Source: an uncultured Bacteroidales bacterium
Lineage (GTDB): Bacteria; Bacteroidota; Bacteroidia; Bacteroidales; Bacteroidaceae
Direction of reading: 5' to 3'
Assembly (NCBI GenBank): GCA_902801485.1
Contig: CADCIP010000003.1
Coordinates: forward strand, 92,332 to 156,331
DNA: 64,000 nt
In this document: in pieces, positions 1 through 64,000 of the stretch
Position numbering within the stretch: position 1 is the stretch's first letter
Layout of the letters: each line of letters starts with the position of its first letter
Translations under genes and position numbers: made by a program
The notes under the pieces: generated by a model
Seen by the model: only the letters and a program-made list of their open reading frames with translations
Database searches by the model: none
Told to the model about the DNA's origin: nothing

Positions 1-446
1 CAAAATATGTTGATAACTTCTTTAAAAACTTGTGTAAATATCCACTATTATTAACAAAAAGATGTGCAAAACCATATCCAGATAAGTTATTAACAAAACC
101 CATAAAAGATATTATAAGGCTTTCAAAGCATTTTTATTGATTTATTAAACCCATATTTGAGATAATTTTTTTATATTTGCAACTTATAAACAACTGTTGA
201 AAACTTTCTGGCTAAAAGCATTTTTACAATATATAAGAGAAAGAAAAATAATAAGTTACATAATATAGAAATATAATGATTTGGTGTTGAAAACCTTGTT
301 CATAAGTATGTTGATAATAGCAAATGAATATTTATGCATAAATACATCACCATTTATTAACATAATTAACAAGACATCATCATTATTATATATATTCTAT
401 CTTTAAAGAAAAAAAATAAATAATAATATATAATGATTGTTGATAA
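1..446. other. oriC: Candidate chromosomal replication origin (DnaA-box cluster)
   Basis: This very AT-rich stretch holds many 9-mers close to the DnaA box (TTATCCACA, or TGTGGATAA on the other strand). TGTTGATAA occurs at 8-16, 309-317 and 438-446. TGTTGAAAA occurs at 195-203 and 285-293, and TGTTCATAA at 297-305. TTATTAACA, its inverse type, occurs at 48-56, 87-95 and 354-362. The last box lies inside the first codons of nadA. A promoter-like TATATTTGC lies at 172-180. The dense clustering is seen directly; the origin function is inferred. No dnaA gene is visible because the window begins here. Confidence 0.55.
172..180 (+). promoter_or_regulatory. Possible -7 promoter box upstream of nadA
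   Basis: TATATTTGC fits the Bacteroidetes -7 consensus TAnnTTTGC. It lies about 250 bases before nadA inside the putative origin, and I see no TTTG at the usual -33 distance, so the call is weak. Confidence 0.3.
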
Positions 447-1428
447 TAAGTGGAAAAAGTTGGGCTACGTAAACGAACCCATTCCAGAAGGTACGGATAT
501 TAAGGCCGAGATCCGGCGTATGTGTAAAGAGAAGAATGCCGTCATCATGGCGCATTATTACACGGAGGGTGAAATACAGGATATAGCCGACTTTATAGGC
601 GACAGCCTGGCGCTGGCACAGAAGGCTGCCAAGACGGAGGCGGACATCATAGTAATGTGCGGTGTTCACTTTATGGGCGAAACCAATAAGATTCTTTGTC
701 CCGACAAGGTTGTACTGGTTCCCGACCTGAATGCTACCTGTTCGCTGGCCGAGAGTTGTCCGGCTAAGGAATTCGGGGATTTCGTCAAGGCGCATCCCGA
801 CCATACGGTTGTAAGTTACGTTAATACTACGGCTGCAACAAAGGCACTTACGGATGTGGTGGTTACCAGCAGCAATGCCAGGCAGATTGTGGAGAGTTTT
901 CCACAGGACGAGAAGATTATCTTTGGTCCCGATCAGAATCTGGGTAACTATATCAACAGTATTACAGGTCGTAATATGCTGTTATGGAATGGTGCCTGTC
1001 ATGTTCATGAGAAATTCTCGTTAGAGAAAATCCTTCAGCTGAAAGCCGAACATCCCAAGGCTAAGATATTGGTGCATCCCGAATGTAAGGGTGCTGTGGT
1101 AAAGGTTGCCGACAAGGTAGGCAGTACCGCTGCTTTGCTTAAATTCAGCATCAGTGACGAGGCTACAGAGTTTATTGTGGCTACAGAAAGCGGAATCCTT
1201 CACGAGATGCAGAAGGCTTGTCCTGATAAAACTTTCATTCCTGCTCCGCCAGAAGACAGTACTTGTGCCTGCAACGAGTGTAACTTTATGAAGCTTATTA
1301 CCATGCAGAAACTCTATAACTGCCTGAAGTACGAATGGCCAACGGTAGAGGTTGATAAGGATATAGCAGAGAAAGCCGTCAGACCCATCAACAGAATGTT
1401 GGAAATATCAGAGAAACTCCATATTTAG
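433..1428 (+). CDS. nadA: Quinolinate synthase A
   Basis: This is NadA of de novo NAD biosynthesis. It condenses iminoaspartate with dihydroxyacetone phosphate to quinolinate in the cytosol, using a [4Fe-4S] cluster. The 331 residues match the family length. The family signatures are visible: MAHYYTEGEIQDIAD near residue 39, MCGVHFMGET near 75, PDLNATCSLAESCP near 97, and a C-terminal CACNEC at 278-283. The likely cluster ligands are Cys103, Cys189 (NGACHVHE) and one Cys of the 278-283 group; this assignment rests on family knowledge. The gene stands alone with no nadB or nadC beside it, and its first codons overlap a DnaA-box-like 9-mer. Confidence 0.97.
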   Translation: MIVDNKWKKLGYVNEPIPEGTDIKAEIRRMCKEKNAVIMAHYYTEGEIQDIADFIGDSLALAQKAAKTEADIIVMCGVHFMGETNKILCPDKVVLVPDLNATCSLAESCPAKEFGDFVKAHPDHTVVSYVNTTAATKALTDVVVTSSNARQIVESFPQDEKIIFGPDQNLGNYINSITGRNMLLWNGACHVHEKFSLEKILQLKAEHPKAKILVHPECKGAVVKVADKVGSTAALLKFSISDEATEFIVATESGILHEMQKACPDKTFIPAPPEDSTCACNECNFMKLITMQKLYNCLKYEWPTVEVDKDIAEKAVRPINRMLEISEKLHI

Positions 1429-1526
1429 TTTACAGTTTACTGTTTACGGTCTTTCGTCTATAACCGATAACCTATTACAGTTTACGGTTTAAAGTTTTTC
1501 TAATCCCTAATAAACTCTCAACTAAA
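1429..1526. repeat. Intergenic word array (GTTTACNGTTTA and related)
   Basis: Between nadA and the antiporter gene are irregular repeats of GTTTAC(A/G/T)GTTTA, a copy of ATAACCGATAACC, CTAATCCCTAAT and CTCTCAACT. The same words recur in other intergenic regions of this window. No coding capacity is seen. Confidence 0.6.
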
Positions 1527-1531
1527 AATAT

Positions 1532-3784
1532 ATGGAAGAACTGCCTCACCTTATCATTGACCTTGCCTACATACTCATTGTAGCAGGAGCCGTAACCATC
1601 ATCTTCAAGAAGTTGCGGCAACCTCTTGTATTGGGTTATATTGTAGCAGGTTTTCTGGCTGGTCCTCACATGCCTTATACACCATCCATCATGGATACTA
1701 CAAGCATCAACGACTGGAGTCAGATAGGTGTGATATTCCTGATGTTTACATTGGGCTTGGAGTTCTCCTTCAAACGTATATTAAAGATGGGCCTGCAACC
1801 CATCATTGCTGCTTTGCTTGTTATGACCTGTATGATAAGTATAGGCAGCGAAGTAGGATGGCTGTTCGGTTGGAGCGATATGGACCGACTATTCCTCGGA
1901 GGTATGTTAGCCATGAGTTCCACAACGATTATCTATAAGGCTTTCGATGACTTCGGAGTCCGTCTTCAGCCTTTTGCCTCTAAGGTACTTTCTGTCCTTA
2001 TTCTGGAAGATATACTGGGCATCTTGCTGATGGTAATCCTCAGTGCTATGGCAGTCAGTCGTAAGTTCGAGGGAGTAGAATTGCTGAACAGCCTGATGCA
2101 GTTGGGATTTTTCCTGTTGCTATGGTTCCTGGTGGGTGTTTTTATTATTCCCATTATATTAAGAAAGTATAAGAATTACATCAATAGCGAAACATTGCTG
2201 ATAGTAAGCGTAGGACTGTGTTTCATGTTGGTGGTGATAGCTTCCAGTGTTGGTTACAGCCCTGCCTTCGGAGCCTTCATGATGGGAAGTATAATGGCGG
2301 AGACAACCGATTCCGAACGTATCTCTAAGTCCATCAGCTCGCTGAAGGATTTCTTCGGCGCTATCTTCTTCGTCAGTGTGGGAATGTTGGTAGATCCCAA
2401 TATTCTTGTGGAATACTGGTTGCCTATCGTCGTTATTACGTGTGCCGTTATCTTGGGTCAGATGACATTGGGAAGTCTTAGTTTCCTTATTTCGGGCAAC
2501 GACCCGAAGGACTCCATCAAGTGCGGCTTTTCTTTGGTGCAGATAGGCGAGTTTGCCTTCATCATTGCATCCTTGGGTGAGTCGTTGGGAGTAACCAGTA
2601 AGTTCATTTATCCTGTGGTGGTAGCTGTAAGTATTATTACCACCTTCTTTACACCTTATATCATAAAGTTTGCCGACCCCTTTTATAAGCATATAGAGAA
2701 GTATATCCCCAAGACTATCTCCGACAATAAGTTCAGTGCGCTCCGCAAGCAGCGTTCGTATGCTAAAGGAAAGATGAACTTGGGTAATGCCTGGAAAACG
2801 CTGCTGCGTGGTGTTTTCATGTATGCTATCATCTACCTTACGCTCTGCAGTGCTATCCTGGGTGCAGTCTACTCCAGCTTGCTGCCGCTCTGCCGGCAGA
2901 TCTGCGGACATTGGTACGGTAACATTGTTTGCGGAGTGATAACGATTCTGTTTCTTTCGCCTTTTGTCCGGCCTATCATTATCAAGAAGAATCGTTCCGA
3001 GGAGGCTAAGTTCCTGATTCGTTTCAATAAGTTCCACCGCCTGATGGTACATATCCTGCTGTTGCTTAAATTCTGCATAGGCTCTTTCGTTGTCTATTAT
3101 ACAATAAACTTCCTGTCGCCTCTCTGGTGGTTATGGAACTTGCTGATAAGTATCATAGTAACTTTGGGAATTGTCTATAACCGCAGGGTAAAGCTGATAA
3201 GCATCCGTATCGAGCGTACCTTCCGCAGGAATCTGCGCAGCTGCGAGCAGACATCTGTACTCCCCTCGTACGGACGTAAGCTGAAAGGCAGGGACTTGCA
3301 GATTGCAAGCTTTACGGTGCCGGGTAATACCAAGTGGGGAGGCAAGACGTTGATGCAACTTAATTTCGGCCGTACCGAACATATTCATATTGCTGCCATT
3401 ACCCGAGGCTTACAGCGCATAAATATCCCTGGTGGCAACAGCAAGATTTATCCGGGCGACATCATAGAGATTGTTTCCGATCAGGAGGGTTTGCGATCTT
3501 TCCAGAATAAAATGCTGCACGATGTTTATCTGCTGGAGGAAAGCAATGCCTTGCGCAACACGCTTTCTATCATTCAGGTAAGCATCAGCAACAGCAGTCC
3601 TATGTGCGGAAAAACTCTTATGGACATAGATTTCCGCAGCCGGTACAATTGTATGGTTGTTGGTATAGAAGACGAGAAGGGTAATTTGCAGGTTACACAG
3701 GCTCAACGTAAATTCCAGGCTGGCGAACGTATCTGGGTAGTAGGCGAGGAAGCCGACCTTACCATGCTTAAGATGGGAATATAG
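1532..3784 (+). CDS. CPA2-family monovalent cation:proton antiporter with two RCK_C domains
   Basis: This is an inner-membrane transporter of the Kef/CPA2 type, expected to exchange K+ or Na+ for protons. Residues 1-390 are a polytopic Na+/H+ exchanger domain, including GYIVAGFLAGPH near 35 and SPAFGAFMMGS near 243. A further hydrophobic block of about five helices spans roughly 425-560. Two TrkA-C (RCK_C) ligand-binding domains follow at about 583-660 and 673-750, each with the pattern of a short strand, a KTLMQL or KTLMDI segment, and a GD or GERI(W) turn. There is no TrkA-N nucleotide-binding domain, so regulation probably runs through the RCK_C modules alone. The stop codon abuts a palindromic element. 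The substrate ion cannot be read from the sequence. Confidence 0.9.
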   Translation: MEELPHLIIDLAYILIVAGAVTIIFKKLRQPLVLGYIVAGFLAGPHMPYTPSIMDTTSINDWSQIGVIFLMFTLGLEFSFKRILKMGLQPIIAALLVMTCMISIGSEVGWLFGWSDMDRLFLGGMLAMSSTTIIYKAFDDFGVRLQPFASKVLSVLILEDILGILLMVILSAMAVSRKFEGVELLNSLMQLGFFLLLWFLVGVFIIPIILRKYKNYINSETLLIVSVGLCFMLVVIASSVGYSPAFGAFMMGSIMAETTDSERISKSISSLKDFFGAIFFVSVGMLVDPNILVEYWLPIVVITCAVILGQMTLGSLSFLISGNDPKDSIKCGFSLVQIGEFAFIIASLGESLGVTSKFIYPVVVAVSIITTFFTPYIIKFADPFYKHIEKYIPKTISDNKFSALRKQRSYAKGKMNLGNAWKTLLRGVFMYAIIYLTLCSAILGAVYSSLLPLCRQICGHWYGNIVCGVITILFLSPFVRPIIIKKNRSEEAKFLIRFNKFHRLMVHILLLLKFCIGSFVVYYTINFLSPLWWLWNLLISIIVTLGIVYNRRVKLISIRIERTFRRNLRSCEQTSVLPSYGRKLKGRDLQIASFTVPGNTKWGGKTLMQLNFGRTEHIHIAAITRGLQRINIPGGNSKIYPGDIIEIVSDQEGLRSFQNKMLHDVYLLEESNALRNTLSIIQVSISNSSPMCGKTLMDIDFRSRYNCMVVGIEDEKGNLQVTQAQRKFQAGERIWVVGEEADLTMLKMGI

Positions 3785-3857
3785 GACCCCCTCTAACTCC
3801 CCCTTTATGGGGAGAAATAAAAAGCCCCTCCATAAAGGGAGGGGTTTGGGAAGGGTC
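3785..3857. terminator. Composite palindrome between convergent genes, probable bidirectional terminator
   Basis: Two short palindromes (CTCCCCCTTTATGGGGAG and CCCCTCCATAAAGGGAGGGG) are complementary to one another and enclosed by GACCC/GGGTC. The element starts right after the antiporter stop and ends at the stop of the leftward reductase gene. It belongs to the CCCCCTCTAACTCCCCC palindrome family found elsewhere in the window. Confidence 0.65.
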
Positions 3858-5246
3858 TTATAATTTATTCTGCTTTAGCTTTTCCACAAACTCATCAACT
3901 CTTGTTAATAGTCTGGGGATATCCAGCTGCTGCGGACAATGCGGAACACAGGCACGGCATTGGATGCAGTGGTTGGCCTGACGCAATTTGGGCACACTTC
4001 TGTCGTAGCCAACCAGGAAGGCACGGCGGGCTTTCTGATAGTTCTCGGCCTGCTGACTCTCGGGCACATTACCCTTGTTCACACATTTGTTATAATGAAC
4101 AAAGATAGCCGGTATGTCCAGTCCGTACGGACAAGGCATACAGTACTTGCAGTCGTTGCAGTCGATGGTAGGATAGCTGTTGATAAGCGTTGCCGTTTCT
4201 CCCTCCAGCCATTGCTGCTCGTCTTCCGTAAGTGGCTTCAGAGGCGAATAGGTGCGTATGTTGTCCTCCAGGTGCTCCATGTAGGTCATGCCGCTCAGCA
4301 CGGTGAGTACATTCGGTTTGCTGCCGATATAGCGGAAGGCCCAACTGGCTACGCTGCTCTCGGGGTCGCGCTGTTTCAGGTGCACCACCACATGGTCGGG
4401 CACTTTGCTCAACCGGCCGCCCAACAGGGGTTCCATAATGACAGCGGGAATCTCCAGCTCGGCCAGCCTGTTATACAGGTATTCGCCCGAACGGCCCTTG
4501 TCCTTATCGTTGTGCCAGTCGCAGTAGTTAGCCTGAATCTGTACGAAGTCCCATTGGTATTCGTCGTGATGGTCCAGCATCCAGTCAAAGACAGCCACAT
4601 CGCCGTGGAACGAGAAGCCCAGGTTCCTGATTCTTCCAGCTGCCCGTTGTTCCATCAGCCATTCCAGCAGGCCGTTGTCGAGGAAGCGCTGATGCAGGTT
4701 GTGCATACCGCCGCCACCTATCGAGTGCAGGAGCAGATAGTCTATATAGTCCGTCTTCATATACTTCAGGCTGTTCTCGAAGATTTCCTTTCCTGCCTCG
4801 AAGCTGTATTGCTGGGGACTGAAGTTCGACAGCTTCGTAGCTATGAAGTACTGGTCTCTGCGGTAGCCGCTCTTCTCCAGGGCGATGCCCAGCGACTCCT
4901 CGCTCTTTCCCCGGCAGTAGGCTGGCGACGTATCGAAGTAGTTTACACCATGATCCAGAGCATACTTGCACAAGTGATTCACCTGTTCCTGGTCTATCAC
5001 ATCCTCGTTATCGACTTTCTTGGTCGGCAGGCGCATCCAGCCGTAACCCAGAATACTTACTTTCTCCTGTGTCTTGGGGTTCACCCTGTAGGTCATCTTA
5101 TCCGTAGGAACCGGACCTGTATGATGCCCCATATAATCTATCTTTCCGTTACCTTGGGAATCTCCTGCACCACAACTGGCCAAAGCTGTAGTAGCAGCAA
5201 CAGTACCCGTAACCTTCAGAAAATCTCGTCTGTTATATTCTTTCAT
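3858..5246 (-). CDS. Tat-exported aldo/keto reductase with C-terminal 2x[4Fe-4S] ferredoxin domain
   Basis: Residues 1-30 carry a twin-arginine motif (NRRDFLK) followed by a lipobox-like ALASC, suggesting Tat export and possibly lipid anchoring. Residues 55-345 form an aldo/keto reductase barrel, with NYFDTSPAYCRGKSEE near 110 and a YLLLHS strand. The C-terminal 100 residues bind two clusters (CNDCKYCMPCPYG and CIQCRACVPHCP). This architecture is the Fe-S aldo/keto reductase family common in Bacteroides and Clostridia; the substrate is unknown. It lies 88 bp downstream of the polyferredoxin gene on the same strand, probably in one transcript, which suggests electron delivery from that partner. 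Confidence 0.9.
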   Translation of the reverse strand: MKEYNRRDFLKVTGTVAATTALASCGAGDSQGNGKIDYMGHHTGPVPTDKMTYRVNPKTQEKVSILGYGWMRLPTKKVDNEDVIDQEQVNHLCKYALDHGVNYFDTSPAYCRGKSEESLGIALEKSGYRRDQYFIATKLSNFSPQQYSFEAGKEIFENSLKYMKTDYIDYLLLHSIGGGGMHNLHQRFLDNGLLEWLMEQRAAGRIRNLGFSFHGDVAVFDWMLDHHDEYQWDFVQIQANYCDWHNDKDKGRSGEYLYNRLAELEIPAVIMEPLLGGRLSKVPDHVVVHLKQRDPESSVASWAFRYIGSKPNVLTVLSGMTYMEHLEDNIRTYSPLKPLTEDEQQWLEGETATLINSYPTIDCNDCKYCMPCPYGLDIPAIFVHYNKCVNKGNVPESQQAENYQKARRAFLVGYDRSVPKLRQANHCIQCRACVPHCPQQLDIPRLLTRVDEFVEKLKQNKL

Positions 5247-5254
5247 AACTGCTC

Positions 5255-5334
5255 TAAATTCTCAATTCCGTAAACAGTAAACCGTAAACAATAAACCGTA
5301 AACCGTAAACGGTAAACTAACTCTCAACTCTCAA
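5255..5334. repeat. Intergenic word array (GTAAACCGTAAAC, CTCTCAACT)
   Basis: About six degenerate copies of GTAAAC(C/A)GTAAAC, followed by CTCTCAACTCTCAACTAAA, fill the gap between two co-directional genes. No promoter box is visible here. Confidence 0.7.
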
Positions 5335-6921
5335 CTAAATTTCCCTATGCACCTCGTGTCCCTCCACATAGATAGCGCTGAAGGGACGGGACGGACAAAG
5401 GTTCTCGCAGGCACCGCAACCGATACACTTCTCCTCATTCACAACGGGAATCAGCAGCAGGCGCTCACGCGGAATCTCCTGATTGTCGGCATCCAGCCAG
5501 CGTCTTCCGTCCTGATGCACACCAGCCTGCAGGGGAACCATCTGGATAGCTCCGGCAGGACAATGGCGGGCACAGTTGCCACAGGGTATGCCGTCGGCAA
5601 CAGGAACACAGTTGTCTTTCAGCCATACGGCATGACCCACCTGCGTAGCTGTGCGCTGTTCTACGGTAATGGGCTTAATAGCACCCGTAGGACAGACGTC
5701 GCTGCAACGGGTACATTCGGGTCGGCAGTAACCGCGCTCGAAGCTCACCTCGGGCTGCATAAAGCGGTCCAGGCTGTTGCTGGGACGCAGCACATCGTTG
5801 GGGCAGCTGTTGATACACAACTGACAAGAGGTACAGTGTTCCGACAGGTTCCTTATTGATATAGAACCCGGAGGGGTAATCAACTTGTCTCTCTTGGGCT
5901 TCTTCTTATCCTCAATCTCAGCCAGTCCGCCATCGGTGGTCTTCTCTTGGGCCTTCACCAACGAAGTTCCGGCCAGCAAAGCAACACCCGTCAAGACGGA
6001 ACGACGACCTTCGTCAATAGCAGGATTTTTCAGCTCCTCGTCCGTCTTTGGCTCTTCGCTGCCTTGCTTTTTCTTCCAATTGTTATATATAATGTTTTCC
6101 TTGTCTATCATGGGTTTGTAGCCGAACGAAAGGGCGCCGAACTTACATTCCTCCAGACAGTCGCCGCAAACCACGCAGCGCGAGTAGTCTATTGTGTGGT
6201 TCTTAAGGTCGATACAGGCCGACTTGCAGTTACGCTCGCACTTGCGGCAGTTCTTGCAGGCATCGGCATTTATCACCATCTTCAGACGTGAGTGGCGGGA
6301 CAGGATTCCCAGGAAAGTTCCTACGGGACAGATGGTGTTGCACCACGTACGTCCGCCACGCCACGCCAGCACACCTATGATAATCCATGCTGCCACGGCA
6401 ACCAAGAGGGCGGGAAGACTCTTCATCCACACATCCACCTCGTAGAAGGCATAGCTGCCGAAATGCTCGGCAATCATAGCCAGTCCGTTGTTGGCCAGTT
6501 TATAAAGCGGAGAGAACACCGTTCCCACAATCCTGCCGTACGTACTGTAGGGGGCAATCAGACCAACTACCCAAGCCAGATTAGTAGCTAACAGAAAACC
6601 CGTCAGCGCCAGAATAGCAGCACGCAGAATGCCTTTCTCCTCGCTGTAGCTGTACTTGTTTTTCTTCTTGCGGAACCAAGCGATTACATCCTGCATCACA
6701 CCCAGCGGACAGATGATGGAGCAGTATATACGGCCAAACAGCAGCGTCAGGGCAACCAGAAAAAGCAGCGCTCCAATGTTCATAGCCACCAAAGCAGGCA
6801 GGAACTGAATCTTGGCCATCCATCCCAGATACACATGGGCCGTACCGGTGAAGTCCAGCAGCAGCCACGTTATAAGAACCCAGAAGATGAGGGCCAGTGT
6901 AATTCTTACTTTTCTTAGCAT
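5335..6921 (-). CDS. NapH/NapG-like membrane polyferredoxin
   Basis: The protein has an N-terminal membrane domain (residues 1-215, about five helices) containing paired CxxxCP motifs (CSIICPLG, CNTICPVG) as in NapH/YccM quinol dehydrogenases. Two clusters follow (CKNCRKCERNC, CVVCGDCLEEC). Near residue 305 a twin-arginine-like DEGRRSVLTG precedes a hydrophobic stretch, and the C-terminal part is a four-cluster ferredoxin (CTSCQLCINSCP, CRPECTRCSDVCP, CGNCARHCP, CIGCGACENLCP), like NapG. It therefore looks like a NapH-NapG fusion. It probably moves electrons from quinol across the membrane to periplasmic Fe-S partners such as the reductase encoded next to it. No nitrate reductase gene is nearby, so the terminal acceptor is open. 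Confidence 0.85.
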   Translation of the reverse strand: MLRKVRITLALIFWVLITWLLLDFTGTAHVYLGWMAKIQFLPALVAMNIGALLFLVALTLLFGRIYCSIICPLGVMQDVIAWFRKKKNKYSYSEEKGILRAAILALTGFLLATNLAWVVGLIAPYSTYGRIVGTVFSPLYKLANNGLAMIAEHFGSYAFYEVDVWMKSLPALLVAVAAWIIIGVLAWRGGRTWCNTICPVGTFLGILSRHSRLKMVINADACKNCRKCERNCKSACIDLKNHTIDYSRCVVCGDCLEECKFGALSFGYKPMIDKENIIYNNWKKKQGSEEPKTDEELKNPAIDEGRRSVLTGVALLAGTSLVKAQEKTTDGGLAEIEDKKKPKRDKLITPPGSISIRNLSEHCTSCQLCINSCPNDVLRPSNSLDRFMQPEVSFERGYCRPECTRCSDVCPTGAIKPITVEQRTATQVGHAVWLKDNCVPVADGIPCGNCARHCPAGAIQMVPLQAGVHQDGRRWLDADNQEIPRERLLLIPVVNEEKCIGCGACENLCPSRPFSAIYVEGHEVHREI

Positions 6922-6951
6922 AAATAATGTTGTTATGGTTAAAGATATACT

Positions 6952-6960
6952 GCAAAGCTA
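6952..6960 (-). promoter_or_regulatory. -7 promoter box for the polyferredoxin/reductase operon
   Basis: TAGCTTTGC on the minus strand lies 31 bases before the ATG, and matches TAnnTTTGC. No clear TTTG is seen at -33. Confidence 0.6.
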
Positions 6961-7048
6961 CTCATTATTTTTGATTATCGGAGATTTTGAGGGATTTTTT
7001 TAAAAAAAACAATAAAAATCATTATAATATTCTACCCTTAAACACGGT

Positions 7049-7083
7049 AAATCCGCAAAAAGCGATGCGCCTCTTGCGGATTT
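7049..7083. terminator. 10-bp perfect hairpin downstream of blaR1-like gene
   Basis: AAATCCGCAA and TTGCGGATTT form a perfect stem around a 15-base loop, 37 bases after the stop of the leftward M56 gene. No strong T-run follows on the minus strand, so terminator activity is uncertain. Confidence 0.45.
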
Positions 7084-7120
7084 GTTGTTGTTCCACTCAA
7101 TTTTGTTCAGAAATGACAAG

Positions 7121-8464
7121 TCAGTTAAAATTGACAGGTGTCTGGACAGCAGCAGTTGTAAGAACTAATTCATAGTTATTGAAAGAGCGACGCAGTTCCA
7201 CTTTCTTCAGAATAGAACATGATTTCTTTGTAAGTATTTGAATATCATGAATATAATTATAATAATTATTATTATACAATAATACTGCGGTTTGTTTGAC
7301 GGGTAATATAATTAATGTTTTATTATTAATATTTTTAATTACGTTGATACCGTTTGTCTCATCCTTTATAACTGTTCCATCGGGTATATTCACAATGAAG
7401 ATCTCACCATCATTTGATATTTTTACCAGAGCCTCTTCTGGGATATCAGCAATTATGTCGTCAGCAGGTAGGATGTTCTCGTTTTCTGTAACAGCAATAC
7501 TTTCTACTTTTGGTTTGGCAAAGGCAACAACGGCTAATGCCATCAGTACGGGCAGGACAACGGCTTTGGTCATCATCCAGCGATTGGAATTTTTCTTGTG
7601 CATCATTTTAATTCGCTTTTTTAGTGAATGGTGACTCAGATTGTTGCCAAGGGTCTGCAGTCGATTGCCAACGGCCTTTGTCACGAGTAAAAGTTGATAT
7701 GTCTTTGCATCGATGCCTTGATTAAGTACAGCGTTGTCCGCCTCGTATTCGTGAACAGCTTTCAGGTCGCGTTCCAGCAGATAGACAAAGGGGTTGAACC
7801 ACTGAATGGCTTTCACTACCTCAAGGAGTAGCAGCTCCCAGGAGTGACCCAGGCGGATGTGAGCCTGTTCGTGAGCCAGGATGGGCTTGCGCAGTCGCTC
7901 GTAATCCGATACGCTGATAATTATATAATGTAAGAAACTATAGGGCGGAAACTCACCACCATGTATCACTATGGTATTCCCTTCTTTATCTTTGGTACTT
8001 GTACCACCCTTCGTCTCCCTCCAGAAACGGAACAGCTGGAAAAGGAAGAATCCAATGGAAGCTAATACACCAGCTAAATAAACAGCCTCACCCCCAACCC
8101 CTCTCCAAAGGGCGAGGGGAGATAGGTCTATTGTTGTAATGATATCTGTTTCGGAAACTTCCTGTTCATAATTCCCTTCTTCCATATTACTCCCCCCTTT
8201 CATGGGTGAGGTGCTAAGGGAGTTCCCCTCATCCATATTACTCCCCTCTCCCTTTGGGGAGGAGTTGGGGGTGAGGCTGGAGATTGTGAGGAAGCCGGGT
8301 TTGTCCATTGTCAGTTGTACGGCTGGCAGTACCAGCGACACTACCATAATACTCAGCAATGCCAAGCGGTTGAACCTGTGAAACGTCTCGCGGCTCAACA
8401 GCAAAGCAAACCCTCCGTATAGGAGCGCCAGTAACAAAGCAGATTTTAGCAAGTATATCATCAT
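7121..8464 (-). CDS. BlaR1-like M56 family membrane metallopeptidase (sensor), with palindrome-encoded insert
   Basis: The N-terminal hydrophobic start is typical of M56 proteins (MMIYLLKSALLLALLYGG, with RETFHRFNRLALL after it), which is why the start at 8464 is chosen over an upstream ATG whose extra codons come from a palindromic repeat. The zinc motif HEQAH lies near residue 197, with a membrane-proximal WFNPFVYLLERDL segment. A transmembrane helix near 280 is followed by a periplasmic C-terminal tail of unknown fold. Such proteins sense envelope signals and cleave a BlaI repressor, here the gene just upstream. Residues about 63-126, between the second and third helices, are largely encoded by three copies of the GC-rich palindrome family (peptides NSSPKGEG, STSPMKGG, LALWRGVGGEA). 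The domain is otherwise intact. Confidence 0.88.
   Translation of the reverse strand: MMIYLLKSALLLALLYGGFALLLSRETFHRFNRLALLSIMVVSLVLPAVQLTMDKPGFLTISSLTPNSSPKGEGSNMDEGNSLSTSPMKGGSNMEEGNYEQEVSETDIITTIDLSPLALWRGVGGEAVYLAGVLASIGFFLFQLFRFWRETKGGTSTKDKEGNTIVIHGGEFPPYSFLHYIIISVSDYERLRKPILAHEQAHIRLGHSWELLLLEVVKAIQWFNPFVYLLERDLKAVHEYEADNAVLNQGIDAKTYQLLLVTKAVGNRLQTLGNNLSHHSLKKRIKMMHKKNSNRWMMTKAVVLPVLMALAVVAFAKPKVESIAVTENENILPADDIIADIPEEALVKISNDGEIFIVNIPDGTVIKDETNGINVIKNINNKTLIILPVKQTAVLLYNNNYYNYIHDIQILTKKSCSILKKVELRRSFNNYELVLTTAAVQTPVNFN
8086..8277. repeat. Three palindromic elements inside the blaR1-like coding region
   Basis: Copies lie at about 8086-8121 (CCTCACCCCCAACCCC then CTCC...GAGGGGAG), 8190-8225 and 8241-8277 (CTCCCCTCTCCCTTTGGGG then AGTTGGGGGTGAGGC). 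All are read through in frame. Confidence 0.8.
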
Positions 8465-8468
8465 ATTT

Positions 8469-8498
8469 CGGACCCCTCCGACCCCCTTTAAGGGAAGA
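8469..8498. repeat. Palindromic element between blaI and blaR1-like genes
   Basis: CGGACCCCTCCGACCCCCTT followed by AAGGGAAG sits immediately upstream of the chosen blaR1-like start and supplies the codons of a spurious N-terminal extension. Confidence 0.6.
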
Positions 8499-8549
8499 GA
8501 TGGGAATTTTTTATAACCATTATTCAAATATTCTTTTCACTCTCAGTTG

Positions 8550-8963
8550 TCATTTGTCAACTCTCCCTAACGGGGTTGGGGACTCTATTAGTTCGAGGAT
8601 TTCTTTCAGATCACTTTCTGAAAGCTCTTCATTCTGAATCAGGAACGAGCAGAAACGTTTCGCAGAGTTCCCGAAGAGCGTACTCTTCACATCATTCAGC
8701 ACCTGAGTAGTGTATTTCTCGCGTGTGAGCATGGGCGAATAATAGAAGGTACGCCCCGTAACATCTTTTCTATGATGCTCCACATAGCCTTTGGCCTCCA
8801 GAATCTTCAGGAAAGTACCTACGGTAGTATAGGCAGGCTGTGGTTCGGGGTACTTTGCCACTATCTCGTGAACGGTAAGAGCCTGGGGGATGTCCCACAG
8901 AACATTCATAACCTCCATTTCCGCCTTTGTCAGCGCCTTCATTATCTTAGAACTATTCTTCAT
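8550..8963 (-). CDS. BlaI/MecI-family transcriptional repressor
   Basis: This 137-residue winged-helix repressor begins with the typical LTKAEMEVMNVLWDIP and continues with PAYTTVGTFLKILEAKGYVEH (helix-turn-helix and wing), then a dimerisation region (KSTLFGNSAKRFCSFLIQNEELS). The downstream M56 gene is its expected sensor protease. The last residues (ESPTPLGRVDK) are encoded by a palindrome-like GC-rich repeat at 8561-8585, so the natural C-terminus has been replaced or extended. It probably represses its own operon from the promoter at 8985-8993. Confidence 0.93.
   Translation of the reverse strand: MKNSSKIMKALTKAEMEVMNVLWDIPQALTVHEIVAKYPEPQPAYTTVGTFLKILEAKGYVEHHRKDVTGRTFYYSPMLTREKYTTQVLNDVKSTLFGNSAKRFCSFLIQNEELSESDLKEILELIESPTPLGRVDK
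8561..8585. repeat. Palindrome-family remnant encoding the BlaI C-terminus
   Basis: CTCTCCCTAACGGGGTTGGG followed by GACTC is a shortened member of the GC-rich palindrome family, in frame with the repressor gene. Confidence 0.55.
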
Positions 8964-8984
8964 TGTATTTTTGGTTTTTCTACC

Positions 8985-8993
8985 GCAAAGTTA
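8985..8993 (-). promoter_or_regulatory. -7 promoter box for the blaI-blaR1 pair
   Basis: TAACTTTGC on the minus strand, 22 bases before the ATG at 8963, matches the Bacteroidetes consensus. The dyad expected for BlaI autoregulation was not recognised. Confidence 0.7.
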
Positions 8994-9206
8994 TGTGTTT
9001 ATCATATCGGCTTGGAAAATGAACATAAAAAGAAAAGCTAAACACCCCTATTTTTAACATTTGTATTTAGTTCAATCAGAACCATTATTAGTTGTTAACA
9101 CTTTTTGCCCCCTCTTTAGGCTTAAAACACCCCCGAAATGTACTTTTTACTAAGATTTTTTGCCGAAAACAAATAAAAGCCATAACTTAGCCCACCAAAA
9201 TGTAAT
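8994..9206. other. Gene-free AT-rich spacer
   Basis: The first half of the spacer between the blaI promoter and the first hydrolase gene shows no credible gene or structured element. Confidence 0.5.
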
Positions 9207-9390
9207 AAAGTTTAGAGTTGATAGTTTAGAGTTGATAGTTTAGAGTTGATAGTTTAGGGTGATGTGTAGAACATACGTCTAGCAGCCAAGGGCTGCGATA
9301 ACTCCTGAACGAAACGAAGTGGAGTGATAACTTCTGAGCGTTAGCGATAACTTCTTTAACTCCTAAGTGAAACGATAACTCCTTTAATAA
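9207..9390. repeat. Composite word array upstream of hydrolase 1
   Basis: Three copies of a 15-bp unit (GTTTAGAGTTGATA plus a base) are followed by GTGTAGAACATACGTCTAGC, a small GCAGCC/GGCTGC hairpin, and then ATAACTYC words separated by GAACGAAACGA- and GAGCGTTAGCGA-type spacers. The array ends 9 bases before the ATG. A related composite precedes ispG at 34763-34975. Confidence 0.7.
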
Positions 9391-9398
9391 ATAAAAAA

Positions 9399-10688
9399 AT
9401 GAAAAAGATTATCACAGCATTGCTGTTTGTAGTTTTTGCCCTTTCTGTGCAAGCTCAGGAGGGAAAATGGAGCGGATTGCTCGACCTTGGTGACAGGAAG
9501 CTTCCTTTGGTTTTCAACTTTACCGCTGATGGATGCACAGTTGAATTACCTGCTCAGGGCCAGAAAAACCTATTGGCAAAAAAGAGCTACACCGAAGACG
9601 GAAAACTCAGAGTGAGCATTCCGGGAATTAATTGTAGATTCGAGGGGGTTGTGTCCGCCAACATGATTGTAGGCAACTTTATCCAGGGCGACTCGTCCGA
9701 TCCCCTCACACTTAAGCCCGGAGAAGAAGCTATCAGGTTAAACCGTCCGCAGACACCCGTAGAACCCTTCCCCTATAAGACCGAGGAGGTTACGTTTCAG
9801 AACGGTGAGTTTACCTTACACGGTACCCTGTCGCTACCCAATAAATGCACATCACGGACACCTGTCGTAATCTTTGTTTCCCACATGGGAAAGCATGACC
9901 GCGATGAAACGCAGTACGAACATAAACCCTTTGCCGTCATTGCCGATGCCCTTGCCCGTAACGGCATAGCCTCGCTACGGTACGATACCCGCTGCTTGGG
10001 CGATACCATCGATTTCTACCGCACCTTCACTACGTACGATTTGAAGGACGATGCATCGGCAGGAATCGATTTCCTACGCAAACGCTTCAAGAAGGTTGGC
10101 ATTATCGGCCACCAATTTGGCGGAACCATAGCCCTCATGCTCGCAGCAGAGGGTAAGGCCGACTTCGTTGTTTCCCTTGCGGGCATAGTAGTTGGATTCA
10201 AGGAAAACATGCTTTGGCAGAACCGTGTATCTTTGGAGGCTCAGGAGTATACGCAGGAAGAGACGGATCAGTTCATAAAAGCCTGCCGAACAGCCTATGA
10301 TAATATTGCCGAGGGAAAGCCCGTCAGCTTCGCAACCGTATCTGATAAACTGCAGCCTTGGCTGGAGTGGTCTGTTAAGCAGGTTTCGAAAACTTATTTC
10401 AAGAGCCTGCTCAGCGTGGATGTATTTCCCATGCTGCCTAACATAAAGTGTCCCGTGCTGGCCCTCAACGGTAAGATGGACAACGAGGTGGGCTATCTCT
10501 CCAACCTGTCTGCTTTGGACAAGGGCCTCACCGCCTGCAAGCATCAGACCATGGCGCTGGACGAGCTCAATCACAACTTCCAGCACAGCAGTACCGGTAT
10601 TGTGGGAGACTATGCGTTAATCGAGGAAACCTTCGCTCCGGAAGCCCTTCAGACTATTCTGGATTGGATTAGGAAGTTAAAAGGTTAA
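9399..10688 (+). CDS. Exported alpha/beta-hydrolase paralogue with degraded catalytic motifs (probable pseudoenzyme)
   Basis: A cleavable signal peptide (MKKIITALLFVVFALSVQAQ) is followed by a beta-rich N-terminal domain to about residue 110 and an alpha/beta-hydrolase domain. It is clearly paralogous to the gene 22 bp downstream. The nucleophile elbow reads GHQFGG, with Gln239 where the paralogue has serine. The oxyanion strand reads VSHMGKHD where the paralogue has VTGSGQQD, and YDTRCLGDT replaces YEDRGYGDS. The acid (Asp361, NGKMD) and histidine (His392, NHNF) are kept. I infer that it cannot act as a serine esterase by the usual mechanism; a binding role or a recent loss of function is possible. 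The reading frame is open throughout. Confidence 0.85.
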   Translation: MKKIITALLFVVFALSVQAQEGKWSGLLDLGDRKLPLVFNFTADGCTVELPAQGQKNLLAKKSYTEDGKLRVSIPGINCRFEGVVSANMIVGNFIQGDSSDPLTLKPGEEAIRLNRPQTPVEPFPYKTEEVTFQNGEFTLHGTLSLPNKCTSRTPVVIFVSHMGKHDRDETQYEHKPFAVIADALARNGIASLRYDTRCLGDTIDFYRTFTTYDLKDDASAGIDFLRKRFKKVGIIGHQFGGTIALMLAAEGKADFVVSLAGIVVGFKENMLWQNRVSLEAQEYTQEETDQFIKACRTAYDNIAEGKPVSFATVSDKLQPWLEWSVKQVSKTYFKSLLSVDVFPMLPNIKCPVLALNGKMDNEVGYLSNLSALDKGLTACKHQTMALDELNHNFQHSSTGIVGDYALIEETFAPEALQTILDWIRKLKG

Positions 10689-10710
10689 AAAGTTAAAAAG
10701 TTAAAAGGTT
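10673..10710. repeat. AGTTAAAA word array between the two hydrolase genes
   Basis: Four copies of (A)AGTTAAAA(G) fill the 22-bp gap and run into the last codons of hydrolase 1. Confidence 0.6.
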
Positions 10711-12039
10711 ATGAAATATAAAATGCTGAAAATAAATTCTTTCCGCCTCTCTCTTCTCTCCTCCTTGCGGGGGAGCTGGAGGGAGGTCTTTTTCTTCTTC
10801 TCGATGGTTTTTGCCCTTTCTGTGCAAGCTCAGGAGGGAATTTGGTCGGGCGAACTCGAAGCCCAGGGTATCAAGCTTCCTCTCTTCTTTAACTTCACCG
10901 CCGATGGCTGCACCCTCGATTCTCCCTCACAGGGCGTGAAGGGATTAAAGGCCGAAAAAAGCTATACCGACGATGGTAAACTCAAAGTCACTATCCCTTC
11001 CATAAATGCATCTTACGAGGGCGTTTACGCTTTGATCGTTATCTCCGGCAACTATACCCAGAACGGATTCTCCTTCCCCCTTACCCTCAAGGGCGTTACT
11101 CGTCCGCAGACTCCTAAGGGTCCCTTCCCTTATAAGACCGAAGAGGTGAAGTTCCGGAACGGAGACTTTATCTTCAACGGCACTTTGGCGCTGCCCGAAA
11201 ACTGCACAGCACAGACACCCGTGGTACTCTTTGTCACGGGAAGCGGACAGCAGGACCGCGATGAAAACATGTTTTTTGAGCATAAACCCTTTGCCGTTAT
11301 TGCCGATGCCCTTGCTCGTAACGGCATAGCTTCCTTACGATATGAAGATCGCGGCTACGGCGATTCAACCGTTCATTTCCTCAACTACAATACTCACGAT
11401 TTCAAGGATGATGCCGCAGCAGGTCTCTCTTTCCTCCGCAAGCGCTTCCAAAAGGTGGGTATTATCGGCCATTCCGAGGGTGGTACCATAGCCCTTATGC
11501 TCGCAGCCGAAGGCAAGACCGACTTTATTGTTTCTCTTGCAGGTATGGTCGTTTCAGGAAAGGAAACCCTCCTGTGGCAGAACCGCGTTAGCTTAGAGGC
11601 ATCTGGTCTTCCCAAAGAAGTTATCGACCAGTATATAAACGTCATCAGCAACCTCTTCGATAAAGCTATCGAGGGAAAACTGGAAAGTATCGATTTCTCC
11701 TTGGCTCCCGATGCTCTGAAGCCCGCGCTCCAACAGAGCATCAAGCAGTTCTCTATGCCTTATTATCAGCACATCCTAGCGGTTGATGTCCGTCCTCTGT
11801 TGCCACAGATCAAGTGTCCCGTGCTTGCCCTCAACGGAAAGAAAGACACACAGGTCAACTATCAGCCTAATTTAGAGGCATTGGACAAGGGTCTCACAGC
11901 TAAGCATCAAACGGTGGCACTGGATAATCTCAACCACCTCTTCCAGCACTGCACCACTGGCAACCTCATGGAGTACCAGCAGATAGAGGAAACCTTTGCT
12001 CCTGAAGCCCTCCAGCAAATTCTGGAATGGATTAAATAA
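10711..12039 (+). CDS. Exported alpha/beta hydrolase (esterase/acyl hydrolase-like)
   Basis: This is the intact member of the tandem pair. Its nucleophile elbow is GHSEGG (Ser255), the acid is Asp379 (NGKKD) and the histidine is His409 (NHLF), with oxyanion-side VTGSGQQDRDE. The N-terminal beta domain is shared with hydrolase 1. The signal peptide is odd. Hydrolase 1 has a normal 20-residue leader, whereas here a palindrome-family element at about 10745-10787 has been read into the n-region (SSLRGSWREV). The hydrophobic core (VFFFFSMVFALSVQAQ) and the cleavage site remain. Periplasmic or surface location is expected. The substrate is unknown; similar proteins are annotated as acyl esterases. 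Confidence 0.88.
   Translation: MKYKMLKINSFRLSLLSSLRGSWREVFFFFSMVFALSVQAQEGIWSGELEAQGIKLPLFFNFTADGCTLDSPSQGVKGLKAEKSYTDDGKLKVTIPSINASYEGVYALIVISGNYTQNGFSFPLTLKGVTRPQTPKGPFPYKTEEVKFRNGDFIFNGTLALPENCTAQTPVVLFVTGSGQQDRDENMFFEHKPFAVIADALARNGIASLRYEDRGYGDSTVHFLNYNTHDFKDDAAAGLSFLRKRFQKVGIIGHSEGGTIALMLAAEGKTDFIVSLAGMVVSGKETLLWQNRVSLEASGLPKEVIDQYINVISNLFDKAIEGKLESIDFSLAPDALKPALQQSIKQFSMPYYQHILAVDVRPLLPQIKCPVLALNGKKDTQVNYQPNLEALDKGLTAKHQTVALDNLNHLFQHCTTGNLMEYQQIEETFAPEALQQILEWIK
10745..10787. repeat. Palindromic element inside a signal-peptide coding region
   Basis: CCTCTCTCTTCTCTCCTCC then TTGCGGGGGAGCTGGAGGG is inserted between the start codon and the hydrophobic core of hydrolase 2, in frame. Confidence 0.65.
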
Positions 12040-12240
12040 CGATAACGTGAACGATAACGATAACTTTAATCGGTTATCGGCCCTCTCTCCTAAGAGAGAA
12101 AGTTGAGAGTTGATAGTTTAAAGTTGAGAGACAGTTTATAAAGTAAATAGTGCCGCCACTGGCGGAGTAAAATAGTACTTCAAACCTGCTACTCTAAACT
12201 TCAAACACTGACTCTAAACTCTAAACTCTAAACTCTAAAA
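12038..12240. repeat. Word arrays before the TlpA lipoprotein gene
   Basis: AACGATAAC repeats (12040-12065) lead to a short CCTCTCTCCTAAGAGAG palindrome, then AGTTGAGAGTTGATAG words, and finally five copies of CTCTAAA(C) ending at the ATG. No -7 box is visible, so transcription may come from the hydrolase genes. Confidence 0.65.
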
Positions 12241-13356
12241 ATGTTCAAATTTCAATTTTCATTTGCAGCACTTGCGCTGCTTACGCTGCTTTCTTGTACC
12301 GACTCCAAGTTAACAAGCACGATAAGCGTTGTGGGCAATCTGGGCGACGAAAAACCAATCTATCTCCGTACCTTCTATACCGGAGACTCCCTCATGCAGG
12401 CACAGACCGTCGAGGACTACATCGTGACATTCGTCATCGAGACCACCGAACCAACCTACGTAACCATCGACCGCTCAGCCAATAAGCGCGGCACCTCTGT
12501 CATAAGCGTCATAGCCGACGGCTCCCCCGTTGTGGTAGGACTCGATGGTGACAGTTTCAAGATAAAAGACGGCTCCAGCGAGAATATGGCTCTTGCTAAG
12601 GCACAGGCCAAACTGAGCGAACAGGACGAACTCTTCAAACCCCTTCTCGATGAGTTCGACGAGGTAGCCGAGCGTTACAATCAGGAAATCCCCGACAGCC
12701 TGCTCGCCAGCTTCCAGCAGCGTTATGGCGAGCTTAGTGTGCAGGAGATAGCACTCAAGAAGAGCATTGTCCGCGACAATACCGAAAACCATGTGCCCAT
12801 ATATTTCCTCTGCCGTTACTACGACGACTTCGGAACGGAGTTCATAGACAGCTTCCTGCCTACCTATCGCTATAAGGACAGCAAGGACCTCGAGCCCGTA
12901 AAGAAGCTTATGGATGCCGAGAAGAACAAGTTGCCCGGAGCCCCCGTAGTGGATTTCGTCGGCAAGGACCTCAACGGCAAGGAGTGCCATCTTACCGACT
13001 ATGTCGGCAAGGGCGAGTATGTGCTGGTGGATTTCTGGGCAAGCTGGTGCGGCCCCTGCCGTGGCGAGATTCCCAATGTAAAGGCCAATTACGACAAGTA
13101 CCGCCAGAAGGGATTCCAGGTAGTAGGTATCTCCTTTGATGACAGTAAGGAAGATTGGCAGAAAGCCGTTCAGGATCTTGGCATCGAATGGCCCCAGATG
13201 AGCGACCTCAAGGGATGGCAGAGCGGAGCCGCCACCACCTGGCACATCACAAGCATTCCCGCCACCATCCTCTACGATCCCGAAGGTAAAGTCCTGAAAA
13301 CCAACCTCCGAGGCGAAGGCTTAGGAAAAGCACTACAGGAAATCTTCGGAGAGTAA
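12241..13356 (+). CDS. TlpA/ResA-type thioredoxin lipoprotein with N-terminal DUF4369 domain
   Basis: The leader ends in a lipobox (LLTLLSC), predicting a lipoprotein. Residues 25-130 match the DUF4369 pattern of Bacteroidetes thioredoxins. A helical linker follows, and residues about 235-371 are a thioredoxin domain with active site WASWCGPC near residue 270 and a cis-proline region (SIPATI). Such proteins reduce disulfides in the periplasm or outer envelope. It sits after the exported hydrolases. A strong hairpin follows the gene. A second, more distant member lies at 25750-26793. Confidence 0.93.
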   Translation: MFKFQFSFAALALLTLLSCTDSKLTSTISVVGNLGDEKPIYLRTFYTGDSLMQAQTVEDYIVTFVIETTEPTYVTIDRSANKRGTSVISVIADGSPVVVGLDGDSFKIKDGSSENMALAKAQAKLSEQDELFKPLLDEFDEVAERYNQEIPDSLLASFQQRYGELSVQEIALKKSIVRDNTENHVPIYFLCRYYDDFGTEFIDSFLPTYRYKDSKDLEPVKKLMDAEKNKLPGAPVVDFVGKDLNGKECHLTDYVGKGEYVLVDFWASWCGPCRGEIPNVKANYDKYRQKGFQVVGISFDDSKEDWQKAVQDLGIEWPQMSDLKGWQSGAATTWHITSIPATILYDPEGKVLKTNLRGEGLGKALQEIFGE

Positions 13357-13385
13357 ACCGTAGGAAGAAAGAGCGAATAACCTAT

Positions 13386-13434
13386 TTACTCCCCAGTCAG
13401 GAATTCTTTTCCCTAACTGGGGAGTAACTTTTTT
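13386..13434 (+). terminator. Hairpin terminator after the TlpA lipoprotein gene
   Basis: TTACTCCCCAG (13386-13396) and CTGGGGAGTAA (13417-13427) form a perfect 11-bp stem followed by CTTTTTTCT. The right arm, CTAACTGGGGAGT, is repeated once more at 13434-13446. Confidence 0.75.
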
Positions 13435-13452
13435 CTAACTGGGGAGTTCCCC

Positions 13453-15414
13453 TTAGATTTGCACTCTTACCTGAAGGGAAATATCATTCTTCCACGAACT
13501 GTAGATGGTCTGAAGGCTGGAGCCGATTTCCGAGCGGTCGAAGTATTTACAGAGAGCGTATCGCCCTTCCAGCATCCAGTGTTTGTTCGCACTCGTCCAT
13601 CGGGCCATACAGATACCGTTAATTCCCTTGCCATAGTATTGGGCAGAGGAGACGCTGCTGTAGAGCGAAGGCTCGTACAGATAGATGCGGCTGTTGTAGT
13701 CGTCCGTCTGGAAGTAGGCTGCCATCAGGGCAAATCTTAGGGCAGGCTTCTGCAGCGTGTAGTAAGCCGTTTCCTGAATGCTCCATCCATTGCTTCCCCG
13801 TATAGCATGTAGCCATCCTGTTGTCTGGAACTTCCAATTTCCGGAAGGGATAAAGGTCCATTGCAGTTTGGTGCGATGATGCGGTTCCATCACATCCGCC
13901 TGTTCCTTACGCTTCAACTGATAGCGGACCAGCAAGGTGTGGTAATTGTTTATCTTGTGAGACAGTTCTGCCATTATCTCCTGTCCCGAGCTGCTGCGTG
14001 TCATTCGATATCGTGGCCAAGGGTTATGGAAGAAATCGGCATAGCAGATAATTTGCCAGCGTTCCCAAGGCTGGGCTTTCAGGTGTAGCAGAACGCCGCT
14101 TTCGTTCTGTGCCGAAGAATTATCTGCAAAGGCACCGCTCAGAAAGGAGTAATACTTATAGCCATAGAAACGCTGTACCAGAGAGAGGGTGTATCGTTTG
14201 CTGATAATCCACTGCAGGCGGTTCAGCGTACCAATCCCACTCTTTTCGGTGCTGTAGGCTGTTTCTCCGGCAAAGGTAAAGCGGTATCGGCTGCATCCGT
14301 AATAGAGACTGGCGACAGAGAAGTTCTGTCCCCTTGGATAGTATCGCCGGTAAAGCGTATTGCCAGGATTCATGACCCTGTTGAAATGTACGAAGTAACC
14401 CGTTGCGCCCAGATGGAACCCTTTTCCCTGCCAAGAGAGTCCGCCGCCTGCCGTAATAGCCGTTGAATTGTTCTTGTTCTTCAATTCCGTTGCCGAACGA
14501 TGATAGCCCGAAGTCTGCAGCGTCTGAATCTCTCCGTTTTTGTTCAGCGTTGCATCCTTTTGCCGGAACGAAGCAAAAGCTGTCAGCTCCCATCCCTTCC
14601 AAGGGTTTAGCGTGACGGCTGCTCCACGCAGGAAGTTTATCTCGTCCATGCCGGTCAAGGGTTTTATTCCTGTCTGTGTCTTACTGATTGGGGCAGATTT
14701 GCTGAACCAGTTTGATCCGCCCAAAGCTACTCCTTCGCCCAATCCTATACGATAATCCCCCACCACAGCTGTCTTTAGGATTCCTACATCTTTCAGCAAG
14801 GCAAATCCGCTATAAGAATCATAGAAACGTTCGCCGGCATCCTTCTCAGTATGGAATCCGGCACGAAAGTGCTTGCTGTTTCCCAACTCGTATTTGATAC
14901 GATGGTAAAGGAAATTGCCGGCATATCCGTTATCTGCCTTAAAGCCTTTTCTTTTATAGAGGGGAATATCTGTCCGTGAGGATAAGTCGTTCCTGAGGTG
15001 ACCGAAGAATCCCGTCTTTTCTTCCTTCTTTGCTTCTCCGGCATAGACAAAGAGGTGCAGCCAACGGTACGTCTGTGTATCAATAAGTGGCAGCAACAGC
15101 AGTTCGCCCAGGGTCTTCATCTCTCCGTGCAGATAGATATAGGCATGAATAGATTCTATCTGCTGCTCATTCAGAAAGGGTATTTGCCGAAAATCCTCTA
15201 CGCTGGCGGTATTTATGTTGACAGGGTGTTCGTGCAGCAGTTTCAACTCCTCGAGGTACACCAATCGGGCTTCCTCGTCAAGCAGTTCGTCATCGGTTGC
15301 ATATTCCTGCACAAAGTCATCCCAGGAATACTGTTTCTGAGCTGCTGCAGGAAGGGAAATCCAGCAGAAAGCTACCACAAAATATGCTATCCAAGAAGAA
15401 AATCTTTTTACCAT
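13453..15414 (-). CDS. Helix-hairpin-helix (ComEA-like) outer-membrane beta-barrel protein
   Basis: After a signal peptide (cleavage near AAAQK) comes a short region with a helix-hairpin-helix repeat (VNINTASVEDFRQIPFLNEQ, near residues 65-85) of the ComEA type. The remaining roughly 500 residues are rich in alternating aromatic and polar strands, as in outer-membrane barrels. This combination is common in Bacteroidetes and usually annotated as an HhH-domain protein. A role in DNA binding or uptake at the surface has been suggested for the HhH part but cannot be shown here. Its -7 box ends only six bases before the ATG, so the mRNA would be nearly leaderless. Confidence 0.8.
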   Translation of the reverse strand: MVKRFSSWIAYFVVAFCWISLPAAAQKQYSWDDFVQEYATDDELLDEEARLVYLEELKLLHEHPVNINTASVEDFRQIPFLNEQQIESIHAYIYLHGEMKTLGELLLLPLIDTQTYRWLHLFVYAGEAKKEEKTGFFGHLRNDLSSRTDIPLYKRKGFKADNGYAGNFLYHRIKYELGNSKHFRAGFHTEKDAGERFYDSYSGFALLKDVGILKTAVVGDYRIGLGEGVALGGSNWFSKSAPISKTQTGIKPLTGMDEINFLRGAAVTLNPWKGWELTAFASFRQKDATLNKNGEIQTLQTSGYHRSATELKNKNNSTAITAGGGLSWQGKGFHLGATGYFVHFNRVMNPGNTLYRRYYPRGQNFSVASLYYGCSRYRFTFAGETAYSTEKSGIGTLNRLQWIISKRYTLSLVQRFYGYKYYSFLSGAFADNSSAQNESGVLLHLKAQPWERWQIICYADFFHNPWPRYRMTRSSSGQEIMAELSHKINNYHTLLVRYQLKRKEQADVMEPHHRTKLQWTFIPSGNWKFQTTGWLHAIRGSNGWSIQETAYYTLQKPALRFALMAAYFQTDDYNSRIYLYEPSLYSSVSSAQYYGKGINGICMARWTSANKHWMLEGRYALCKYFDRSEIGSSLQTIYSSWKNDISLQVRVQI

Positions 15415-15419
15415 AAGTA

Positions 15420-15427
15420 CAAAGGTA
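15420..15427 (-). promoter_or_regulatory. -7 promoter box abutting the HhH protein start
   Basis: TACCTTTG on the minus strand ends at 15420 and the ATG begins at 15414, so transcription would start at or within a few bases of the start codon. Confidence 0.6.
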
Positions 15428-15630
15428 CGGCTTTTCTGTCAAATTCTGCCTGATTCTTACAAAGAAAATCAGTACAAAACTTATGGTATTTATTGCTATA
15501 CATAATTAAATAATGGCGAGGTAGGCTGGAGAAGAAGCATAATGGAGTGTTAAGAGTAAACAACAAGCATTCAGGGGAGTTAAAATGGCAGATTTTTGTC
15601 TGAAAAATATATAAAGATGTGAAAAATGCT

Positions 15631-15639
15631 TATCTTTGC
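15631..15639 (+). promoter_or_regulatory. -7 promoter box before the one-helix membrane protein gene
   Basis: TATCTTTGC is followed by ATCGGTTATCG-type words (15645-15685) and the ATG at 15717. Confidence 0.65.
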
Positions 15640-15716
15640 CCCCACGAAAACGGTTATCGTACAATGGTTATCGGTTATCGAATATATAACGAAGATGAGA
15701 AATAAATAAAAATTTC

Positions 15717-16475
15717 ATGAAAAAGATGAAACTGAAAGTGCCTGATAACATGAAGGATGTGAACACCATGACCGGTCAGTTTGTCCTGTCGTTCCTTGCT
15801 ACCACCATATCCATCGCCCTGACCTTCGGTTCAGCTCACTTTATCGAGCAGAGAAAGAAGAAGGCAGAGAAGCGCGAGATAGTGATGATGCTGATGTACG
15901 ACATGCAATCCTCTCTTAAGATGATGGACGAATGCGACTCGTGCCTGAACAGCTTCATCGACAAACAGCTGGAGATTCTGGACAATCCCGAGACGTTCAA
16001 CCAGAGAAGAATCGATTTGGCTCAGCTTGTGCCACGCATGGATTATCCGCTGACGCTGGAGAAAATCTTCACATCGAACATCGAGACCATCAACACCATC
16101 GGCAATACCATCTTCGTTGAAAGGGTGTCGATGTTCTATGATATCCGAAGCAAATACAAGAATGAGATTTATAATGACTTCATAACGAACTTGCAAGGGT
16201 GCATCGTAAGTACCGACAGCCTGGCTGCCTTCAGCGAAACTATAGAATACCCTCTCTTAAGCAAGGCGTACATTGTAGAACTGGAAACCTTATTTGACCA
16301 GTGCAGGCAGATGATGAATGTGACCGATGAGGAACTGCAGGCCTTTGTGAACGAGAGATACAAGCAGGACATAGCACACGATGCTGCCGTTAGATCCAAG
16401 TATCTTCAGACCGCAAAAGATAATGAGCAACGCCAGATAAAGTTCCGGAAAGCTTTGGAGAAACTGGGAAAATAG
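15717..16475 (+). CDS. Hypothetical protein with one N-terminal transmembrane helix and helical body
   Basis: I do not recognise the family. The protein has one hydrophobic helix (VLSFLATTISIALTFGSAHFI, from about residue 22), followed directly by a basic patch (EQRKKKAEKRE). The rest (about 190 residues) is predicted to be mostly helical with several acidic stretches. It has its own -7 box and an in-frame ATG preceded by MKKMK-type basic residues. The inside/outside orientation is uncertain: the basic patch after the helix suggests that the C-terminal part is cytoplasmic. No operon partner is evident; the next gene also has its own promoter. Confidence 0.7.
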   Translation: MKKMKLKVPDNMKDVNTMTGQFVLSFLATTISIALTFGSAHFIEQRKKKAEKREIVMMLMYDMQSSLKMMDECDSCLNSFIDKQLEILDNPETFNQRRIDLAQLVPRMDYPLTLEKIFTSNIETINTIGNTIFVERVSMFYDIRSKYKNEIYNDFITNLQGCIVSTDSLAAFSETIEYPLLSKAYIVELETLFDQCRQMMNVTDEELQAFVNERYKQDIAHDAAVRSKYLQTAKDNEQRQIKFRKALEKLGK

Positions 16476-16521
16476 CCAACCATAGCCCGGAATAGCACTG
16501 AAAATAAAATAGAGAAAAAGG

Positions 16522-16553
16522 TTTGCAGTTTCAAAAATAATAGGTATTTTTGC
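16522..16553 (+). promoter_or_regulatory. Complete Bacteroidetes promoter for the DUF4143 ATPase
   Basis: TTTG at 16522-16525, 19 bases, then TATTTTTGC at 16545-16553: a full -33/-7 pair 83 bases before the ATG. Confidence 0.8.
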
Positions 16554-16635
16554 CATCGAATTTTATTAAAAATCAAAAGTTGTACTTTGGATTTTAAAGG
16601 AAAATGTTTGGTGTAATTGGTAAAATAACAAGAGT

Positions 16636-17778
16636 ATGATTGAGCGTAAACTACAAATTATCAACGAGTTGGATGGAAGTATCTTCCTATTCGGTGCTCG
16701 ACAGACGGGAAAATCAACAATTCTTCGTCAGCAATTCCCCAAAGCCCTCTATATCGATTTACTTGATACTGAGATGAAATCTCGTTTTAGTCGTCGCCCT
16801 GTACTCTTGTACGAAATGCTGAAGGACAAGCCTGAGAATACATTGGTTATTATAGATGAGATACCAGAGGTGCCGGAACTGCTGAATGAGGTACATCGGC
16901 TGATTGTAGAATGTCGGTTGCTGTTCATTCTTTGTGGCTCAAGTGCTCGCAAGCTAAAGCGTAGGGGTAAGAATACATTGGGGGGTAGAGCCCTACCTGT
17001 TTATCTTTACCCGTTTGTTAGTGCTGAGGTTGGTGACCTCGATATTGACCGTGCTGTTAATTATGGTATGCTCCCACCTCACTATCTTGCCAAGAATCCC
17101 TCAAGGATGCTGTCGGCTTACATTCAGGTATATCTAAAGGAGGAAATCAAGGAGGAAGCCCTTGTCCGCAATCTGGATTCTTTTCAGCGATTCCTGGAAG
17201 TGGCAGCCTTGACAGATGGCGAAATGATTAATAACAACAATATTGCCCAGGATTGCGGAGTGAGTGCCACCACCGTCAGTTCTTACTTCGATATTCTCGA
17301 AGATACGCTGATAGGCTATCGTATTCCAGCCTTCCGAAAAGTTATGAAACGCAGGCTTGTTCAGGCTCCCCGATTTTATTACTTCGACGTGGGTGTTTCC
17401 AATCATCTGCTTCACAGGAAAGATATGGTCAGGGGAACCGACGAATACGGACACGCCTTCGAGCATCTGGTCATTCAGGAACTCTATGCCTATCTGCACT
17501 ACAGCCATTCCGAGGAGCAACTGAGTTATTGGCGCACCTATACGGGAATTGAGGTAGATGCCGTAATAGGAGACGCGCGTGTGGCTATAGAGATAAAATC
17601 TGTTGAGGAGGTTAAGAAAAAACATCTGAAAGGCCTGAAAGCCTTTGGAGAGGAATATCCTCAGAGTCGCAGAATCATAGTCTCATTAGACAGAATCAAT
17701 CGCAGGATAGAGAATATAGAGTATATCTACATAAAGGACTTCCTCGCCCAACTTTGGCGTTCTGAGATTTATTCCTGA
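16636..17778 (+). CDS. AAA ATPase with C-terminal DUF4143 domain
   Basis: This belongs to the large prokaryotic AAA_14/DUF4143 family. It has Walker A GARQTGKST near residue 20, Walker B LVIIDEIP near 71, sensor-like LLFILCGSSARKLKR near 96, a winged-helix-like segment (NNIAQDCGVSATTVSSYFDIL) and a C-terminal nuclease-like fold (IEVDAVIG, VAIEIKS). Members are widespread and accessory, often variable between strains; their function is not established. Compared with homologues of about 380-400 residues it is complete. Its 3' end overlaps the convergent lipoprotein gene by 10 bases. Confidence 0.9.
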   Translation: MIERKLQIINELDGSIFLFGARQTGKSTILRQQFPKALYIDLLDTEMKSRFSRRPVLLYEMLKDKPENTLVIIDEIPEVPELLNEVHRLIVECRLLFILCGSSARKLKRRGKNTLGGRALPVYLYPFVSAEVGDLDIDRAVNYGMLPPHYLAKNPSRMLSAYIQVYLKEEIKEEALVRNLDSFQRFLEVAALTDGEMINNNNIAQDCGVSATTVSSYFDILEDTLIGYRIPAFRKVMKRRLVQAPRFYYFDVGVSNHLLHRKDMVRGTDEYGHAFEHLVIQELYAYLHYSHSEEQLSYWRTYTGIEVDAVIGDARVAIEIKSVEEVKKKHLKGLKAFGEEYPQSRRIIVSLDRINRRIENIEYIYIKDFLAQLWRSEIYS

Positions 17779-18551
17779 AGTTTGGTTACAGGGCGAATGC
17801 TCATGCCATAGCAGAGTTCCGCCATAGAAACTACAGGAAATCTCATTCGCTGGTAACCAGTATTGAAACCTACCACAGTAGCTAAATGCATCTCCTTACC
17901 CACGCCAGATAGTGTTACTGTCCAGTAGTGGCCATCGTATCTGACACTATCGCCCTCGTTCAGGAATGTCTTAGGTGCTTCCTTTCCGTAATACATGCCA
18001 CAGGCGGGTAGGAAGATACTCTTACCGTTCTTCTTGCTGGTAACCAGAAAGCCTTTCTTCTGTTGCGTCCAATGGCAGAGAGTTGTGTCGCAGAGTTCGT
18101 TCCATTGCTCCTGCGTAGGTGTCGACCATTCCTTTCCCCAGTTTACTGTGGCCGCATCATCCTGTGGCAGCAGGTTCTTGGTTTCGGTTTCCAAGGAATA
18201 ACGGCCTGTCAGACGATGGTAAGTCTCCTTTCTGGTTTCCTCGCGATTGTTCGAGATTACCTGCACATCCTTTGTTACAGAATCACTGGGCAGGGTGTAG
18301 GTGCTCCAACTGTAATCGGATTTAGGTTTTGTCTCGCCCCAGGCATAGAAGTTACCGTACTCCTCAGCACTCTTAGCCCCTACGTTGCATGTGGCCCAAA
18401 CCGTCTTGCTGGGCAGGCCCAAATCGACGTATTCATGCTCCATGCGCGGTGATGTGCAAGATGTGCCGACAAGCATCCAAGCCGCCAGCCCCAGCAACAG
18501 TGTACCCAAACCTAACTTTCTTCTTACAGAACCAATACCATGCATTTCCAT
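17769..18551 (-). CDS. Lipoprotein with a Fibrobacter-major-paralogue-like (FISUMP) domain
   Basis: A lipobox (LVGTSC) ends the leader. The body begins EYVDLGLPSKTVWATCNVGA and continues with the repeated GNFYAWGETKP and WSTPTQEQWNELC motifs of the 'major paralogous domain' proteins common in Fibrobacter and Prevotella, ending in MSIRPV. These are secreted or surface proteins of unknown role. The ATG at 18551 is preferred over a GTG at 18581 because the -7 box at 18583-18591 would place the transcript start between them. The stop overlaps the end of the convergent ATPase gene. Confidence 0.8.
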   Translation of the reverse strand: MEMHGIGSVRRKLGLGTLLLGLAAWMLVGTSCTSPRMEHEYVDLGLPSKTVWATCNVGAKSAEEYGNFYAWGETKPKSDYSWSTYTLPSDSVTKDVQVISNNREETRKETYHRLTGRYSLETETKNLLPQDDAATVNWGKEWSTPTQEQWNELCDTTLCHWTQQKKGFLVTSKKNGKSIFLPACGMYYGKEAPKTFLNEGDSVRYDGHYWTVTLSGVGKEMHLATVVGFNTGYQRMRFPVVSMAELCYGMSIRPVTKLQE

Positions 18552-18582
18552 ATTTATTGTTTGCGTTTTATGATTTTCCACC

Positions 18583-18591
18583 CCAAATATA
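18583..18591 (-). promoter_or_regulatory. -7 promoter box for the FISUMP-like lipoprotein
   Basis: TATATTTGG on the minus strand; it decides the start codon at 18551. Confidence 0.6.
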
Positions 18592-18710
18592 CTACTTTCT
18601 TGTTACTTGAAGCAAGCAATCCGCCGATTATTTGCACCCCCCCATGCATTTTAACATTCATTTGTAGAAAATGAGGAGGAAACAACTCCCCGCAACTCAA
18701 ATAAAAGATA

Positions 18711-18719
18711 TATCTTTGC
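18711..18719 (+). promoter_or_regulatory. -7 promoter box for the four-helix-bundle/zinc-finger gene
   Basis: TATCTTTGC lies 74 bases before the ATG. Between promoter and gene lies the left repeat array with its 18-bp palindrome, so the array would be transcribed as 5' leader. Confidence 0.65.
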
Positions 18720-18739
18720 ACTCGCAAATTAAAAATACT

Positions 18740-18773
18740 CGTTATACCGTTATACCGTTATGACGTCATAACG
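18740..18773. repeat. Left flanking array with 18-bp perfect palindrome
   Basis: Tandem CGTTATAC words end in CGTTATGACGTCATAACG at 18756-18773, a perfect 18-bp palindrome. A copy with one mismatch lies on the far side of the gene at 19642-19659. Confidence 0.75.
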
Positions 18774-18792
18774 AAAAAAAGAATAAAGAACA

Positions 18793-19533
18793 ATGGAAAT
18801 AAAACGATTCGGATATTTCTGGCTGGACACTTGGGTGATGGCTAATGTGATTCAACTGGCGACACAGGATTTCTGCACTCGCTTCCTGAACCATACCAAT
18901 GACCCTTGTGGGCGTCAGTTCGACCAGATGACGCAGGCAGCACGTTCGGCACCAGCAAACATCGCAGAGGGCAATTCGCGCCACTCCACATCTAAGGAGA
19001 CAGAGATGAAGCTGACGGATGTGGCCCGTGCAACGCTCTCAGAACTGGCGAATGATTATCTGAATTGGTTGCTCCGGCACGAGCAGGCTCCTTGGTCTAT
19101 ACATTCTTCAGAGTATGCGCAGGTATCGAGGATACCATTGGAAAAGCCTTGTTACGAGGAAGATGTGCAGCACCAGAGCAGCCTGCATATCCTGAAGCAG
19201 AAGCATCGCTTTGACACTTGGTTGCAGCAGGATGATTCCATCATCGTTGCCAACTGCATTCTGGTGCTTTGCAACCGTCTGATCATGATGATTAGCCGTC
19301 AGTTAGAGAACCAGCTGGCAACATTCCGTGTGGAGGGCGGATTCACGGAAGCCCTGACAGCAGAACGACTGGCCCATCGCACAGAGAAGAGCCGCCAAGC
19401 CGATGCACCGCTCTGCCCCATCTGTGGCAAGCCCATGATAAAGCGTATGGCCAAGAAAGGCATCAATTCAGGCAAAGAGTTCTGGAGCTGCAGCAACTAT
19501 CCCGAATGCAACGGCACAAGGAAAATCCAATAA
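18793..19533 (+). CDS. Four-helix-bundle (S23/Avd-like) protein fused to a topoisomerase-type C4 zinc finger
   Basis: The N-terminal 200 residues carry the signature of S23-type four-helix bundles (QMTQAARSAPANIAEGNSR near residues 47-65; compare QLRRSVMSVPINIAEGFGR in the 41.6-kb gene). The C-terminal 40 residues are a C4 zinc ribbon as in topoisomerase I tails (CPICGKPM, then FWSCSNYPECNGTRKI). Proteins of this layout are annotated as four-helix-bundle suffix-domain proteins; their role is unknown, but a nucleic-acid-binding function is likely. The gene is bracketed by CGTTATAC-type arrays and a pair of 18-bp palindromes, which makes a 0.9-kb unit resembling a small mobile or repeat-borne cassette. 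Confidence 0.85.
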   Translation: MEIKRFGYFWLDTWVMANVIQLATQDFCTRFLNHTNDPCGRQFDQMTQAARSAPANIAEGNSRHSTSKETEMKLTDVARATLSELANDYLNWLLRHEQAPWSIHSSEYAQVSRIPLEKPCYEEDVQHQSSLHILKQKHRFDTWLQQDDSIIVANCILVLCNRLIMMISRQLENQLATFRVEGGFTEALTAERLAHRTEKSRQADAPLCPICGKPMIKRMAKKGINSGKEFWSCSNYPECNGTRKIQ

Positions 19534-19662
19534 AACGCCGTCATATAGAATCGTTATAACGTTATACCGTAATACCGTCATAACGAAGCCACCATCGAAA
19601 TAACGATATAACGAAGCCATATCGCCGTTATAACGATATAACGTTATGACGTGATAACGACC
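19534..19662. repeat. Right flanking array with palindromes
   Basis: A dense array of CGTTATAAC, ATACCGT and ATAACGA words includes CGTTATAACG palindromes and CGTTATGACGTGATAACG at 19642-19659, a one-base variant of the left palindrome. Confidence 0.75.
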
Positions 19663-19702
19663 TTTCAAATTTTAACTGTGAATTGTGAAACTGTGAAAAT
19701 AA

Positions 19703-19728
19703 AGGCCCAGAGATTTTTCCCTGAGCCT
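19703..19728 (-). terminator. Hairpin terminator after the DUF3987 gene
   Basis: AGGCCCAG and CTGAGCCT pair with one mismatch; on the minus strand the stem is followed by TTTATTTTC. Confidence 0.55.
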
Positions 19729-19743
19729 TTTCTGTTTAAGAGG

Positions 19744-22023
19744 TTACGCTGCCTTTTTCTGATGCATGGATAGGAACTGCGGACTTTTTGTATATTGGCC
19801 GGTGGCAGGGTCAAAGATGCAGTACCCTCGCTGAACCCATTTGCGGAGCTGGGCAGAACCATCGGCTTTCATGCCTTGGGCACGACGGACGGTGTTCAGG
19901 TCGTCAAGGGTGAAGCTGTCCTGCAGGCACTCCATCAGGTTGCGACGGCCGGGCACCATCACTGCCTTGTCCAGATCCATTGCACGGCGCATCTTCTCAC
20001 CGAATATCCACATCTTGCACCACATGTCATAGTGATAAGACCAGCGGACGAAGTTCTCAATCTCCTTGCTCCATTTCTGTCCGTTGAGGATATAGAGCAC
20101 CATTCCTCGCTTGAAGGCCGAGAGGGTGGCACGATAGGAGAGTTCGCGGTAGGTGTCGTCATCGGCAAGTGCGGAGTACTGGCGGTTCTCCTCTATCATT
20201 TCTGCCACCAGCTGATTGGCTTTCTTACATTCGATAAGGCTCTTGGCATTGTTGAGCAAAGCCACAAACTCCTGCACCTGCTGCTGGTACTTCTCATCGT
20301 ACTGGCCATAGACGGGCATGCGGTCATCATCTGTGTAGATGGTGCAGAAAGTCATACGCGAGAGTGTTCCGTCCAACATAGAGTCGGCAAAGAAGCGGCG
20401 GCACTTACCTGGTGTGGTAGAAGCATTCCAGTTCCAGCGGACTTCCACCGATTCCGACACCGACTTGGTTCCTACACGCTCCTGACCGTAGTCGCCACAA
20501 TCGTATGCAAGACGCAGAATCTCTGTTACGTTGTTGCCCTTGCCGTTGGTCTTCAGCTGGTTCAGCATACCTATTTCATCCATACGCGTGTATAGGAATT
20601 TACCTTGTGCATCGGCCATCAGCTGGACAAAGGCAGCTGGTGTCATATCCGATTTCACCCACTGAATGGCTATGCCCTTGGGACGCTCTGGCTTCTGCTG
20701 GTCGGCAGCGCAGGCATCATACTGCTCCTTATACTCCTGCATCAGTTTGCGGTTCTTGGTGTCGCTCTCCTTAATGTCGGCCATGATGGCATTGATAGGC
20801 TCGTTGACACAAGACTTGCCGCTCGACATCTCTGCCACCAGTACGTTCATAAACGTGGGCTCAACCTTTGCATTGTCGTTGTAGCGGAACTTCACACCTT
20901 TGCAGTGAACGCCCAAGGCAGGGAATACACCCATGGCTACTGAGGGGCGCAGATGCTCGGGTACGTTCTTGGTGATGAGTCGCATGAACTTGGTAAGGCG
21001 CTGAGGCATCTTTGGAGGCTGGGCGGCATTCACGCCGTTGGCCTCGATAATCTCCTCCAGCTGCTGCTGCTTACGAGCTTGCTCCAAGGCACGGTTCACC
21101 AATTCGGGCACCGTCTTTGTCTGTGGGCGATTGCAGGCAGAGCGGACCGTACTCAGAAACTTCTGCTCCTCCTCGCCATAGCGTGGCAGAATCTGGGCAA
21201 TCCATTGTGGGTCGTCGTTGCAGACATAGCGCATGTTGCAGGCCATGGCAAAGATGAAGTTGTTACGTGCACCCTGGGCAGGAACACCACCCAGCTGGTC
21301 CTCTACGGCCTTGATAATCTGTGGATAGCTGATGCCGTTGAAGTTGTCCTCGTAATCTGCCGGTGCTGGCAGCAGTAAGGGCGCAGAAACTGCACTGTCC
21401 TTTGTCCCCATTGTCACAGGATTCTCAGGTACCTCCACCTCACGCGCTGCAAAGAGCTTCTCCTCGTTGTAGTAAAGCACATAGTCACGACATACTCCGA
21501 ACGAGCAGCGGGCCATATCTTTCACACAGCCGTCATAGGTCTTGTCTCCCAACTGGTCGGCCATCCATCGCTGAGCCTCGGCAAGCGACATACCCTTGGG
21601 CATCTCGAAGACCAGACGAACGCCCTCGTAGCTGGGCGAGATGTGTGCGAGGCAGATACCCAGCTCTTCCTCACGTCCCGCTACCTTATTTATATAGTAG
21701 GCGCGAGGGTCTTCCGTCAGTTCGTCTACATCGTAGATAGAGAGTCCGCTGGGGATAGCCGACTGGTTATGGCGGTAGCCGTCCGAGAAGGTGGCGTGGA
21801 AGCAGAAAACGGGCAGGTTGTCTTCCTTGAGGGTTGTCTTTACCTTCTTGAATGCTACGCGCGTAAGCTTGCCTTCCTTCACCTCCTTCAGGCGGTTGGC
21901 TATCTCGCGGCATGTGTTAATTACTCGCTGGTTGTCGAACGCAGCGTTCAGCATCTCGGGTGTGCAAGGTTGCATCTTGCCAGGAGTCATGATTGACTCG
22001 GAAAAAGAAAAAGTCGTTGTCAT
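19744..22023 (-). CDS. BT4734/BF3469-type protein: VirE_N domain plus DUF3987 primase/helicase-like domain
   Basis: Residues about 50-195 match the VirE N-terminal (BT4734) domain, probably a primase-polymerase-like fold (GLSIYDVDELTEDPRAYYINK; LGICLAHISPSYEGVRLVFE). Residues about 220-320 form a PriCT-like helical region, and the C-terminal half is DUF3987 with a Walker-A-like motif (AEMSSGKSC). Such proteins are typical of Bacteroidetes mobile elements and prophage remnants and are thought to act in DNA replication; neither activity is demonstrated. The linker at residues 203-214 (VTMGTKDSAVSA) is encoded by one arm of a 35-bp inverted repeat whose other arm lies in the HIRAN gene promoter. 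No integrase or relaxase is nearby. Confidence 0.85.
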   Translation of the reverse strand: MTTTFSFSESIMTPGKMQPCTPEMLNAAFDNQRVINTCREIANRLKEVKEGKLTRVAFKKVKTTLKEDNLPVFCFHATFSDGYRHNQSAIPSGLSIYDVDELTEDPRAYYINKVAGREEELGICLAHISPSYEGVRLVFEMPKGMSLAEAQRWMADQLGDKTYDGCVKDMARCSFGVCRDYVLYYNEEKLFAAREVEVPENPVTMGTKDSAVSAPLLLPAPADYEDNFNGISYPQIIKAVEDQLGGVPAQGARNNFIFAMACNMRYVCNDDPQWIAQILPRYGEEEQKFLSTVRSACNRPQTKTVPELVNRALEQARKQQQLEEIIEANGVNAAQPPKMPQRLTKFMRLITKNVPEHLRPSVAMGVFPALGVHCKGVKFRYNDNAKVEPTFMNVLVAEMSSGKSCVNEPINAIMADIKESDTKNRKLMQEYKEQYDACAADQQKPERPKGIAIQWVKSDMTPAAFVQLMADAQGKFLYTRMDEIGMLNQLKTNGKGNNVTEILRLAYDCGDYGQERVGTKSVSESVEVRWNWNASTTPGKCRRFFADSMLDGTLSRMTFCTIYTDDDRMPVYGQYDEKYQQQVQEFVALLNNAKSLIECKKANQLVAEMIEENRQYSALADDDTYRELSYRATLSAFKRGMVLYILNGQKWSKEIENFVRWSYHYDMWCKMWIFGEKMRRAMDLDKAVMVPGRRNLMECLQDSFTLDDLNTVRRAQGMKADGSAQLRKWVQRGYCIFDPATGQYTKSPQFLSMHQKKAA
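21383..21417. repeat. Left arm of a 35-bp dispersed inverted repeat
   Basis: This arm matches the reverse complement of 23457-23491 at 33 of 35 positions, with shared core CTGCACTGTCCTTTGTCCC and ATTGTCAC at its right end. It is inside the DUF3987 coding region. Confidence 0.85.
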
Positions 22024-22081
22024 AATAAAAACAGTTTTAATTTAACATAATATTTTCGGTTGTCTTTGCGCATTGACGGGT

Positions 22082-22090
22082 GCAAAGGTA
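22082..22090 (-). promoter_or_regulatory. -7 promoter box for the DUF3987 gene
   Basis: TACCTTTGC on the minus strand, 59 bases before the ATG at 22023. Confidence 0.7.
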
Positions 22091-22109
22091 TAGCAAGAAA
22101 AACACAAAA

Positions 22110-22149
22110 ATCCCCTATATAGGCCCTATGAAAGACCTATATAGGGGAT
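22110..22149 (-). terminator. 14-bp perfect hairpin with T-run after the HIRAN gene
   Basis: ATCCCCTATATAGG (22110-22123) and CCTATATAGGGGAT (22136-22149) are perfectly complementary. On the minus strand the stem is followed by TTTTTGTGTTTTT, so it should terminate the HIRAN transcript just before the DUF3987 promoter. Confidence 0.8.
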
Positions 22150-22176
22150 GCCCCTACTGATAATCAGTGTGTTACG

Positions 22177-23430
22177 CTATTTCCTGAAGATGCTGTCTAT
22201 CACATCGAATCTGGAAGGTGAGTTTTCTTTTTCCTGATACGCCCATTTCTCTTGTGCCAGATTCTTTATGCCCCATAGCTGTTCGAAAGGTTTCCAGCAG
22301 GCTTTCAGTTTCAGTTTCAGGGCGAAATTGTCGGCTATATACATGGCTTGCTGGCGTGTTGTGCCGGGTAGGAGCTGGTATCTGTTGTCAACAAACCCTT
22401 CACTCACCAGCCTTTGCCAGTACACCTGCATGTTCTCGGAAAATATTTTGTGGCCTGTTTTTGGGAGAATGGCTGTTTTGCTCATGCTATGTATCTGCTC
22501 TATGGCATCACGCTTGCCTTCGCGGCCCCAGCGTCCTATCTCTACCCTGCCTTTCAGAATCATCAGGATAATGCCGGAGAGCAGCTGGTTCAGATACTTG
22601 CGCGGCACATGCTTGTAATAGACCTCGCGCAGGAAGTCCACAGGGTCGGAGAGGAACTTGTCGTAAAGCTGATAGGGGAAGGCGCTGAGCTGGGATTTCA
22701 GCTCGTCCAGCCGGTTGTCATACGTGTAATGGCTCTCCTGCAGGCCCTTGCTGAGCAGCTCCAGCGGTATGTCTATAAAGAGGTAACGGGCCACCTGGTC
22801 GCGATTGTCGTGCGTCATGAGCATACCTTTCTGCTGGCGCAGTTTGTCGGCCACCTCCTGCCATTCGGGTTCACAGCGCTGGGCAAGCAGACGTTCTATC
22901 CTATAGCGCATACGAGTCATTTCACGACTCATATCGTAGAGATTCGAAGTCAATAATTCTGTAATCAACGGGCGCAAATATGCGCTCGTCTCCTCCGACT
23001 CCAGGGCATCTGTCAGGTCGGCAGTAAGGTCGCCCAACTGCTCCATCTTTCTTGGCATCAGCGGAAGACCATCGTAATGCCAGCCCTCATAGACGCTGTC
23101 ATTGAAAGGTTCGTAATCCCAGTCAACCTTTTCCACCTCCGCCTCCACTTTCAGCACTGGCGGCTCCGTATTGCTTTCTACCACCACGCCACGCAGACGA
23201 TTCAGCCCCGAGCCCTTCAAAGCCTGATATACCACGTCCAGATCAGTAACGGCCACATAGCCTATATGCAGGCGCCCCTCGCGTGCCCTGACGGCATAGG
23301 GGTCCTTTACATTCTCAGGTTGAGGCTGTAGCACCAGTTGCTTGCCAACGGCCGCAGCGGCATATTCTTTCCAATTATCACGTACATCCCAGTGGTATAG
23401 GCCAACCACATCAAACCTTATCTTTTCCAT
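22177..23430 (-). CDS. HIRAN-domain protein of unknown function
   Basis: Residues 1-100 fit a HIRAN domain (FDVVGLYHWDVRDNW, then a QPEN...PYAVRA turn and LHIGYVAVTD), a module that binds single-stranded 3' DNA ends in fork-remodelling enzymes. The remaining 310 residues are helical and unfamiliar to me; they hold no visible helicase or nuclease motif. The ATG at 23430 is chosen because a perfect -7 box (23438-23446) lies inside the longer alternative frame, leaving almost no leader. The gene runs in the same direction as the DUF3987 gene but is separated from it by a strong terminator. Together with the DUF3987 and zinc-finger genes it suggests a DNA-processing neighbourhood. Confidence 0.75.
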   Translation of the reverse strand: MEKIRFDVVGLYHWDVRDNWKEYAAAAVGKQLVLQPQPENVKDPYAVRAREGRLHIGYVAVTDLDVVYQALKGSGLNRLRGVVVESNTEPPVLKVEAEVEKVDWDYEPFNDSVYEGWHYDGLPLMPRKMEQLGDLTADLTDALESEETSAYLRPLITELLTSNLYDMSREMTRMRYRIERLLAQRCEPEWQEVADKLRQQKGMLMTHDNRDQVARYLFIDIPLELLSKGLQESHYTYDNRLDELKSQLSAFPYQLYDKFLSDPVDFLREVYYKHVPRKYLNQLLSGIILMILKGRVEIGRWGREGKRDAIEQIHSMSKTAILPKTGHKIFSENMQVYWQRLVSEGFVDNRYQLLPGTTRQQAMYIADNFALKLKLKACWKPFEQLWGIKNLAQEKWAYQEKENSPSRFDVIDSIFRK

Positions 23431-23437
23431 ACGAAAT

Positions 23438-23446
23438 GCAAAGATA
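23438..23446 (-). promoter_or_regulatory. -7 promoter box for the HIRAN gene
   Basis: TATCTTTGC on the minus strand, ending eight bases before the ATG; it sets the start at 23430 and implies a leaderless or near-leaderless mRNA. Confidence 0.65.
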
Positions 23447-23456
23447 CAACAACTTT

Positions 23457-23491
23457 GTGACAATTGGGACAAAGGACAGTGCAGTTTTTGC
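23457..23491. repeat. Right arm of the 35-bp dispersed inverted repeat
   Basis: This arm overlaps the upstream part of the HIRAN promoter. A TTTG in it (minus strand) could act as a -33 element, though at 23 bases the spacing is long. The other arm is at 21383-21417. Confidence 0.85.
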
Positions 23492-24002
23492 ACGCTTCCC
23501 CAAAAAATGTGCTCACATGTAAATGTTGTTATATATAATAATGTATATATGTAATAATAATAATATTAATAAAATCTTAATAATATTCAATAATCATTAT
23601 ACTCAATACATTACTCTCTCTTTCTCTCTTGCCGATAACAGAAAAGTACGCAAAAACAGGCTGTCCAATTGTCACAATTGTCACAGCCTGTTTTCCTTGT
23701 CAATATTTTTCCTCTGCCCCCCTACCCTCGTAAAATATGCTGCCTCGCTGCTATTAATAGAAACAATTGCTACTATACTAGGGCGCAAAAATTCCCTAGT
23801 GTGGGAGTAAATTTTCTCTCGTAGGGAGATTGTGGGGGACTTGTGAGGCGGTCTTTCGATGTAAAGAATTTTCCTTTTCCTTGACCGGTGTCCCACCATT
23901 CGAGGACGTATAGCCAGTAAAATCTTTAGCGGCCCACATGAATACATACCTATAGATGGTGTTAAAATGAAAGCCCAGCAACTATGCGATATAATTACTA
24001 AT
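23492..24002. other. Gene-free spacer with hairpins
   Basis: The spacer is an AT-rich run (23523-23600), the 12-bp hairpin at 23653-23694, and a second hairpin at 23778-23801 (ACTAGGG/CCCTAGT) followed by a motif shared with 63919-63939. No credible coding sequence is seen. Confidence 0.5.
23653..23694 (+). terminator. 12-bp perfect hairpin carrying an ATTGTCACAATTG loop
   Basis: AAAACAGGCTGT (23653-23664) and ACAGCCTGTTTT (23683-23694) pair perfectly. The loop repeats the ATTGTCACA core of the 35-bp inverted repeat. A terminator or a structured element without an upstream gene are both possible. Confidence 0.5.
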
Positions 24003-24010
24003 TATCTTTG
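24003..24010 (+). promoter_or_regulatory. -7 promoter box for the S41 protease gene
   Basis: TATCTTTG, 43 bases before the ATG. Confidence 0.6.
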
Positions 24011-24052
24011 GCACAGGAAACCCAAAGTAAGGTATTAGATTAGATCAATAAA

Positions 24053-25201
24053 ATGAAAAAAACAATCATCATCGTTTTAGTTGTCCTCTTTGCAGGATGG
24101 CACACAACACAGGCTCAGGACTTGAGTATGTATCATCTCCTTAACGATTCTGCTTACCAAACGGTAGAAGAGTACCAAACCGGCAACAAGTTTCAGAAGG
24201 ACGCCATACTGTTTATGGATATGGTTGCTGAAACACATCCCTATTATGTGAAGGCTGATAGACGTGAGGAATGGTTTGGAAAGAAGAAAGGACTTCTGGA
24301 AAGATGCAAGGACTTTCAGACGGACGAGGAATTTATAGATGCCTTGATTGATGTTCTGGGGCCACTACATGATAAGCATACTGACATTTGGACATTAAAA
24401 CGCTTGAGTGAACGGAAAACAGAAGCGCTAATGAAGATGAACCCTCAGGAAATGAAAGCTCGTGCTGACAGGGCACATATTATGCGTCCTCATACATCAT
24501 GGTATGACACTCAGTACTTCCCTGAGCAAGGCATTTGTTACCTTCAGTTTAACAAATGTTCCAATGCCTCGAATTATCCCTTCCCAAAATTCCTTGACGA
24601 CATGTTTGCTGAGATGGAGAAGGCTGATATGAAAACGCTGGTTGTAGATGTACAGTACAATCCTGGTGGTAACGATGGACTTTGTTTTGAATTACTTCAA
24701 CGCCTTTACCCTTTTCGGGAGATGAAGATGATGACGGCCTATATGCGCTTTTCAGACCTTGCAGCAATCATGGATCCAAGTATCTCCCAGATGAAAAAGA
24801 AATGGGAAGACGAAGGACACAAGGATGAACTCTACAAGCTGCCAACTGGTCAGTTGCCTGCAGATTATCAGCAACCGAAGATATTTGACGGGAAGGTAGT
24901 GTTTGTTCAGGGAGAAACGACATATAGTAGTGCAGGCACTCTCTTAGTCCATGCTCGCGACAACCACATTGGTACCATCATTGGCACCATTTCAACCTAT
25001 TCGCCTTCGCATTATGGCAACATAGCGCTATATCGCTTTCCTAACACGAACGCTTACGGGACGATTTCTACACGTTATTTTATACGTCCGGATGTTGAGC
25101 ATGAGAATGAAAAAGTGTTGGAGCCAGACGTTATAATCGACTTATATGACAAGGATGCTGCTTGGCAATACATTGTTGACAATTATGGGAAGAAGGAGTA
25201 A
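24053..25201 (+). CDS. Exported S41-family peptidase-like protein
   Basis: A signal peptide (IIIVLVVLFAGWHTTQAQ) precedes a helical region and an S41 (C-terminal processing peptidase) domain. The strand LVVDVQYNPGGNDG near residue 200 and the nucleophile motif TTYSSAG near residue 290 are the family landmarks. The catalytic lysine normally four turns later is not obvious (LLVHARDNHIGTIIG), so activity is uncertain. No PDZ domain is seen. The gene is followed 36 bases later by the TonB-C protein gene and probably shares its transcript. Confidence 0.8.
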   Translation: MKKTIIIVLVVLFAGWHTTQAQDLSMYHLLNDSAYQTVEEYQTGNKFQKDAILFMDMVAETHPYYVKADRREEWFGKKKGLLERCKDFQTDEEFIDALIDVLGPLHDKHTDIWTLKRLSERKTEALMKMNPQEMKARADRAHIMRPHTSWYDTQYFPEQGICYLQFNKCSNASNYPFPKFLDDMFAEMEKADMKTLVVDVQYNPGGNDGLCFELLQRLYPFREMKMMTAYMRFSDLAAIMDPSISQMKKKWEDEGHKDELYKLPTGQLPADYQQPKIFDGKVVFVQGETTYSSAGTLLVHARDNHIGTIIGTISTYSPSHYGNIALYRFPNTNAYGTISTRYFIRPDVEHENEKVLEPDVIIDLYDKDAAWQYIVDNYGKKE

Positions 25202-25237
25202 CATAAACCAGAAACCAACTAATAATAAGATATAACG

Positions 25238-25657
25238 ATGAAGAGAATTTTTATTTTGCTATCAGTTTTAGCACTTTCAGTTGGTGCTTTTGCCCAACTT
25301 CAGCAGGGTGTATATGATGAAAGTGTCTTTGTTGAATATGAAGAGAATGCTTCTTTCCCTGGTGGAGATAAAGCCTGTATAGCGTGGTTAAAAGAGCATA
25401 TTAAATACCCTAAGGATTGCCTGAAGAATAAGATTGAAGGGCGGGTTAAAGTAAGTTTTATAGTTGAAAAAGACGGTTCCATAGATTCAATAAAAGTCAG
25501 GGAATCGCCCCACCCATCTCTTTCTGAAGAGGCGATTCGTGTGGTCAAAGAAATGCCTAAGTGGAAACCGGCGAGATATATGAATAAGTGTAAAAGATCT
25601 CTCTGGTTTCTTCCTGTCACCTTCAATCTTCCACAATCAACGGAGAAAAAAGAATAA
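25238..25657 (+). CDS. Periplasmic TonB C-terminal-domain protein
   Basis: This 139-residue protein has a cleavable leader (LSVLALSVGAFAQ) and then a single TonB C-terminal domain (FPGGDKACIAWLKEHIKYP, GRVKVSFIVEKDGSIDSIKV, SLSEEAIRVVKEMPKWKPA). It lacks the transmembrane anchor and proline-rich spacer of a true TonB, so it cannot by itself couple to ExbBD. Such stand-alone domains are frequent in Bacteroidetes, often fused to M56 sensors. A hairpin terminator follows. Confidence 0.88.
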   Translation: MKRIFILLSVLALSVGAFAQLQQGVYDESVFVEYEENASFPGGDKACIAWLKEHIKYPKDCLKNKIEGRVKVSFIVEKDGSIDSIKVRESPHPSLSEEAIRVVKEMPKWKPARYMNKCKRSLWFLPVTFNLPQSTEKKE

Positions 25658-25678
25658 TTAAAAACCGAAAACAAAAAT

Positions 25679-25708
25679 AGCAGCCCAGGGGGATTTCCTT
25701 GGGCTGCT
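25679..25708 (+). terminator. Intrinsic terminator after the TonB-C gene
   Basis: AGCAGCCCA and TGGGCTGCT pair perfectly around a GGGGATTTCCT-type loop, followed by TTATTTGTTTT. Confidence 0.85.
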
Positions 25709-25749
25709 TTATTTGTTTTAACTAAGGTCTAAAGCCTAAGGCCTAAGGT

Positions 25750-26793
25750 TTACTTATCAAAGATTTCTGCTAACTTTGCTTTAATAGCATCACCTCGGAG
25801 CTCGCAGGAAAGGATGGTACCATCGGGACCAAAGAGTACGATGTAGGGAATAGCATTGAATCCATAAGTCGACGCAGCTATGCCTTCCGAATTGAGAATT
25901 TGCGGATAAGTAATCCCATCCTTCTCAATGGCCTTCAGTGTATCCTCGGGTTTATCGTTTACTGCTACACCCAGAACCATAAAGCCTTTGTCCTTGTACT
26001 GTTCATAGGCCTTGATAAGGTTGGGAATCTCTGCTCGGCAGGGGCCGCACCACGAGGCCCAGAAGTCCACCAGCACATACTTTCCCTTGCCTACATAGTC
26101 GCTCAGGCGAGTGGTCTTGCCATCGTACTCCACAGAAAAATCCTTGAACATATCACCTACCAGAGGGTGATTCAACTTCTTGAGGAGTGCTGACGTTAGG
26201 GGATGCTGACGTACATTTTCGCCGCATTGCTCTATAAGGTTCAGCAGGTTCTTTGCCTCTGCATCCGTCTTATTTCTCATACTATACAGCATCAGTACGG
26301 CAGAAAGGTCGTCCTTATGTTCAAGCACATAATCTGCACTATATTTGGCAGCCATTTCAAGGTTCCCGTTCTTGGAAGCCTCTATAATCTTGCGGTTACA
26401 TGTGAAAAATACATTGTTCAATGGTGTTCCTACCACCTCGGGTGATTCTGCCTTAGCATTTATAACGATGTTACCAGGCTCCAGGAACAAGGGTACATAC
26501 AGATTCCGCGACCATCCTTCATACGTCTGAAGTATCATCAGCTGGATAATCTTGGGACCGTCCACATACCCGCAAAGTTCTACCTTTTTGGGGTCCTTCA
26601 TGACCATCTTCTCTGTGATGGGCTTTTGGGTTGTACAGTCCAGAAGGTAAACGCTGTCGCTGAGTTCCTTTTCCTGACCCTCATAATACTTGATAAGGCC
26701 TGAGACGTCGGCCTTAATGGTGTAGTTGTTCTCTTGTGCCCAGCCTGCTATAGTGCAGCAAGCAAGCATCGCAATAATAAATACTCTTTTCAT
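25750..26793 (-). CDS. TlpA-type thioredoxin with N-terminal DUF4369 domain
   Basis: A signal peptide (IIAMLACCTIAGWAQ) is followed by a DUF4369-like beta domain (about residues 22-125), a helical linker, and a thioredoxin domain from about 215 with FWASWCGPCRAE and a cis-Pro segment NAIPYI. No lipobox cysteine follows the leader cleavage site, unlike the 12.2-kb paralogue, so it is probably soluble in the periplasm. It lies directly downstream of the DUF2975/XRE operon, separated by a palindrome and a T-rich tract. Confidence 0.92.
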   Translation of the reverse strand: MKRVFIIAMLACCTIAGWAQENNYTIKADVSGLIKYYEGQEKELSDSVYLLDCTTQKPITEKMVMKDPKKVELCGYVDGPKIIQLMILQTYEGWSRNLYVPLFLEPGNIVINAKAESPEVVGTPLNNVFFTCNRKIIEASKNGNLEMAAKYSADYVLEHKDDLSAVLMLYSMRNKTDAEAKNLLNLIEQCGENVRQHPLTSALLKKLNHPLVGDMFKDFSVEYDGKTTRLSDYVGKGKYVLVDFWASWCGPCRAEIPNLIKAYEQYKDKGFMVLGVAVNDKPEDTLKAIEKDGITYPQILNSEGIAASTYGFNAIPYIVLFGPDGTILSCELRGDAIKAKLAEIFDK

Positions 26794-26840
26794 TTCTATT
26801 TTTATTTTTGTTTTTGTTTTCGTTATCGTTCCCTTCTTGG

Positions 26841-26877
26841 CTCTCCCCTCTCCTCGGAGAGGGGTTGGGGGTGAGGC
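26841..26877. repeat. Palindromic element abutting the XRE gene stop
   Basis: Near-consensus copy: CCCCTCTCCTCGGAGAGGGG then TTGGGGGTGAGGC. It touches the XRE stop codon. Confidence 0.85.
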
Positions 26878-27080
26878 TACTCCCTGTACTCCAGAATGTC
26901 GCCCGGCTGGCAGTCGAGGGCCTGACAGATGGCTTCGAGGGTGGAGAAACGCACGGCTTTCGCTTTGCCGGTCTTTAGGATGGATAGGTTGGCAGCCGTT
27001 ATGCCAATCTTCTCGGCAAGTTCCTGTGATGACATTTTCCTCTTGGCCATCATCACATCTACATTAACTACTATACTCAT
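26877..27080 (-). CDS. Small XRE-family (YozG-like) regulator
   Basis: This 67-residue Cro/C1 helix-turn-helix protein (MAKRKMSSQELAEKIGIT, then LSILKTGKAKAVRFSTLEAI and LDCQPGDILEY) is the standard partner of DUF2975 membrane proteins. The start at 27080 (MSIVVNVDVMMAKRK) is preferred; a further upstream ATG falls in an ATGGTAAAT word array. It is last in a four-gene leftward operon. A truncated second copy of its first 29 codons is at 62642-62728. Confidence 0.93.
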   Translation of the reverse strand: MSIVVNVDVMMAKRKMSSQELAEKIGITAANLSILKTGKAKAVRFSTLEAICQALDCQPGDILEYRE

Positions 27081-27082
27081 AA

Positions 27083-27153
27083 CGTCATTTACCATTTAAA
27101 GATTTACCATTTACCATTTTATACACTCCCCCAAGGGGGAGCGGGGAGGGGGC
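27083..27153. repeat. TTTACCA word array plus palindromic element
   Basis: Three copies of ATTTACCA(T) lie next to CTCCCCCAAGGGGGAGCGGG. The palindrome directly follows the stop codon of the third DUF2975 gene. Confidence 0.7.
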
Positions 27154-27864
27154 CTAAATGGTTAACTCCTGTTCGTCCTGCAACTCCTTGCCCCTTAGGA
27201 TAATCTGAGAAAAAACCATTAGCGTAAGGCCGAGAATAAGATAAATACCATTATTGCCATAATCCCAACTGATATTAAGGTATGACAAATCTATCAGTTT
27301 TTTTAGTATAATTGATGATATATAGCCATATGTAATGTTTACCAAACTCATACCACAAATCAAACCGCCAACTAATTCCACCTGACGGGCGACATTGGCC
27401 ACAAAGACTTCTCCTTTGTAAACAGAAACAATCAAATTCCAACCTATGACAATAATAAAGAGAGCAAATACCCCTTGAAATATAATATTAATTATTTGAA
27501 TATAATAAAGGGTTGGCACATATTCACGCTCAGTAGGAATCATAACCTCTGCTTTTTTAATATGCATAACGCAAGATTTCTCGCCCGCATTATACCCCAA
27601 ATACTTCTCCCGTCCAAAACGGCATGATTTTACATTAACTTCAAATGGGCGATATGGTTTCATCAAGGCCAACATGCCATCCACTGCTTTTATTGTTCTT
27701 GCTGTGCATTCCTTGGGTAAAGGCCCAATAGTCAGTGCTTTCTCTTCTTTTCCCGTATCTACGTAAATAACAGTCTTATGTTCCAACAAGGAATTTATAT
27801 CAAGTAATTCTGCCAGAAAAGCAACAGCTAACAAAACGCTGTAAATTTTCAATTTATTTTTCAT
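27154..27864 (-). CDS. DUF2975 membrane protein (third paralogue)
   Basis: The layout is an N-terminal helix (KIYSVLLAVAFLAELL), an extracytoplasmic loop of about 100 residues, then three further helices and the conserved tail LRGKELQDEQELTI. The family pairs with small XRE regulators and may be a sensor or membrane-stress module; its biochemical role is unknown. The first residues (MKNKLKIYSVLL) and the whole tail are shared with the 27940-28680 gene, pointing to tandem duplication. The loop domain differs between the paralogues. Confidence 0.85.
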   Translation of the reverse strand: MKNKLKIYSVLLAVAFLAELLDINSLLEHKTVIYVDTGKEEKALTIGPLPKECTARTIKAVDGMLALMKPYRPFEVNVKSCRFGREKYLGYNAGEKSCVMHIKKAEVMIPTEREYVPTLYYIQIINIIFQGVFALFIIVIGWNLIVSVYKGEVFVANVARQVELVGGLICGMSLVNITYGYISSIILKKLIDLSYLNISWDYGNNGIYLILGLTLMVFSQIILRGKELQDEQELTI

Positions 27865-27896
27865 AACGCTATAATTATTATTGTTTATATATTAAG

Positions 27897-27932
27897 TTCC
27901 CATCGCCCACGGGAGAGGGGTTAGGGGTGAGG
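27897..27932. repeat. Palindromic element after the second DUF2975 gene
   Basis: Half-consensus copy (GGGAGAGGGGTTAGGGGTGA then GGC) between the stop of the second and the start of the third paralogue. Confidence 0.75.
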
Positions 27933-27939
27933 CTTTTTT

Positions 27940-28680
27940 TCAGATAGTCAGCTCCTGTTCGTCCTGCAACTCCTTGCCCCTTAGGATAATCTGAGAAACA
28001 ATCATCAGGATAAGACCGAAGATGACAGAAGACAACTCACCGACGATGGGGAAGTCAATGTCATAGCCTGCCATCAGGAGATTCTTCTTCATTATTGATA
28101 AAATAATATAGGCCACAATTCTGCCCACAACCCAGAGTGCGACTAGCAATTTGCCTGCTTTTTCCAGTCCCTTTGCTATCTGGGTCACGAACACTTCACC
28201 CTTATAAACAGAACGCAGAATCTTCCAGACAATAACAAACAGCCAAATATAGAAAGGAACAAAAGCAAAAGCCAGGACAACCGAAAATACGAAGGGAATG
28301 TTTTTCTGACTCTCCTCTATTGGAATCTTTATTTTAACCGTCTGCATGTCCACCATCACTTGCTGACCATTTGTAAGTCGGCTGTACAGATAATGGTCCA
28401 AGCCTCCTCGTTTACGGACGGGTACACCAATCTCGAATGTGCACTTGTCCTGTGCATGCCAATTTGCAGAAGTCTGTGTAACAGGAGTGCCATCAATAGT
28501 ATCAGCCCAAGTCTGGGTGTTAATATCTATTTTTGCAAAGTTCTCATTGAGGGAATCCAAGATAAGTTCTTCTCCCGGTCGGTTCGTCCATGAATGATGA
28601 TAAACATTAAAATACTTGCAGACCGAAGCAACCAGAACCACTACCAGCAAAACGCTGTAAATTTTCAATTTATTTTTCAT
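27940..28680 (-). CDS. DUF2975 membrane protein (second paralogue)
   Basis: It has the same layout as its neighbours: an N-terminal helix, a loop of about 110 residues, three helices and the tail LRGKELQDEQELTI. The ATG at 28680 gives MKNKLKIYSVLLVVV, identical in its first twelve residues to the third paralogue, and is chosen over an ATG 24 bases upstream. The loop (residues about 30-130) shows VQTVKIKI-type beta strands. The function is unknown; operon context with an XRE repressor suggests a regulated membrane module. Confidence 0.85.
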   Translation of the reverse strand: MKNKLKIYSVLLVVVLVASVCKYFNVYHHSWTNRPGEELILDSLNENFAKIDINTQTWADTIDGTPVTQTSANWHAQDKCTFEIGVPVRKRGGLDHYLYSRLTNGQQVMVDMQTVKIKIPIEESQKNIPFVFSVVLAFAFVPFYIWLFVIVWKILRSVYKGEVFVTQIAKGLEKAGKLLVALWVVGRIVAYIILSIMKKNLLMAGYDIDFPIVGELSSVIFGLILMIVSQIILRGKELQDEQELTI

Positions 28681-28712
28681 AACGCTTATAATTATAATGT
28701 TCAATGTTTTAA

Positions 28713-28749
28713 GTTCCCCTCTCCTCGGAGAGGGGTTAGGGGTGAGGCT
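28713..28749. repeat. Palindromic element after the first DUF2975 gene
   Basis: Full consensus copy, identical over about 38 bases to the copy at 39305-39343. Confidence 0.85.
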
Positions 28750-28753
28750 GTTC

Positions 28754-29272
28754 TTAGATCGTCAACTCCTGCTCCTCCCTCAGCTTGATGCCGATTTCGA
28801 AGACCTCGGCTATAATCCAGCAGAAAATACTTAGGATAATGGGATAAATTACACTACGGAATATACAGCCGGTATGATCAGTTGGGGGTAAATGCATTTG
28901 AACGCAAGTAATATAATTTATAAGAACTGCTGACAGCATAAACATATTATACCAGAAAATGCCATTGCCCGTTTTGCGGAGTAGCGGAATGTTCTCCTTT
29001 ACAAAAATCTTGTCCTTATTGACGTTTAGCATAAATCTGACGAACGCCATTAATCCTTTGAATAATGTCAGATACCATATTAATATAACTAAGGCAAAAG
29101 CTATTACCATAAAGCAGAAGAGCGTCCAATCAGCGGAACCACCGGAAAAACATGTTTCGATAGTAGCCCGGAAGTAACGAATAGCTCCCTTCATCTGCCA
29201 ACTAAGCCTTACAAACTCTATCACTATCAGCACAAGCATCATGATAGACAAAAAATTCAGTCTCTTTTTCAT
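28754..29272 (-). CDS. DUF2975 membrane protein (first paralogue)
   Basis: This shorter 172-residue member has four predicted helices and a small loop, ending KLREEQELTI like its two neighbours. It is first in the leftward operon 28754-29272, 27940-28680, 27154-27864, 26877-27080. No clear -7 box was found upstream; the AT-rich spacer before it contains a minus-strand terminator for the preceding gene. Confidence 0.85.
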   Translation of the reverse strand: MKKRLNFLSIMMLVLIVIEFVRLSWQMKGAIRYFRATIETCFSGGSADWTLFCFMVIAFALVILIWYLTLFKGLMAFVRFMLNVNKDKIFVKENIPLLRKTGNGIFWYNMFMLSAVLINYITCVQMHLPPTDHTGCIFRSVIYPIILSIFCWIIAEVFEIGIKLREEQELTI

Positions 29273-29416
29273 ACCTTTTATTGTTTTTGGTTAGTAATTT
29301 ATCGTTTTTCGATATGCAAAAGTATGATGTTATTTTGAAACCACCAAGAAAAATCACAAAAATATTATTGAAAAACGATAATTTCTTCCCATTTTGCGAA
29401 AAAAAGGCACAAAAAA

Positions 29417-29441
29417 AGCCCAGGGAGATTTCCTTTGGGCT
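29417..29441 (-). terminator. Terminator after the second blaR1-like gene
   Basis: AGCCCA and TGGGCT enclose a GGGAGATTTCCTT loop; on the minus strand a TTTTTTT run follows. The loop resembles that of the terminator at 25679-25708. Confidence 0.7.
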
Positions 29442-29479
29442 GTTTTGTTTATCAGAGGGTGTTATGTCTTTTCTTGTCG

Positions 29480-31216
29480 CTAACGTTTATGCACATTTAT
29501 TTTCAGCAGGTTGTTCTTACGGCAGGCTTCCTTGGCTATGTGCTCCAGCTGGCTGAATTCCTTGCCGGAGGAGTAGATGTGGATGACGGTAGGCTCGTAT
29601 TTGTACTGGCTGAGCGTTTCCATCAGTTCCTTGGGATTTACCTGTCTGTAAATATCCTCCCCCTTTTTCTTGAGGTATAGCTTGTTGTCGTGGATTCCTA
29701 TACTTACATCTTTTTTTTCATGCCCTACTCTCCTGTACTCTATATAATTCTTGAAGCGGCCGTTCCTGATGCCGTCGGCAATGGAGTAGTCCATACCTGC
29801 GTAAGTCCACATATACTGGTATAGGATGCAGCCTTCCTCGTCCTTATGCTTGCGGTTATAGTCGGCTATTGCAGCATAATAAGCCTTATCGCCTGCGCCT
29901 TGCAGGTCTATCGCTTTCTGCCTTTCCTTCAAATAGAACTCCTTGAATGCTGCCCAGTCGCGATAGAATTTGCTGCCGCTGACGTTAAAGTCTTCAAATT
30001 TTGTACCATAGATTTCCATATTGCAGGTCTCGCCAGGCACGAAGAATATTTCCTGAAACTGGTCTCCTAATGTGCCGTCTTTAAGGACAGCTTTCAGCAT
30101 TCCGGAATAGGGTTGGTCAAAGTCTTCCGAGAACTCGAATTTCCCGTCCTTGACATATACGGAATCTATGGGGTCGGGGTGTACGTTGTCTGTATAATCC
30201 CATATATAAACAAGGTAGTGGTCAACATTCAGTTCTTTGGGAACTGTTCCTTTCAGCGTAAAGGTATTGCTGGCGGCGTTGACTTTCTGTTCTATCAGCT
30301 CGCTGGCTGACTGGAACTCGGAGGTAGCAAAGGCGCTGAGGGCCAGTGCAATCATGGGGAGGACGTACAGCACCAGGCTGCGACGGCTCCGAGGGGGTGT
30401 TGTCTTTAGCATCATACTGATTCTTTTTTTGGTTAGACTGTGATTAAAATTATTAGCAAAGGTATAGGTGCTGGCGCCAACAGCCTTCCTTATGATCAGT
30501 TCGGAATAGGAATGGGCGGAAATGCCCGACAGGAGGACGTAGTCGTCTGCCTCGTACTCGTGTACGTCGCGCAGATAGATGCCTAACAGATAGACGAAGG
30601 GATTCCACCACTGGATGGTTTCTACAAGGGTCAAGAGGATGATGTCCAGGGAGTGACGGCAGAGGATGTGAGCCTTCTCGTGCAGGATAATCTCGCGTCC
30701 GCTCTCAGCATAGTCCTGCTCGCTGATTACAATGCTTCGCAGCCAGCTGAAGGGTGCCACATGCTGGGCATGACAATAGATGCGGATGCCGTCGGAATCG
30801 TCCTTCGTCCAGATGCTGCCCCTGCGGATGATGCGTCCCATGGAAAGTACCTCGCGCAGACGGATGCCCAGAATGGTCATTGCTCCGATGGCATATAGGA
30901 TGCTTACGACGTAGAACCAAGGAAAAGGTTTTTCTGCCCCTTCTCCTTGAGAGAGGGCTGGGGTGTGGCTTGGCATCTCGACCGGCACTCCCATCTCCAG
31001 CAAACCTTTCTCCAAAGTCTGAACAGCCGTCATGTTGTCCATCGAGATATACGAGAAGTTGCACAGGGGCAACACCAGGCACAGCAGCAGGATGGCCAAC
31101 AGGGTAAAGCGGTTGAAACGGAACATCTTCTCCCTGAAAATCAGGAAAATACCAGGCACAAACAGCAATGTGAGCAGTATGGCCGATTTGATTGCGTAGA
31201 TTAAGAGTTGTGACAT
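29480..31216 (-). CDS. BlaR1-like M56 metallopeptidase fused to a DUF4369-like periplasmic domain
   Basis: The start at 31216 gives the usual M56 beginning (MSQLLIYAIKSAILLTLL); upstream codons come from palindromic repeats. Zinc motif HEKAH lies near residue 190, with QWWNPFVYLLGIYLRD after it and a last membrane helix near 285. The C-terminal 270 residues contain a DUF4369-like domain (FTLKGTVPKELN, DSVYVKDGKFEFSEDF, FFVPGETCNMEIYG), otherwise found at the front of TlpA thioredoxins such as the two in this window. The end (TVIHIYSSGKEFSQLEHIAK) resembles the ExbD periplasmic domain. Residues about 82-93 (HTPALSQGEGAE) are palindrome-encoded. It probably releases the BlaI repressor encoded upstream upon an envelope signal. 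Confidence 0.85.
   Translation of the reverse strand: MSQLLIYAIKSAILLTLLFVPGIFLIFREKMFRFNRFTLLAILLLCLVLPLCNFSYISMDNMTAVQTLEKGLLEMGVPVEMPSHTPALSQGEGAEKPFPWFYVVSILYAIGAMTILGIRLREVLSMGRIIRRGSIWTKDDSDGIRIYCHAQHVAPFSWLRSIVISEQDYAESGREIILHEKAHILCRHSLDIILLTLVETIQWWNPFVYLLGIYLRDVHEYEADDYVLLSGISAHSYSELIIRKAVGASTYTFANNFNHSLTKKRISMMLKTTPPRSRRSLVLYVLPMIALALSAFATSEFQSASELIEQKVNAASNTFTLKGTVPKELNVDHYLVYIWDYTDNVHPDPIDSVYVKDGKFEFSEDFDQPYSGMLKAVLKDGTLGDQFQEIFFVPGETCNMEIYGTKFEDFNVSGSKFYRDWAAFKEFYLKERQKAIDLQGAGDKAYYAAIADYNRKHKDEEGCILYQYMWTYAGMDYSIADGIRNGRFKNYIEYRRVGHEKKDVSIGIHDNKLYLKKKGEDIYRQVNPKELMETLSQYKYEPTVIHIYSSGKEFSQLEHIAKEACRKNNLLKINVHKR
30936..30970. repeat. Palindromic element inside the second blaR1-like gene
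   Basis: CCCCTTCTCCTTGAGAGAGG then CTGGGGTGTGGC is a diverged copy in frame between two membrane helices. Confidence 0.65.
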
Positions 31217-31217
31217 A

Positions 31218-31432
31218 AGCCCCTCCGTCCTTCCCCTCCGTCGCGAATGGGGATTCGCTCCCCTTTGTGGGGCCGTAGCCACATTTAGTGGCTCCTCTAA
31301 AGACCCCAGTCGCCCCTTGGGGGAATGATTAATTGATAAGCCCCCCTCCAACTCCCCCCGAGGAGGGAGTGTTCTTATTAGTTGATATTTGGCCCTCCTC
31401 CTCGGGGGAGGGTTGGGAGGGGGCTTCCATTT
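31218..31432. repeat. Cluster of palindromic elements across the blaI/blaR1 junction
   Basis: Several GC-rich palindromes lie in tandem, including CTCCCCCCGAGGAGGGAG and CCTCCTCCTCGGGGGAGGG, plus CGCCCCTTGGGGG. They encode the BlaI C-terminus and the region before the blaR1-like start. Confidence 0.75.
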
Positions 31433-31805
31433 CGTGCAAGAAGTTGATCAGTTCCTCCTCCGATATTTCCTCTTCGCGTATGAAGTAGCTGAGCATCGAG
31501 CGCAGGCTGCCTCCGAAGAAGGTGCGCTTCACGTCGTGCATGGCCTTGCGGACGTATTCGGCTTTGCCTATACGGGCGATGTAATGATGCGTCTTGCCTT
31601 CACCATCCTTCTTGAAGTGGTCCACGAAGCCCTTCTCGTACAGCATCCGCATCTCGTTGGCCAATGTGGTGTAGGCTGGCTGAGGCTCGGGCAGCAGGTC
31701 GTAAATCTCGCGCGCTGAGACAGAGTGGTTGATGTCCCAGATGATGGACATAATGTCGTACTCCGTCTTGCTGAGGATGCCCTCTCTTCTGTTGGTTGTT
31801 TTCAT
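31329..31805 (-). CDS. BlaI/MecI-family repressor with palindrome-encoded C-terminal tail
   Basis: The winged-helix core is intact (LSKTEYDIMSIIWDINHS, PAYTTLANEMRMLYEKGFVDH, FFGGSLRSMLSYFIREEEIS). The start at 31805 is set by the promoter at 31829-31837, which lies inside a longer open frame. The last 30 or so residues (from EAPSQPSPEEEG to SSGGVGGG and the end) come from two palindromic elements. The first BlaI in this window also ends in a palindrome-derived tail, so the same end of two homologous genes has been hit. Confidence 0.92.
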   Translation of the reverse strand: MKTTNRREGILSKTEYDIMSIIWDINHSVSAREIYDLLPEPQPAYTTLANEMRMLYEKGFVDHFKKDGEGKTHHYIARIGKAEYVRKAMHDVKRTFFGGSLRSMLSYFIREEEISEEELINFLHEMEAPSQPSPEEEGQISTNKNTPSSGGVGGGLIN

Positions 31806-31828
31806 ATCGCGTTTCGTTTGTTTCTGCT

Positions 31829-31837
31829 GCAAAATTA
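31829..31837 (-). promoter_or_regulatory. -7 promoter box for the second blaI-blaR1 pair
   Basis: TAATTTTGC on the minus strand, 24 bases before the ATG at 31805. Confidence 0.7.
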
Positions 31838-31930
31838 AGTGCGAAGGGAAAGCAAAGCCTAAAAAGAAGCAGAAAAACTTCTCCAATCCGTCAGAATTTA
31901 ACCTTTATTAATAGAAATACCCAAGGTGCT

Positions 31931-32058
31931 ATCGTCTTTAACTTCTCTAACTTCCTTAACTTCTTTAACTTCCTTAACTTCTTTAACTTCTCTAACTTCT
32001 TTAACTTCTCTAACTTCTTTAACTTCTCTAACTTCTCTAACTTCTTTAACTTCTTTCT
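31931..32058. repeat. 11-bp tandem array (TAACTTCTYTA/TAACTTCCTTA)
   Basis: Roughly eleven near-perfect copies of an 11-bp unit with C/T variation (CTCTAACTT, CTTTAACTT, CCTTAACTT) lie between divergent blaI and rpoN promoters. There are no unique spacers, so it is not a CRISPR. Confidence 0.85.
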
Positions 32059-32080
32059 AAAAAAAAGTAGCCATACAAAG

Positions 32081-32111
32081 TTGTTGGCTCATTTTTTCTT
32101 TGTACTTTTGC
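32081..32111 (+). promoter_or_regulatory. Complete promoter for rpoN
   Basis: TTG at 32081-32083, 19 bases, TACTTTTGC at 32103-32111. The ATG at 32119 is about where transcription should start, so the mRNA is nearly leaderless. Confidence 0.75.
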
Positions 32112-32118
32112 ATTAGAT

Positions 32119-33609
32119 ATGGCAAAAAACAACAAACAGACACAGGAACAGGTTCAGGTACAGACCGAGCAGCAGGTGCAGGTGCAGACACTTACGCCCC
32201 AACAGGTGATGCTGGTTCGGCTGACCGAAATGCCCATAGAGGCCCTGCAGCAACGCATAGACAATGAGTGTCTGGAGAATCCCTGGCTGGAGAAAGCCCC
32301 CTCCCTCGATCCCTCCCCCGAGGAGGAGGGAAGCTGGGCGGCAGAAGGTCCCCTCTCCTCGGAGAGGGGGGAAGGGGGTGAGGCCTCCTACGACTACCGA
32401 AGCGAGGACGATATTCCCGACTATATGCTACGCTCAAGCTACACCAAGAACACGCCCGAGAATGTGGAGTACGAAGATACCCTTACGTTCTACGACAAGC
32501 TGAAGGCACAGATGACCGACTTCGACCTGACGGAGCGCCAGCAGCAGCTGTTGGAATACCTGATAGGCGAACTGGACGGTAACGGCCTGTTGGGGAAGCC
32601 CTTGATACAGATAGTTGATGAAGCCGAGATATACCAGGGCATAGAGACAACGGAGAAGGAAATGCTGGGTGTGCTGGCTATCCTGCAACAGTTCGAGCCT
32701 GCCGGCGTGGGAGCCCGCTCGCTACAGGAATGTCTTATCCTACAGATAAAACGCGATGAGAAGAACCCTTGTCAGCGCCTGATGCTGCAGGTGATGGAGA
32801 AATACTACGATGATTTCCTGCATAAGCGTTGGGCCGACATACAGCGCCGGTTGAAACTCTCGGCTATCCAGCTGGAGGAACTGAAACGCGAGATTAAACG
32901 CCTGAACCCAAGGCCCGGCTCGTCTGTCGGAGAGAAGAGCGTGCTGATAGGTCATCAGATTCTGCCCGACTTCATAGTAGAGGCCGACGAGGACGGTCAT
33001 ATCACCATGCAGCTGAACGGCGGGAGTCCTTCGTCGCTGGTAATCAGTCCGGATGCCACGGAGATGCTTCAGACCTACGAGAACATGCAGGGACAGCAGT
33101 TGAGCAAGGCCGTTCAGGAAGAAATAAGGTTTACGCGCGAATACGTGGAGCGTGGCCGTATCTTCATAGATGCCCTGGCACAGCGTCGGGAGAGTATGAT
33201 AAAGACCATGAACGCCATCATAAAACTGCAACGCCCCTTCTTCCTGGATGGCGACGATACATTGCTGAAACCCATGAAGCTGGAGGATGTTGCCAATCTG
33301 GCCGGTTACGATATCAGCACCGTGAGCCGTGTGTGCAACAGCAAGTATGTGCAGACGCCTTTCGGCATCTACTCCCTGAAGCATTTCTTTACCCATAAGG
33401 CAGTGCAGAAGGACGATGCAGAAGTTGCCACCTCGAAGCAGGTGATGTCTGTTATACAGGAGCTGATAGAAGGCGAGGACAAACAGAATCCGCTGAGCGA
33501 CGAGAAACTGGCCGTTCTGCTGAAACAGAAGGGGTTCGACATTGCCCGCCGTACGATAGCCAAATACCGTGAGTTTATGAAGATACCCATAGCCCGCATG
33601 CGTAAATAA
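32119..33609 (+). CDS. rpoN: RNA polymerase sigma-54 factor, with palindrome-encoded linker
   Basis: Region I (LTPQQVMLVRLTEMPIEAL, near residue 25) begins after a glutamine-rich start. The core-binding domain lies at about 115-310 (DLTERQQQLLEYLIGELDGNG), a HTH region follows (LEDVANLAGYDISTVSRVC), and the RpoN box ARRTIAKYRE is at 476-485. Length (496) is normal. Residues about 60-89 (DPSPEEEGSWAAEG, then PLSSERGEGGEA) are encoded by two palindromic elements, in the acidic linker between region I and the core domain where insertion is tolerated. No enhancer-binding activator gene is in the window. Confidence 0.97.
   Translation: MAKNNKQTQEQVQVQTEQQVQVQTLTPQQVMLVRLTEMPIEALQQRIDNECLENPWLEKAPSLDPSPEEEGSWAAEGPLSSERGEGGEASYDYRSEDDIPDYMLRSSYTKNTPENVEYEDTLTFYDKLKAQMTDFDLTERQQQLLEYLIGELDGNGLLGKPLIQIVDEAEIYQGIETTEKEMLGVLAILQQFEPAGVGARSLQECLILQIKRDEKNPCQRLMLQVMEKYYDDFLHKRWADIQRRLKLSAIQLEELKREIKRLNPRPGSSVGEKSVLIGHQILPDFIVEADEDGHITMQLNGGSPSSLVISPDATEMLQTYENMQGQQLSKAVQEEIRFTREYVERGRIFIDALAQRRESMIKTMNAIIKLQRPFFLDGDDTLLKPMKLEDVANLAGYDISTVSRVCNSKYVQTPFGIYSLKHFFTHKAVQKDDAEVATSKQVMSVIQELIEGEDKQNPLSDEKLAVLLKQKGFDIARRTIAKYREFMKIPIARMRK
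32297..32384. repeat. Two palindromic elements inside rpoN
   Basis: First copy: CCCTCCCCCGAGGAGGAGGG. Second copy: CCCCTCTCCTCGGAGAGGGG then GGAAGGGGGTGAGGC. The second is close to the family consensus and should be a recent insertion. The reading frame is kept through both. Confidence 0.88.
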
Positions 33610-33640
33610 TGACGCTAACCGCTAACCGAAAGACGTCGAG

Positions 33641-34252
33641 ATGAGAAAACATATCGTCATAGCCAGTGTATTCAGCAGTCTGTTCCGACCCATGTACTAC
33701 CCTACCGTCGGAACCATCATACTGCTTGCCTTTACATACATGAGCCTCTTCCCGTGGCATTTCAGGCTGCTGGTGCTGAGTCTTGTGTATTTTTTTACCG
33801 TCTTCCTGCCCGTAGGTCTTACCTTTATCTACAGAAAACTGCTGGGATGGAAATTGCAGGACCTCAGGGAAAGACACAAGCGTTTAGTCCCCTACTCTAT
33901 TCATTTCTTCTGCTATCTGTGTTGCATGTATCTGTTCAACGGCCTCCATCTGCCCCGTTTCCTGACGGCCATACTGGTTGTCTCGCTGTTGGTTCAGACG
34001 TGTTGCATCATCGTAAATTTATTCTGGAAGGTAAGTATGCACTCGGCAGGCTCGGGTGCCGTAATAGGCGGTCTGGTGGCTTACTCGGCTATCTTCGGCT
34101 TTAACCCTGTATGGTGGCTCTGTGGAGCCGTATTGCTGTCGGGCTGCGTAATGACAAGTCGTATGGTACTGCTGCAGCACAGCCTGGCACAAGTGCTGGT
34201 GGGTACGCTGATAGGAATAGTCTGCGGATTTGCAGGAATTATTTTTATATAG
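33641..34252 (+). CDS. PAP2-like membrane phosphatase family protein
   Basis: About six hydrophobic helices end in a PAP2-like core: KVSMHSAGSGAVIGG near residue 130 and SRMVLLQHSLAQVLVG near 170, corresponding to the SGH and SRxxxxxHxxxD motifs. The first motif has histidine but a diverged surround, and the final D is replaced (HSLAQV), so catalytic competence is doubtful. It lies 31 bp after rpoN and 4 bp before purE, so the three probably form one operon. A role in lipid phosphate metabolism is only a family-based guess. Confidence 0.7.
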   Translation: MRKHIVIASVFSSLFRPMYYPTVGTIILLAFTYMSLFPWHFRLLVLSLVYFFTVFLPVGLTFIYRKLLGWKLQDLRERHKRLVPYSIHFFCYLCCMYLFNGLHLPRFLTAILVVSLLVQTCCIIVNLFWKVSMHSAGSGAVIGGLVAYSAIFGFNPVWWLCGAVLLSGCVMTSRMVLLQHSLAQVLVGTLIGIVCGFAGIIFI

Positions 34253-34256
34253 ATAT

Positions 34257-34763
34257 ATGAAAGCAATTGTAAGTATTATCATGGGCAGCACAAGCGACCT
34301 GCCCGTTATGGAGAAAGCCGCTAAGTTCTTGGACGAGATGGAGATTCCCTTCGAGATGAATGCTCTCTCGGCCCACAGAACACCTCAGGAAGTGGAGGAA
34401 TTTGCCAAGAATGCAGAAATGCGCGGCATAAAGGTGATTATAGCAGGAGCCGGAATGGCTGCCGCTCTGCCTGGCGTTATTGCTGCCAGCACTACCCTAC
34501 CCGTCATAGGTGTTCCCATCAAGGGTATGTTGGACGGACTGGACGCTATGCTGAGCATCATCCAGATGCCTCCAGGCATACCTGTGGCTACCGTAGGCGT
34601 GAACGCTGCACAGAATGCAGGCATACTGGCGGCTGAGATGATAGCCCTTGGCGACGAGGTGCTGTCCATCAAGATGAAGGCCTACAAGGAAGACCTGAAG
34701 CAGAAGATAGTAAAGGCCAATCAGGATTTGGCTATGGTGAAATATAACTATAAGACTAACTGA
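34257..34763 (+). CDS. purE: N5-carboxyaminoimidazole ribonucleotide mutase
   Basis: PurE of purine biosynthesis converts N5-CAIR to CAIR. GSTSDLPVM near residue 10, LSAHRTP near 42 and the AGAGMAAALPGV segment are family landmarks. The start at 34257 (MKAIVSIIMGSTSD) is 4 bases after the membrane protein stop; an upstream in-frame ATG at 34230 overlaps that gene and is rejected. No purK is adjacent. A long AAGTTAAAA array follows. Confidence 0.97.
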   Translation: MKAIVSIIMGSTSDLPVMEKAAKFLDEMEIPFEMNALSAHRTPQEVEEFAKNAEMRGIKVIIAGAGMAAALPGVIAASTTLPVIGVPIKGMLDGLDAMLSIIQMPPGIPVATVGVNAAQNAGILAAEMIALGDEVLSIKMKAYKEDLKQKIVKANQDLAMVKYNYKTN

Positions 34764-34975
34764 AGTTAAAATGGAAGTTAAAATTGGAAGTTAAAATGGA
34801 AGTTAAAATGGAAGTTAAATAGAAGTAAAATTGGAAGTTAAAGGGGAAGTTAAAATGGGAGTTAAAAAGGACGATAGTTATACACGTGCAGAACAAACGT
34901 CCAGCCAGCTTGCTGGCTTAACTTCCTGCGCATAGCGCATAACTCCCCTTTTAACTTCATCTTATAACTCCGGAA
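34763..34975. repeat. GAAGTTAAAATG tandem array with composite tail before ispG
   Basis: About nine copies of (T)GGAAGTTAAAAT are followed by GTGCAGAACAAACGTCCAGC, hairpins GCCAGCTTGCTGGC and TGCGCATAGCGCA, and TAACTTCC/TAACTCC words. The order of parts parallels 9207-9390. Confidence 0.8.
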
Positions 34976-34995
34976 ATTTAAATAAGACTAATTAA

Positions 34996-36171
34996 ATGAG
35001 ACGACAGACACACGAGGTTAAGATAGGTAAGCTGCGAATAGGCGGTCAGAACAAGGTGGCCGTCCAGAGTATGACCACCTGCAGCACGATGGATACCGAA
35101 GGCTGCATAGAACAGTGCATCCGCATCATAGATGCCGGAGCCGACTTGGTTCGACTCACTACCCAAGGAACGCGCGAGGCTGAGAACCTTCGCAACATAA
35201 AGGCTGGACTGGTGGCTCGCGGCTACGGAGATACGCCCTTGTGTGCCGATGTACACTTCAATCCCAATGTGGCAGATGTGGCTGCTACGATTGTCGAGAA
35301 GGTGCGCATCAACCCAGGCAACTACGTTGATCCAGCCCGTCAGTTCAAGCATCTGGAATATACCGACGAGGAGTACCGGCAGGAGCTGCAGCGTCTGGAC
35401 GACCGCTTCTGCGGCTTCCTGAGTATCTGCCGTGAGCACGGCACAGCCATCCGCATCGGTGTGAACCACGGCTCGCTTTCGGACCGTATCATGAGTCGTT
35501 ACGGCGATACCCCTGCGGGCATCGTAGAGAGCTGCATGGAGTTTCTGCGTATCTGCGAGCGCGAACACTTCCCAGATGTTGTTGTCAGCATCAAGGCCAG
35601 CAATACGGTCATCATGGTAGAGAGCGTCCGTCTGCTGTGCAAGGAGATGGAGAAGGAGGGAATGGACTATCCTCTCCACTTGGGCGTTACAGAGGCAGGA
35701 GAAGGCGAAGACGGCAGACTGAAGAGTGCCGTGGGTATCGGTGCTTTGCTCATCGACGGCATTGGTGACACCATCCGCGTAAGTCTGAGCGAGGAGCCCG
35801 AATGTGAGATTCCTGTGGCACAGAGTATCTTGCAGGCTGCCCGTGTGCAGATGCATAAGCCGGAGTTCATCAGTTGTCCGGGTTGCGGACGTACGCTGTA
35901 CGACCTGCAGGACACCATTCGTCGGGTTAAGGCTGCCATCGAGGAGAAGGCCAAGGCTGATGCTCGCTATCGTACCCTGAAGATAGGTATTATGGGTTGC
36001 ATCGTGAACGGTCCGGGCGAGATGGCAGATGCCGATTACGGCTACGTGGGTGCAGCCAGAGGAAAAGTCTCGCTCTATAAGAATAAGGAATGTGTAGAGC
36101 GGAATGTCCCCGAAGCAGAAGCCGTAGAACACCTCATTGCCTTTATTGATAACGATTTGGCCCCCCTCTAA
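34996..36171 (+). CDS. ispG: 4-hydroxy-3-methylbut-2-enyl diphosphate synthase (GcpE/IspG), compact form
   Basis: IspG acts in the methylerythritol phosphate pathway. It has a TIM-barrel start (IGGQNKVAVQSMTTCSTMD), VHFNPNVA, and C-terminal Fe-S ligands in SCPGCGRT and MGCIVNGPGEM. The segment TEAGEGEDGRLKSAVGIGAL followed by DTIRVSLSEEPECEIP is the signature of the large three-domain class usual in Bacteroidetes. Yet the protein is only 391 residues: after EIPVAQSILQAARVQ it goes straight to the Fe-S domain, without the long middle domain. The last residues (DLAPL) and the stop come from a palindromic element. Identity is certain; the domain loss is an inference from family knowledge. Confidence 0.95.
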   Translation: MRRQTHEVKIGKLRIGGQNKVAVQSMTTCSTMDTEGCIEQCIRIIDAGADLVRLTTQGTREAENLRNIKAGLVARGYGDTPLCADVHFNPNVADVAATIVEKVRINPGNYVDPARQFKHLEYTDEEYRQELQRLDDRFCGFLSICREHGTAIRIGVNHGSLSDRIMSRYGDTPAGIVESCMEFLRICEREHFPDVVVSIKASNTVIMVESVRLLCKEMEKEGMDYPLHLGVTEAGEGEDGRLKSAVGIGALLIDGIGDTIRVSLSEEPECEIPVAQSILQAARVQMHKPEFISCPGCGRTLYDLQDTIRRVKAAIEEKAKADARYRTLKIGIMGCIVNGPGEMADADYGYVGAARGKVSLYKNKECVERNVPEAEAVEHLIAFIDNDLAPL

Positions 36172-36193
36172 CTCCCCCAAAGGGGAGAGAGGG
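36160..36193. repeat. Palindromic element at the ispG stop codon
   Basis: CCCCCCTCTAACTCCCCC then AAAGGGGAG, the second subfamily, supplies the ispG stop codon. Confidence 0.75.
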
Positions 36194-36252
36194 AACGATA
36201 ACCGTAAACCGTAAACTGTAAACCGTAAACAAATTCTCAATTCTCAATTTAT
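36194..36252. repeat. GTAAACC word array before rmuC
   Basis: Four copies of CCGTAAA(C) followed by ATTCTCAATTCTCAATTTA; it mirrors the array at 5255-5334. Confidence 0.65.
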
Positions 36253-36255
36253 AAA

Positions 36256-37569
36256 GTGGAACTCTATTATCTATTATTCCTCATTATCGGTATTGCCTTG
36301 GGAGCAATAGGAGTGTATTTTGCCATGCGGTCGCAAGTGCTGGCTGCAAAGGAGCGTAATGCTTCGACCGAGCAGCAGATGCGTGACCAGCAGGACACTT
36401 TCCGCGAGCAAATGAAGATTATGCAAGAATCGAGTCAGCAACAGATGCGTTCGCAGCAAGAGTCTCAGCAAAAGCAGATGGAGCAGCAGATGGCGCTGAT
36501 ACGCGAGCAGATGAATTCGGCTTCGGAGAAGATTCTGAAGGAGCGGGCAGAGGAACTGTCGGCTGTAAACAAAGAACAGCTCTCGGGCATCCTTACACCC
36601 CTTCAGACGCACATCCAACAGATGCGTGAGGCTGTGGAGCGTTCCGACCGCGAACACAATTCTACCATGCAGCGACTGGATGCTACCATCAAGACCAGCA
36701 TAGAGCAGAGCCGTCAGGTAGGAGAACGAGCCGATAAGTTGGCACAAGCCCTGACAGGCGAGAACAAGACGCAGGGCAACTTTGGCGAGTTGCGCCTGAA
36801 GCAACTTTTGGAAGGTATGGGCCTTCAGGAGGGTGAGCAGTTTACCCTACAGGAAACCATCAGAGACAAGGACGGCTATGTGGTTTACGAGGAAGAGGGG
36901 CATCGTCTTATCCCCGATGCCATTCTGCATTTCCCCGACAAGCGTGATGTGATAATCGACTCCAAGATGTCCTTTACAGCCTTCGAGGATTACCATAATG
37001 CCGAGACGGAGGCACAGCGGCAGGATGCCCTGAAGCGTCATCTGACCAGTATGCGCAATCATGTAAACGAACTGTCGCGCAAGAATTACTCGAAGTATAT
37101 TGCCGAGGGGCACGCCAAGTTGGATTTCGTGCTGATGTACGTCTTCTCGGAATCTGCCCTTCAGTTGGCACTCTCGAACGATGCTACGCTCTGGAAGGAT
37201 GCCTATGACCGAGGGGTTATCATCACAGGCAGTCAGAACCTGTACACCATGCTGCGTGTTTTGGAGATGACCTGGAAGCAAGTCCGCCAAGTGGAGAACC
37301 AGCAGAAGATTATGGAGTGCGCCAATATGATTGTGGATCGTGTGCAGTTGTTTGCCGAACGATTCGAAAGCGTCAAGCAGCAACTCCAGAAGACGCAGGA
37401 CAGCTTTGATAAATTGGAATCCATAACGGCAGAAACGGGTCAGAGCATCCTCACTCCCGCTTCCCGATTGTTGAAGATGGGAGCCAGTCAGAATCCCAAG
37501 CGCAAGAAGCAGTTGCAGCAAGAACAGGCTCTGGAGAATACCGAAGAAAACGAGGCTGTGTCAGAATAA
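36256..37569 (+). CDS. rmuC: DNA recombination protein RmuC
   Basis: A GTG start leads into an N-terminal membrane helix (YYLLFLIIGIALGAIGVYFA), a glutamine-rich coiled coil to about residue 170, and the RmuC nuclease-like domain (NFGELRLKQLLEGMGL, DVIIDSKMSFTAFEDY, LDFVLMYVFSESAL) to about 390. RmuC limits inversion at short inverted repeats in E. coli, which is of interest in a chromosome so rich in such repeats. The 3' end, including the stop codon, is one arm of an 18-bp inverted repeat (37555-37572 and 37672-37689). Confidence 0.95.
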   Translation: MELYYLLFLIIGIALGAIGVYFAMRSQVLAAKERNASTEQQMRDQQDTFREQMKIMQESSQQQMRSQQESQQKQMEQQMALIREQMNSASEKILKERAEELSAVNKEQLSGILTPLQTHIQQMREAVERSDREHNSTMQRLDATIKTSIEQSRQVGERADKLAQALTGENKTQGNFGELRLKQLLEGMGLQEGEQFTLQETIRDKDGYVVYEEEGHRLIPDAILHFPDKRDVIIDSKMSFTAFEDYHNAETEAQRQDALKRHLTSMRNHVNELSRKNYSKYIAEGHAKLDFVLMYVFSESALQLALSNDATLWKDAYDRGVIITGSQNLYTMLRVLEMTWKQVRQVENQQKIMECANMIVDRVQLFAERFESVKQQLQKTQDSFDKLESITAETGQSILTPASRLLKMGASQNPKRKKQLQQEQALENTEENEAVSE

Positions 37570-37689
37570 AGATATACCTTGGGAAAATATAGTCCGTAAG
37601 GGACGGACGCCGAGTCCGTACGGGACGGACAAAAAGTCCGCACGTGTCGGACAAAATCTTTCCACGCAATCTCTTTATTCTGACACAGC
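37555..37689. repeat. 18-bp inverted repeat enclosing three GTCCGNACG palindromes
   Basis: GCTGTGTCAGAATAAAGA (37555-37572) is perfectly complementary to 37672-37689. Between the arms lie three variants of GTCCGTACGGGACGGAC. It lies between convergent genes and overlaps the rmuC stop, so it may act as a terminator. Confidence 0.75.
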
Positions 37690-37717
37690 TTCTTTTGTAT
37701 GATGTGAATGTGCCGTC

Positions 37718-39049
37718 TTAAAAGTGTTTCAGCGGCATAAGGAGCAGGACGGGGTTCGCCTTGATATCCAGCTTCTTTATGAACGCTTGCGTCTTACTGT
37801 CAAATTCGGCAGCCTCGGGATGAGCGAGATAGTACTTCAGGTTTACCGGTCTTTCGATGGAGATGAGTGTGCCATCTGTTGTCAGGGTCTGTGCTCCGCT
37901 TAAGCAAAGACCTTGCAGCGTCCAGACTCTTGGTACGCAAACCCAGCGGCTGTTACCTGTTTTGCGGTCATAGACGAGGATTGAATGCAGAGCTTCCCAA
38001 CTCCATGAGAACCTCTCCTCTGTTTCTTTGTCAATCTTGATATTGTACTTCTTTATATAGCGGCACAGTAGGAAGTCTGGCGAGACGAGCAGTGGGAGGT
38101 TGTAATCGATATTGGGCACATAGCGATTCTCGGCAGCACGCACACGCTGGGATTTTGTGATGGTTGAGTCGTTGTTGAAAGGCAGCGAACCTATGCCTAC
38201 GCTGTCACCTCTTACCAGATAGCGGGCTACGGCTCCTTCGGAGCCCACTTGCCAGATGGTGTCGGAATACACTTTAGCATAGAAGAGCTCGTCGCCTGAG
38301 TTAGCCAGGCAGGCTTCATAATCGTAGGTGTAAACCTTGTTGGGACGGGTAAGGATAAAACCATGAGGCATACCTTCGGGGTCACGTACTGTGAGTTGCG
38401 GAGCAAAGTCAAATGCCGGCCTTAGGTTGCTTATCAGATGGTTCTGTGTAAAGCCCATGATGTTTCCATAACTAAAGAAGACAAGTTCGTGGCGTAGCAG
38501 GTTACCCTCGTAGTCATAGGACAGAAGTTCGCCTTCTCCGCCATCGTATTCTCCCCAATACATCAGGCAAACCTCCTTGGCCTGCCTATTCACTGCCATA
38601 ACAATCTGGTTTCTATCCTTGTAGACGTCCGACGGTTTCAGCTGTGCCACCAGACTGCCGTCTTTACGGAAGATAAAGCCAGCCCTCTCCTTGATCAATT
38701 TTTTCTCATCCTCCGTCTCTGCGCCAAGGACGAAAATCAGGTCGCCGTCAGTGTCTATTTTTTCTATCCAGCCGATGTGGAAGCCGGGTGTAGGAGCTAA
38801 GGGCAGCAGGGTTACTTCGCCAACCAGTGATGGAAGAGTGTCTCCGTAGGAAGGTAGATAATCGGGACAGATATTACGGAGTGTATTATCGGTACGCGCA
38901 GGTAACATGGGGATTTTTTTCAGGTTTTCCACAGGCAACCAGGCATCACAGTCGTAATCCGTAATGGCTACATTGTTTGTAGATGGTGTTTGGCAGCTGG
39001 CAAGAAGCAGCACGACTGCCAGCAAGGGAAAGATTCGTTTCATTTGCAT
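37718..39049 (-). CDS. 6-bladed beta-propeller lipoprotein
   Basis: The leader ends in a lipobox (VVLLLASC). The 420-residue body fits the 6-bladed beta-propeller family common in Bacteroides (VTLLPLAPTPGFHIGWIEKI; FIFRKDGSLVAQL; LLSYDYEGNLLRH), with one repeat roughly every 60 residues. These are outer-surface lipoproteins of unknown ligand. An ATG at 39043 (MKRIF) is an equally good start. The upstream spacer holds a diverged -7 box (TTACTTTGC on the minus strand). The gene is divergent from the TPR regulator gene. Confidence 0.85.
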   Translation of the reverse strand: MQMKRIFPLLAVVLLLASCQTPSTNNVAITDYDCDAWLPVENLKKIPMLPARTDNTLRNICPDYLPSYGDTLPSLVGEVTLLPLAPTPGFHIGWIEKIDTDGDLIFVLGAETEDEKKLIKERAGFIFRKDGSLVAQLKPSDVYKDRNQIVMAVNRQAKEVCLMYWGEYDGGEGELLSYDYEGNLLRHELVFFSYGNIMGFTQNHLISNLRPAFDFAPQLTVRDPEGMPHGFILTRPNKVYTYDYEACLANSGDELFYAKVYSDTIWQVGSEGAVARYLVRGDSVGIGSLPFNNDSTITKSQRVRAAENRYVPNIDYNLPLLVSPDFLLCRYIKKYNIKIDKETEERFSWSWEALHSILVYDRKTGNSRWVCVPRVWTLQGLCLSGAQTLTTDGTLISIERPVNLKYYLAHPEAAEFDSKTQAFIKKLDIKANPVLLLMPLKHF

Positions 39050-39222
39050 TTCGTTTTTTGTTTGTTTTACATTTTTTGAATTTTATTCGCTGCAACGTTT
39101 TTCTGCTGCAAAGTAACGTCGAAACGCCAATTCCTGCAAAAAAAGGCAGTAAACAAAAGTAAACAAACCGCATTTTTACTGGTGTTTACTCCCAAAAAGG
39201 CAGAAATCTCAGGAAAAAGCCT

Positions 39223-39231
39223 TATCTTTGC
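39223..39231 (+). promoter_or_regulatory. -7 promoter box abutting the TPR regulator start
   Basis: TATCTTTGC is followed after three bases by the ATG, so the message would be leaderless. Confidence 0.65.
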
Positions 39232-39234
39232 AGC

Positions 39235-40572
39235 ATGAAACAGCCTCACCTCCAACCCCTCTCCGAGGAGAGGGGCTTCCTACGAAAAGTTGGCAGCTTC
39301 CTTTTCTCCCCTCTCCTCGGAGAGGGGTTAGGGGTGAGGCTGTTGCTCCTTCTCCTCCTTTTCTCCTGCCGCAAACAGGTAGAGACGCCGCTTCAGATTC
39401 TGTACGCCGAGACCGTCTTGGAGAACAATTCCGACGCTCAGTTTGCTCTCTATCTGCTCAGCGAGGTGGAGGATACTATCTGCCATTATCCCCAATCTAT
39501 CCAGATGCAATACCGACTGGCGCAGGCAATGGCTCAGAACGCCAAGGGAGAGGCTGTGGATTCCCTGCTACCACCGCTCACGGAGTGGTTTGATGCCAAG
39601 GGACCCGCTAAGGAAGCCGCCCGCGTGCATCACCTATCGGCCCTTTTGCTACTGCAGGAAAGCCGCATGGAGGAGGCTCGCAAGGAACTCTCCCAAGCCC
39701 TGAAAGTCGACCCTTCCTATAAACCAAGCCTGTTCCTGACCGCCTATCTCTGCCTTTATAGCGGATCGTATGCCGAGGCGCTGGAATATTTCATGCGCAT
39801 AGAAAAGGACGATCAGTCCTCTTATTTCGTCCTGCAGGGAGCCTATGCCTTGCGCAGAAGCCTAAATGCCAATAGCAGCGATTTTGCCCAAGCTCTGAAG
39901 GGCGAAGAACTGGAGAATGTCCGCCAGATGCTTACCGATATGGACTTCTGCCTGCGCTATTTCCAGGAGCATCCCGATGCTGACCAAGCCGACATCATCC
40001 ATCGTTGTGCCGCAGCACGCGACTCATTGTTGCGCTCGCAGTATCATTCGCAGGATAATCTTTCGGAGGCCGCCCCACTTGAGGAAAGTGCTTTGGAGCA
40101 GAAAGACAGCGGAATTATGTCACTCCCCCTTTGGGGGAGCTGGGTGGGGGCTTTTGTTGTATTTTTGGCATTGGCAATTCTGATTGCCGCCCTCGTGATA
40201 ATCTTCCGCCGCCGCAATAAGCCAATGGCTGAGCCGCAACCTATCTTCAACGAGATTATCAGCCGCATGGAACAACTGGCCGATGGCGGACAGCAACCCT
40301 CGGCAGAGGAATGGGAACAGCTTCATGCCTTTGTGCGCGACCGCTACCCTCTCCTACTCCGCAAGTTGGAGAAGCAGAACCTCTCGCGCAGCGAAATGCA
40401 GATGTGTCTTCTCTCCGCCGTAGATATGCGCCAGAAACAAGTGGCAACGCTGCTGAACATCAGTCCGCAGAACCTCCGCAACCAGCGCCTCCGCCTCCTT
40501 AGTCGCATCAAGGGCCAACCCTGCGAAAGCGTTTCGGACTTCACAGATTGGCTCCGAGAGTTCCAAGGCTAA
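39235..40572 (+). CDS. TPR-containing membrane regulator with C-terminal HTH-like domain
   Basis: A lipobox-like LLLLLLLFSC is followed by a periplasmic TPR-like region (about residues 50-270), one transmembrane helix near 305-325 (FVVFLALAILIAALVIIF), a short coiled segment, and a C-terminal LuxR-like HTH (MCLLSAVDMRQKQVATLL, then ISPQNLRNQRLRL). This is a Bacteroidetes one-component membrane regulator layout. Residues 4-37, before the hydrophobic core, are encoded by two palindromic elements in inverted order (peptides LQPLSEERGF and SPLLGEGLGVRL). A third element encodes SLPLWGSWVG beside the transmembrane helix. The signal it senses is unknown. Confidence 0.75.
   Translation: MKQPHLQPLSEERGFLRKVGSFLFSPLLGEGLGVRLLLLLLLFSCRKQVETPLQILYAETVLENNSDAQFALYLLSEVEDTICHYPQSIQMQYRLAQAMAQNAKGEAVDSLLPPLTEWFDAKGPAKEAARVHHLSALLLLQESRMEEARKELSQALKVDPSYKPSLFLTAYLCLYSGSYAEALEYFMRIEKDDQSSYFVLQGAYALRRSLNANSSDFAQALKGEELENVRQMLTDMDFCLRYFQEHPDADQADIIHRCAAARDSLLRSQYHSQDNLSEAAPLEESALEQKDSGIMSLPLWGSWVGAFVVFLALAILIAALVIIFRRRNKPMAEPQPIFNEIISRMEQLADGGQQPSAEEWEQLHAFVRDRYPLLLRKLEKQNLSRSEMQMCLLSAVDMRQKQVATLLNISPQNLRNQRLRLLSRIKGQPCESVSDFTDWLREFQG
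39244..39343. repeat. Inverted pair of palindromic elements at the 5' end of the TPR regulator gene
   Basis: The element at 39244-39277 and the one at 39306-39340 are near-perfect reverse complements over about 33 bases, each itself palindromic. The mRNA could form a very stable stem starting ten bases from its 5' end. Confidence 0.85.
40121..40151. repeat. Palindromic element next to the transmembrane segment of the TPR regulator
   Basis: CACTCCCCCTTTGGGGGAGC then TGGGTGGGGGC, in frame just before the membrane helix. Confidence 0.75.
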
Positions 40573-40602
40573 ACCGTTTTATTCTAAGGATGTCAAATAA
40601 AA

Positions 40603-40630
40603 AGCCCCGCAGGATGGCTCCGGCGGGGCT
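40603..40630 (-). terminator. Terminator between the TPR regulator gene and lgt
   Basis: AGCCCCGC and GCGGGGCT form an 8-bp stem; on the minus strand TTTTTATTT follows, so it mainly serves lgt. Confidence 0.75.
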
Positions 40631-40696
40631 GAGGCTTATTCTTTGTCTTCTGAGGTGTTCTCCCCCTGTTTAATCTTATAAGAATGATTTTGCATT

Positions 40697-41551
40697 CTAT
40701 TTTTCTGCCAGCTTTTTGCACCACTTGCCGCCTAACATGCAGTAGAGGCCGAGAAGGACGAAGGGAACGCTAAGCAGCTGCCCCATATTGAAGAGCATGC
40801 CGTTCTCGAAGGCTTCCTGATTCTCCTTGGTGTACTCAATGAAAATGCGGCTGGTGAAGATAAGGAAGAGGCACAGGCCGAAGTAGAAGCCTGAACCAAC
40901 CTGAGGGAAACGGTTGTCCGCTGAGGGCTGCATAGATTTTCTGTATATCCACCACCCTATGAAGAAGAAGCAGGCATAACAAATCGCCTCGTACAATTGT
41001 CCTGGGTGACGGGGAAGCATATCCACGCGCTCGAAGATGAAGGCCCAGGGTACATCCGTGGGACGACCGATTATCTCGGAATTCATCAGATTGCCCAGAC
41101 GTATGGCACAAGCACAGATGGGCGTTACGATGGCTACATTATCAAGGACGCGCATGATGTTGAGCTTCATGTTGCGGGCATAAAGCCACAGGGCCAGCAT
41201 CAGGCCTAAAGTTCCTCCGTGACTGGCTAATCCCTCGTAGCCGGTAAACTTCCAACTGCCATCAGGAAGATGGCGGATGGGCAGAAACATCTCAATGGGA
41301 TGAGAAAGGAAATACCCGGGCTCGTAGAAGAGGCAATGCCCCAGTCGGGCTCCTACCAGAATACCCAGGAAGCAGTACATGAACATAGGTTCGAACTGCT
41401 CCTCGGAAATCTTCTGCTGGCGATACAGGCGATGCATCAGCCAATAGACGCCCAAGAGTCCGAGACACCAGCATATCGAGTACCAGCGGATAGCAAAGAA
41501 GCCTAAATCCAAGGCTACTACATCAGGGTTCCAGTTGATGAATAATGTCAT
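40697..41551 (-). CDS. lgt: Phosphatidylglycerol-prolipoprotein diacylglyceryl transferase
   Basis: Lgt attaches diacylglycerol to lipobox cysteines in the inner membrane, the first step for the several lipoproteins encoded in this window. It has seven hydrophobic segments, ASHGGTLGL near residue 108, [16 protein letters not shown] (the Lgt signature) near 150, and RHPGQLYEA near 180. Its 284 residues are normal. The start ATG abuts the GGGATTAG array that flanks the four-helix-bundle gene. Confidence 0.97.
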
Positions 41552-41636
41552 AGGATTACGGGATTAGGGGATTAGGGATTAGGGATTAGGGGATTAGGGA
41601 TTAGGGATTAGGGATTAGGGATTAGGGGATTAGTGT
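41552..41636. repeat. GGGATTAG tandem array, left of the four-helix-bundle gene
   Basis: About eleven copies of GGGATTAG(G) with unit lengths of 7-8 bases. The array supplies the stop codon and last residues (NPLIPNP) of the leftward S23 gene and is inverted relative to the array at 42007-42058. Confidence 0.85.
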
Positions 41637-42006
41637 TGTAATCGCCATTGGTTAGAATGGAGCGATGTAGGACAGATAGTTGTTTTTTCACGGATATAAT
41701 TTGTTCCTCCATAATATTTAACTGTTCGTGGGTTATGTATGTTTCATCACAAGCCAATTCTAATTCACACATTACTTCATTGAGTGATCCAAAAGCTATT
41801 TGTATAAAATGGGCTTTTTCTTTAGACGAAAATCTTCCGAAGCCTTCTGCTATGTTAATAGGGACAGACATTACAGATCTACGTAACTGATCGCATAGAG
41901 CAAATCGTTCTTCAACAGGAAATTTCTTTATCAGTTGACAAACTTGGTGGGATAGAACTTTTGCGTTTTTATAAACCTCAAGTTTTCTATAATAGAACTC
42001 CTCCAT
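41608..42006 (-). CDS. Four-helix-bundle protein (S23 family)
   Basis: This short protein matches the S23/TIGR02436 family (YYRKLEVYKNAKVLSHQVC, FALCDQLRRSVMSVPINIAE then GFGR, and a CELELACD third helix). Family members were first seen in intervening sequences of 23S rRNA genes and are related to Avd of diversity-generating retroelements; their function is unresolved. The last seven residues are encoded by the GGGATTAG array, so the natural C-terminus is probably a little shorter. Inverted arrays lie on both sides, similar in arrangement to the zinc-finger fusion at 18.8 kb. It lies between lgt and ychF, which share its direction. Confidence 0.9.
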   Translation of the reverse strand: MEEFYYRKLEVYKNAKVLSHQVCQLIKKFPVEERFALCDQLRRSVMSVPINIAEGFGRFSSKEKAHFIQIAFGSLNEVMCELELACDETYITHEQLNIMEEQIISVKKQLSVLHRSILTNGDYNTNPLIPNP

Positions 42007-42058
42007 CTCTAATCCCTAATCCCTAATCTCTAATCTCTAATCTCTAATCTCTAATCCG
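42007..42058. repeat. CTAATCYC tandem array, right of the four-helix-bundle gene
   Basis: Seven copies of CTAATC(C/T)C occupy the whole gap between the S23 start codon and the ychF stop, inverted relative to 41552-41636. Confidence 0.85.
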
Positions 42059-42059
42059 C

Positions 42060-43157
42060 TTACACATTAAACCTGAAGTGCATGATATCGCCGTCTTGAA
42101 CGACGTATTCCTTGCCTTCCACACCCATCTTGCCTGCCTCGCGGACAGCAGCTTCGGAACCGTACTTGATGTAGTCCTCGTACTTGATAACCTCGGCACG
42201 GATGAAGCCCTTCTCGAAGTCGGTATGGATCACACCTGCACACTGGGGAGCCTTCCAACCCTTGCGGAAAGTCCAGGCTTTTACTTCCATCTCTCCTGCG
42301 GTGATGAATGTCTGTAGGGTAAGCAGATGGTAGATGGCCTTTATAAGGCGATTACAGCCGCTCTCAGAGAGTCCCATGTCTTCGAGGAACATCTGCTTCT
42401 CCTCGTAGGATTCAAGCTCTGCAATGTCGGCTTCTGTCTGAGCGCTGATAATCAGCATCTCGGCATCCTCGCCCTCGATGGCTTTCTTTACGGCTTCGGT
42501 ATAGTTGTTTCCTGTGGATGCGCTGGCATCGTCAACGTTGCAAACATACAGCACAGGTTTCGTAGTCAGCAGGAAGAGACCCTTGGCGGCAGCATTCTCG
42601 TCTTCTGTCTCGAAGGTTACGGTACGGGCACTCTTGCCTTGTTCCAATGCGTCGCGATAGGCTTCCAATACTTGTAGTTCTATCTTGGCCTGCTTGTCAC
42701 CCCCTACCCTTGCGGCTTTCTCGACTTTCTTGATACGAGCCTCTACGGTTTCCAAATCTTTCAGCTGCAGCTCGGTATCGATAATCTCCTTGTCGCGAAC
42801 GGGATCTACAGAGCCGTCAACGTGTACAATATTGCCATTGTCGAAGCAACGGAGCACATGAATGATAGCATCGCACTCGCGTATATTGGCAAGGAACTGA
42901 TTACCTAAGCCTTCTCCTTTGCTGGCTCCCTTAACGAGTCCGGCAATATCTACAATGTCGCAGACAGCGGGGACAATACGACCCGGGTGAACCAACTCGG
43001 CCAGTTTGGTGAGTCGTTCATCCGGCACACTTACCTGCCCCATCTGAGCGTCGATGGTACAAAAAGGGAAATTAGCAGCCTGAGCCTTAGCACTACTCAG
43101 GCAATTGAAAAGTGTTGACTTGCCCACGTTGGGCAGACCTACTATACCTGCTTTCAT
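42060..43157 (-). CDS. ychF: Redox-regulated ATPase/GTPase YchF
   Basis: This is the OLA1/YchF P-loop NTPase. It has G1 GLPNVGKST at residue 7, FCTID and DIVDIAGLVKGASKGEG (switch region), CNVDD in place of the usual NKxD (a known YchF trait), and a C-terminal TGS domain (RKGWKAPQCAGVIHTDFEKG). The 365 residues are normal. It binds ribosomes and is involved in stress adaptation in other bacteria. It has its own promoter. Confidence 0.97.
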   Translation of the reverse strand: MKAGIVGLPNVGKSTLFNCLSSAKAQAANFPFCTIDAQMGQVSVPDERLTKLAELVHPGRIVPAVCDIVDIAGLVKGASKGEGLGNQFLANIRECDAIIHVLRCFDNGNIVHVDGSVDPVRDKEIIDTELQLKDLETVEARIKKVEKAARVGGDKQAKIELQVLEAYRDALEQGKSARTVTFETEDENAAAKGLFLLTTKPVLYVCNVDDASASTGNNYTEAVKKAIEGEDAEMLIISAQTEADIAELESYEEKQMFLEDMGLSESGCNRLIKAIYHLLTLQTFITAGEMEVKAWTFRKGWKAPQCAGVIHTDFEKGFIRAEVIKYEDYIKYGSEAAVREAGKMGVEGKEYVVQDGDIMHFRFNV

Positions 43158-43181
43158 TTTATTCTGAATCTTAAATTGGGT

Positions 43182-43190
43182 GCAAAATTA
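43182..43190 (-). promoter_or_regulatory. -7 promoter box for ychF
   Basis: TAATTTTGC on the minus strand, 25 bases before the ATG. Confidence 0.65.
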
Positions 43191-43246
43191 CCGCTTTAAT
43201 TTTACAATACCAAATTTTGTAAGTTATCTTAACTTATGCGAGGGGC

Positions 43247-46042
43247 TTAGTGAGCCTCCAGCCAGTTACTCCCCCACCCTGTATCGGCTATGAGGGGAAT
43301 GCGCATCTGCACAGCATTCTGCATTTCTTCTACCACAATCTTCTGCAGGCGATCTTTCTCTTCGGGCAGGACGGTAAAGCAGAGTTCGTCGTGAACCTGC
43401 AGAATCATCTTGGAGCGGATGCCTTCTGCTTTCATACGTTGATAGACGCGAATCATGGCTATCTTTATGATGTCTGCCGCACTTCCCTGAATGGGTGAGT
43501 TGATAGCATTACGTTCAGCATTGCCTCGGACATTGGCGTTGTTGGAGTTGATATCGGGCAGATAGCAACGTCTCTTAAAGATGGTTTCTGTGTAGCCCTT
43601 TTCGCGAGCCATAGCGATACTCTTCTCCATATATTCCTTAACGCCAGGATAGGTCAGGAAATAGCCGTCTATCAACTCTTTGGCTTCTGTTCTGGACACA
43701 TCCAGACGTTCTGCCAGACCAAAGGCAGAGATACCATAGATGATACCGAAGTTGGCTGTCTTGGCCTTACGGCGTTCATCGGAGGTGACTTCCTCAAGGG
43801 CTTTATGGAAAATCTTGGCTGCTGTGGCTGCATGGATATCCTGCCCCGCATTAAAGGCTTCTATCAGGTTCTCGTCTCCGCTCAGGTGTGCCATAATACG
43901 CAGTTCTATCTGGCTGTAGTCGGCACAGAAGAATTCTTGTCCTGCTTCTGGGATAAAGGCCTTGCGGACTTCCTTTCCCTGTTCGTCCCTGACAGGAATA
44001 TTCTGCAGGTTGGGGTTCGAAGAAGAGAGTCGTCCTGTTGTGGTAACCGTCTGGTTAAACGATGTATGAATGTGTCCCGTGTCGGGATTGATAAGTTCGG
44101 GCAATGCATCTATATATGTGCTGAGGAGTTTTTTTAATCCTCTGTATTCCAGAATCTTGCCAACAATAGGGCTTTTGCTTTTCAGACTTACCAGAATCTC
44201 TTCGGTAGTCGCATATTGGCCCGTCTTGGTCTTCTTGGGTTTATTGGTAATCTTCATCTGGTCGAACAGAACCTCACCTACTTGCTTAGGGCTGGAGATA
44301 TTGAAATGTACGCCTGCCAGCTGATATATTTCTTCCTCAATGCGTTGCATCTCTTCCGAATAGAGAACAGAGGTCTCTCGAAGTCCTTCGGTATCGATGC
44401 AGACTCCGTTTCTTTCCATATAGGCAAGTACGGGCATCAGCGGCATTTCTATTTCCTGGAAGAGTTTCATCAGTCCTTCCTTCTCCAGTTCGGGAGCGAA
44501 CAAATTCTTCAGTCTCAGCGTGATATCGGTGTCTTCACAGGCATAGACATAGACTTCCTCGGGACTCAGTTCTGCCATAGATTTCTGGTTCTTGCCTGTT
44601 CCAATCAGTTCATCGATATGGATGGTCTGATAATGCAGATAGGCTTCTGCCAGATAGTCCATTCCGTGTCGCATTTCGGGATGAAGCAGATAGTGGGCAA
44701 TCATGGTGTCGAACATAGGGCCGCGAAGCTCTATTCCGTGATTCTGTAGAACTTGCAGGTCGTACTTCAGGTTCTGTCCTACCTTTATTATATCAGGGTT
44801 CTCGTATATAGGTCGGAGAAGTTCTAATGCTTCTTGCTTTTCGTAAACAGGAACATACCAGCCTTGGCCTTCTTTTATGCTGAAACTAACGCCAACCAAA
44901 CGAGCCTTAATGGGATCTGTGCCTGTGGTTTCGGTATCAAGGCAGATCTCTTTTGCTCCTTGCAGGACAGCCACTAGATTCTTTATCTTATCTGGTGTAT
45001 CAACCAGTTGATAATCAGCTGTTTCCTTATTATAACGAAGCATACTGTTGCCGATTGTGTTATTGTCGGAAAACAACGTTGCTTCTTCTTCATTGCTATC
45101 TCCGAATCCGCTGAAGAGGTCACCCTGAATGGCATTTCCCTTCTTCTCCGGCTTTGAAACGGGCGTTGGAGTAGGGGATGTTATCTTCTTGCGCATGAGG
45201 GTACGGAACTCCAGTTCCTCGAAAATCTTCTGCAAGGCTTCCTGGTTGGGTTCCTCCATCTTAAGCATCTCCATATCCAGTTGTATGGGGACATCCGTCT
45301 TGATGGTGGCCAGCCATTTGCTGGTCTTGATCTGCTCTATGTTGTTCTCTATCTTTTCTTTTAGCGCACCTTTCAGTTTGTCTGTATTCTCTATCAGATT
45401 CTCTATGCTGCCAAAGTCCTGAACCAACTTAGATGCCGTCTTTTCTCCTACACCAGGACAACCAGGAATATTATCTACAGCATCGCCCATAAGTCCGAGT
45501 ATATCAATTACTTGGGTAGGGGAGGAGATACCCCATTTCTGACTCACTTCGGCAGGGCCCAGAATCTCTTCGGCGCTCTTTCCGACGGCAGGACGATACA
45601 TCTTTACTCGATTTGTAACCAACTGGCCGTAGTCCTTGTCGGGTGTCATCATAAAGGTTTCTATACCCTGTTTGTCTGCTTGGTGTGCCAATGTTCCTAT
45701 CACATCGTCTGCCTCGTAACCGGGTTCCTCCAGAACGGGAATATTATAGGCTGCCAGCAACCTTTTTATAATAGGTACGGCAAAGCGGATAGCCTCTGGC
45801 GTTTCCTCGCGTTGGGCTTTGTATTCTGGGTAGGCTTCGTGTCGGAATGTTCCTCCCGAGGGGTCGAAGGCAACACCAAGGTGGGTTGGCTGTTCCTTTT
45901 GTATAACTTCCTCTAAGGTGTTTACAAAGCCCAGAATGGCTGATGTGTTTTCTCCCTTTGAGTTGATTCTCGGGTTCTTCAAAAAGGCATAATAAGCCCT
46001 GTAGATAAGGGCGTAGGCATCTAAAAGATAGAGTTTTGGCAT
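43247..46042 (-). CDS. polA: DNA polymerase I
   Basis: All three domains are present: the 5'-3' exonuclease (LLDAYALIYRAYYAF; YEADDVIGTLAHQAD), a 3'-5' exonuclease that keeps its first acidic motif (LDTETTGTDP, near residue 369), and the polymerase (motif A FFCADYSQIELR, motif B RRKAKTANFGIIYG, motif C QVHDELCF). The 931 residues equal the usual length, and proofreading is predicted to be active. It fills gaps after excision repair and Okazaki processing. It is divergent from the polyprenyl synthase gene. Confidence 0.98.
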   Translation of the reverse strand: MPKLYLLDAYALIYRAYYAFLKNPRINSKGENTSAILGFVNTLEEVIQKEQPTHLGVAFDPSGGTFRHEAYPEYKAQREETPEAIRFAVPIIKRLLAAYNIPVLEEPGYEADDVIGTLAHQADKQGIETFMMTPDKDYGQLVTNRVKMYRPAVGKSAEEILGPAEVSQKWGISSPTQVIDILGLMGDAVDNIPGCPGVGEKTASKLVQDFGSIENLIENTDKLKGALKEKIENNIEQIKTSKWLATIKTDVPIQLDMEMLKMEEPNQEALQKIFEELEFRTLMRKKITSPTPTPVSKPEKKGNAIQGDLFSGFGDSNEEEATLFSDNNTIGNSMLRYNKETADYQLVDTPDKIKNLVAVLQGAKEICLDTETTGTDPIKARLVGVSFSIKEGQGWYVPVYEKQEALELLRPIYENPDIIKVGQNLKYDLQVLQNHGIELRGPMFDTMIAHYLLHPEMRHGMDYLAEAYLHYQTIHIDELIGTGKNQKSMAELSPEEVYVYACEDTDITLRLKNLFAPELEKEGLMKLFQEIEMPLMPVLAYMERNGVCIDTEGLRETSVLYSEEMQRIEEEIYQLAGVHFNISSPKQVGEVLFDQMKITNKPKKTKTGQYATTEEILVSLKSKSPIVGKILEYRGLKKLLSTYIDALPELINPDTGHIHTSFNQTVTTTGRLSSSNPNLQNIPVRDEQGKEVRKAFIPEAGQEFFCADYSQIELRIMAHLSGDENLIEAFNAGQDIHAATAAKIFHKALEEVTSDERRKAKTANFGIIYGISAFGLAERLDVSRTEAKELIDGYFLTYPGVKEYMEKSIAMAREKGYTETIFKRRCYLPDINSNNANVRGNAERNAINSPIQGSAADIIKIAMIRVYQRMKAEGIRSKMILQVHDELCFTVLPEEKDRLQKIVVEEMQNAVQMRIPLIADTGWGSNWLEAH

Positions 46043-46104
46043 ACAATTTTGAAATTTATTGGGTAAAATTATGCAAAAAAAGTGAAATGGTCATCATTTT
46101 TATG

Positions 46105-46113
46105 TAATTTTGC
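46105..46113 (+). promoter_or_regulatory. -7 promoter box for the polyprenyl synthase gene
   Basis: TAATTTTGC, 19 bases before the ATG. Confidence 0.65.
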
Positions 46114-46131
46114 AATCCAAAAGTGTATTAA

Positions 46132-47106
46132 ATGAACTCGTTAGAGGCTTTACAAAAACCTATTGCTGACGTTTTAGAGCAGTACAAACAGCAATTCGAA
46201 GAAACGCTTCAGTCAGACAATCCCTTGCTTCAGCAGGCAATAGACCATTTGCTGCAGAAGAAGGGCAAGTTGGTCCGACCCACCTTGGTTTTCCTTTCTG
46301 CGAAACTTTCCGGAACAGTAAACCAACGTGTTTATGATGTTGCTTTGGCTTTAGAGTTGTTGCATACGGCAAGCTTGGTACACGACGATGTTGTGGACGA
46401 GAGCGACAGGCGTAGGGGACAGGCTTCTGTGAATGCCTTGATGACAAATCAGATAGCTGTTCTCGTTGGTGATTTCCTTCTCAGCAGGGCCCTCCATCAT
46501 GCAGCTCTTACGGGTGATACCAAGGTGGTTGATGTAATTGCCAATCTTGGTCAGACATTGGCCGACGGTGAACTCCTGCAACTTGCGAATCTTGATGAAG
46601 AGAAGTTAGACGAGGCTTCTTACTATATGGTTGTCCGTAAGAAAACGTCCAGCCTTTTTGCTGTTGCAGCTCAGTTAGGTGTGCTGGCTTCGGGTGGTTC
46701 GGAAGAAGAGGCAGAACGCATGAGAAGGTTCGGTCATCTGGTTGGAACTTGTTTCCAGCTAAGGGATGATATCTTTGATTACGATACCAAGACGGATGTT
46801 GGTAAGCCTGCGGGAAACGACATGAAGGAGGGTAAACTAACTTTGCCTGTCATTCATGTTATAAATAAGACCAAGGACGAGGAGATGCTATCTAAAGCGT
46901 TAAAAGTTAGGCGAGGGGAGGCAACTCAGGAAGAAATAGACGACTTGGTTGCATTCACTATTGATAATGAAGGAATCGAATATGCTTATTGGGCTATGAA
47001 CGAATTCCGTATGATGGCAGACGGATTAATAGACGAAAGCAGGGATCCTGCTATCGTAGAATCCCTGCATTCGCTTGTCAGCTTTATGGCTGAACGTAAG
47101 TATTAG
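46132..47106 (+). CDS. Trans-isoprenyl (polyprenyl) diphosphate synthase
   Basis: The two aspartate-rich motifs (LVHDDVVDES near residue 82 and QLRDDIFDYD near 211), together with KGKLVRPTLVF, define a long-chain trans-prenyl synthase of the IspB type, which makes the side chain of menaquinone. That would fit the quinol-linked fumarate reductase encoded at 54.8-58.3 kb. The exact chain length cannot be told. The stop overlaps the end of the convergent OmpA gene by four bases. Confidence 0.93.
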   Translation: MNSLEALQKPIADVLEQYKQQFEETLQSDNPLLQQAIDHLLQKKGKLVRPTLVFLSAKLSGTVNQRVYDVALALELLHTASLVHDDVVDESDRRRGQASVNALMTNQIAVLVGDFLLSRALHHAALTGDTKVVDVIANLGQTLADGELLQLANLDEEKLDEASYYMVVRKKTSSLFAVAAQLGVLASGGSEEEAERMRRFGHLVGTCFQLRDDIFDYDTKTDVGKPAGNDMKEGKLTLPVIHVINKTKDEEMLSKALKVRRGEATQEEIDDLVAFTIDNEGIEYAYWAMNEFRMMADGLIDESRDPAIVESLHSLVSFMAERKY

Positions 47107-47927
47107 TTGTTCTCCAACATCTGGAACAGTTTATCCAGTTTCGGAGCCATAATAATCTCCGTACGACGGTTTTTTGACTTTCCTTCTGCACTTTCGTTAT
47201 CTGCAACCGGCTTGTATTCTCCTCTTCCACAAGGCTGGATCTGCAGAGGATTAACACCATAGGTTTCTGTAAGAATTCTTACTACACTGGTAGCACGGAT
47301 AACACTTAAATCCCAGTTGTCCTGATAGACGGCTGTCTTGATGGGCACATTATCTGTATGACCTTCAATCATCACCTCTATTTCTGTCTGCTTGTTCAGT
47401 ACTTCTGCCAGTTTACCTAAGGCTTCTTGTCCCTGTTTGTTAACGATAGCTTTTCCTGATTCGAATAGCAGCTTGTCACTCATCGCCACATATACTTTTC
47501 CTCCTTCTTGTCTTACCGTCAGTTCGTCGCTGCTGAATCCTTTCAGTGCGTCTTGTACGCTGTTCAGCAGATTCTTAACCTTTTGGTTCTGTTCGTTGAT
47601 AACATTCTGAAGTTCTACAATCGTTTTTTCGCGATCAGAGAGCGAAGCAGTCAGTTTCTTGTTCTCGTTCTGGTTATTTGCCAGAAGAGTCTGATAGTTT
47701 CTGATGCTTCCTTTAAGTAGGGTAGTGTCTCTAAGCAGACCGTTGCATCTTTTGTCGAGCGCAGCATAGCTGTCTCTGCTTTGACCCAGCAAATCTGCCA
47801 GGCTGTCTCTGCTATAAAGGGCAGCCCATCTTCCTGCTTCTGCAATTTCATACTTCTTCTTGCTTACCACACAAGATGATAAGAGAATACATCCCAAAAC
47901 GAGGGGTAAAATAGCTTTTTTTCTCAT
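47103..47927 (-). CDS. OmpA-family peptidoglycan-binding lipoprotein
   Basis: A lipobox (CILLSSC) is followed by a coiled-coil region (about 60-120) and an OmpA C-terminal domain (LLFESGKAIVNKQGQEAL, IEVMIEGHTDNVPIKT, NWDLSVIRATSVVRIL, NRRTEIIM). The NxxLSxxRA-like stretch and the Arg near the end are the peptidoglycan-binding residues. It probably tethers the outer membrane to the cell wall. Confidence 0.93.
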   Translation of the reverse strand: MRKKAILPLVLGCILLSSCVVSKKKYEIAEAGRWAALYSRDSLADLLGQSRDSYAALDKRCNGLLRDTTLLKGSIRNYQTLLANNQNENKKLTASLSDREKTIVELQNVINEQNQKVKNLLNSVQDALKGFSSDELTVRQEGGKVYVAMSDKLLFESGKAIVNKQGQEALGKLAEVLNKQTEIEVMIEGHTDNVPIKTAVYQDNWDLSVIRATSVVRILTETYGVNPLQIQPCGRGEYKPVADNESAEGKSKNRRTEIIMAPKLDKLFQMLENN

Positions 47928-48081
47928 TTTCTTCTAGATTTGATGTTTTCTTATACAAGAATTTTCCTGTTCAAGTTTTTGAATTCCAGTAAAATACGTC
48001 TCTGTTTGGTGCTACGAGATTCGTTTATTCTTTTTCGTCTTGCCGTCAGTACGTGAATTTTGCAATGTGGAGGACCTGAAA

Positions 48082-48969
48082 TCAGAAGAATTTCACCTCT
48101 TCGCCAACAACTTCACTCAAAAGCAAATTTGCCAATCTGCTTGTTCCCAAACGGAAGTACTGATTAGTTAGCCATTTTTCTCCCAACACCTCTTTTACTA
48201 TAGTATAATATATAAGAGCATCATGAACGGTGTTCAGACCTCCGGCGGGTTTGAACCCGATCTGAATTCCTGTCTTGTCGTAATACTCCTTGATGGCTTG
48301 GCACATAACATAAGCTGCCTCTGGTGTTGCGGCAGGCTTCTCCTTGCCTGTGCTGGTCTTTATGTAATCAGCTCCTGCATACATTGCCAGGATGCTGGCC
48401 TTCTTGATGTTCTCAGCACTTCCCAGTAAGCCAGTCTCCAGGATTACCTTCATCTTCTTCTCACCGCAGACAGCCTTTAATTCGCTGATTTCATCGCAGA
48501 CGGTCTCGTAATCCCCGCTCAGGAACTTGCCTACACTCATCACGATATCAATCTCTGTAGCACCGTCTCTGACAGCCAAGGCTGTCTCCACCGTCTTTAC
48601 CTCGATGCAGGCCTGAGATGAGGGGAACGAACCGCTTACACAAGCAACCTCAACACCTTCAACCTCCAGGCTCTGGCTGACGATACTGGCAAAGCAGGGA
48701 TATACACAGATGGTTGCCACGTGGGGCAGGTCGGGGTAGGCATTGTCAAAGTCGTTCACACGCTCTGTAAACTTCATAACACTTTCCTCGCTGTCTGTTG
48801 TTTTCAAGGTCGTAAGCTCTACACTTCCCATCAGGAATTTCTTTACTTCCAAAGTATCGTTCTCGGCTATTTTTTCTTCGATGAGTTGGGCAACTTTCTT
48901 TGCAATCTCCTCATCTTTCAAATCCGTATTATACTTGGCAAGAGCCTCTTCGTACTTGTTCTGTTCCAT
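48082..48969 (-). CDS. deoC: Deoxyribose-phosphate aldolase
   Basis: DeoC cleaves 2-deoxyribose-5-phosphate to glyceraldehyde-3-phosphate and acetaldehyde. The Schiff-base lysine is in DYIKTSTGK near residue 202, with GATEIDIVMSVGKFLSG near 136 and GFKPAGGL near 238. Length 295 is in the longer class of the family. It is last in a leftward operon with dtd, a small membrane protein and the mazG-like gene. Confidence 0.96.
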   Translation of the reverse strand: MEQNKYEEALAKYNTDLKDEEIAKKVAQLIEEKIAENDTLEVKKFLMGSVELTTLKTTDSEESVMKFTERVNDFDNAYPDLPHVATICVYPCFASIVSQSLEVEGVEVACVSGSFPSSQACIEVKTVETALAVRDGATEIDIVMSVGKFLSGDYETVCDEISELKAVCGEKKMKVILETGLLGSAENIKKASILAMYAGADYIKTSTGKEKPAATPEAAYVMCQAIKEYYDKTGIQIGFKPAGGLNTVHDALIYYTIVKEVLGEKWLTNQYFRLGTSRLANLLLSEVVGEEVKFF

Positions 48970-48983
48970 ATTATATTATGCGT

Positions 48984-49310
48984 TTATTGTTTCAACTTGG
49001 GGTTATTTATATGTCTTTCTTTATCTCGTTTCGTCTTTTTCTCGAAGCTTTTCTGAAGGGCCTCTGTAAGATCTACACCCGTCTGGTTGGCCAGACAGAT
49101 CAGCACCCACAGGATATCAGCCATTTCCTCGCTTGGGTCCTGCTTCTCGCCCTCCTTAAAGGACTGTTCCCCGTACTTGCGAGCCATAATGCGGGCCAGT
49201 TCTCCTACTTCCTCTGTCAGGACAGCCATATTCGTCAGTTCGTTAAAGTAACGAACACCATAGGTCTTAATCCACTGATCTACTTTATCTTGTGCTTCGC
49301 GAATGGTCAT
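48984..49310 (-). CDS. MazG-like nucleotide pyrophosphohydrolase
   Basis: An all-alpha NTP-PPase fold with the acidic metal motif EEVGELARIMARKYGEQS and SEEMADILWVLICLAN. The 108 residues fit the single-domain MazG-like (YpjD/RS21-C6) group, which hydrolyses (d)NTPs to monophosphates. It lies 14 bp before deoC and 7 bp after the small membrane protein gene, consistent with one transcript. Confidence 0.92.
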   Translation of the reverse strand: MTIREAQDKVDQWIKTYGVRYFNELTNMAVLTEEVGELARIMARKYGEQSFKEGEKQDPSEEMADILWVLICLANQTGVDLTEALQKSFEKKTKRDKERHINNPKLKQ

Positions 49311-49317
49311 AGATACC

Positions 49318-49569
49318 TTATTTTATAAATAAATATATGAGGACAAAGATTGATATAATTGTTATACACACTATGTCGATTATGTACGTTCTTTCTTTCT
49401 TATATTCGTTCCAATGACACAAATTGTATATCCATTTTACTAATAATGTTATGCCAAATATATAGTATAAATACTCGTAATATGGCCAATGTAAAATAAT
49501 TTTTGCCAATAATCCTATCAAAAATATTACTACCCCTATATGATAAATAATATCAATTGTTTTTTTCAT
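49318..49569 (-). CDS. Small three-helix membrane protein, unknown
   Basis: The 83 residues form three hydrophobic helices joined by short polar loops, with HWPYYEYLYYI after the first helix (faintly like the KIMHWPG region of GldL) and a basic loop YKKERTY before the last. Codon use is more AT-rich than in the neighbouring genes. It is embedded in the dtd-mazG-deoC operon with gaps of 3 and 7 bases, which supports it being real. Confidence 0.65.
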   Translation of the reverse strand: MKKTIDIIYHIGVVIFLIGLLAKIILHWPYYEYLYYIFGITLLVKWIYNLCHWNEYKKERTYIIDIVCITIISIFVLIYLFIK

Positions 49570-49572
49570 CTT

Positions 49573-50025
49573 TTATTCCTTGTTTTTAGTGTCCATACAA
49601 ATGGTTACAGGACCGTCGTTCAGCAGTTCTACCTTCATGTCAGCGCCGAATTCTCCCGTTCCTACAGGTTTCCCCAATGCCTCAGAAAGCTGTTTCACAA
49701 ACGTATTATATAATGGTATGGCCACCTCGTGACCTGCTGCCTTGATCCAACTGGGGCGATTGCCTTTCTTGTAGCTTGCCATCAGCGTAAACTGACTGAC
49801 AACAATAATGTCGCCTCCCGTTTCCTGTATGTTCCTGTTCATAATTCCTGCTTCATCGTCAAAGACGCGCAAGCCAACGATTTTGTGTGTCAGCCAGTCT
49901 ATATCTTCCTGATTATCAGACTGTTCTATGCCTAACAGAATAAGGAAACCATTACCAATCTCAGCCTTCTTCTGACCCTCGATGGTGACGCTTGCATGTG
50001 TTACTCTTTGTATAACTGCTCTCAT
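49573..50025 (-). CDS. dtd: D-aminoacyl-tRNA deacylase
   Basis: DTD hydrolyses D-aminoacyl-tRNA. The diagnostic VVSQFTLMASYKKGNRPS (cross-subunit) and VGTGEFGADMKVELLNDGPV motifs are present, and the 150 residues are the family length. It heads the operon continuing to deoC. Confidence 0.97.
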   Translation of the reverse strand: MRAVIQRVTHASVTIEGQKKAEIGNGFLILLGIEQSDNQEDIDWLTHKIVGLRVFDDEAGIMNRNIQETGGDIIVVSQFTLMASYKKGNRPSWIKAAGHEVAIPLYNTFVKQLSEALGKPVGTGEFGADMKVELLNDGPVTICMDTKNKE

Positions 50026-50043
50026 GTGTAGTTTTTTCGATAT

Positions 50044-50052
50044 GCAAAGATA
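50044..50052 (-). promoter_or_regulatory. -7 promoter box for the dtd operon
   Basis: TATCTTTGC on the minus strand, 19 bases before the dtd ATG. Confidence 0.65.
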
Positions 50053-50153
50053 CTATAATTATTTGATTCTTACCTTGTTTTAGGTTTTTTTATGCTTATG
50101 AAATGTTTTTTCATCATTGCAGAATTTCAATTTCAAAGCTTGGGACCTATGTT

Positions 50154-50209
50154 CCAAAGTTTGAAACGTACATACCAAAGTTTGGAATGTACATACCAAA
50201 CTTTGGAAC
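50154..50209. repeat. 21-bp tandem repeat with CCAAAGTTTGG palindromes
   Basis: Units begin at 50154, 50175 and 50196; each carries CCAAA(G/C)TTTG(G/A) joined by A(A/C)GTACATA or similar. The array lies between the uvrC stop and the dtd promoter. Read as protein on the plus strand it gives seven-residue repeats, but no credible gene is evident. Confidence 0.8.
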
Positions 50210-50261
50210 GGAAAATTCCTGGTGTATTAAATACATTTTTGAGGGGGGTGAAGAACAAAAG

Positions 50262-52091
50262 TCAGCCTTCCGAATGAAAATAATTATAGATAACTTCTGC
50301 TTTGGATTCTCCTATAAGTTCAGTTAACTGACTGAGTTCTGCTTCTTTGATTCGCTTCACGCTGTGCAGTTTCTTCAGTAGTATTTCCTTTGTCTTCGGA
50401 CCGACACCTTTTATGCTGTCTAACTCGCTGGCAATCTGATGCTTACTGCGTTTGTCGCGATGAAAGGTTATTGCGTATCTGTGTACCTCGTCTTGTATTT
50501 GTGTGAGCAGGTGAAAGAGTGCACTATCTGTCTTTAGTCCTATCACTTGCTGGGGGAATCCGTATAGCAATTCGTTGGTTCTGTGCTTGTCGTCTTTAGC
50601 CAATCCGGCTATTGGAATGTTCAATCTCAATTCGTCCTCTACCACTTCTCTTACAACTTCCATTTGTCCTTTTCCGCCATCTGTAATAATCAGGTCGGGC
50701 AGGGGAGAACCTTCCTCCATTGCTCTTTTGTATCTGCGTCTTACAACCTCCTGCATACTGGCGTAGTCGTCAGGACCTTGTACCTCTTTAATAATGTATT
50801 TGCGGTAATCTGCCTTGCTGGGTTTGCATTTCTTGAATACAACACAGCCGGCCACAGCATCTGTTCCGCTTATGTTCGAGTTGTCGAAACATTCAATCTG
50901 CATAGGTAGGGTAGGGAGCTGCAAAGCATCCTGCAGTTCCTTCATCAGGCGTGTTGTCTTTTGTTCTGGATTCAGTTTGTCGGCTTGATTCAGTCGGTCT
51001 TTTTTGTATTGTAATACATTCTGTCTGCTAAGGTCCAGAAGTACCTTTTTGTCGCCTTTCTGTGGAACAGTTAACTTAAAGTTTTCCGTGAATTGTTCCA
51101 CGGGGAACGGTACTATAACTTCTTTACTTTCACTACTATATCTTTGCCTCATTTCAACTATTCCCATAACCAAAAGTTCCTCGTCTGTTTCCTGCATTCG
51201 CTTTTCGTATTCGAAGGTAAATGCTTTATTGATACAGCCATTTGTTACGTGCAGGAAGTTGATATAGGCAACTTTCTGGTCGCTTTCGATATTAAATACA
51301 TCTATATTATGCAGGGTGTTGCTCACCACTTCGCTTCGGCTTCTGTAGTTCTCCAGCAATATGTATTTCTTCTTGATTATTTCAGCTTCCTCAAACTTCA
51401 GTTCCGCAGCCAGTTCCTTCATTTTGGCCATCATTTTGCGTTGTAATTCAGCTGTGTTTCCTTTCAGGATTTCTTTTGCTTCTGCAACATTCTGAAGGTA
51501 TTCTTCAACGCTCTGACGACCCGTACAGGGAGCCTTGCAGTTCTTTATATGATACTCGAGGCATTCTTTGTGTTTCTTTTTCTCAAGGCTTTCTGGTGTA
51601 ATGATTTCGTGGCATCTTCTAAGCGGATACAGATTCTTTATTAAATCAAGAAGAGCGTACATCGTAGGTACGTGACTGTAAGGACCGAAGTATGTGCCAA
51701 ACTTCTTGTTTATCTTTCTTGTCTGGAAGATACGGGGCAGGAATTCGTTTGTTACAACGATGCTGGGGTATGTCTTTCCGTCTTTAAGGAGAATATTGTA
51801 CCTGGGATTCCACTCTTTTATCAGGTTGTTTTCCAATAATAGTGCGTCTTCTTCGGTGTTAACAACAGTATATTTTATGTCTCTTATCTTGCTGACAAGA
51901 ATGGCTGTCTTCCTGTTGTCGTGTTCTTTGCTAAAATACGAATATACTCTTCGCTTGAGGTTTTTTGCCTTTCCAACGTATATAATTGTCCCGTTTTCGT
52001 CGAAATATTGGTAACATCCAGGCTTCTCGGGTAAGCTGCTGACTATTACCTTCAATCTCTCCAAACGAGCTTCGTTTTCTTCCTTGGTCAT
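50262..52091 (-). CDS. uvrC: Excinuclease ABC subunit C
   Basis: UvrC makes the dual incisions in nucleotide excision repair. It has the GIY-YIG nuclease at residues 20-105 (GCYQYFDENGTIIYVGKAK), UVR motif near 210 (LAAELKFEEAEIIKKK), RNase H-like C-terminal nuclease (CFDNSNISGTDAVAGCVVF; LIITDGGKGQ) and HhH (IKGVGPKTKEILLKKL). The 609 residues are the normal length. It lies 22 bp after apt, so the two are probably co-transcribed from mnmG. Confidence 0.98.
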   Translation of the reverse strand: MTKEENEARLERLKVIVSSLPEKPGCYQYFDENGTIIYVGKAKNLKRRVYSYFSKEHDNRKTAILVSKIRDIKYTVVNTEEDALLLENNLIKEWNPRYNILLKDGKTYPSIVVTNEFLPRIFQTRKINKKFGTYFGPYSHVPTMYALLDLIKNLYPLRRCHEIITPESLEKKKHKECLEYHIKNCKAPCTGRQSVEEYLQNVAEAKEILKGNTAELQRKMMAKMKELAAELKFEEAEIIKKKYILLENYRSRSEVVSNTLHNIDVFNIESDQKVAYINFLHVTNGCINKAFTFEYEKRMQETDEELLVMGIVEMRQRYSSESKEVIVPFPVEQFTENFKLTVPQKGDKKVLLDLSRQNVLQYKKDRLNQADKLNPEQKTTRLMKELQDALQLPTLPMQIECFDNSNISGTDAVAGCVVFKKCKPSKADYRKYIIKEVQGPDDYASMQEVVRRRYKRAMEEGSPLPDLIITDGGKGQMEVVREVVEDELRLNIPIAGLAKDDKHRTNELLYGFPQQVIGLKTDSALFHLLTQIQDEVHRYAITFHRDKRSKHQIASELDSIKGVGPKTKEILLKKLHSVKRIKEAELSQLTELIGESKAEVIYNYFHSEG

Positions 52092-52113
52092 AGTGGTTGC
52101 TTCAGAAGAAACA

Positions 52114-52641
52114 TTATATTACCATGAGGGTTGTAAGGTCGATTCCTTCGAATAAATCACGACCGTGTAGTCCTTCATCCTTTATTTCGATAATGAAGTT
52201 GATATAAACCTTTTTAGGATGGAAATGATTAACGAGATTCCAGACAGCTTTTGCCGTTCCACCGGTAGCCAATAAATCGTCATGAATCAATACTACATCA
52301 TCTGGACCTATTGCATCGACATGCATTTCTACCGTATCGATCCCATACTCTTTGCTGAATGATTCCTTAATTACAGTTGCTGGTAACTTACCTGGTTTTC
52401 TGGCTAATACTACGCCACAACCTAATTTGGCTGCTAATGCTCCTGCCATAACGAAACCACGACTCTCTACGCCCACAATCTTGGTGATTCCTTTGTCTTT
52501 GTAGAGTTCGTACATCTCGTCCACCATAATCTTCATACACTCCGCATTCTTGTACAGCGTTGTTACATCTCTGAAGTTAACACCTTTCTTTGGGAAGTCA
52601 GGAATCGCTCTAAGATTCTCAAGTAGTTTCGGATTGTTCAT
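52114..52641 (-). CDS. apt: Adenine phosphoribosyltransferase
   Basis: APT salvages adenine to AMP. The PRPP loop LIHDDLLATGGTA near residue 125, VGVESRGFVMAGALA near 60 and the ARKPGKLP hood are all present. Between it and mnmG lies a 91-bp gap that contains a parS-like palindrome rather than a promoter. Confidence 0.97.
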   Translation of the reverse strand: MNNPKLLENLRAIPDFPKKGVNFRDVTTLYKNAECMKIMVDEMYELYKDKGITKIVGVESRGFVMAGALAAKLGCGVVLARKPGKLPATVIKESFSKEYGIDTVEMHVDAIGPDDVVLIHDDLLATGGTAKAVWNLVNHFHPKKVYINFIIEIKDEGLHGRDLFEGIDLTTLMVI

Positions 52642-52693
52642 GTTATTTTTCAGTTTAAGTTATTTCTTGATTTTCAGTAAGATGCGCATATTT

Positions 52694-52709
52694 TGTTTCA
52701 CGTGAAACT
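52694..52709. promoter_or_regulatory. parS: Near-consensus parS (ParB-binding) site
   Basis: TGTTTCACGTGAAACT matches the widely conserved chromosomal parS sequence TGTTTCACGTGAAACA at 15 of 16 positions and contains a perfect 14-bp palindrome. It is intergenic between mnmG and apt. parA and parB are not in the window. Confidence 0.75.
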
Positions 52710-52732
52710 TGCATTATTCTTAAAATGTTACT

Positions 52733-54604
52733 TTACCTCTTCATAAGCACCAGCAGTACGTTTATGTCACTTGGGCTGACCCCAGGAATTCTGCTTGCCT
52801 GTGCCATAGTCTCCGGATCTATACGTGTAAGCTTTTGTCTGGCTTCTGTCGAAAGCGATTGTAGGGAAGCATATTCGAACTTCCCTTTTATCTTGATGTT
52901 CTCCAACCGAATCATCTTGTCAGCCAGTTCTCTTTCTCTTTCGATATAGCCGCTGTATTTCATTCTTATTTCTGCTGCTTCAGTAATCTCTTCCTTTCTT
53001 TCTTGAATTGCTTCGAGTTTGTTTCGTAGTGCAGGAATATATGTCGAAAGATTGTCCAAGGTAAGTCCAGGTCTCGATATCAAATCAATCAGCTTGCAGC
53101 CTCTCTGCAGTTCTGTACTTCCCAAAGCTTTCAGTCCTTCGTTTATCAGAGATGCTTTTACACTATAGTTTCTGCAGAAGTTTTCCAGTTCTGCTATAGC
53201 TTCTTTTTTCTTCAGCCAATGGTTGTGCCGTTCGCTGGTAGCTAATCCTATTTGATAGCTTTTCTCTGTTAAACGGGCATCTGCATCATCTTGTCTTAGC
53301 AGGATTCTGTATTCAGCCCTGCTGGTGAACATGCGGTAAGGTTCATCCACACCTTTTGTAACCAAATCGTCTATAAGAACACCTATGTAAGACTCATCTC
53401 TTTTCATCGTAAAAGGTTCGGATTCACCGCATTTCCTTGCTGCATTTACCCCTGCAACGAGGCCTTGTCCTGCTGCCTCTTCGTAACCGGTGGTTCCGTT
53501 TACCTGACCAGCCATAAAGAGGCCGTCAACTATCTTACTCTCTAACGAGTGCTTCAGTAGGGTAGGGTCAAAGTAATTATATTCAATGGCGTATCCTGGT
53601 CGGTACACCTCAAGATCCCTGAAAGCCGGAATCAGCTTTAATGCTTCCAATTGTGCATCAATAGGAAGGCTGCTGCTAAATCCGTTCAGGTAGTATTCGT
53701 TGGTGTTCGTTCCTTCCGGTTCCAGGAACAGCAGATGCTCTTCTTTATCGGCAAAAGTAACTAATTTAGTCTCGATGCTTGGGCAATAGCGAGGACCGAT
53801 ACTTTGTATCTGACCATTGTAAAGCGGAGAATCTGCCAAAGAAGCCTTTAATCTGTCGTGTACTTGTTTGTTCGTATAGGTAATCCAGCAAGGTAGTTGA
53901 GGGAGGTTCCTTGGTTCGCCCATAAATGAGAATTTGTGGAAGTCGGATTCGCCCGGCTGTTCTGTCATTTCGTCGAAGTGAACAGATGTTCCGTTTATTC
54001 GCACCGGCGTTCCGGTTTTCATCCTGCCAGCCGTTATGCCATGTCTGGTAATGCTTTCTGTAAGGTGTAGGCTGGGAGGCTCTGCGCATCTTCCTCCTGG
54101 CAGTTTGGTTCTGCCTATATGCATCAGGCCGTCCAGAAATGTTCCGGTTGTTATCACCACGCATCTTGCCTTGAAGGTAACATCCATATATGTTATGACA
54201 CCAGTTACCCTTTTGTTTTCAACCAGAATCTCTTTAACCTGATCCTGCCAGATGTGAAGGTTTGGTGTGTTTTCAAGAATTTCGCGCCAGGCCCAAATGA
54301 ATTTTCCTCTGTCGCATTGTGCACGAGGACTCCACATTGCAGGTCCTTTACTACGGTTCAGCATACGGAACTGGATGGCTGTTCGGTCGGTAACTTCTCC
54401 CATGTGTCCGCCCAGTGCATCAATCTCCCTTACAATCTGTCCTTTGGCAATGCCGCCGACAGCAGGATTGCAACTCATTTGTGCAATCTTGTTCATATCC
54501 ATTGTTATAAGACAGGTCTTAGCTCCCAGTTTCGCGCTGGCAGCTGCTGCCTCGCATCCTGCGTGCCCAGCACCAACCACCACCACATCAAAATTCATTT
54601 CCAT
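52733..54604 (-). CDS. mnmG: tRNA uridine 5-carboxymethylaminomethyl modification enzyme
   Basis: MnmG (GidA) works with MnmE to modify wobble U34. The FAD-binding GAGHAGCEAA is at residue 10, with CNPAVGGIAKGQIVREIDAL near 45 and the C-terminal domain (YSGYIERERELADKM, RIPGVSPSDINVLL). The 623 residues are normal. In many bacteria this gene lies near oriC and parAB, consistent with the parS site just downstream. Confidence 0.98.
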   Translation of the reverse strand: MEMNFDVVVVGAGHAGCEAAAASAKLGAKTCLITMDMNKIAQMSCNPAVGGIAKGQIVREIDALGGHMGEVTDRTAIQFRMLNRSKGPAMWSPRAQCDRGKFIWAWREILENTPNLHIWQDQVKEILVENKRVTGVITYMDVTFKARCVVITTGTFLDGLMHIGRTKLPGGRCAEPPSLHLTESITRHGITAGRMKTGTPVRINGTSVHFDEMTEQPGESDFHKFSFMGEPRNLPQLPCWITYTNKQVHDRLKASLADSPLYNGQIQSIGPRYCPSIETKLVTFADKEEHLLFLEPEGTNTNEYYLNGFSSSLPIDAQLEALKLIPAFRDLEVYRPGYAIEYNYFDPTLLKHSLESKIVDGLFMAGQVNGTTGYEEAAGQGLVAGVNAARKCGESEPFTMKRDESYIGVLIDDLVTKGVDEPYRMFTSRAEYRILLRQDDADARLTEKSYQIGLATSERHNHWLKKKEAIAELENFCRNYSVKASLINEGLKALGSTELQRGCKLIDLISRPGLTLDNLSTYIPALRNKLEAIQERKEEITEAAEIRMKYSGYIERERELADKMIRLENIKIKGKFEYASLQSLSTEARQKLTRIDPETMAQASRIPGVSPSDINVLLVLMKR

Positions 54605-54628
54605 ATATCTCCGACACTCAATTTAGGC

Positions 54629-54637
54629 GCAAAATTA
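54629..54637 (-). promoter_or_regulatory. -7 promoter box for mnmG
   Basis: TAATTTTGC on the minus strand, 25 bases before the ATG; divergent from the fumarate reductase promoter. Confidence 0.7.
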
Positions 54638-54666
54638 ATATTTTCTCTTAACATTTGAGCCAAAAT

Positions 54667-54698
54667 TTTGCTCAAATCACTTTTTTATGTAAATTTGC
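54667..54698 (+). promoter_or_regulatory. Complete promoter for the fumarate reductase operon
   Basis: TTTG at 54667-54670, 19 bases, TAAATTTGC at 54690-54698; the ATG is 75 bases further on. Confidence 0.8.
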
Positions 54699-54772
54699 GC
54701 GGAATATTGTACTTAAAATAAGGTATAAGCAGAATAAAAACAAAAATATTCAATAACTAAATTTAATGATTT

Positions 54773-55480
54773 ATGTGGTTAATCAATTCATCAATCGGTA
54801 GGAAAGTTGTGATGTCTGTAACAGGCATTGCGCTTATCCTGTTCTTGACCTTTCATGCGTCAATGAACGTAGTAGCCCTTATCAGTGCCAAGGGTTACAA
54901 TATGATTTGTGAGTTCCTGGGTGCCAACTGGTATGCTGTAGTAGCAACTGTCGGTTTGGCTGGCTTGGTAGCTCTTCATTTCATTTTTGCTATCTGGCTT
55001 ACAATTCAGAACCGGAAGGCTCGTGGTAACAGCAAGTATGCTGTCACCAGCAAGCCCGAGAAGGTTGAGTGGGCAAGCCAGAATATGTTGGTTCTCGGTA
55101 TCATTGTTGTCCTGGGTATGGGTCTTCACCTGTACAACTTCTGGTACAACATGATGTATGCCGAGTTGGCTGGAGTAGAGAATGCTATTGCTCCAACAGA
55201 CGGAGTCGGTTACATTATCCAGACGTTCTCCTGTCCCTGCTATGCTGCTGTTTATCTGGTATGGCTGGTTGCATTGTGGTTCCATCTGACACACGGTTTC
55301 TGGAGTGCTCTTCAGACATTGGGTTGGAACGGTAAGATCTGGTTCAACCGCTGGAAGTGCATCAGTGCAGCCTACACAACCATCGTTATTCTGATGTTTG
55401 TAGCTGTAGTCGTTGCATTTGCCTGTGGTTATGTGCCCAGCGATTATGAAGGTACAGTTCCCAGCTGCGGTGGTTGCTAA
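54773..55480 (+). CDS. frdC: Succinate dehydrogenase/fumarate reductase cytochrome b subunit
   Basis: This 235-residue protein with five hydrophobic helices is the type-B (single large subunit) membrane anchor. Histidines in FLTFHASMN, VALHFIFAIW, GLHLYNFW and WFHLTHGFW are the likely ligands of two haems b. It transfers electrons from menaquinol to the FrdAB head. It is first in a tight operon (34 and 5 bp gaps). In Prevotella-type fermentation the complex makes succinate by fumarate respiration; the sequence alone does not fix the direction. Confidence 0.93.
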   Translation: MWLINSSIGRKVVMSVTGIALILFLTFHASMNVVALISAKGYNMICEFLGANWYAVVATVGLAGLVALHFIFAIWLTIQNRKARGNSKYAVTSKPEKVEWASQNMLVLGIIVVLGMGLHLYNFWYNMMYAELAGVENAIAPTDGVGYIIQTFSCPCYAAVYLVWLVALWFHLTHGFWSALQTLGWNGKIWFNRWKCISAAYTTIVILMFVAVVVAFACGYVPSDYEGTVPSCGGC

Positions 55481-55514
55481 TTATGTATTAACAATAAAGA
55501 TATTGACATAAGTT

Positions 55515-57497
55515 ATGGCAAAGAAAATAGATTCAAGAATTCCCGAAGGCCCAATAGCAGAGAAGTGGACCAACTATAAGGCTCACCAGCGTCTCGTAAA
55601 TCCAAAGAACAAGCTGAAGCTCGACGTTATTGTTGTAGGTACCGGTCTTGCCGGCGCCAGCGCAGCAGCTTCACTTGCCGAGATGGGCTTCAACGTATAT
55701 AATTTCTGTATTCAGGACTCACCCCGTCGTGCTCACTCTATTGCCGCACAGGGTGGTATCAATGCAGCCAAGAACTATCAGAACGACGGCGACTCTGTTT
55801 ACCGTCTCTTCTACGATACAGTAAAGGGTGGCGACTATCGTGCCCGTGAGGCCAATGTTTACCGTCTGGCCGAAGTCAGCAACAACATCATCGACCAGTG
55901 TGTGGCTCAGGGCGTTCCCTTTGCCCGCGAATACGGCGGCATGCTGGCTAACCGTTCTTTCGGCGGTGCTCAGGTAAGCCGTACTTTCTATGCTAAGGGT
56001 CAGACCGGTCAGCAGCTGCTGCTGGGTGCTTACTCCAGCCTCTCTAAGGAAGTTCAGAAGGGTAAGGTTAAGCTCTTCACCCGTTACGAGATGGAGGATG
56101 TTGTTATTATCGACGGACGTGCCCGTGGTATCATTGCTAAGAACTTGGTAACAGGTAAGCTGGAGCGTTTCAGCGCCAATGCCGTTGTTATAGCAACCGG
56201 CGGTTACGGAAATGCTTACTTCCTCTCTACCAACGCTATGGGCTGTAACTGTACAGCAGCTATCCAGTGCTATCGTAAGGGTGCCATGATGGCCAACCCC
56301 TCATACGTACAGATTCACCCCACCTGTATTCCCGTTCACGGCGACAAGCAGTCTAAGCTGACCCTGATGTCAGAGTCTCTGCGTAACGATGGCCGTATCT
56401 GGGTTCCCAAGAAGCTGGAGGATGCCAAGAAACTGCAGAAGGGCGAGATTCAGGCATGGGATATTCCCGAAGAGGATCGCGACTACTATCTGGAGCGCCG
56501 TTATCCCGCCTTCGGTAACCTCGTTCCCCGTGACGTAGCCTCTCGTGCTGCCAAGGAGCGTTGCGACAAGGGCTTCGGCGTCAACAACACCGGTCTGGCT
56601 GTATTCCTTGACTTCTCAGAGTCAATCAACCGCCTGGGCCTTGATGCCATGAAGCAGCGTTATGGCAACCTCTTCGATATGTACGAGGAGATTACCGACG
56701 TTTATCCTGGCGACTTCGGCAAGGAAATCAATGGCGTTAAGTACTACAAGCCCATGATGATCTTCCCCGCTATCCATTATACTATGGGAGGTGTTTGGGT
56801 TGACTACGAGTTGCAGACCACCATTCCCGGCCTCTTCGCTATCGGTGAGTGTAACTTCTCAGATCACGGAGCCAACCGTCTGGGTGCTTCTGCTTTGATG
56901 CAGGGGTTGGCCGACGGTTATTTCGTACTGCCTTATACCATCCAGAACTATCTGGCCGATCAGGATATCTGGCCTCGCCTGAGCACCGATATGCCCGAGT
57001 TCGAAGCAGCAGAGAAGGCTGTTAATGCCGAGATTGACCGTCTGATGAACATCAAGGGTAAGCGTTCTGTTGACTCTATCCACAAGGAGCTTGGCCATAT
57101 CATGTGGGAGCACGTAGGTATGGGTCGTACCAAGGAAGGCTTGGAGGAAGGCTTGAAGCTGTTGAAGGAACTTCGCAAGGAATTCGATTCTAACCTCTTC
57201 ATCCCCGGCTCTAAGGAAGGCTTGAATGTCGAGCTCGACAAGGCTATCCATCTGCGCGACTTCATCCTTATGGGTGAGCTTGTTGCCTACGATGCCCTCC
57301 ATCGCGAGGAGTCTTGTGGTGGTCACTTCCGCGAGGAGCACCAGACCGAGGAAGGTGAGGCTAAGCGTGACGACGAGAACTTCTTCTACGTTGGCTGCTG
57401 GGATTACCAGGGTAGCGACGATAAGGCACCCGAGCTTATTAAAGAGCCTCTCAACTATGAGATTATCAAGGTTCAGACACGTAACTACAAGAATTAA
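55515..57497 (+). CDS. frdA: Fumarate reductase/succinate dehydrogenase flavoprotein subunit
   Basis: The FAD-binding fold starts at [19 protein letters not shown] (near residue 36). His74 in [11 protein letters not shown] is the covalent flavin attachment site. The substrate domain holds HPTCIPV and [10 protein letters not shown], and the C-terminal helical domain ends in a SDDKAPELI segment. At 660 residues it is in the type-B length range. It probably works with the adjacent frdC and frdB products at the inner membrane. Confidence 0.96.
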
Positions 57498-57502
57498 TTA
57501 CT

Positions 57503-58261
57503 ATGGCTAAGAATATTTCTGTTACAATAAAGTTCTGGAAGCAGAACGGACCCAAGGACAAGGGTCATTTCGATACCCATGAGTTGAAGAACATCCCCGA
57601 TGATACTTCATTCCTGGAGGCTCTTGATATTATGAACGAGGAGCTCATTGCATCTGGCAAGGAGCCTTTCGTGTTCGACCACGACTGCCGCGAGGGTATC
57701 TGCGGTATGTGTTCTCTGTATATCAACGGAACGCCTCACGGTAAGACCGAGCGCGGAGCTACAACCTGTCAGCTCTATATGCGTAAGTTCAAGGACGGCG
57801 AGACCATCACCGTAGAGCCTTGGCGCTCTGCCGGTTTCCCTGTTATCAAGGACTGTATGGTTGACCGTAACGCCTTCGATAAGATTATCCAGGCTGGCGG
57901 TTATACCAGCATCCGTACCGGTCAGGCTCAGGATGCCAACGCCATCCTTATCTCTAAGGAGGCTGCCGACGAGGCTATGGATTGCGCTACCTGCATCGGT
58001 TGCGGCGCTTGCGTAGCAGCATGTAAGAACGGTTCTGCCATGCTCTTCGTTAGCTCTAAGGTTAGCCAGCTGGCTCTCCTGCCTCAGGGTCAGGTTGAAG
58101 CAGCTAAGCGTGCCAAGGCAATGGTTGCCAAGATGGACGAGCTGGGCTTCGGTAACTGTACCAACACCCGTGCCTGCGAGGCTGTTTGTCCCAAGTGTGA
58201 GAGCATCGCCAACATCGCCCGCCTGAACCGCGAGTTCATCAAGGCCAAGTTAGCTGACTAA
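57503..58261 (+). CDS. frdB: Fumarate reductase/succinate dehydrogenase iron-sulfur subunit
   Basis: The N-terminal ferredoxin domain binds [2Fe-2S] (CREGICGMC, near residue 65). The C-terminal domain carries the other two clusters ([14 protein letters not shown], and [14 protein letters not shown]). It relays electrons between the haem anchor and the flavoprotein. It starts five bases after frdA and is followed by a strong terminator, closing the operon. Confidence 0.96.
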
Positions 58262-58276
58262 GAATTTCTACGATAA

Positions 58277-58314
58277 AATCAGAGGCCGTAGGTTTTTTCC
58301 TGCGGCCTCTGATT
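58277..58314 (+). terminator. Intrinsic terminator after frdB
   Basis: AATCAGAGGCCG (58277-58288) and CGGCCTCTGATT (58303-58314) form a perfect 12-bp stem followed by GTTTTAT. Confidence 0.9.
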
Positions 58315-58335
58315 GTTTTATAGCTCCAATAGATA

Positions 58336-59292
58336 TTACTCGGTAGCCTTGAAAAGCTCCTTGATGCCTCCGATACTGCCCAGCAGGTTGGTTGCTTCGT
58401 AAGGCAGATAGACCGTCTTTGTCTTGTCGCCCTCAGCCAGTTCCTGCATCATCTGAATGTACTTCTGTGCCAGCAGGTAGTTGGCGGGATTGGTCGATTT
58501 ACCTACAGCCTCGGTAATCAGTTCAATGGCCTTTGCTTCAGCTTCTGCTACTCGGATGCGAGCCTGAGCCTCACCCTCTGCCTGCAGAATAGCTTCTTGC
58601 TTGGCAGCCTCGGCCTTGTTCACGATGGCGGTCTTCTCACCCTCAGAAGCCAGAATCTCTGCGGCCTTCTGACCCTCGGAAGTCAGAATCTGAGCACGCT
58701 TGTTACGTTCTGCCTGCATCTGCTTCTCCATGGCAGTCAATACGCTGTCTGGAGGCGTGATGTCCTGCAGCTCCACGCGGTTCACCTTAACGCCCCACTT
58801 GTCTGTGGCATCGTCCAGAACGGCAGAGAGCTTCTTGTTGATAGTGTCGCGGCTGGTCAGCGTCTCGTCCAGCTCCAGTTCGCCGATAATGTTACGCAGC
58901 GTGGTCTGTGTCAGCTTCTCAATAGCGTTGGGCAGGTTGTTGATCTCGTATGTTGCCTTAAAAGGATCTACAATCTGGAAGTATAGCAGGGCATTGATTT
59001 CCGTCTGCACGTTATCCTTCGTGATAACATTCTGCTTGGGGAAGTCATATACCTGTTCACGCAGGTCGATGGTAGTAGAGTACTGGTAACGGCCATGATT
59101 AAGCACCACGATAGACTTTGCCCGGTCTATGAACGGGATAATGATGTTGATACCAGGTTGCAGCGTAGCGTAGTAGCGTCCCAGACGCTCCACAATCTTG
59201 GTTTCAGACTGAGGGATGATCACCAGTGCCATCTTGGCAAAGATTACCACCAGAACAACGATGGCAATGAAAATGTAAGTCATAATGTCCAT
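58336..59292 (-). CDS. SPFH/stomatin-prohibitin family protein (QmcA-like)
   Basis: One N-terminal membrane helix (YIFIAIVVLVVIFAKMALVI) is followed by the SPFH domain (VERLGRYYATLQPGINIIIP; QNVITKDNVQTEINALLYFQ) and a long alanine/glutamate-rich coiled coil (about 190-260). Such proteins scaffold membrane microdomains and associate with proteases. The NfeD-like gene lies 48 bp upstream, the common pairing for this family. Confidence 0.93.
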   Translation of the reverse strand: MDIMTYIFIAIVVLVVIFAKMALVIIPQSETKIVERLGRYYATLQPGINIIIPFIDRAKSIVVLNHGRYQYSTTIDLREQVYDFPKQNVITKDNVQTEINALLYFQIVDPFKATYEINNLPNAIEKLTQTTLRNIIGELELDETLTSRDTINKKLSAVLDDATDKWGVKVNRVELQDITPPDSVLTAMEKQMQAERNKRAQILTSEGQKAAEILASEGEKTAIVNKAEAAKQEAILQAEGEAQARIRVAEAEAKAIELITEAVGKSTNPANYLLAQKYIQMMQELAEGDKTKTVYLPYEATNLLGSIGGIKELFKATE

Positions 59293-59340
59293 GATTTTAT
59301 GATTTAATAGGTTTGTGAGTTATTTTTTTTTGTAAACAGA

Positions 59341-59829
59341 CTATTTTTCAGACAGACCGTTGTCGGTTGTCCGTTGACTGTTGTCTCTTACTACCGTAAT
59401 GATGGTGCTTTCGCGCGAGACAACACGAACGTTTGTGCCTTCGGGTATGTCTTGCGGCTCGTTTGTGACAGCCTTCCATACATCACCGTCGATTTGTACT
59501 CGGCCGAAGCTGTCGGCCTTGATGGTTTCCACCACGCGTCCTTTGCGTCCCAGCAGCGCATCGGCATTGCTTACGCGATTGCTTTCCCCTTTGTGCAGGA
59601 AGCGGACAGCAAAAGGCCGCACAAAGAACAGGCTGGCAAGCGTGAAGACGGCAAAGACCACCAACTGTAGGATGATACCGCCGCCCAAGGCATCCGTGAT
59701 GCAGGCAAAGACAGCCCCGATGGAGAAGCAGATGATGAAGAAATCACCAGCCGTCAGCTCCAGAATCAGGCAGAGAACAGCCAGAATGGCCCACATCTGC
59801 CACAAGTGTAATGCAATAAACTCAATCAT
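59341..59829 (-). CDS. NfeD-like membrane protein
   Basis: Three hydrophobic helices in the first 80 residues (LWQMWAILAVLCLILELTAG, DFFIICFSIGAVFACI, LVVFAVFTLASLFFV) are followed by an OB-fold NfeD domain (LLGRKGRVVETIKADSFGRV, then QIDGDVWKAV). This short form lacks the ClpP-like protease. It is probably a partner of the downstream SPFH protein in one transcript. Confidence 0.92.
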   Translation of the reverse strand: MIEFIALHLWQMWAILAVLCLILELTAGDFFIICFSIGAVFACITDALGGGIILQLVVFAVFTLASLFFVRPFAVRFLHKGESNRVSNADALLGRKGRVVETIKADSFGRVQIDGDVWKAVTNEPQDIPEGTNVRVVSRESTIITVVRDNSQRTTDNGLSEK

Positions 59830-59905
59830 GATAATTTACAATTTAGTTATTTACCTGTTACCTTTATTCTTTCCTTTAAAATGTTATCGTTTTCGTTATT
59901 GTTGT

Positions 59906-59962
59906 CAGCTCTAAACTCTAAACTCTAAACTCTACACTCTAAACTCTAAACTCCCCCCCCTA
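59906..59962. repeat. CTCTAAA tandem array
   Basis: Six copies of CTCTAAA(C), one with a base change, next to a short C-rich tract (CCCCCCCCTATGGGG) that abuts the stop of the leftward HTH gene. Confidence 0.75.
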
Positions 59963-59967
59963 TGGGG

Positions 59968-60630
59968 CTATAGTGTTAATATAAAATCGTCCCAGTCTTT
60001 CGACGAGCCTTTACGTCCGAACACCTTCGAGTAGAGCCTGCTGCGTGTCGTTGCGATACTCTCCTTCGAGTGTGCCGTCAGCAACGCAATATCCTTTGGC
60101 TGCAAGTGTATCTTGGTAAGCAGACTTACGTGGCACTCGTGCTCGCTCATGTGGTAAAGGCTATATAGCTTTTCCGTAAAGTTTGTGTAAATACTGTTTA
60201 TCAGCTGTGTCAGTTCGCCCCAGTCCTGATAGCTTAGGCTTTTCCCTGTATTCAGGCATTCCTGCAGACGATGATATACAGGAGAGGCGAAAATGACCGT
60301 CTCGGCTTGCTGACGCCTGGCATTCTCGATGATGGCTACCTTATTATTATAATCTAGCGTAGCCTTCTTCTCTTCCAGTTCCAGCCGCAGCATAGAGTTC
60401 TCGTCGCCCAACTTCTTTATGAGGTTCTCCAACTCCGATATTTTCTGCTCGTTAGCCTCTATGTCGTATTGCTCCTGCATCGCGCGTACCTTATCTAATC
60501 GGGTTTGCAAAGCCAGGATCTTACGTCTGCTGTTCTGCACCGTCACATAGAAGAGGACAATGTAGATTACTATTCCGAAGATAAGCAGGAACAGTTCCCG
60601 TTGGGTCATTATGGTCATTATTTCGTTCAT
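59968..60630 (-). CDS. Membrane-anchored coiled-coil protein with C-terminal LuxR-like HTH
   Basis: Start 60630 (MNEIMTIMTQREL) is set by a good promoter at 60650-60682 that lies inside a longer open frame. The 220 residues comprise one membrane helix (LFLLIFGIVIYIVLFYVTV), a coiled coil (about 35-105) and a C-terminal HTH-like domain (ECHVSLLTKIHLQPKDIALL, then HSKESIATTRSRL). This C-terminal domain resembles that of the TPR regulator at 39.2 kb, so it looks like the same regulator type without its periplasmic TPR sensor. The target is unknown. Confidence 0.72.
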   Translation of the reverse strand: MNEIMTIMTQRELFLLIFGIVIYIVLFYVTVQNSRRKILALQTRLDKVRAMQEQYDIEANEQKISELENLIKKLGDENSMLRLELEEKKATLDYNNKVAIIENARRQQAETVIFASPVYHRLQECLNTGKSLSYQDWGELTQLINSIYTNFTEKLYSLYHMSEHECHVSLLTKIHLQPKDIALLTAHSKESIATTRSRLYSKVFGRKGSSKDWDDFILTL

Positions 60631-60649
60631 GTTTGTGAATCTTTCAAGT

Positions 60650-60682
60650 GCAAAGTTAGGATAAAATGCTGAATGCCCCAAA
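60650..60682 (-). promoter_or_regulatory. Complete promoter for the coiled-coil HTH gene
   Basis: On the minus strand TTTG (60682-60679), 20 bases, TAACTTTGC (60658-60650). Confidence 0.75.
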
Positions 60683-60786
60683 CTTTTTTGTTTGCAATAA
60701 TTTGCAGTTAGCCCGGCAGTTTGCAAATGTTTGCAAAGGTCAGGCGTTTATGCCGTTTCATCGAATGAAATCTAAGCTGTTTTATT

Positions 60787-60818
60787 TTGTCAGTTCTGCA
60801 AATAATTGTAATTTTGCA
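60787..60818 (+). promoter_or_regulatory. Complete promoter for murQ
   Basis: TTTG at 60787-60790, 19 bases, TAATTTTGC at 60810-60818; the ATG is 17 bases downstream. Confidence 0.8.
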
Positions 60819-60834
60819 CTGGATAAATTCTTGA

Positions 60835-61653
60835 ATGATGGATTTTGACCGTAAGAAACTAATCACAGAGCAGCCGTCGCACTTCGACCACCTGGAGCAG
60901 ATGTCGGTAGGCGAACTCCTGCAGCATATCAACGAGGAAGATGTGTTGGTGGCCGAAGCAGTTCGAAAGGTTCTGCCTGAGATACAAGCCTTTGTGGAAG
61001 CCATAGAGCCCCGTATGAAGCGCGGCGGCAGGCTGTTCTATGTAGGAGCAGGAACCAGTGGCCGTCTGGGTGTTCTGGATGCCAGCGAACTGCCTCCCAC
61101 CTTTGGCGTTACGGAAGATAAGGTAATAGGCCTTATTGCCGGAGGCGAAAAAGCCCTGCGCCATGCCGTAGAAAACGCCGAGGATAATGCCGAGAAGGGT
61201 TGGCAAGACCTTCTCCCGTTCCATCCTACGACCAATGACAGCGTCCTGGGGATTGCAGCTTCCGGTACCACGCCTTACGTCATCGGAGCCGTTTCAGAGG
61301 CCCGCAAACACGGCCTTCTAACCGGTTGTATCACCAGCAACCCCGATACTCCTTTGGCCGCCGCTGCCGAATATCCTATTGAGACCATTGTAGGACCCGA
61401 ATTTGTTACGGGCAGCAGCCGTATGAAGAGCGGAACGGCTCAGAAGATGGTCTTGAACATGATCTCCACCTCCCTGATGATTCGCTTGGGCCGTGTAAAG
61501 GGTAACCGTATGGTCAGGATGCAGCTCACCAATGCCAAACTGGTAGATCGCGGCACCCGTATGATTCAGGAATCCCTGGGCCTCAGTTACGACGAAGCCC
61601 AGGAACGCCTCTTGGAATCCGGCAGCGTGGATAAAGCGCTGAACCGAAATTAG
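60835..61653 (+). CDS. murQ: N-acetylmuramic acid 6-phosphate etherase
   Basis: MurQ cleaves the lactyl ether of MurNAc-6-phosphate during cell-wall recycling. The SIS-type fold shows GRLFYVGAGTSGRLGVLDASE, PPTFG, GIAASGTTPYV and GSSRMKSGTAQKMVLNM. At 272 residues it is a little shorter at the C-terminus than the E. coli protein (about 298) but all core motifs are there. No murP-type transporter or anmK lies beside it. Confidence 0.96.
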   Translation: MMDFDRKKLITEQPSHFDHLEQMSVGELLQHINEEDVLVAEAVRKVLPEIQAFVEAIEPRMKRGGRLFYVGAGTSGRLGVLDASELPPTFGVTEDKVIGLIAGGEKALRHAVENAEDNAEKGWQDLLPFHPTTNDSVLGIAASGTTPYVIGAVSEARKHGLLTGCITSNPDTPLAAAAEYPIETIVGPEFVTGSSRMKSGTAQKMVLNMISTSLMIRLGRVKGNRMVRMQLTNAKLVDRGTRMIQESLGLSYDEAQERLLESGSVDKALNRN

Positions 61654-61722
61654 ATAAAACTGAATTGCCCGTTTTTTTATAATAAAGGTGAGCAATGATA
61701 CAGGAATTTAGCAATAACAGAA

Positions 61723-62273
61723 TTAATTTGCAGCTGCTTTTTTAAATTCAGCATCTACCACAAACAGGTCGCCATCTTTATCTTTCAGCACATTCCGGGG
61801 ATAAAGGTCAGAAATAATAACATCACCATTTGTGAATGTTGCTTCATCCGGAGTGCCAAGAGTGACAACTTCTGAGATATCAATCCAAAGGTTTTTCTCT
61901 TTTGCTAAGTTCTCTGCAGTGGAATTATCGATGTCAATTATGCTCCTTTCGGATAGCGTTGTGCTATCTGATTGTGCATTTCTTTGATTTTCCTCACTTC
62001 TTCTTCGCAATTCATCTGCAAAGACTTCGATTCTGCAACCTTCCTTAAACATCTTTCCACTGATTCTTTGTGAAACCTATTCAGATAAGTCATGGTTATA
62101 ATTTGTATATAAGATGTTGCAAAGTTAATGCTATTATTGATAACCTCCAAATATAAGTTACACAAATCCTCTGACATCCCACATTTTCCATCCGTCTCTT
62201 GGCCCTGATAATCTTCTTGAGGTGTACCATGGTATTTCCGAATTTCTGGACTTTGAAAAGCCCGCCATACCAT
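61723..62273 (-). pseudogene. Remnant of a polyvalent-protein-type gene (frameshifted fragments)
   Basis: Two overlapping short frames remain. The downstream one (61723-62052) ends with NGDVIISDLYPRNVLKDKDG then DLFVVDAEF, resembling the kinase-like C-terminal segment of phage or mobile-element polyvalent proteins. The upstream frame (61938-62273) contains a helical LNRFHKESVERCLRKVAESK stretch. No frame covers the whole and neither has a promoter, so this looks like decayed mobile DNA. The family match is from memory and moderate. Confidence 0.5.
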
Positions 62274-62641
62274 AGTGTTTTACCGTGTGCAATTCGACAC
62301 GTTTAAGACTGAGGCCGCTCAAAAGGAGGCATCTACCCGCAGCGGTAAGTTTACCGTTTACCGTTTACGGTTTATAACGCTAACTTCTAACCTCTAACCT
62401 CTAACCATTGCTTCTGATTTAGGAAGAAAACAAAGAAAACCCCTTTCTGAGAAAGAACTCTTGTCAGAGTCATTAACGCCCTTAGTTTAATTCTGCTCCC
62501 ATCAAGGAAAAACAGAGAATAAAGTTTACAGTTTACGGTTTACCGTTGAGAGGTTATCGGTTATGTGGTTCCCTCTTACATCATACATCAGACATCATAC
62601 ATCTTACATCAGACATCATACATCTTACATGTAACAGTATT
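62274..62641. repeat. Decayed spacer with three word arrays
   Basis: After a short plausible peptide relic (FKTEAAQKEASTRSGKF read on the plus strand near 62300-62350) come GTTTACCGTTTACC words (62344-62372), CTAACCT words (62380-62405), another GTTTACNGTTT run (62524-62550) and CATACATCTTA/CATACATCAGA words (62578-62632). No intact gene is seen. Confidence 0.6.
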
Positions 62642-62728
62642 AATCTTCTCTGCCAGCTCCTGCGAAGACATTTTCCGCTTGGCCATCATCACATCTACAT
62701 TAGGTGTCAGGTTTATTTTCTTCGTCAT
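62642..62728 (-). pseudogene. 5' fragment of a second XRE (YozG-like) regulator gene
   Basis: On the minus strand an ATG at 62728 opens VDVMMAKRKMSSQELAEKI, identical over these residues to the start of the intact XRE gene at 26877-27080. After this 29-codon match the sequence breaks into the CATACATCTTA array and soon stops. It is a truncated duplicate without its DUF2975 partner. Confidence 0.85.
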
Positions 62729-62792
62729 ACGTTTGTCTGTTCGGAAAAAGGTTGTATATTTGCCTTCGAATAAACATCAAAACAGAAGAGTT

Positions 62793-63251
62793 ATGAAGGT
62801 TGGTGATAAAGCGCCTGAGATTTTGGGCAAAGACGAGCAGGGACGGGATATCCGTCTGAGTGATTATAAGGGACGCAAACTGGTTTTGTACTTCTATCCC
62901 AAGGATAATACCAGCGGCTGTACGGCAGAGGCTTGCAGTTTGCGTGACCGTTATACCGATTTGCAGGGAGCCGGCTACGAAGTGGTGGGTGTCAGCAAGG
63001 ATTCTGCCGCCTCGCATCAGAAGTTCAAGGAGAAGCATTCGCTGCCCTTCCCCCTCATAGCCGATGTGGATAAGACCCTCCTGGAGGCTATGGGCGCCTG
63101 GGGCGAGAAGACCATGTACGGCAAGAAGACGATGGGCACCATCCGCACCACCTTTATCATTAACGGGGAAGGCATCATAGAGCAGATTTTCTCAGGCAAG
63201 CAAGTCAATACAAAAGAACATGCCACCCAGATTCTGAGCGGCATGAAGTAA
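62793..63251 (+). CDS. bcp: Thioredoxin-dependent thiol peroxidase (Bcp-type peroxiredoxin)
   Basis: The start at 62793 (MKVGDKAPEILGKDEQG) gives 152 residues, the usual Bcp length; 76 upstream in-frame codons derive from repeats and the XRE relic. The peroxidatic cysteine is in DNTSGCTAEACSLRD near residue 45 (GCTxEAC is the Bcp signature, with the resolving Cys five residues later), and YGKKTMGTIRTTFII is the family C-terminal part. It detoxifies peroxides in the cytosol. Confidence 0.95.
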   Translation: MKVGDKAPEILGKDEQGRDIRLSDYKGRKLVLYFYPKDNTSGCTAEACSLRDRYTDLQGAGYEVVGVSKDSAASHQKFKEKHSLPFPLIADVDKTLLEAMGAWGEKTMYGKKTMGTIRTTFIINGEGIIEQIFSGKQVNTKEHATQILSGMK

Positions 63252-63278
63252 TAACACTAAACAATATAACAACAACAC

Positions 63279-63683
63279 TTAAGCTACAGCGTGCCTGATA
63301 TTCCGTGCCGATGTCATGCGGGCATCGTAGCGGATAATCAGCTCACGAGTGCGCGGATTCCATCTGGTGTCCATTACGCCCCTTACGCGCTCTGCCCTTG
63401 CAACAACGCGGTTGTGAGGTGTATGGCGGCTAACCTTAACGGTGCAGCTCTTAACATCGGGCCTGTAGGCATGCTTGTTGTGAGCTCCGTAGTAAGCCGG
63501 TTTCTTGTCCATCTTACCCGGGTGAACATCCTTCTTATGGTTATTTACTACAACGGCGTGATCTCTCCTGCCGCTGTTTACGTTCTTGTGGTTATCAGCC
63601 ATTGCTGGCATTACGTTTGCGATAGCCATCATTATCATGGCAACTATCATCTTGTTCATTACGTTCTTCATAACTTTCTGCAT
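63279..63683 (-). CDS. Small exported histidine-rich protein with an HMA-like fold lacking the CxxC
   Basis: The leader (IVAMIMMAIANVMPAMADN) is cleavable. It is followed by a basic, histidine- and lysine-rich stretch to about residue 80, and a C-terminal segment (SCTVKVSRHTPHNRVVARAE, RVRGVMDTRWNPRTRELIIR, YDARMTSARNIRHAV) with the strand-helix-strand-strand-helix pattern and GV/D-x-R spacing of heavy-metal-associated domains. The metal-binding CxxC is absent, so metal binding would have to use histidines. ATGs at 63683, 63668 and 63656 are all possible starts. The function is unknown. Confidence 0.6.
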   Translation of the reverse strand: MQKVMKNVMNKMIVAMIMMAIANVMPAMADNHKNVNSGRRDHAVVVNNHKKDVHPGKMDKKPAYYGAHNKHAYRPDVKSCTVKVSRHTPHNRVVARAERVRGVMDTRWNPRTRELIIRYDARMTSARNIRHAVA

Positions 63684-63716
63684 TTAATTGTTCAACATTT
63701 TGTTCTGAATCACACT

Positions 63717-63725
63717 GCAAAGGTA
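63717..63725 (-). promoter_or_regulatory. -7 promoter box for the histidine-rich protein gene
   Basis: TACCTTTGC on the minus strand, 34 bases before the most upstream ATG. Confidence 0.6.
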
Positions 63726-64000
63726 AGGCCTTTCTGTACGCTTAGGAAACGAAATGTCCTACAATCATAGGCAAAAATTCCTAAACCTTAATGGGGTTTT
63801 CCTCTGTGTTAAAGTTTTCTGGCATTATGATTGTAAAATATTTTCCAAATCTGCTGCGCATCCATCATTTGCGGCCCAGTTAGAAAAAACTTGCTGCCTA
63901 GCTAGGAAATTTTTGCCGCCTAGTGTGGCAGTAAAAATTCTTGTGTTAAAGAGCATGTTTGCTTCTTTTGGCAGGCTCGAATATTGTCAAAATATTTCCC
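63726..64000. other. Gene-free end of window
   Basis: No coding sequence is evident. A hairpin-like motif at 63903-63940 (GGAAATTTTT...TAAAAATTC around GCCGCCTAGTGTGGC) shares CCTAGTGTGG(C/G)AGTAAA with 23795-23811. Confidence 0.5.

Follow-up and report, generated by a model that had tools for sequence, protein, structure and literature searches.

The window analyzed here, a 64-kb stretch of DNA from a host in an uncultured rumen genus (nearest named relative, 'Bacteroidaceae bacterium RGIG6899'), carries eight family-A motifs (≤4 mismatches) and seven GC-rich hairpins (stem ≥7), whereas 20 random counterparts from a first-order Markov model have 0–2 hairpins apiece; the palindrome family described for this DNA in the original prediction is thus borne out. 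Interior copies lie in three genes (BlaR1-1, rpoN, and the gene of a TPR protein) and terminal or weak ones in three more, which falls short of the eight or more genes that had been claimed. BlaR1-1, a BlaR1-like peptidase M56 gene on the reverse strand (7121–8527; PF05569, E 1.6e-13, and orthologue alignment), contains a family-A inverted pair of 195 bp or 65 codons (8084–8278), formed by motifs at 8085–8106 (+, 0 mismatches) and 8256–8277 (−, 2 mismatches); its length is divisible by three, the gene-sense frame is open (L004), and the insert site aligns to a variable linker of the orthologues. In rpoN (sigma-54; 32119–33609, +; PF04552, PF04963, PF00309), the predicted insert is present as two decayed half-elements in a variable linker, one of family B (32295–32331, +; inverted repeat and linker alignment) and one of family A (32350–32385, −; hairpin stem 9 and a motif with 4 mismatches). 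This linker falls within residues 62–122, for which the predicted structure has a pLDDT below 50, and RpoNs of 43% identity have a shorter, different linker; the same DNA recurs in another MAG (L074) and a close form in L078. The TPR protein (39235–40572, +; named from its translation and TPR Pfam matches below the cut-offs) had been assigned three copies, of which the internal one is upheld as an in-frame family-C half-element (40123–40151, +; hairpin stem 7; exact family-C pattern match, G000:C3:132454). The remaining two form a 100-bp family-A inverted pair at the N-terminus (39242–39341; motifs 39243–39264, +, 1 mismatch, and 39319–39340, −, 0 mismatches) and are the weaker case: the pair follows the ATG at 39235, and an in-frame GTG inside it could be the true start, so that the pair may be untranslated.

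Several other proposed in-gene copies are less distinct. The second BlaR1-like gene shows a half-copy in the linker TPALSQGEG, judged by eye only, and the signal peptide of the second esterase-like hydrolase (10711–12039; EstD-like match below cut-off) likewise holds a family-C-like half-element found by eye only (10758–10789, +). At the blaI 3' ends, BlaI-2 (31329–31886, −) has a weak family-B half-element in its C-terminal tail (31393–31423; inverted repeat I18 with 32300–32330, and translation), whereas BlaI-1 retains only a degenerate trace, seen by eye. The supposed insertion in ispG (34996–36171; PF04551) is a family-C-like element over the stop codon (36160–36193; from sequence) that supplies just the last codons and the stop. 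Two copies that had been put forward for building the model are in fact intergenic and 3' of stop codons, i.e., the family-A singles at 26845–26878 (−; hairpin stem 9, motif with 0 mismatches), which directly adjoins the stop codon of a small gene called HTH-like by eye, and at 28716–28749 (−; hairpin/motif scan, gene ends), 3' of a DUF2975 gene. A third family-A single just 3' of a stop codon, with a degenerate hairpin (27903–27934, −; motif 27912–27933, 0 mismatches), follows the DUF2975 gene at 27940–28704, and a family-C-like copy (27126–27153, +; hairpin stem 7) lies between genes 3' of the DUF2975 gene at 27154–27864 (−).

By its layout, as read from the DNA, the repeat is of the REP/REPIN type. 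Each REP-like copy consists of a tail, AGCCTCACCCCYAA, and a GC hairpin, CCCCTCTCC-nn-GGAGAGGGG, and is frequently met as an inverted pair, in which two REPs enclose a variable spacer, with singles as remnants. Using the tail motif as the search pattern (an earlier 3-base-loop pattern had caught one palindrome only), 70 matches are counted in the host's own genome at ≤3 mismatches compared with 6 for a reversed control, and 60 compared with 0 at 2 mismatches; 58 copies are listed by place, against the 70 counted. The 36 congeners have 0–40 matches each (≤2 mismatches), and 11 genomes yield 37 pairs and 104 singles, i.e., 141 units, with recurrent pair lengths of 90, 117–120, and 129 bp and complementary arms of about 39 nt (L034, judged by eye). 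The repeat ends in AGCCTC/GAGGCT; of 173 copies, 154 have an A and 19 a G immediately before GCCTC, and bases just outside the elements are A-rich on the left and T-rich on the right. REPINs, which move by single-strand transposition, are expected to leave no target-site duplication, and a direct repeat of ≥4 nt abuts none of 36 pairs (0/36); base counts in the flanks of the same 36 pairs reveal no strong target word. A literature search (motif string; Prevotella/rumen), with subscription journals mostly outside its coverage, found no paper on such a repeat.

The peptides might alternatively be ordinary conserved low-complexity linkers rich in Pro, Ser, Gly, and Glu, the DNA being palindrome-like by resemblance only; the RpoN and BlaR1 linkers, for instance, are variable in relatives even without an element. 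However, the same DNA word and hairpin, frequently with an inverted partner, recur in unrelated genes and in intergenic DNA, control patterns give only 0 to 6 matches in the host's own genome, and the peptides are missing at these sites in most orthologues compared. It had been proposed at the outset that distant orthologues carrying the same peptides at the same sites would speak for such linkers; in the part of this comparison that was run, orthologues outside the genus lack them (RpoN L080, L081, and L083; argF' L134, L137, and L140). In-frame copies as such are not restricted to the genus, since 3 of 19 loci taken from elsewhere in the phylum also look in frame (L297, L303, and L305). For family A taken together the linker explanation is refuted, and as a general account it is highly improbable; individual decayed copies such as that in BlaR1-2 may be of this kind. 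In argF' of G018, a 120-bp element lies between two Pfam domains, both retained, and is absent from the orthologues (92–94%) of G010 and G016, with a different short insert in G019 (30 loci, five without the motif left out). The polysaccharide deacetylase of G018 likewise has a 120-bp element, in a loop that contains between zero and about 45 other residues in the 28 remaining orthologues compared (30 loci, one left out; 81 genomes searched); the insert, remnants, and empty sites are thus all represented at this loop. In S41, MacB_PCD, and DUF6057 proteins, a single Pfam match extends over the insert. Among the orthologues compared, no exact empty site is found, and the flanking codons differ too.

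The reading frame across the elements was classified for 137 of the 141 units, four at edges being dropped; the 11 genomes tested do not include G035, G020, G002, G019, and G029, among others, and the sample omits some listed places in other genomes (e.g., G018 C91:15346, C102:16221, C141, and C191; G013 C26 and C51). Coding flanks on one strand enclose 85 of the 137 units, 36 have one coding flank, and 10 have neither. The frame is the same on both sides in 68 of these 85 units, against 28 expected (p 1.3e-18 against 1/3), and 58 of the 85 are open throughout (p 5e-11), 53 of them with ≥60 open codons on each side; by the frame test, the other 79 of 137 units are not open within a gene. The frame scorer was correct on 1981 of 2000 test segments, these being drawn from its own training ORFs, and its misplacements include L050, called as opposite strands although a DUF6057 match spans the insert, and the BlaR1 pair of the window, called as coding on one side. 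Not all units are independent: two copies are common to different genomes by peptide, and G000:C27:3966 and G015:C22:14412 are also alike. Classical extragenic REPs or transcription terminators, with in-gene cases reduced to pseudogenes or misannotated ends, would account for the many intergenic copies, including the three family-A singles directly 3' of stop codons in the window, and for N-terminal cases that may sit in a 5' leader; yet pseudogenes would not hold the frame to this extent, the open units have both flanks coding and mostly long open stretches on either side, and argF' of G018 keeps both domains around its insert, which makes this explanation quite unlikely.

The length is divisible by three in 18 of 20 open intragenic pairs compared with 8 of 16 others (p 0.011). 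Gene-sense frame 0 is open in 19 of 20 intragenic pairs and on 8 of 32 strands of the others, a contrast that is partly circular because open frames defined the first group. Removal or skipping of the element after transcription, through RNase III cutting, splicing, or translational bypass, would keep it out of the protein altogether, and the long complementary arms would probably make a strong RNA hairpin; frame and length would then be free, yet neither is, and there is very little chance that this route explains the data. Codon phase on the motif strand is distributed as 42:8:0, the favored frame reading SLTPxPSPxGEG...RGxGGEA, whereas stop codons alone would give 79:81:50, as counted from open frames among 95 halves that lie outside open genes (p 2e-11); the bias persists when only the first two frames are compared (p 5e-7), and collapsing the two look-alike copies common to different genomes leaves 41:7:0. 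Selection is the presumed cause of this preference. It could otherwise reflect a target rule of the inserting enzyme, i.e., a target word that itself has a codon phase, and the non-random flanks (the preferred A 5' of GCCTC, and the A-rich left and T-rich right sides) are in its favor; an enzyme cannot sense codon phase directly, however, and the flank counts are without a strong target word, so that this rule is a doubtful explanation that still carries some weight.

Comparable elements are known from other bacteria. Rickettsia palindromic elements and Wolbachia palindromic repeats, of about 105–150 bp, lie in frame in unrelated genes, and tests by others found such an insert to be tolerated in one enzyme at least (PMC10969869, PMC2229807). 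The present repeat resembles the Rickettsia elements as a palindromic repeat in frame inside unrelated genes, with orthologues that are without the insert, and the frame statistics of the 11 genomes together with the empty or variable orthologue sites support the predicted likeness; it differs in its host phylum, its GC-rich REP pairs, its variable spacer, and positions that vary between congeneric species, the comparison being one of behavior and not of sequence. The sequences of the Rickettsia elements are presumably unlike this repeat. Intragenic REPs are not special to Rickettsia: those of the GTAG and CGTC superfamilies are already in print for, among others, Opitutus terrae, Thauera, and R. 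conorii, some of them lying in ORFs, where they encode 20–82 residues (PMC3733652); new in the present case are the group of hosts and the frame preference as measured. Those REPs share the short tail with a hairpin, the occurrence as singles and dimers, and the presence of some copies in ORFs, but they are described as mostly intergenic (PMC3733652), whereas 58 of the 137 units here lie open within genes (a count uncorrected for genome-wide coding density), with a strong frame preference, and the repeat ends in AGCCTC without a GTAG or CGTC tag. The TIR elements of TIRYT transposases have the motif GGGGWSAS (PMC3733652), which GGGGTGAG in the repeat consensus fits, and dimers are a further likeness, but no transposase gene is flanked by the repeat at the loci examined. 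REPINs agree in the pairing of inverted REPs around a spacer, in single copies as remnants, and in the presence of RAYT-like genes in the genome; the RAYTs that mobilize them are described as single-copy in the cited accounts (PMC8049555, PMC8266576), whereas RAYT-like genes here number several per genome in many congeners and are unflanked, and many elements lie inside genes.

As predicted, no mobilizing enzyme was found in the window, as far as it was searched. The suggested check for a REP-associated transposase was answered in part, in that RAYT-like genes are present elsewhere in the host's genome but none is flanked by the repeat; the repeat does not flank the host's Y1 gene or a single one of 30 long-Y1 loci, be it as the REP of a linked RAYT gene or as the TIR of a TIRYT gene, and a repeat match lies 0.6 and 1.2 kb away at 2 of these 30 loci. 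Mobilization would be due to a HUH transposase of the RAYT/TnpA-REP type, perhaps of the long RAYT-like family, a weak link at present; this family correlates with repeat copy number (rho 0.51, p 0.0014, n 37, kinship uncorrected); among the matches listed, 4 of 33 RAYT-like genes are ≤2 kb from an element versus 0.8 expected, with a cut-off chosen after looking. Y1_Tnp (PF01797) was rejected as mobilizer, as it does not track copy number (G018, with 40 repeat matches, has no Y1_Tnp match), and so was a hairpin, GTGCAC...GCGGCG, inside the long RAYT-like gene (6 of 30 loci) as that gene's own REP, its motif being found once each in 3 of 37 genomes.

Taken together, the elements are very probably REPIN-like, non-autonomous, and mobile, tolerated in genes as putatively translated loops and likened to Rickettsia palindromic elements by behavior. 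Two REP copies facing each other around a variable spacer would insert into intergenic DNA and genes without target duplication, and the survivors in genes would be those insertions that keep the frame open, which is aided by a length that is frequently a multiple of three and by tails that are stop-free in two of three frames. The retained elements presumably reach the protein by translation, forming loops of 30–78 residues, polar and probably disordered, that it would tolerate; judging from the few genes examined, most sites are likely to be linkers or loops. Inserts may then decay by in-frame change and deletion into loops of variable length. A bolder and more tentative proposal, which may well be wrong, is that this REPIN population has adapted to intragenic life through its 3n lengths and favored frame, providing renewable in-frame surface loops throughout the genus at hot spots (argF', polysaccharide deacetylase) and thereby speeding the evolution of protein length.

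Most discussion of protein-coding palindromes has concerned Rickettsia and Wolbachia, along with a few other bacteria. The rumen genus studied here has dozens of species and shows identical places with an insert, with a remnant, or empty; insertion, decay, and fitness effects can therefore be compared across species, while the frame preference makes selection on the peptide versus an insertion rule a testable question. Inserted loops can also disturb annotation; a completeness of ≥90% is reached by 10 of the 81 genomes of the genus, and such low estimates might be connected with the loops.

The GC-rich repeat of this genome (family A) was resolved by direct and inverted repeat searches into a core of CCCCTCTCC-TC-GGAGAGGGG followed by TTAGGGGTGAGGCT, which in the tail-first reading becomes AGCCTCACCCCYAACCCCTCTCC-nn-GGAGAGGGG. 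The window contains eight motif matches with at most four mismatches, and seven GC-rich hairpins as compared with 0–2 per window in 20 random windows. In the source genome, 70 matches were obtained at up to three mismatches versus six with a reversed control, and 60 versus none at up to two. At least one match is present in 22 of 36 congeners, the maximum being 40 in genome G018, in 4 of 24 genomes representing other families within the order (1–4 each), and in 22 of 198 genomes of a phylum-wide set with the source genome counted, where more than six occur in the source genome only. Similar 33-mers were also found in 10 plasmid records (eight cyanobacterial, one Xanthomonas and one Cupriavidus), although these likenesses are weak (E-values of 2e-3 to 7e-2). 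Because of the matches in other families, other phylum members and plasmids, the motif is not genus-specific; what is genus-specific, within the set searched, is its abundance.

The copies were grouped into 141 units, comprising 37 pairs and 104 singles, and many copies are convergent around a variable spacer. In G018, the pairs follow the layout AGCCTCACC...GGTGAGGCT with lengths of, for example, 117, 120, 129, 132 and 156 bp. Over 173 copies, 154 have A and 19 have G as the outer base. Direct repeats of at least 4 nt were absent from the flanks of all 36 pairs examined. The layout is REPIN-like. Two sister repeats share it: family B, in the first half of the rpoN element and the BlaI-2 tail, and family C, which is composed of CTCCCCC-nnn-GGGGGAG and a GGGGAGGGGG tail and was found in 13 of 37 genomes, every one of which is among the 23 that belong to the genus (control, 0).

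Continuity of coding across the elements was evaluated with a frame scorer based on codon usage and trained on 33 ORFs of the window, which returned the correct frame for 1981 of 2000 segments taken from its own training ORFs and whose zero threshold was exceeded by <1% of shuffled segments. The scorer was run on 240 bp at each side of a unit, with four contig-edge units left out. Among the resulting 137 units, both flanks score as coding on the same strand and in the same frame in 68, on the same strand in differing frames in 17, and on opposite strands in 6, while 36 are coding on one side and 10 on neither. The frame is therefore kept in 68 of 85 same-strand units against an expected one third (p = 1.3e-18). 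An open frame runs through the element from one flank to the other in 58 of these 68 (p = 5e-11 for 58/85), and 53 of the 58 have at least 60 open codons at each side; gaps between neighbouring genes occur among the 10 non-open and 17 different-frame units, for instance around locus L035 (genes named by eye). The scorer does err: locus L050 was scored as opposite strands, yet DUF6057 runs across its insert, and the window BlaR1 pair was scored as coding on one side, yet its frame is open.

The original prediction placed in-frame elements in at least eight genes of the window; interior, in-frame copies are seen in BlaR1-1, in RpoN and, as one internal copy, in the TPR protein. Those at the TPR N-terminus, the BlaI-2 tail, the hydrolase-2 signal peptide and the BlaR1-2 linker are terminal or doubtful, the overlap with ispG is confined to the stop codon, and copies at 26845, 27126, 27903 and 28716 are intergenic.

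The elements also favour one reading frame. Read along the motif strand, AGCC has its A at the start of a codon in 42 cases, shifted by one position in 8 and never by two; where motif and gene lie on opposite strands, the corresponding counts are 22, 6 and 0. Collapsing two copies that are apparently common to several genomes leaves 41:7:0 and 22:6:0. Stop codons do not account for this bias: among 95 half-elements lying outside open genes, a 48-nt stretch is free of stops in 79, 81 and 50 cases for the three frames of the motif strand, respectively (p = 2e-11 against this expectation; p = 5e-7 with the third frame excluded). At its two ends, the favoured frame reads SLTPxPSPxGEG and RGxGGEA. 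Pair length is divisible by three in 18 of 20 open intragenic pairs versus 8 of 16 others (p = 0.011). In the gene sense, frame 0 is uninterrupted in 19 of the 20 open intragenic pairs versus 8 of 32 strands of other pairs, a comparison that is partly circular because the first group was itself chosen by its open frames.

Insertion sites vary between relatives. The argF' product, which we infer from its sequence to be an N-acetylornithine carbamoyltransferase (Pfam itself gives OTCace domains), carries in G018 a 120-bp insert between OTCace_N (to residue 181) and OTCace (from residue 268). Orthologues of 92–94% identity in G010 and G016 are without it, that of G019 (92–93% identity) has a different, shorter insert, QTLPPFSLSGKEGG, and other GC-rich inserts occupy the same place in G020 (L114, GGGGCAAGGGGCAAGG...) and G013 (L115, GGAGCAAGGAGC...); the source genome has a heptamer repeat there. 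A polysaccharide deacetylase of G018 likewise holds 120 bp ahead of FRPPHG, in a loop that ranges from none to about 45 residues in 28 further orthologues, and SFTPAKGE and GGEA in some of these loops are possibly element remnants. No exact empty site was found among the argF' and deacetylase orthologues compared, since neighbouring codons also differ. In RpoN, similar or diverged copies are kept in relatives of 80–85% identity (L075, L077, L078 and L079), the linker is unrelated at 78% (L076), and it is shorter in RpoNs of 43% identity; residues 62–122 have pLDDT <50 in an AlphaFold2 model built from nine sequences (mean pLDDT 67).

Rickettsia palindromic elements are known in frame within genes (PMC10969869, PMC2229807), and intragenic REPs have been reported in several species, the majority of REPs being intergenic (PMC3733652); elements of this kind are therefore already known. 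The GGGGWSAS motif described in TIRs in the latter source is matched by GGGGTGAG of the present repeat. The apparently new features are the bacterial group in which the elements occur, the quantified preference for one frame, and loops at hot-spot sites that vary from one species to the next; no paper on such elements in this group was found in the literature searched, most subscription papers being outside its scope.

A RAYT-type enzyme is the likely candidate for mobilising the repeat. The source genome encodes two Y1_Tnp proteins, both matching the NCBIfam REP-associated tyrosine transposase below cut-off. One of them (L033:709-1974; G000:C3:53861-55060) belongs to a long RAYT-like family (relatives at L263–L292), mostly of 350–550 aa with an extra C-terminal part, which is present in 46 of 81 genus genomes with at most 10 matches per genome. 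The number of matches to this long family is correlated with the number of repeats (Spearman 0.51, p = 0.0014, 37 genomes, uncorrected for kinship), and the family is present in 11 of 14 repeat-rich versus 8 of 23 repeat-poor genomes (p = 0.017, likewise uncorrected). No such relation to repeat number is seen for the Pfam Y1_Tnp family. None of 30 long RAYT-like loci is flanked by the repeat, and six contain a GCGGCG hairpin within the gene; an element lies within 2 kb of 4 of 33 genes among those listed, with 0.8 expected.

Beyond the genus, 19 loci from other phylum members, one per genome, were scored with the window-trained scorer. Eight matches sit in stop-to-stop frames of at least 200 aa, and three loci from other Bacteroidota (L297, L303 and L305) also have both flanks scoring as coding in one frame; in-frame copies thus seem to be present outside the genus in low number.

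The source genome comprises 85 contigs and 3.6 Mb, and its RpoN shares 98% identity with that of the sheep-rumen MAG Bacteroidaceae bacterium RGIG6899. Completeness estimates in the genus range from 61 to 100%, reaching at least 90% in 10 of 81 genomes. They are low throughout the genus (G000–G104) and high in most other-family genomes, the latter perhaps being a quality-selected set; marker genes might be disturbed by inserts of this kind, which could bear on the low genus values. The window is also rich in short tandem-repeat arrays with unit lengths of roughly 7–14 bases (1427-1495, 5271-5334, 9207-9266, 12177-12239, 31911-32063, 34742-34889, 36200-36247, 41546-42055, 59901-59957 and 62345-62623), and a CGTTATAC / CGTTATGACG unit repeats at 18739-18783 and 19551-19669, on both sides of the ORF at 18793-19533. 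Repeats resembling these short arrays are apparently translated in proteins elsewhere, such as NSQLSTLNSQL in the argF' locus L132 and a long STLNSQ run in L043.
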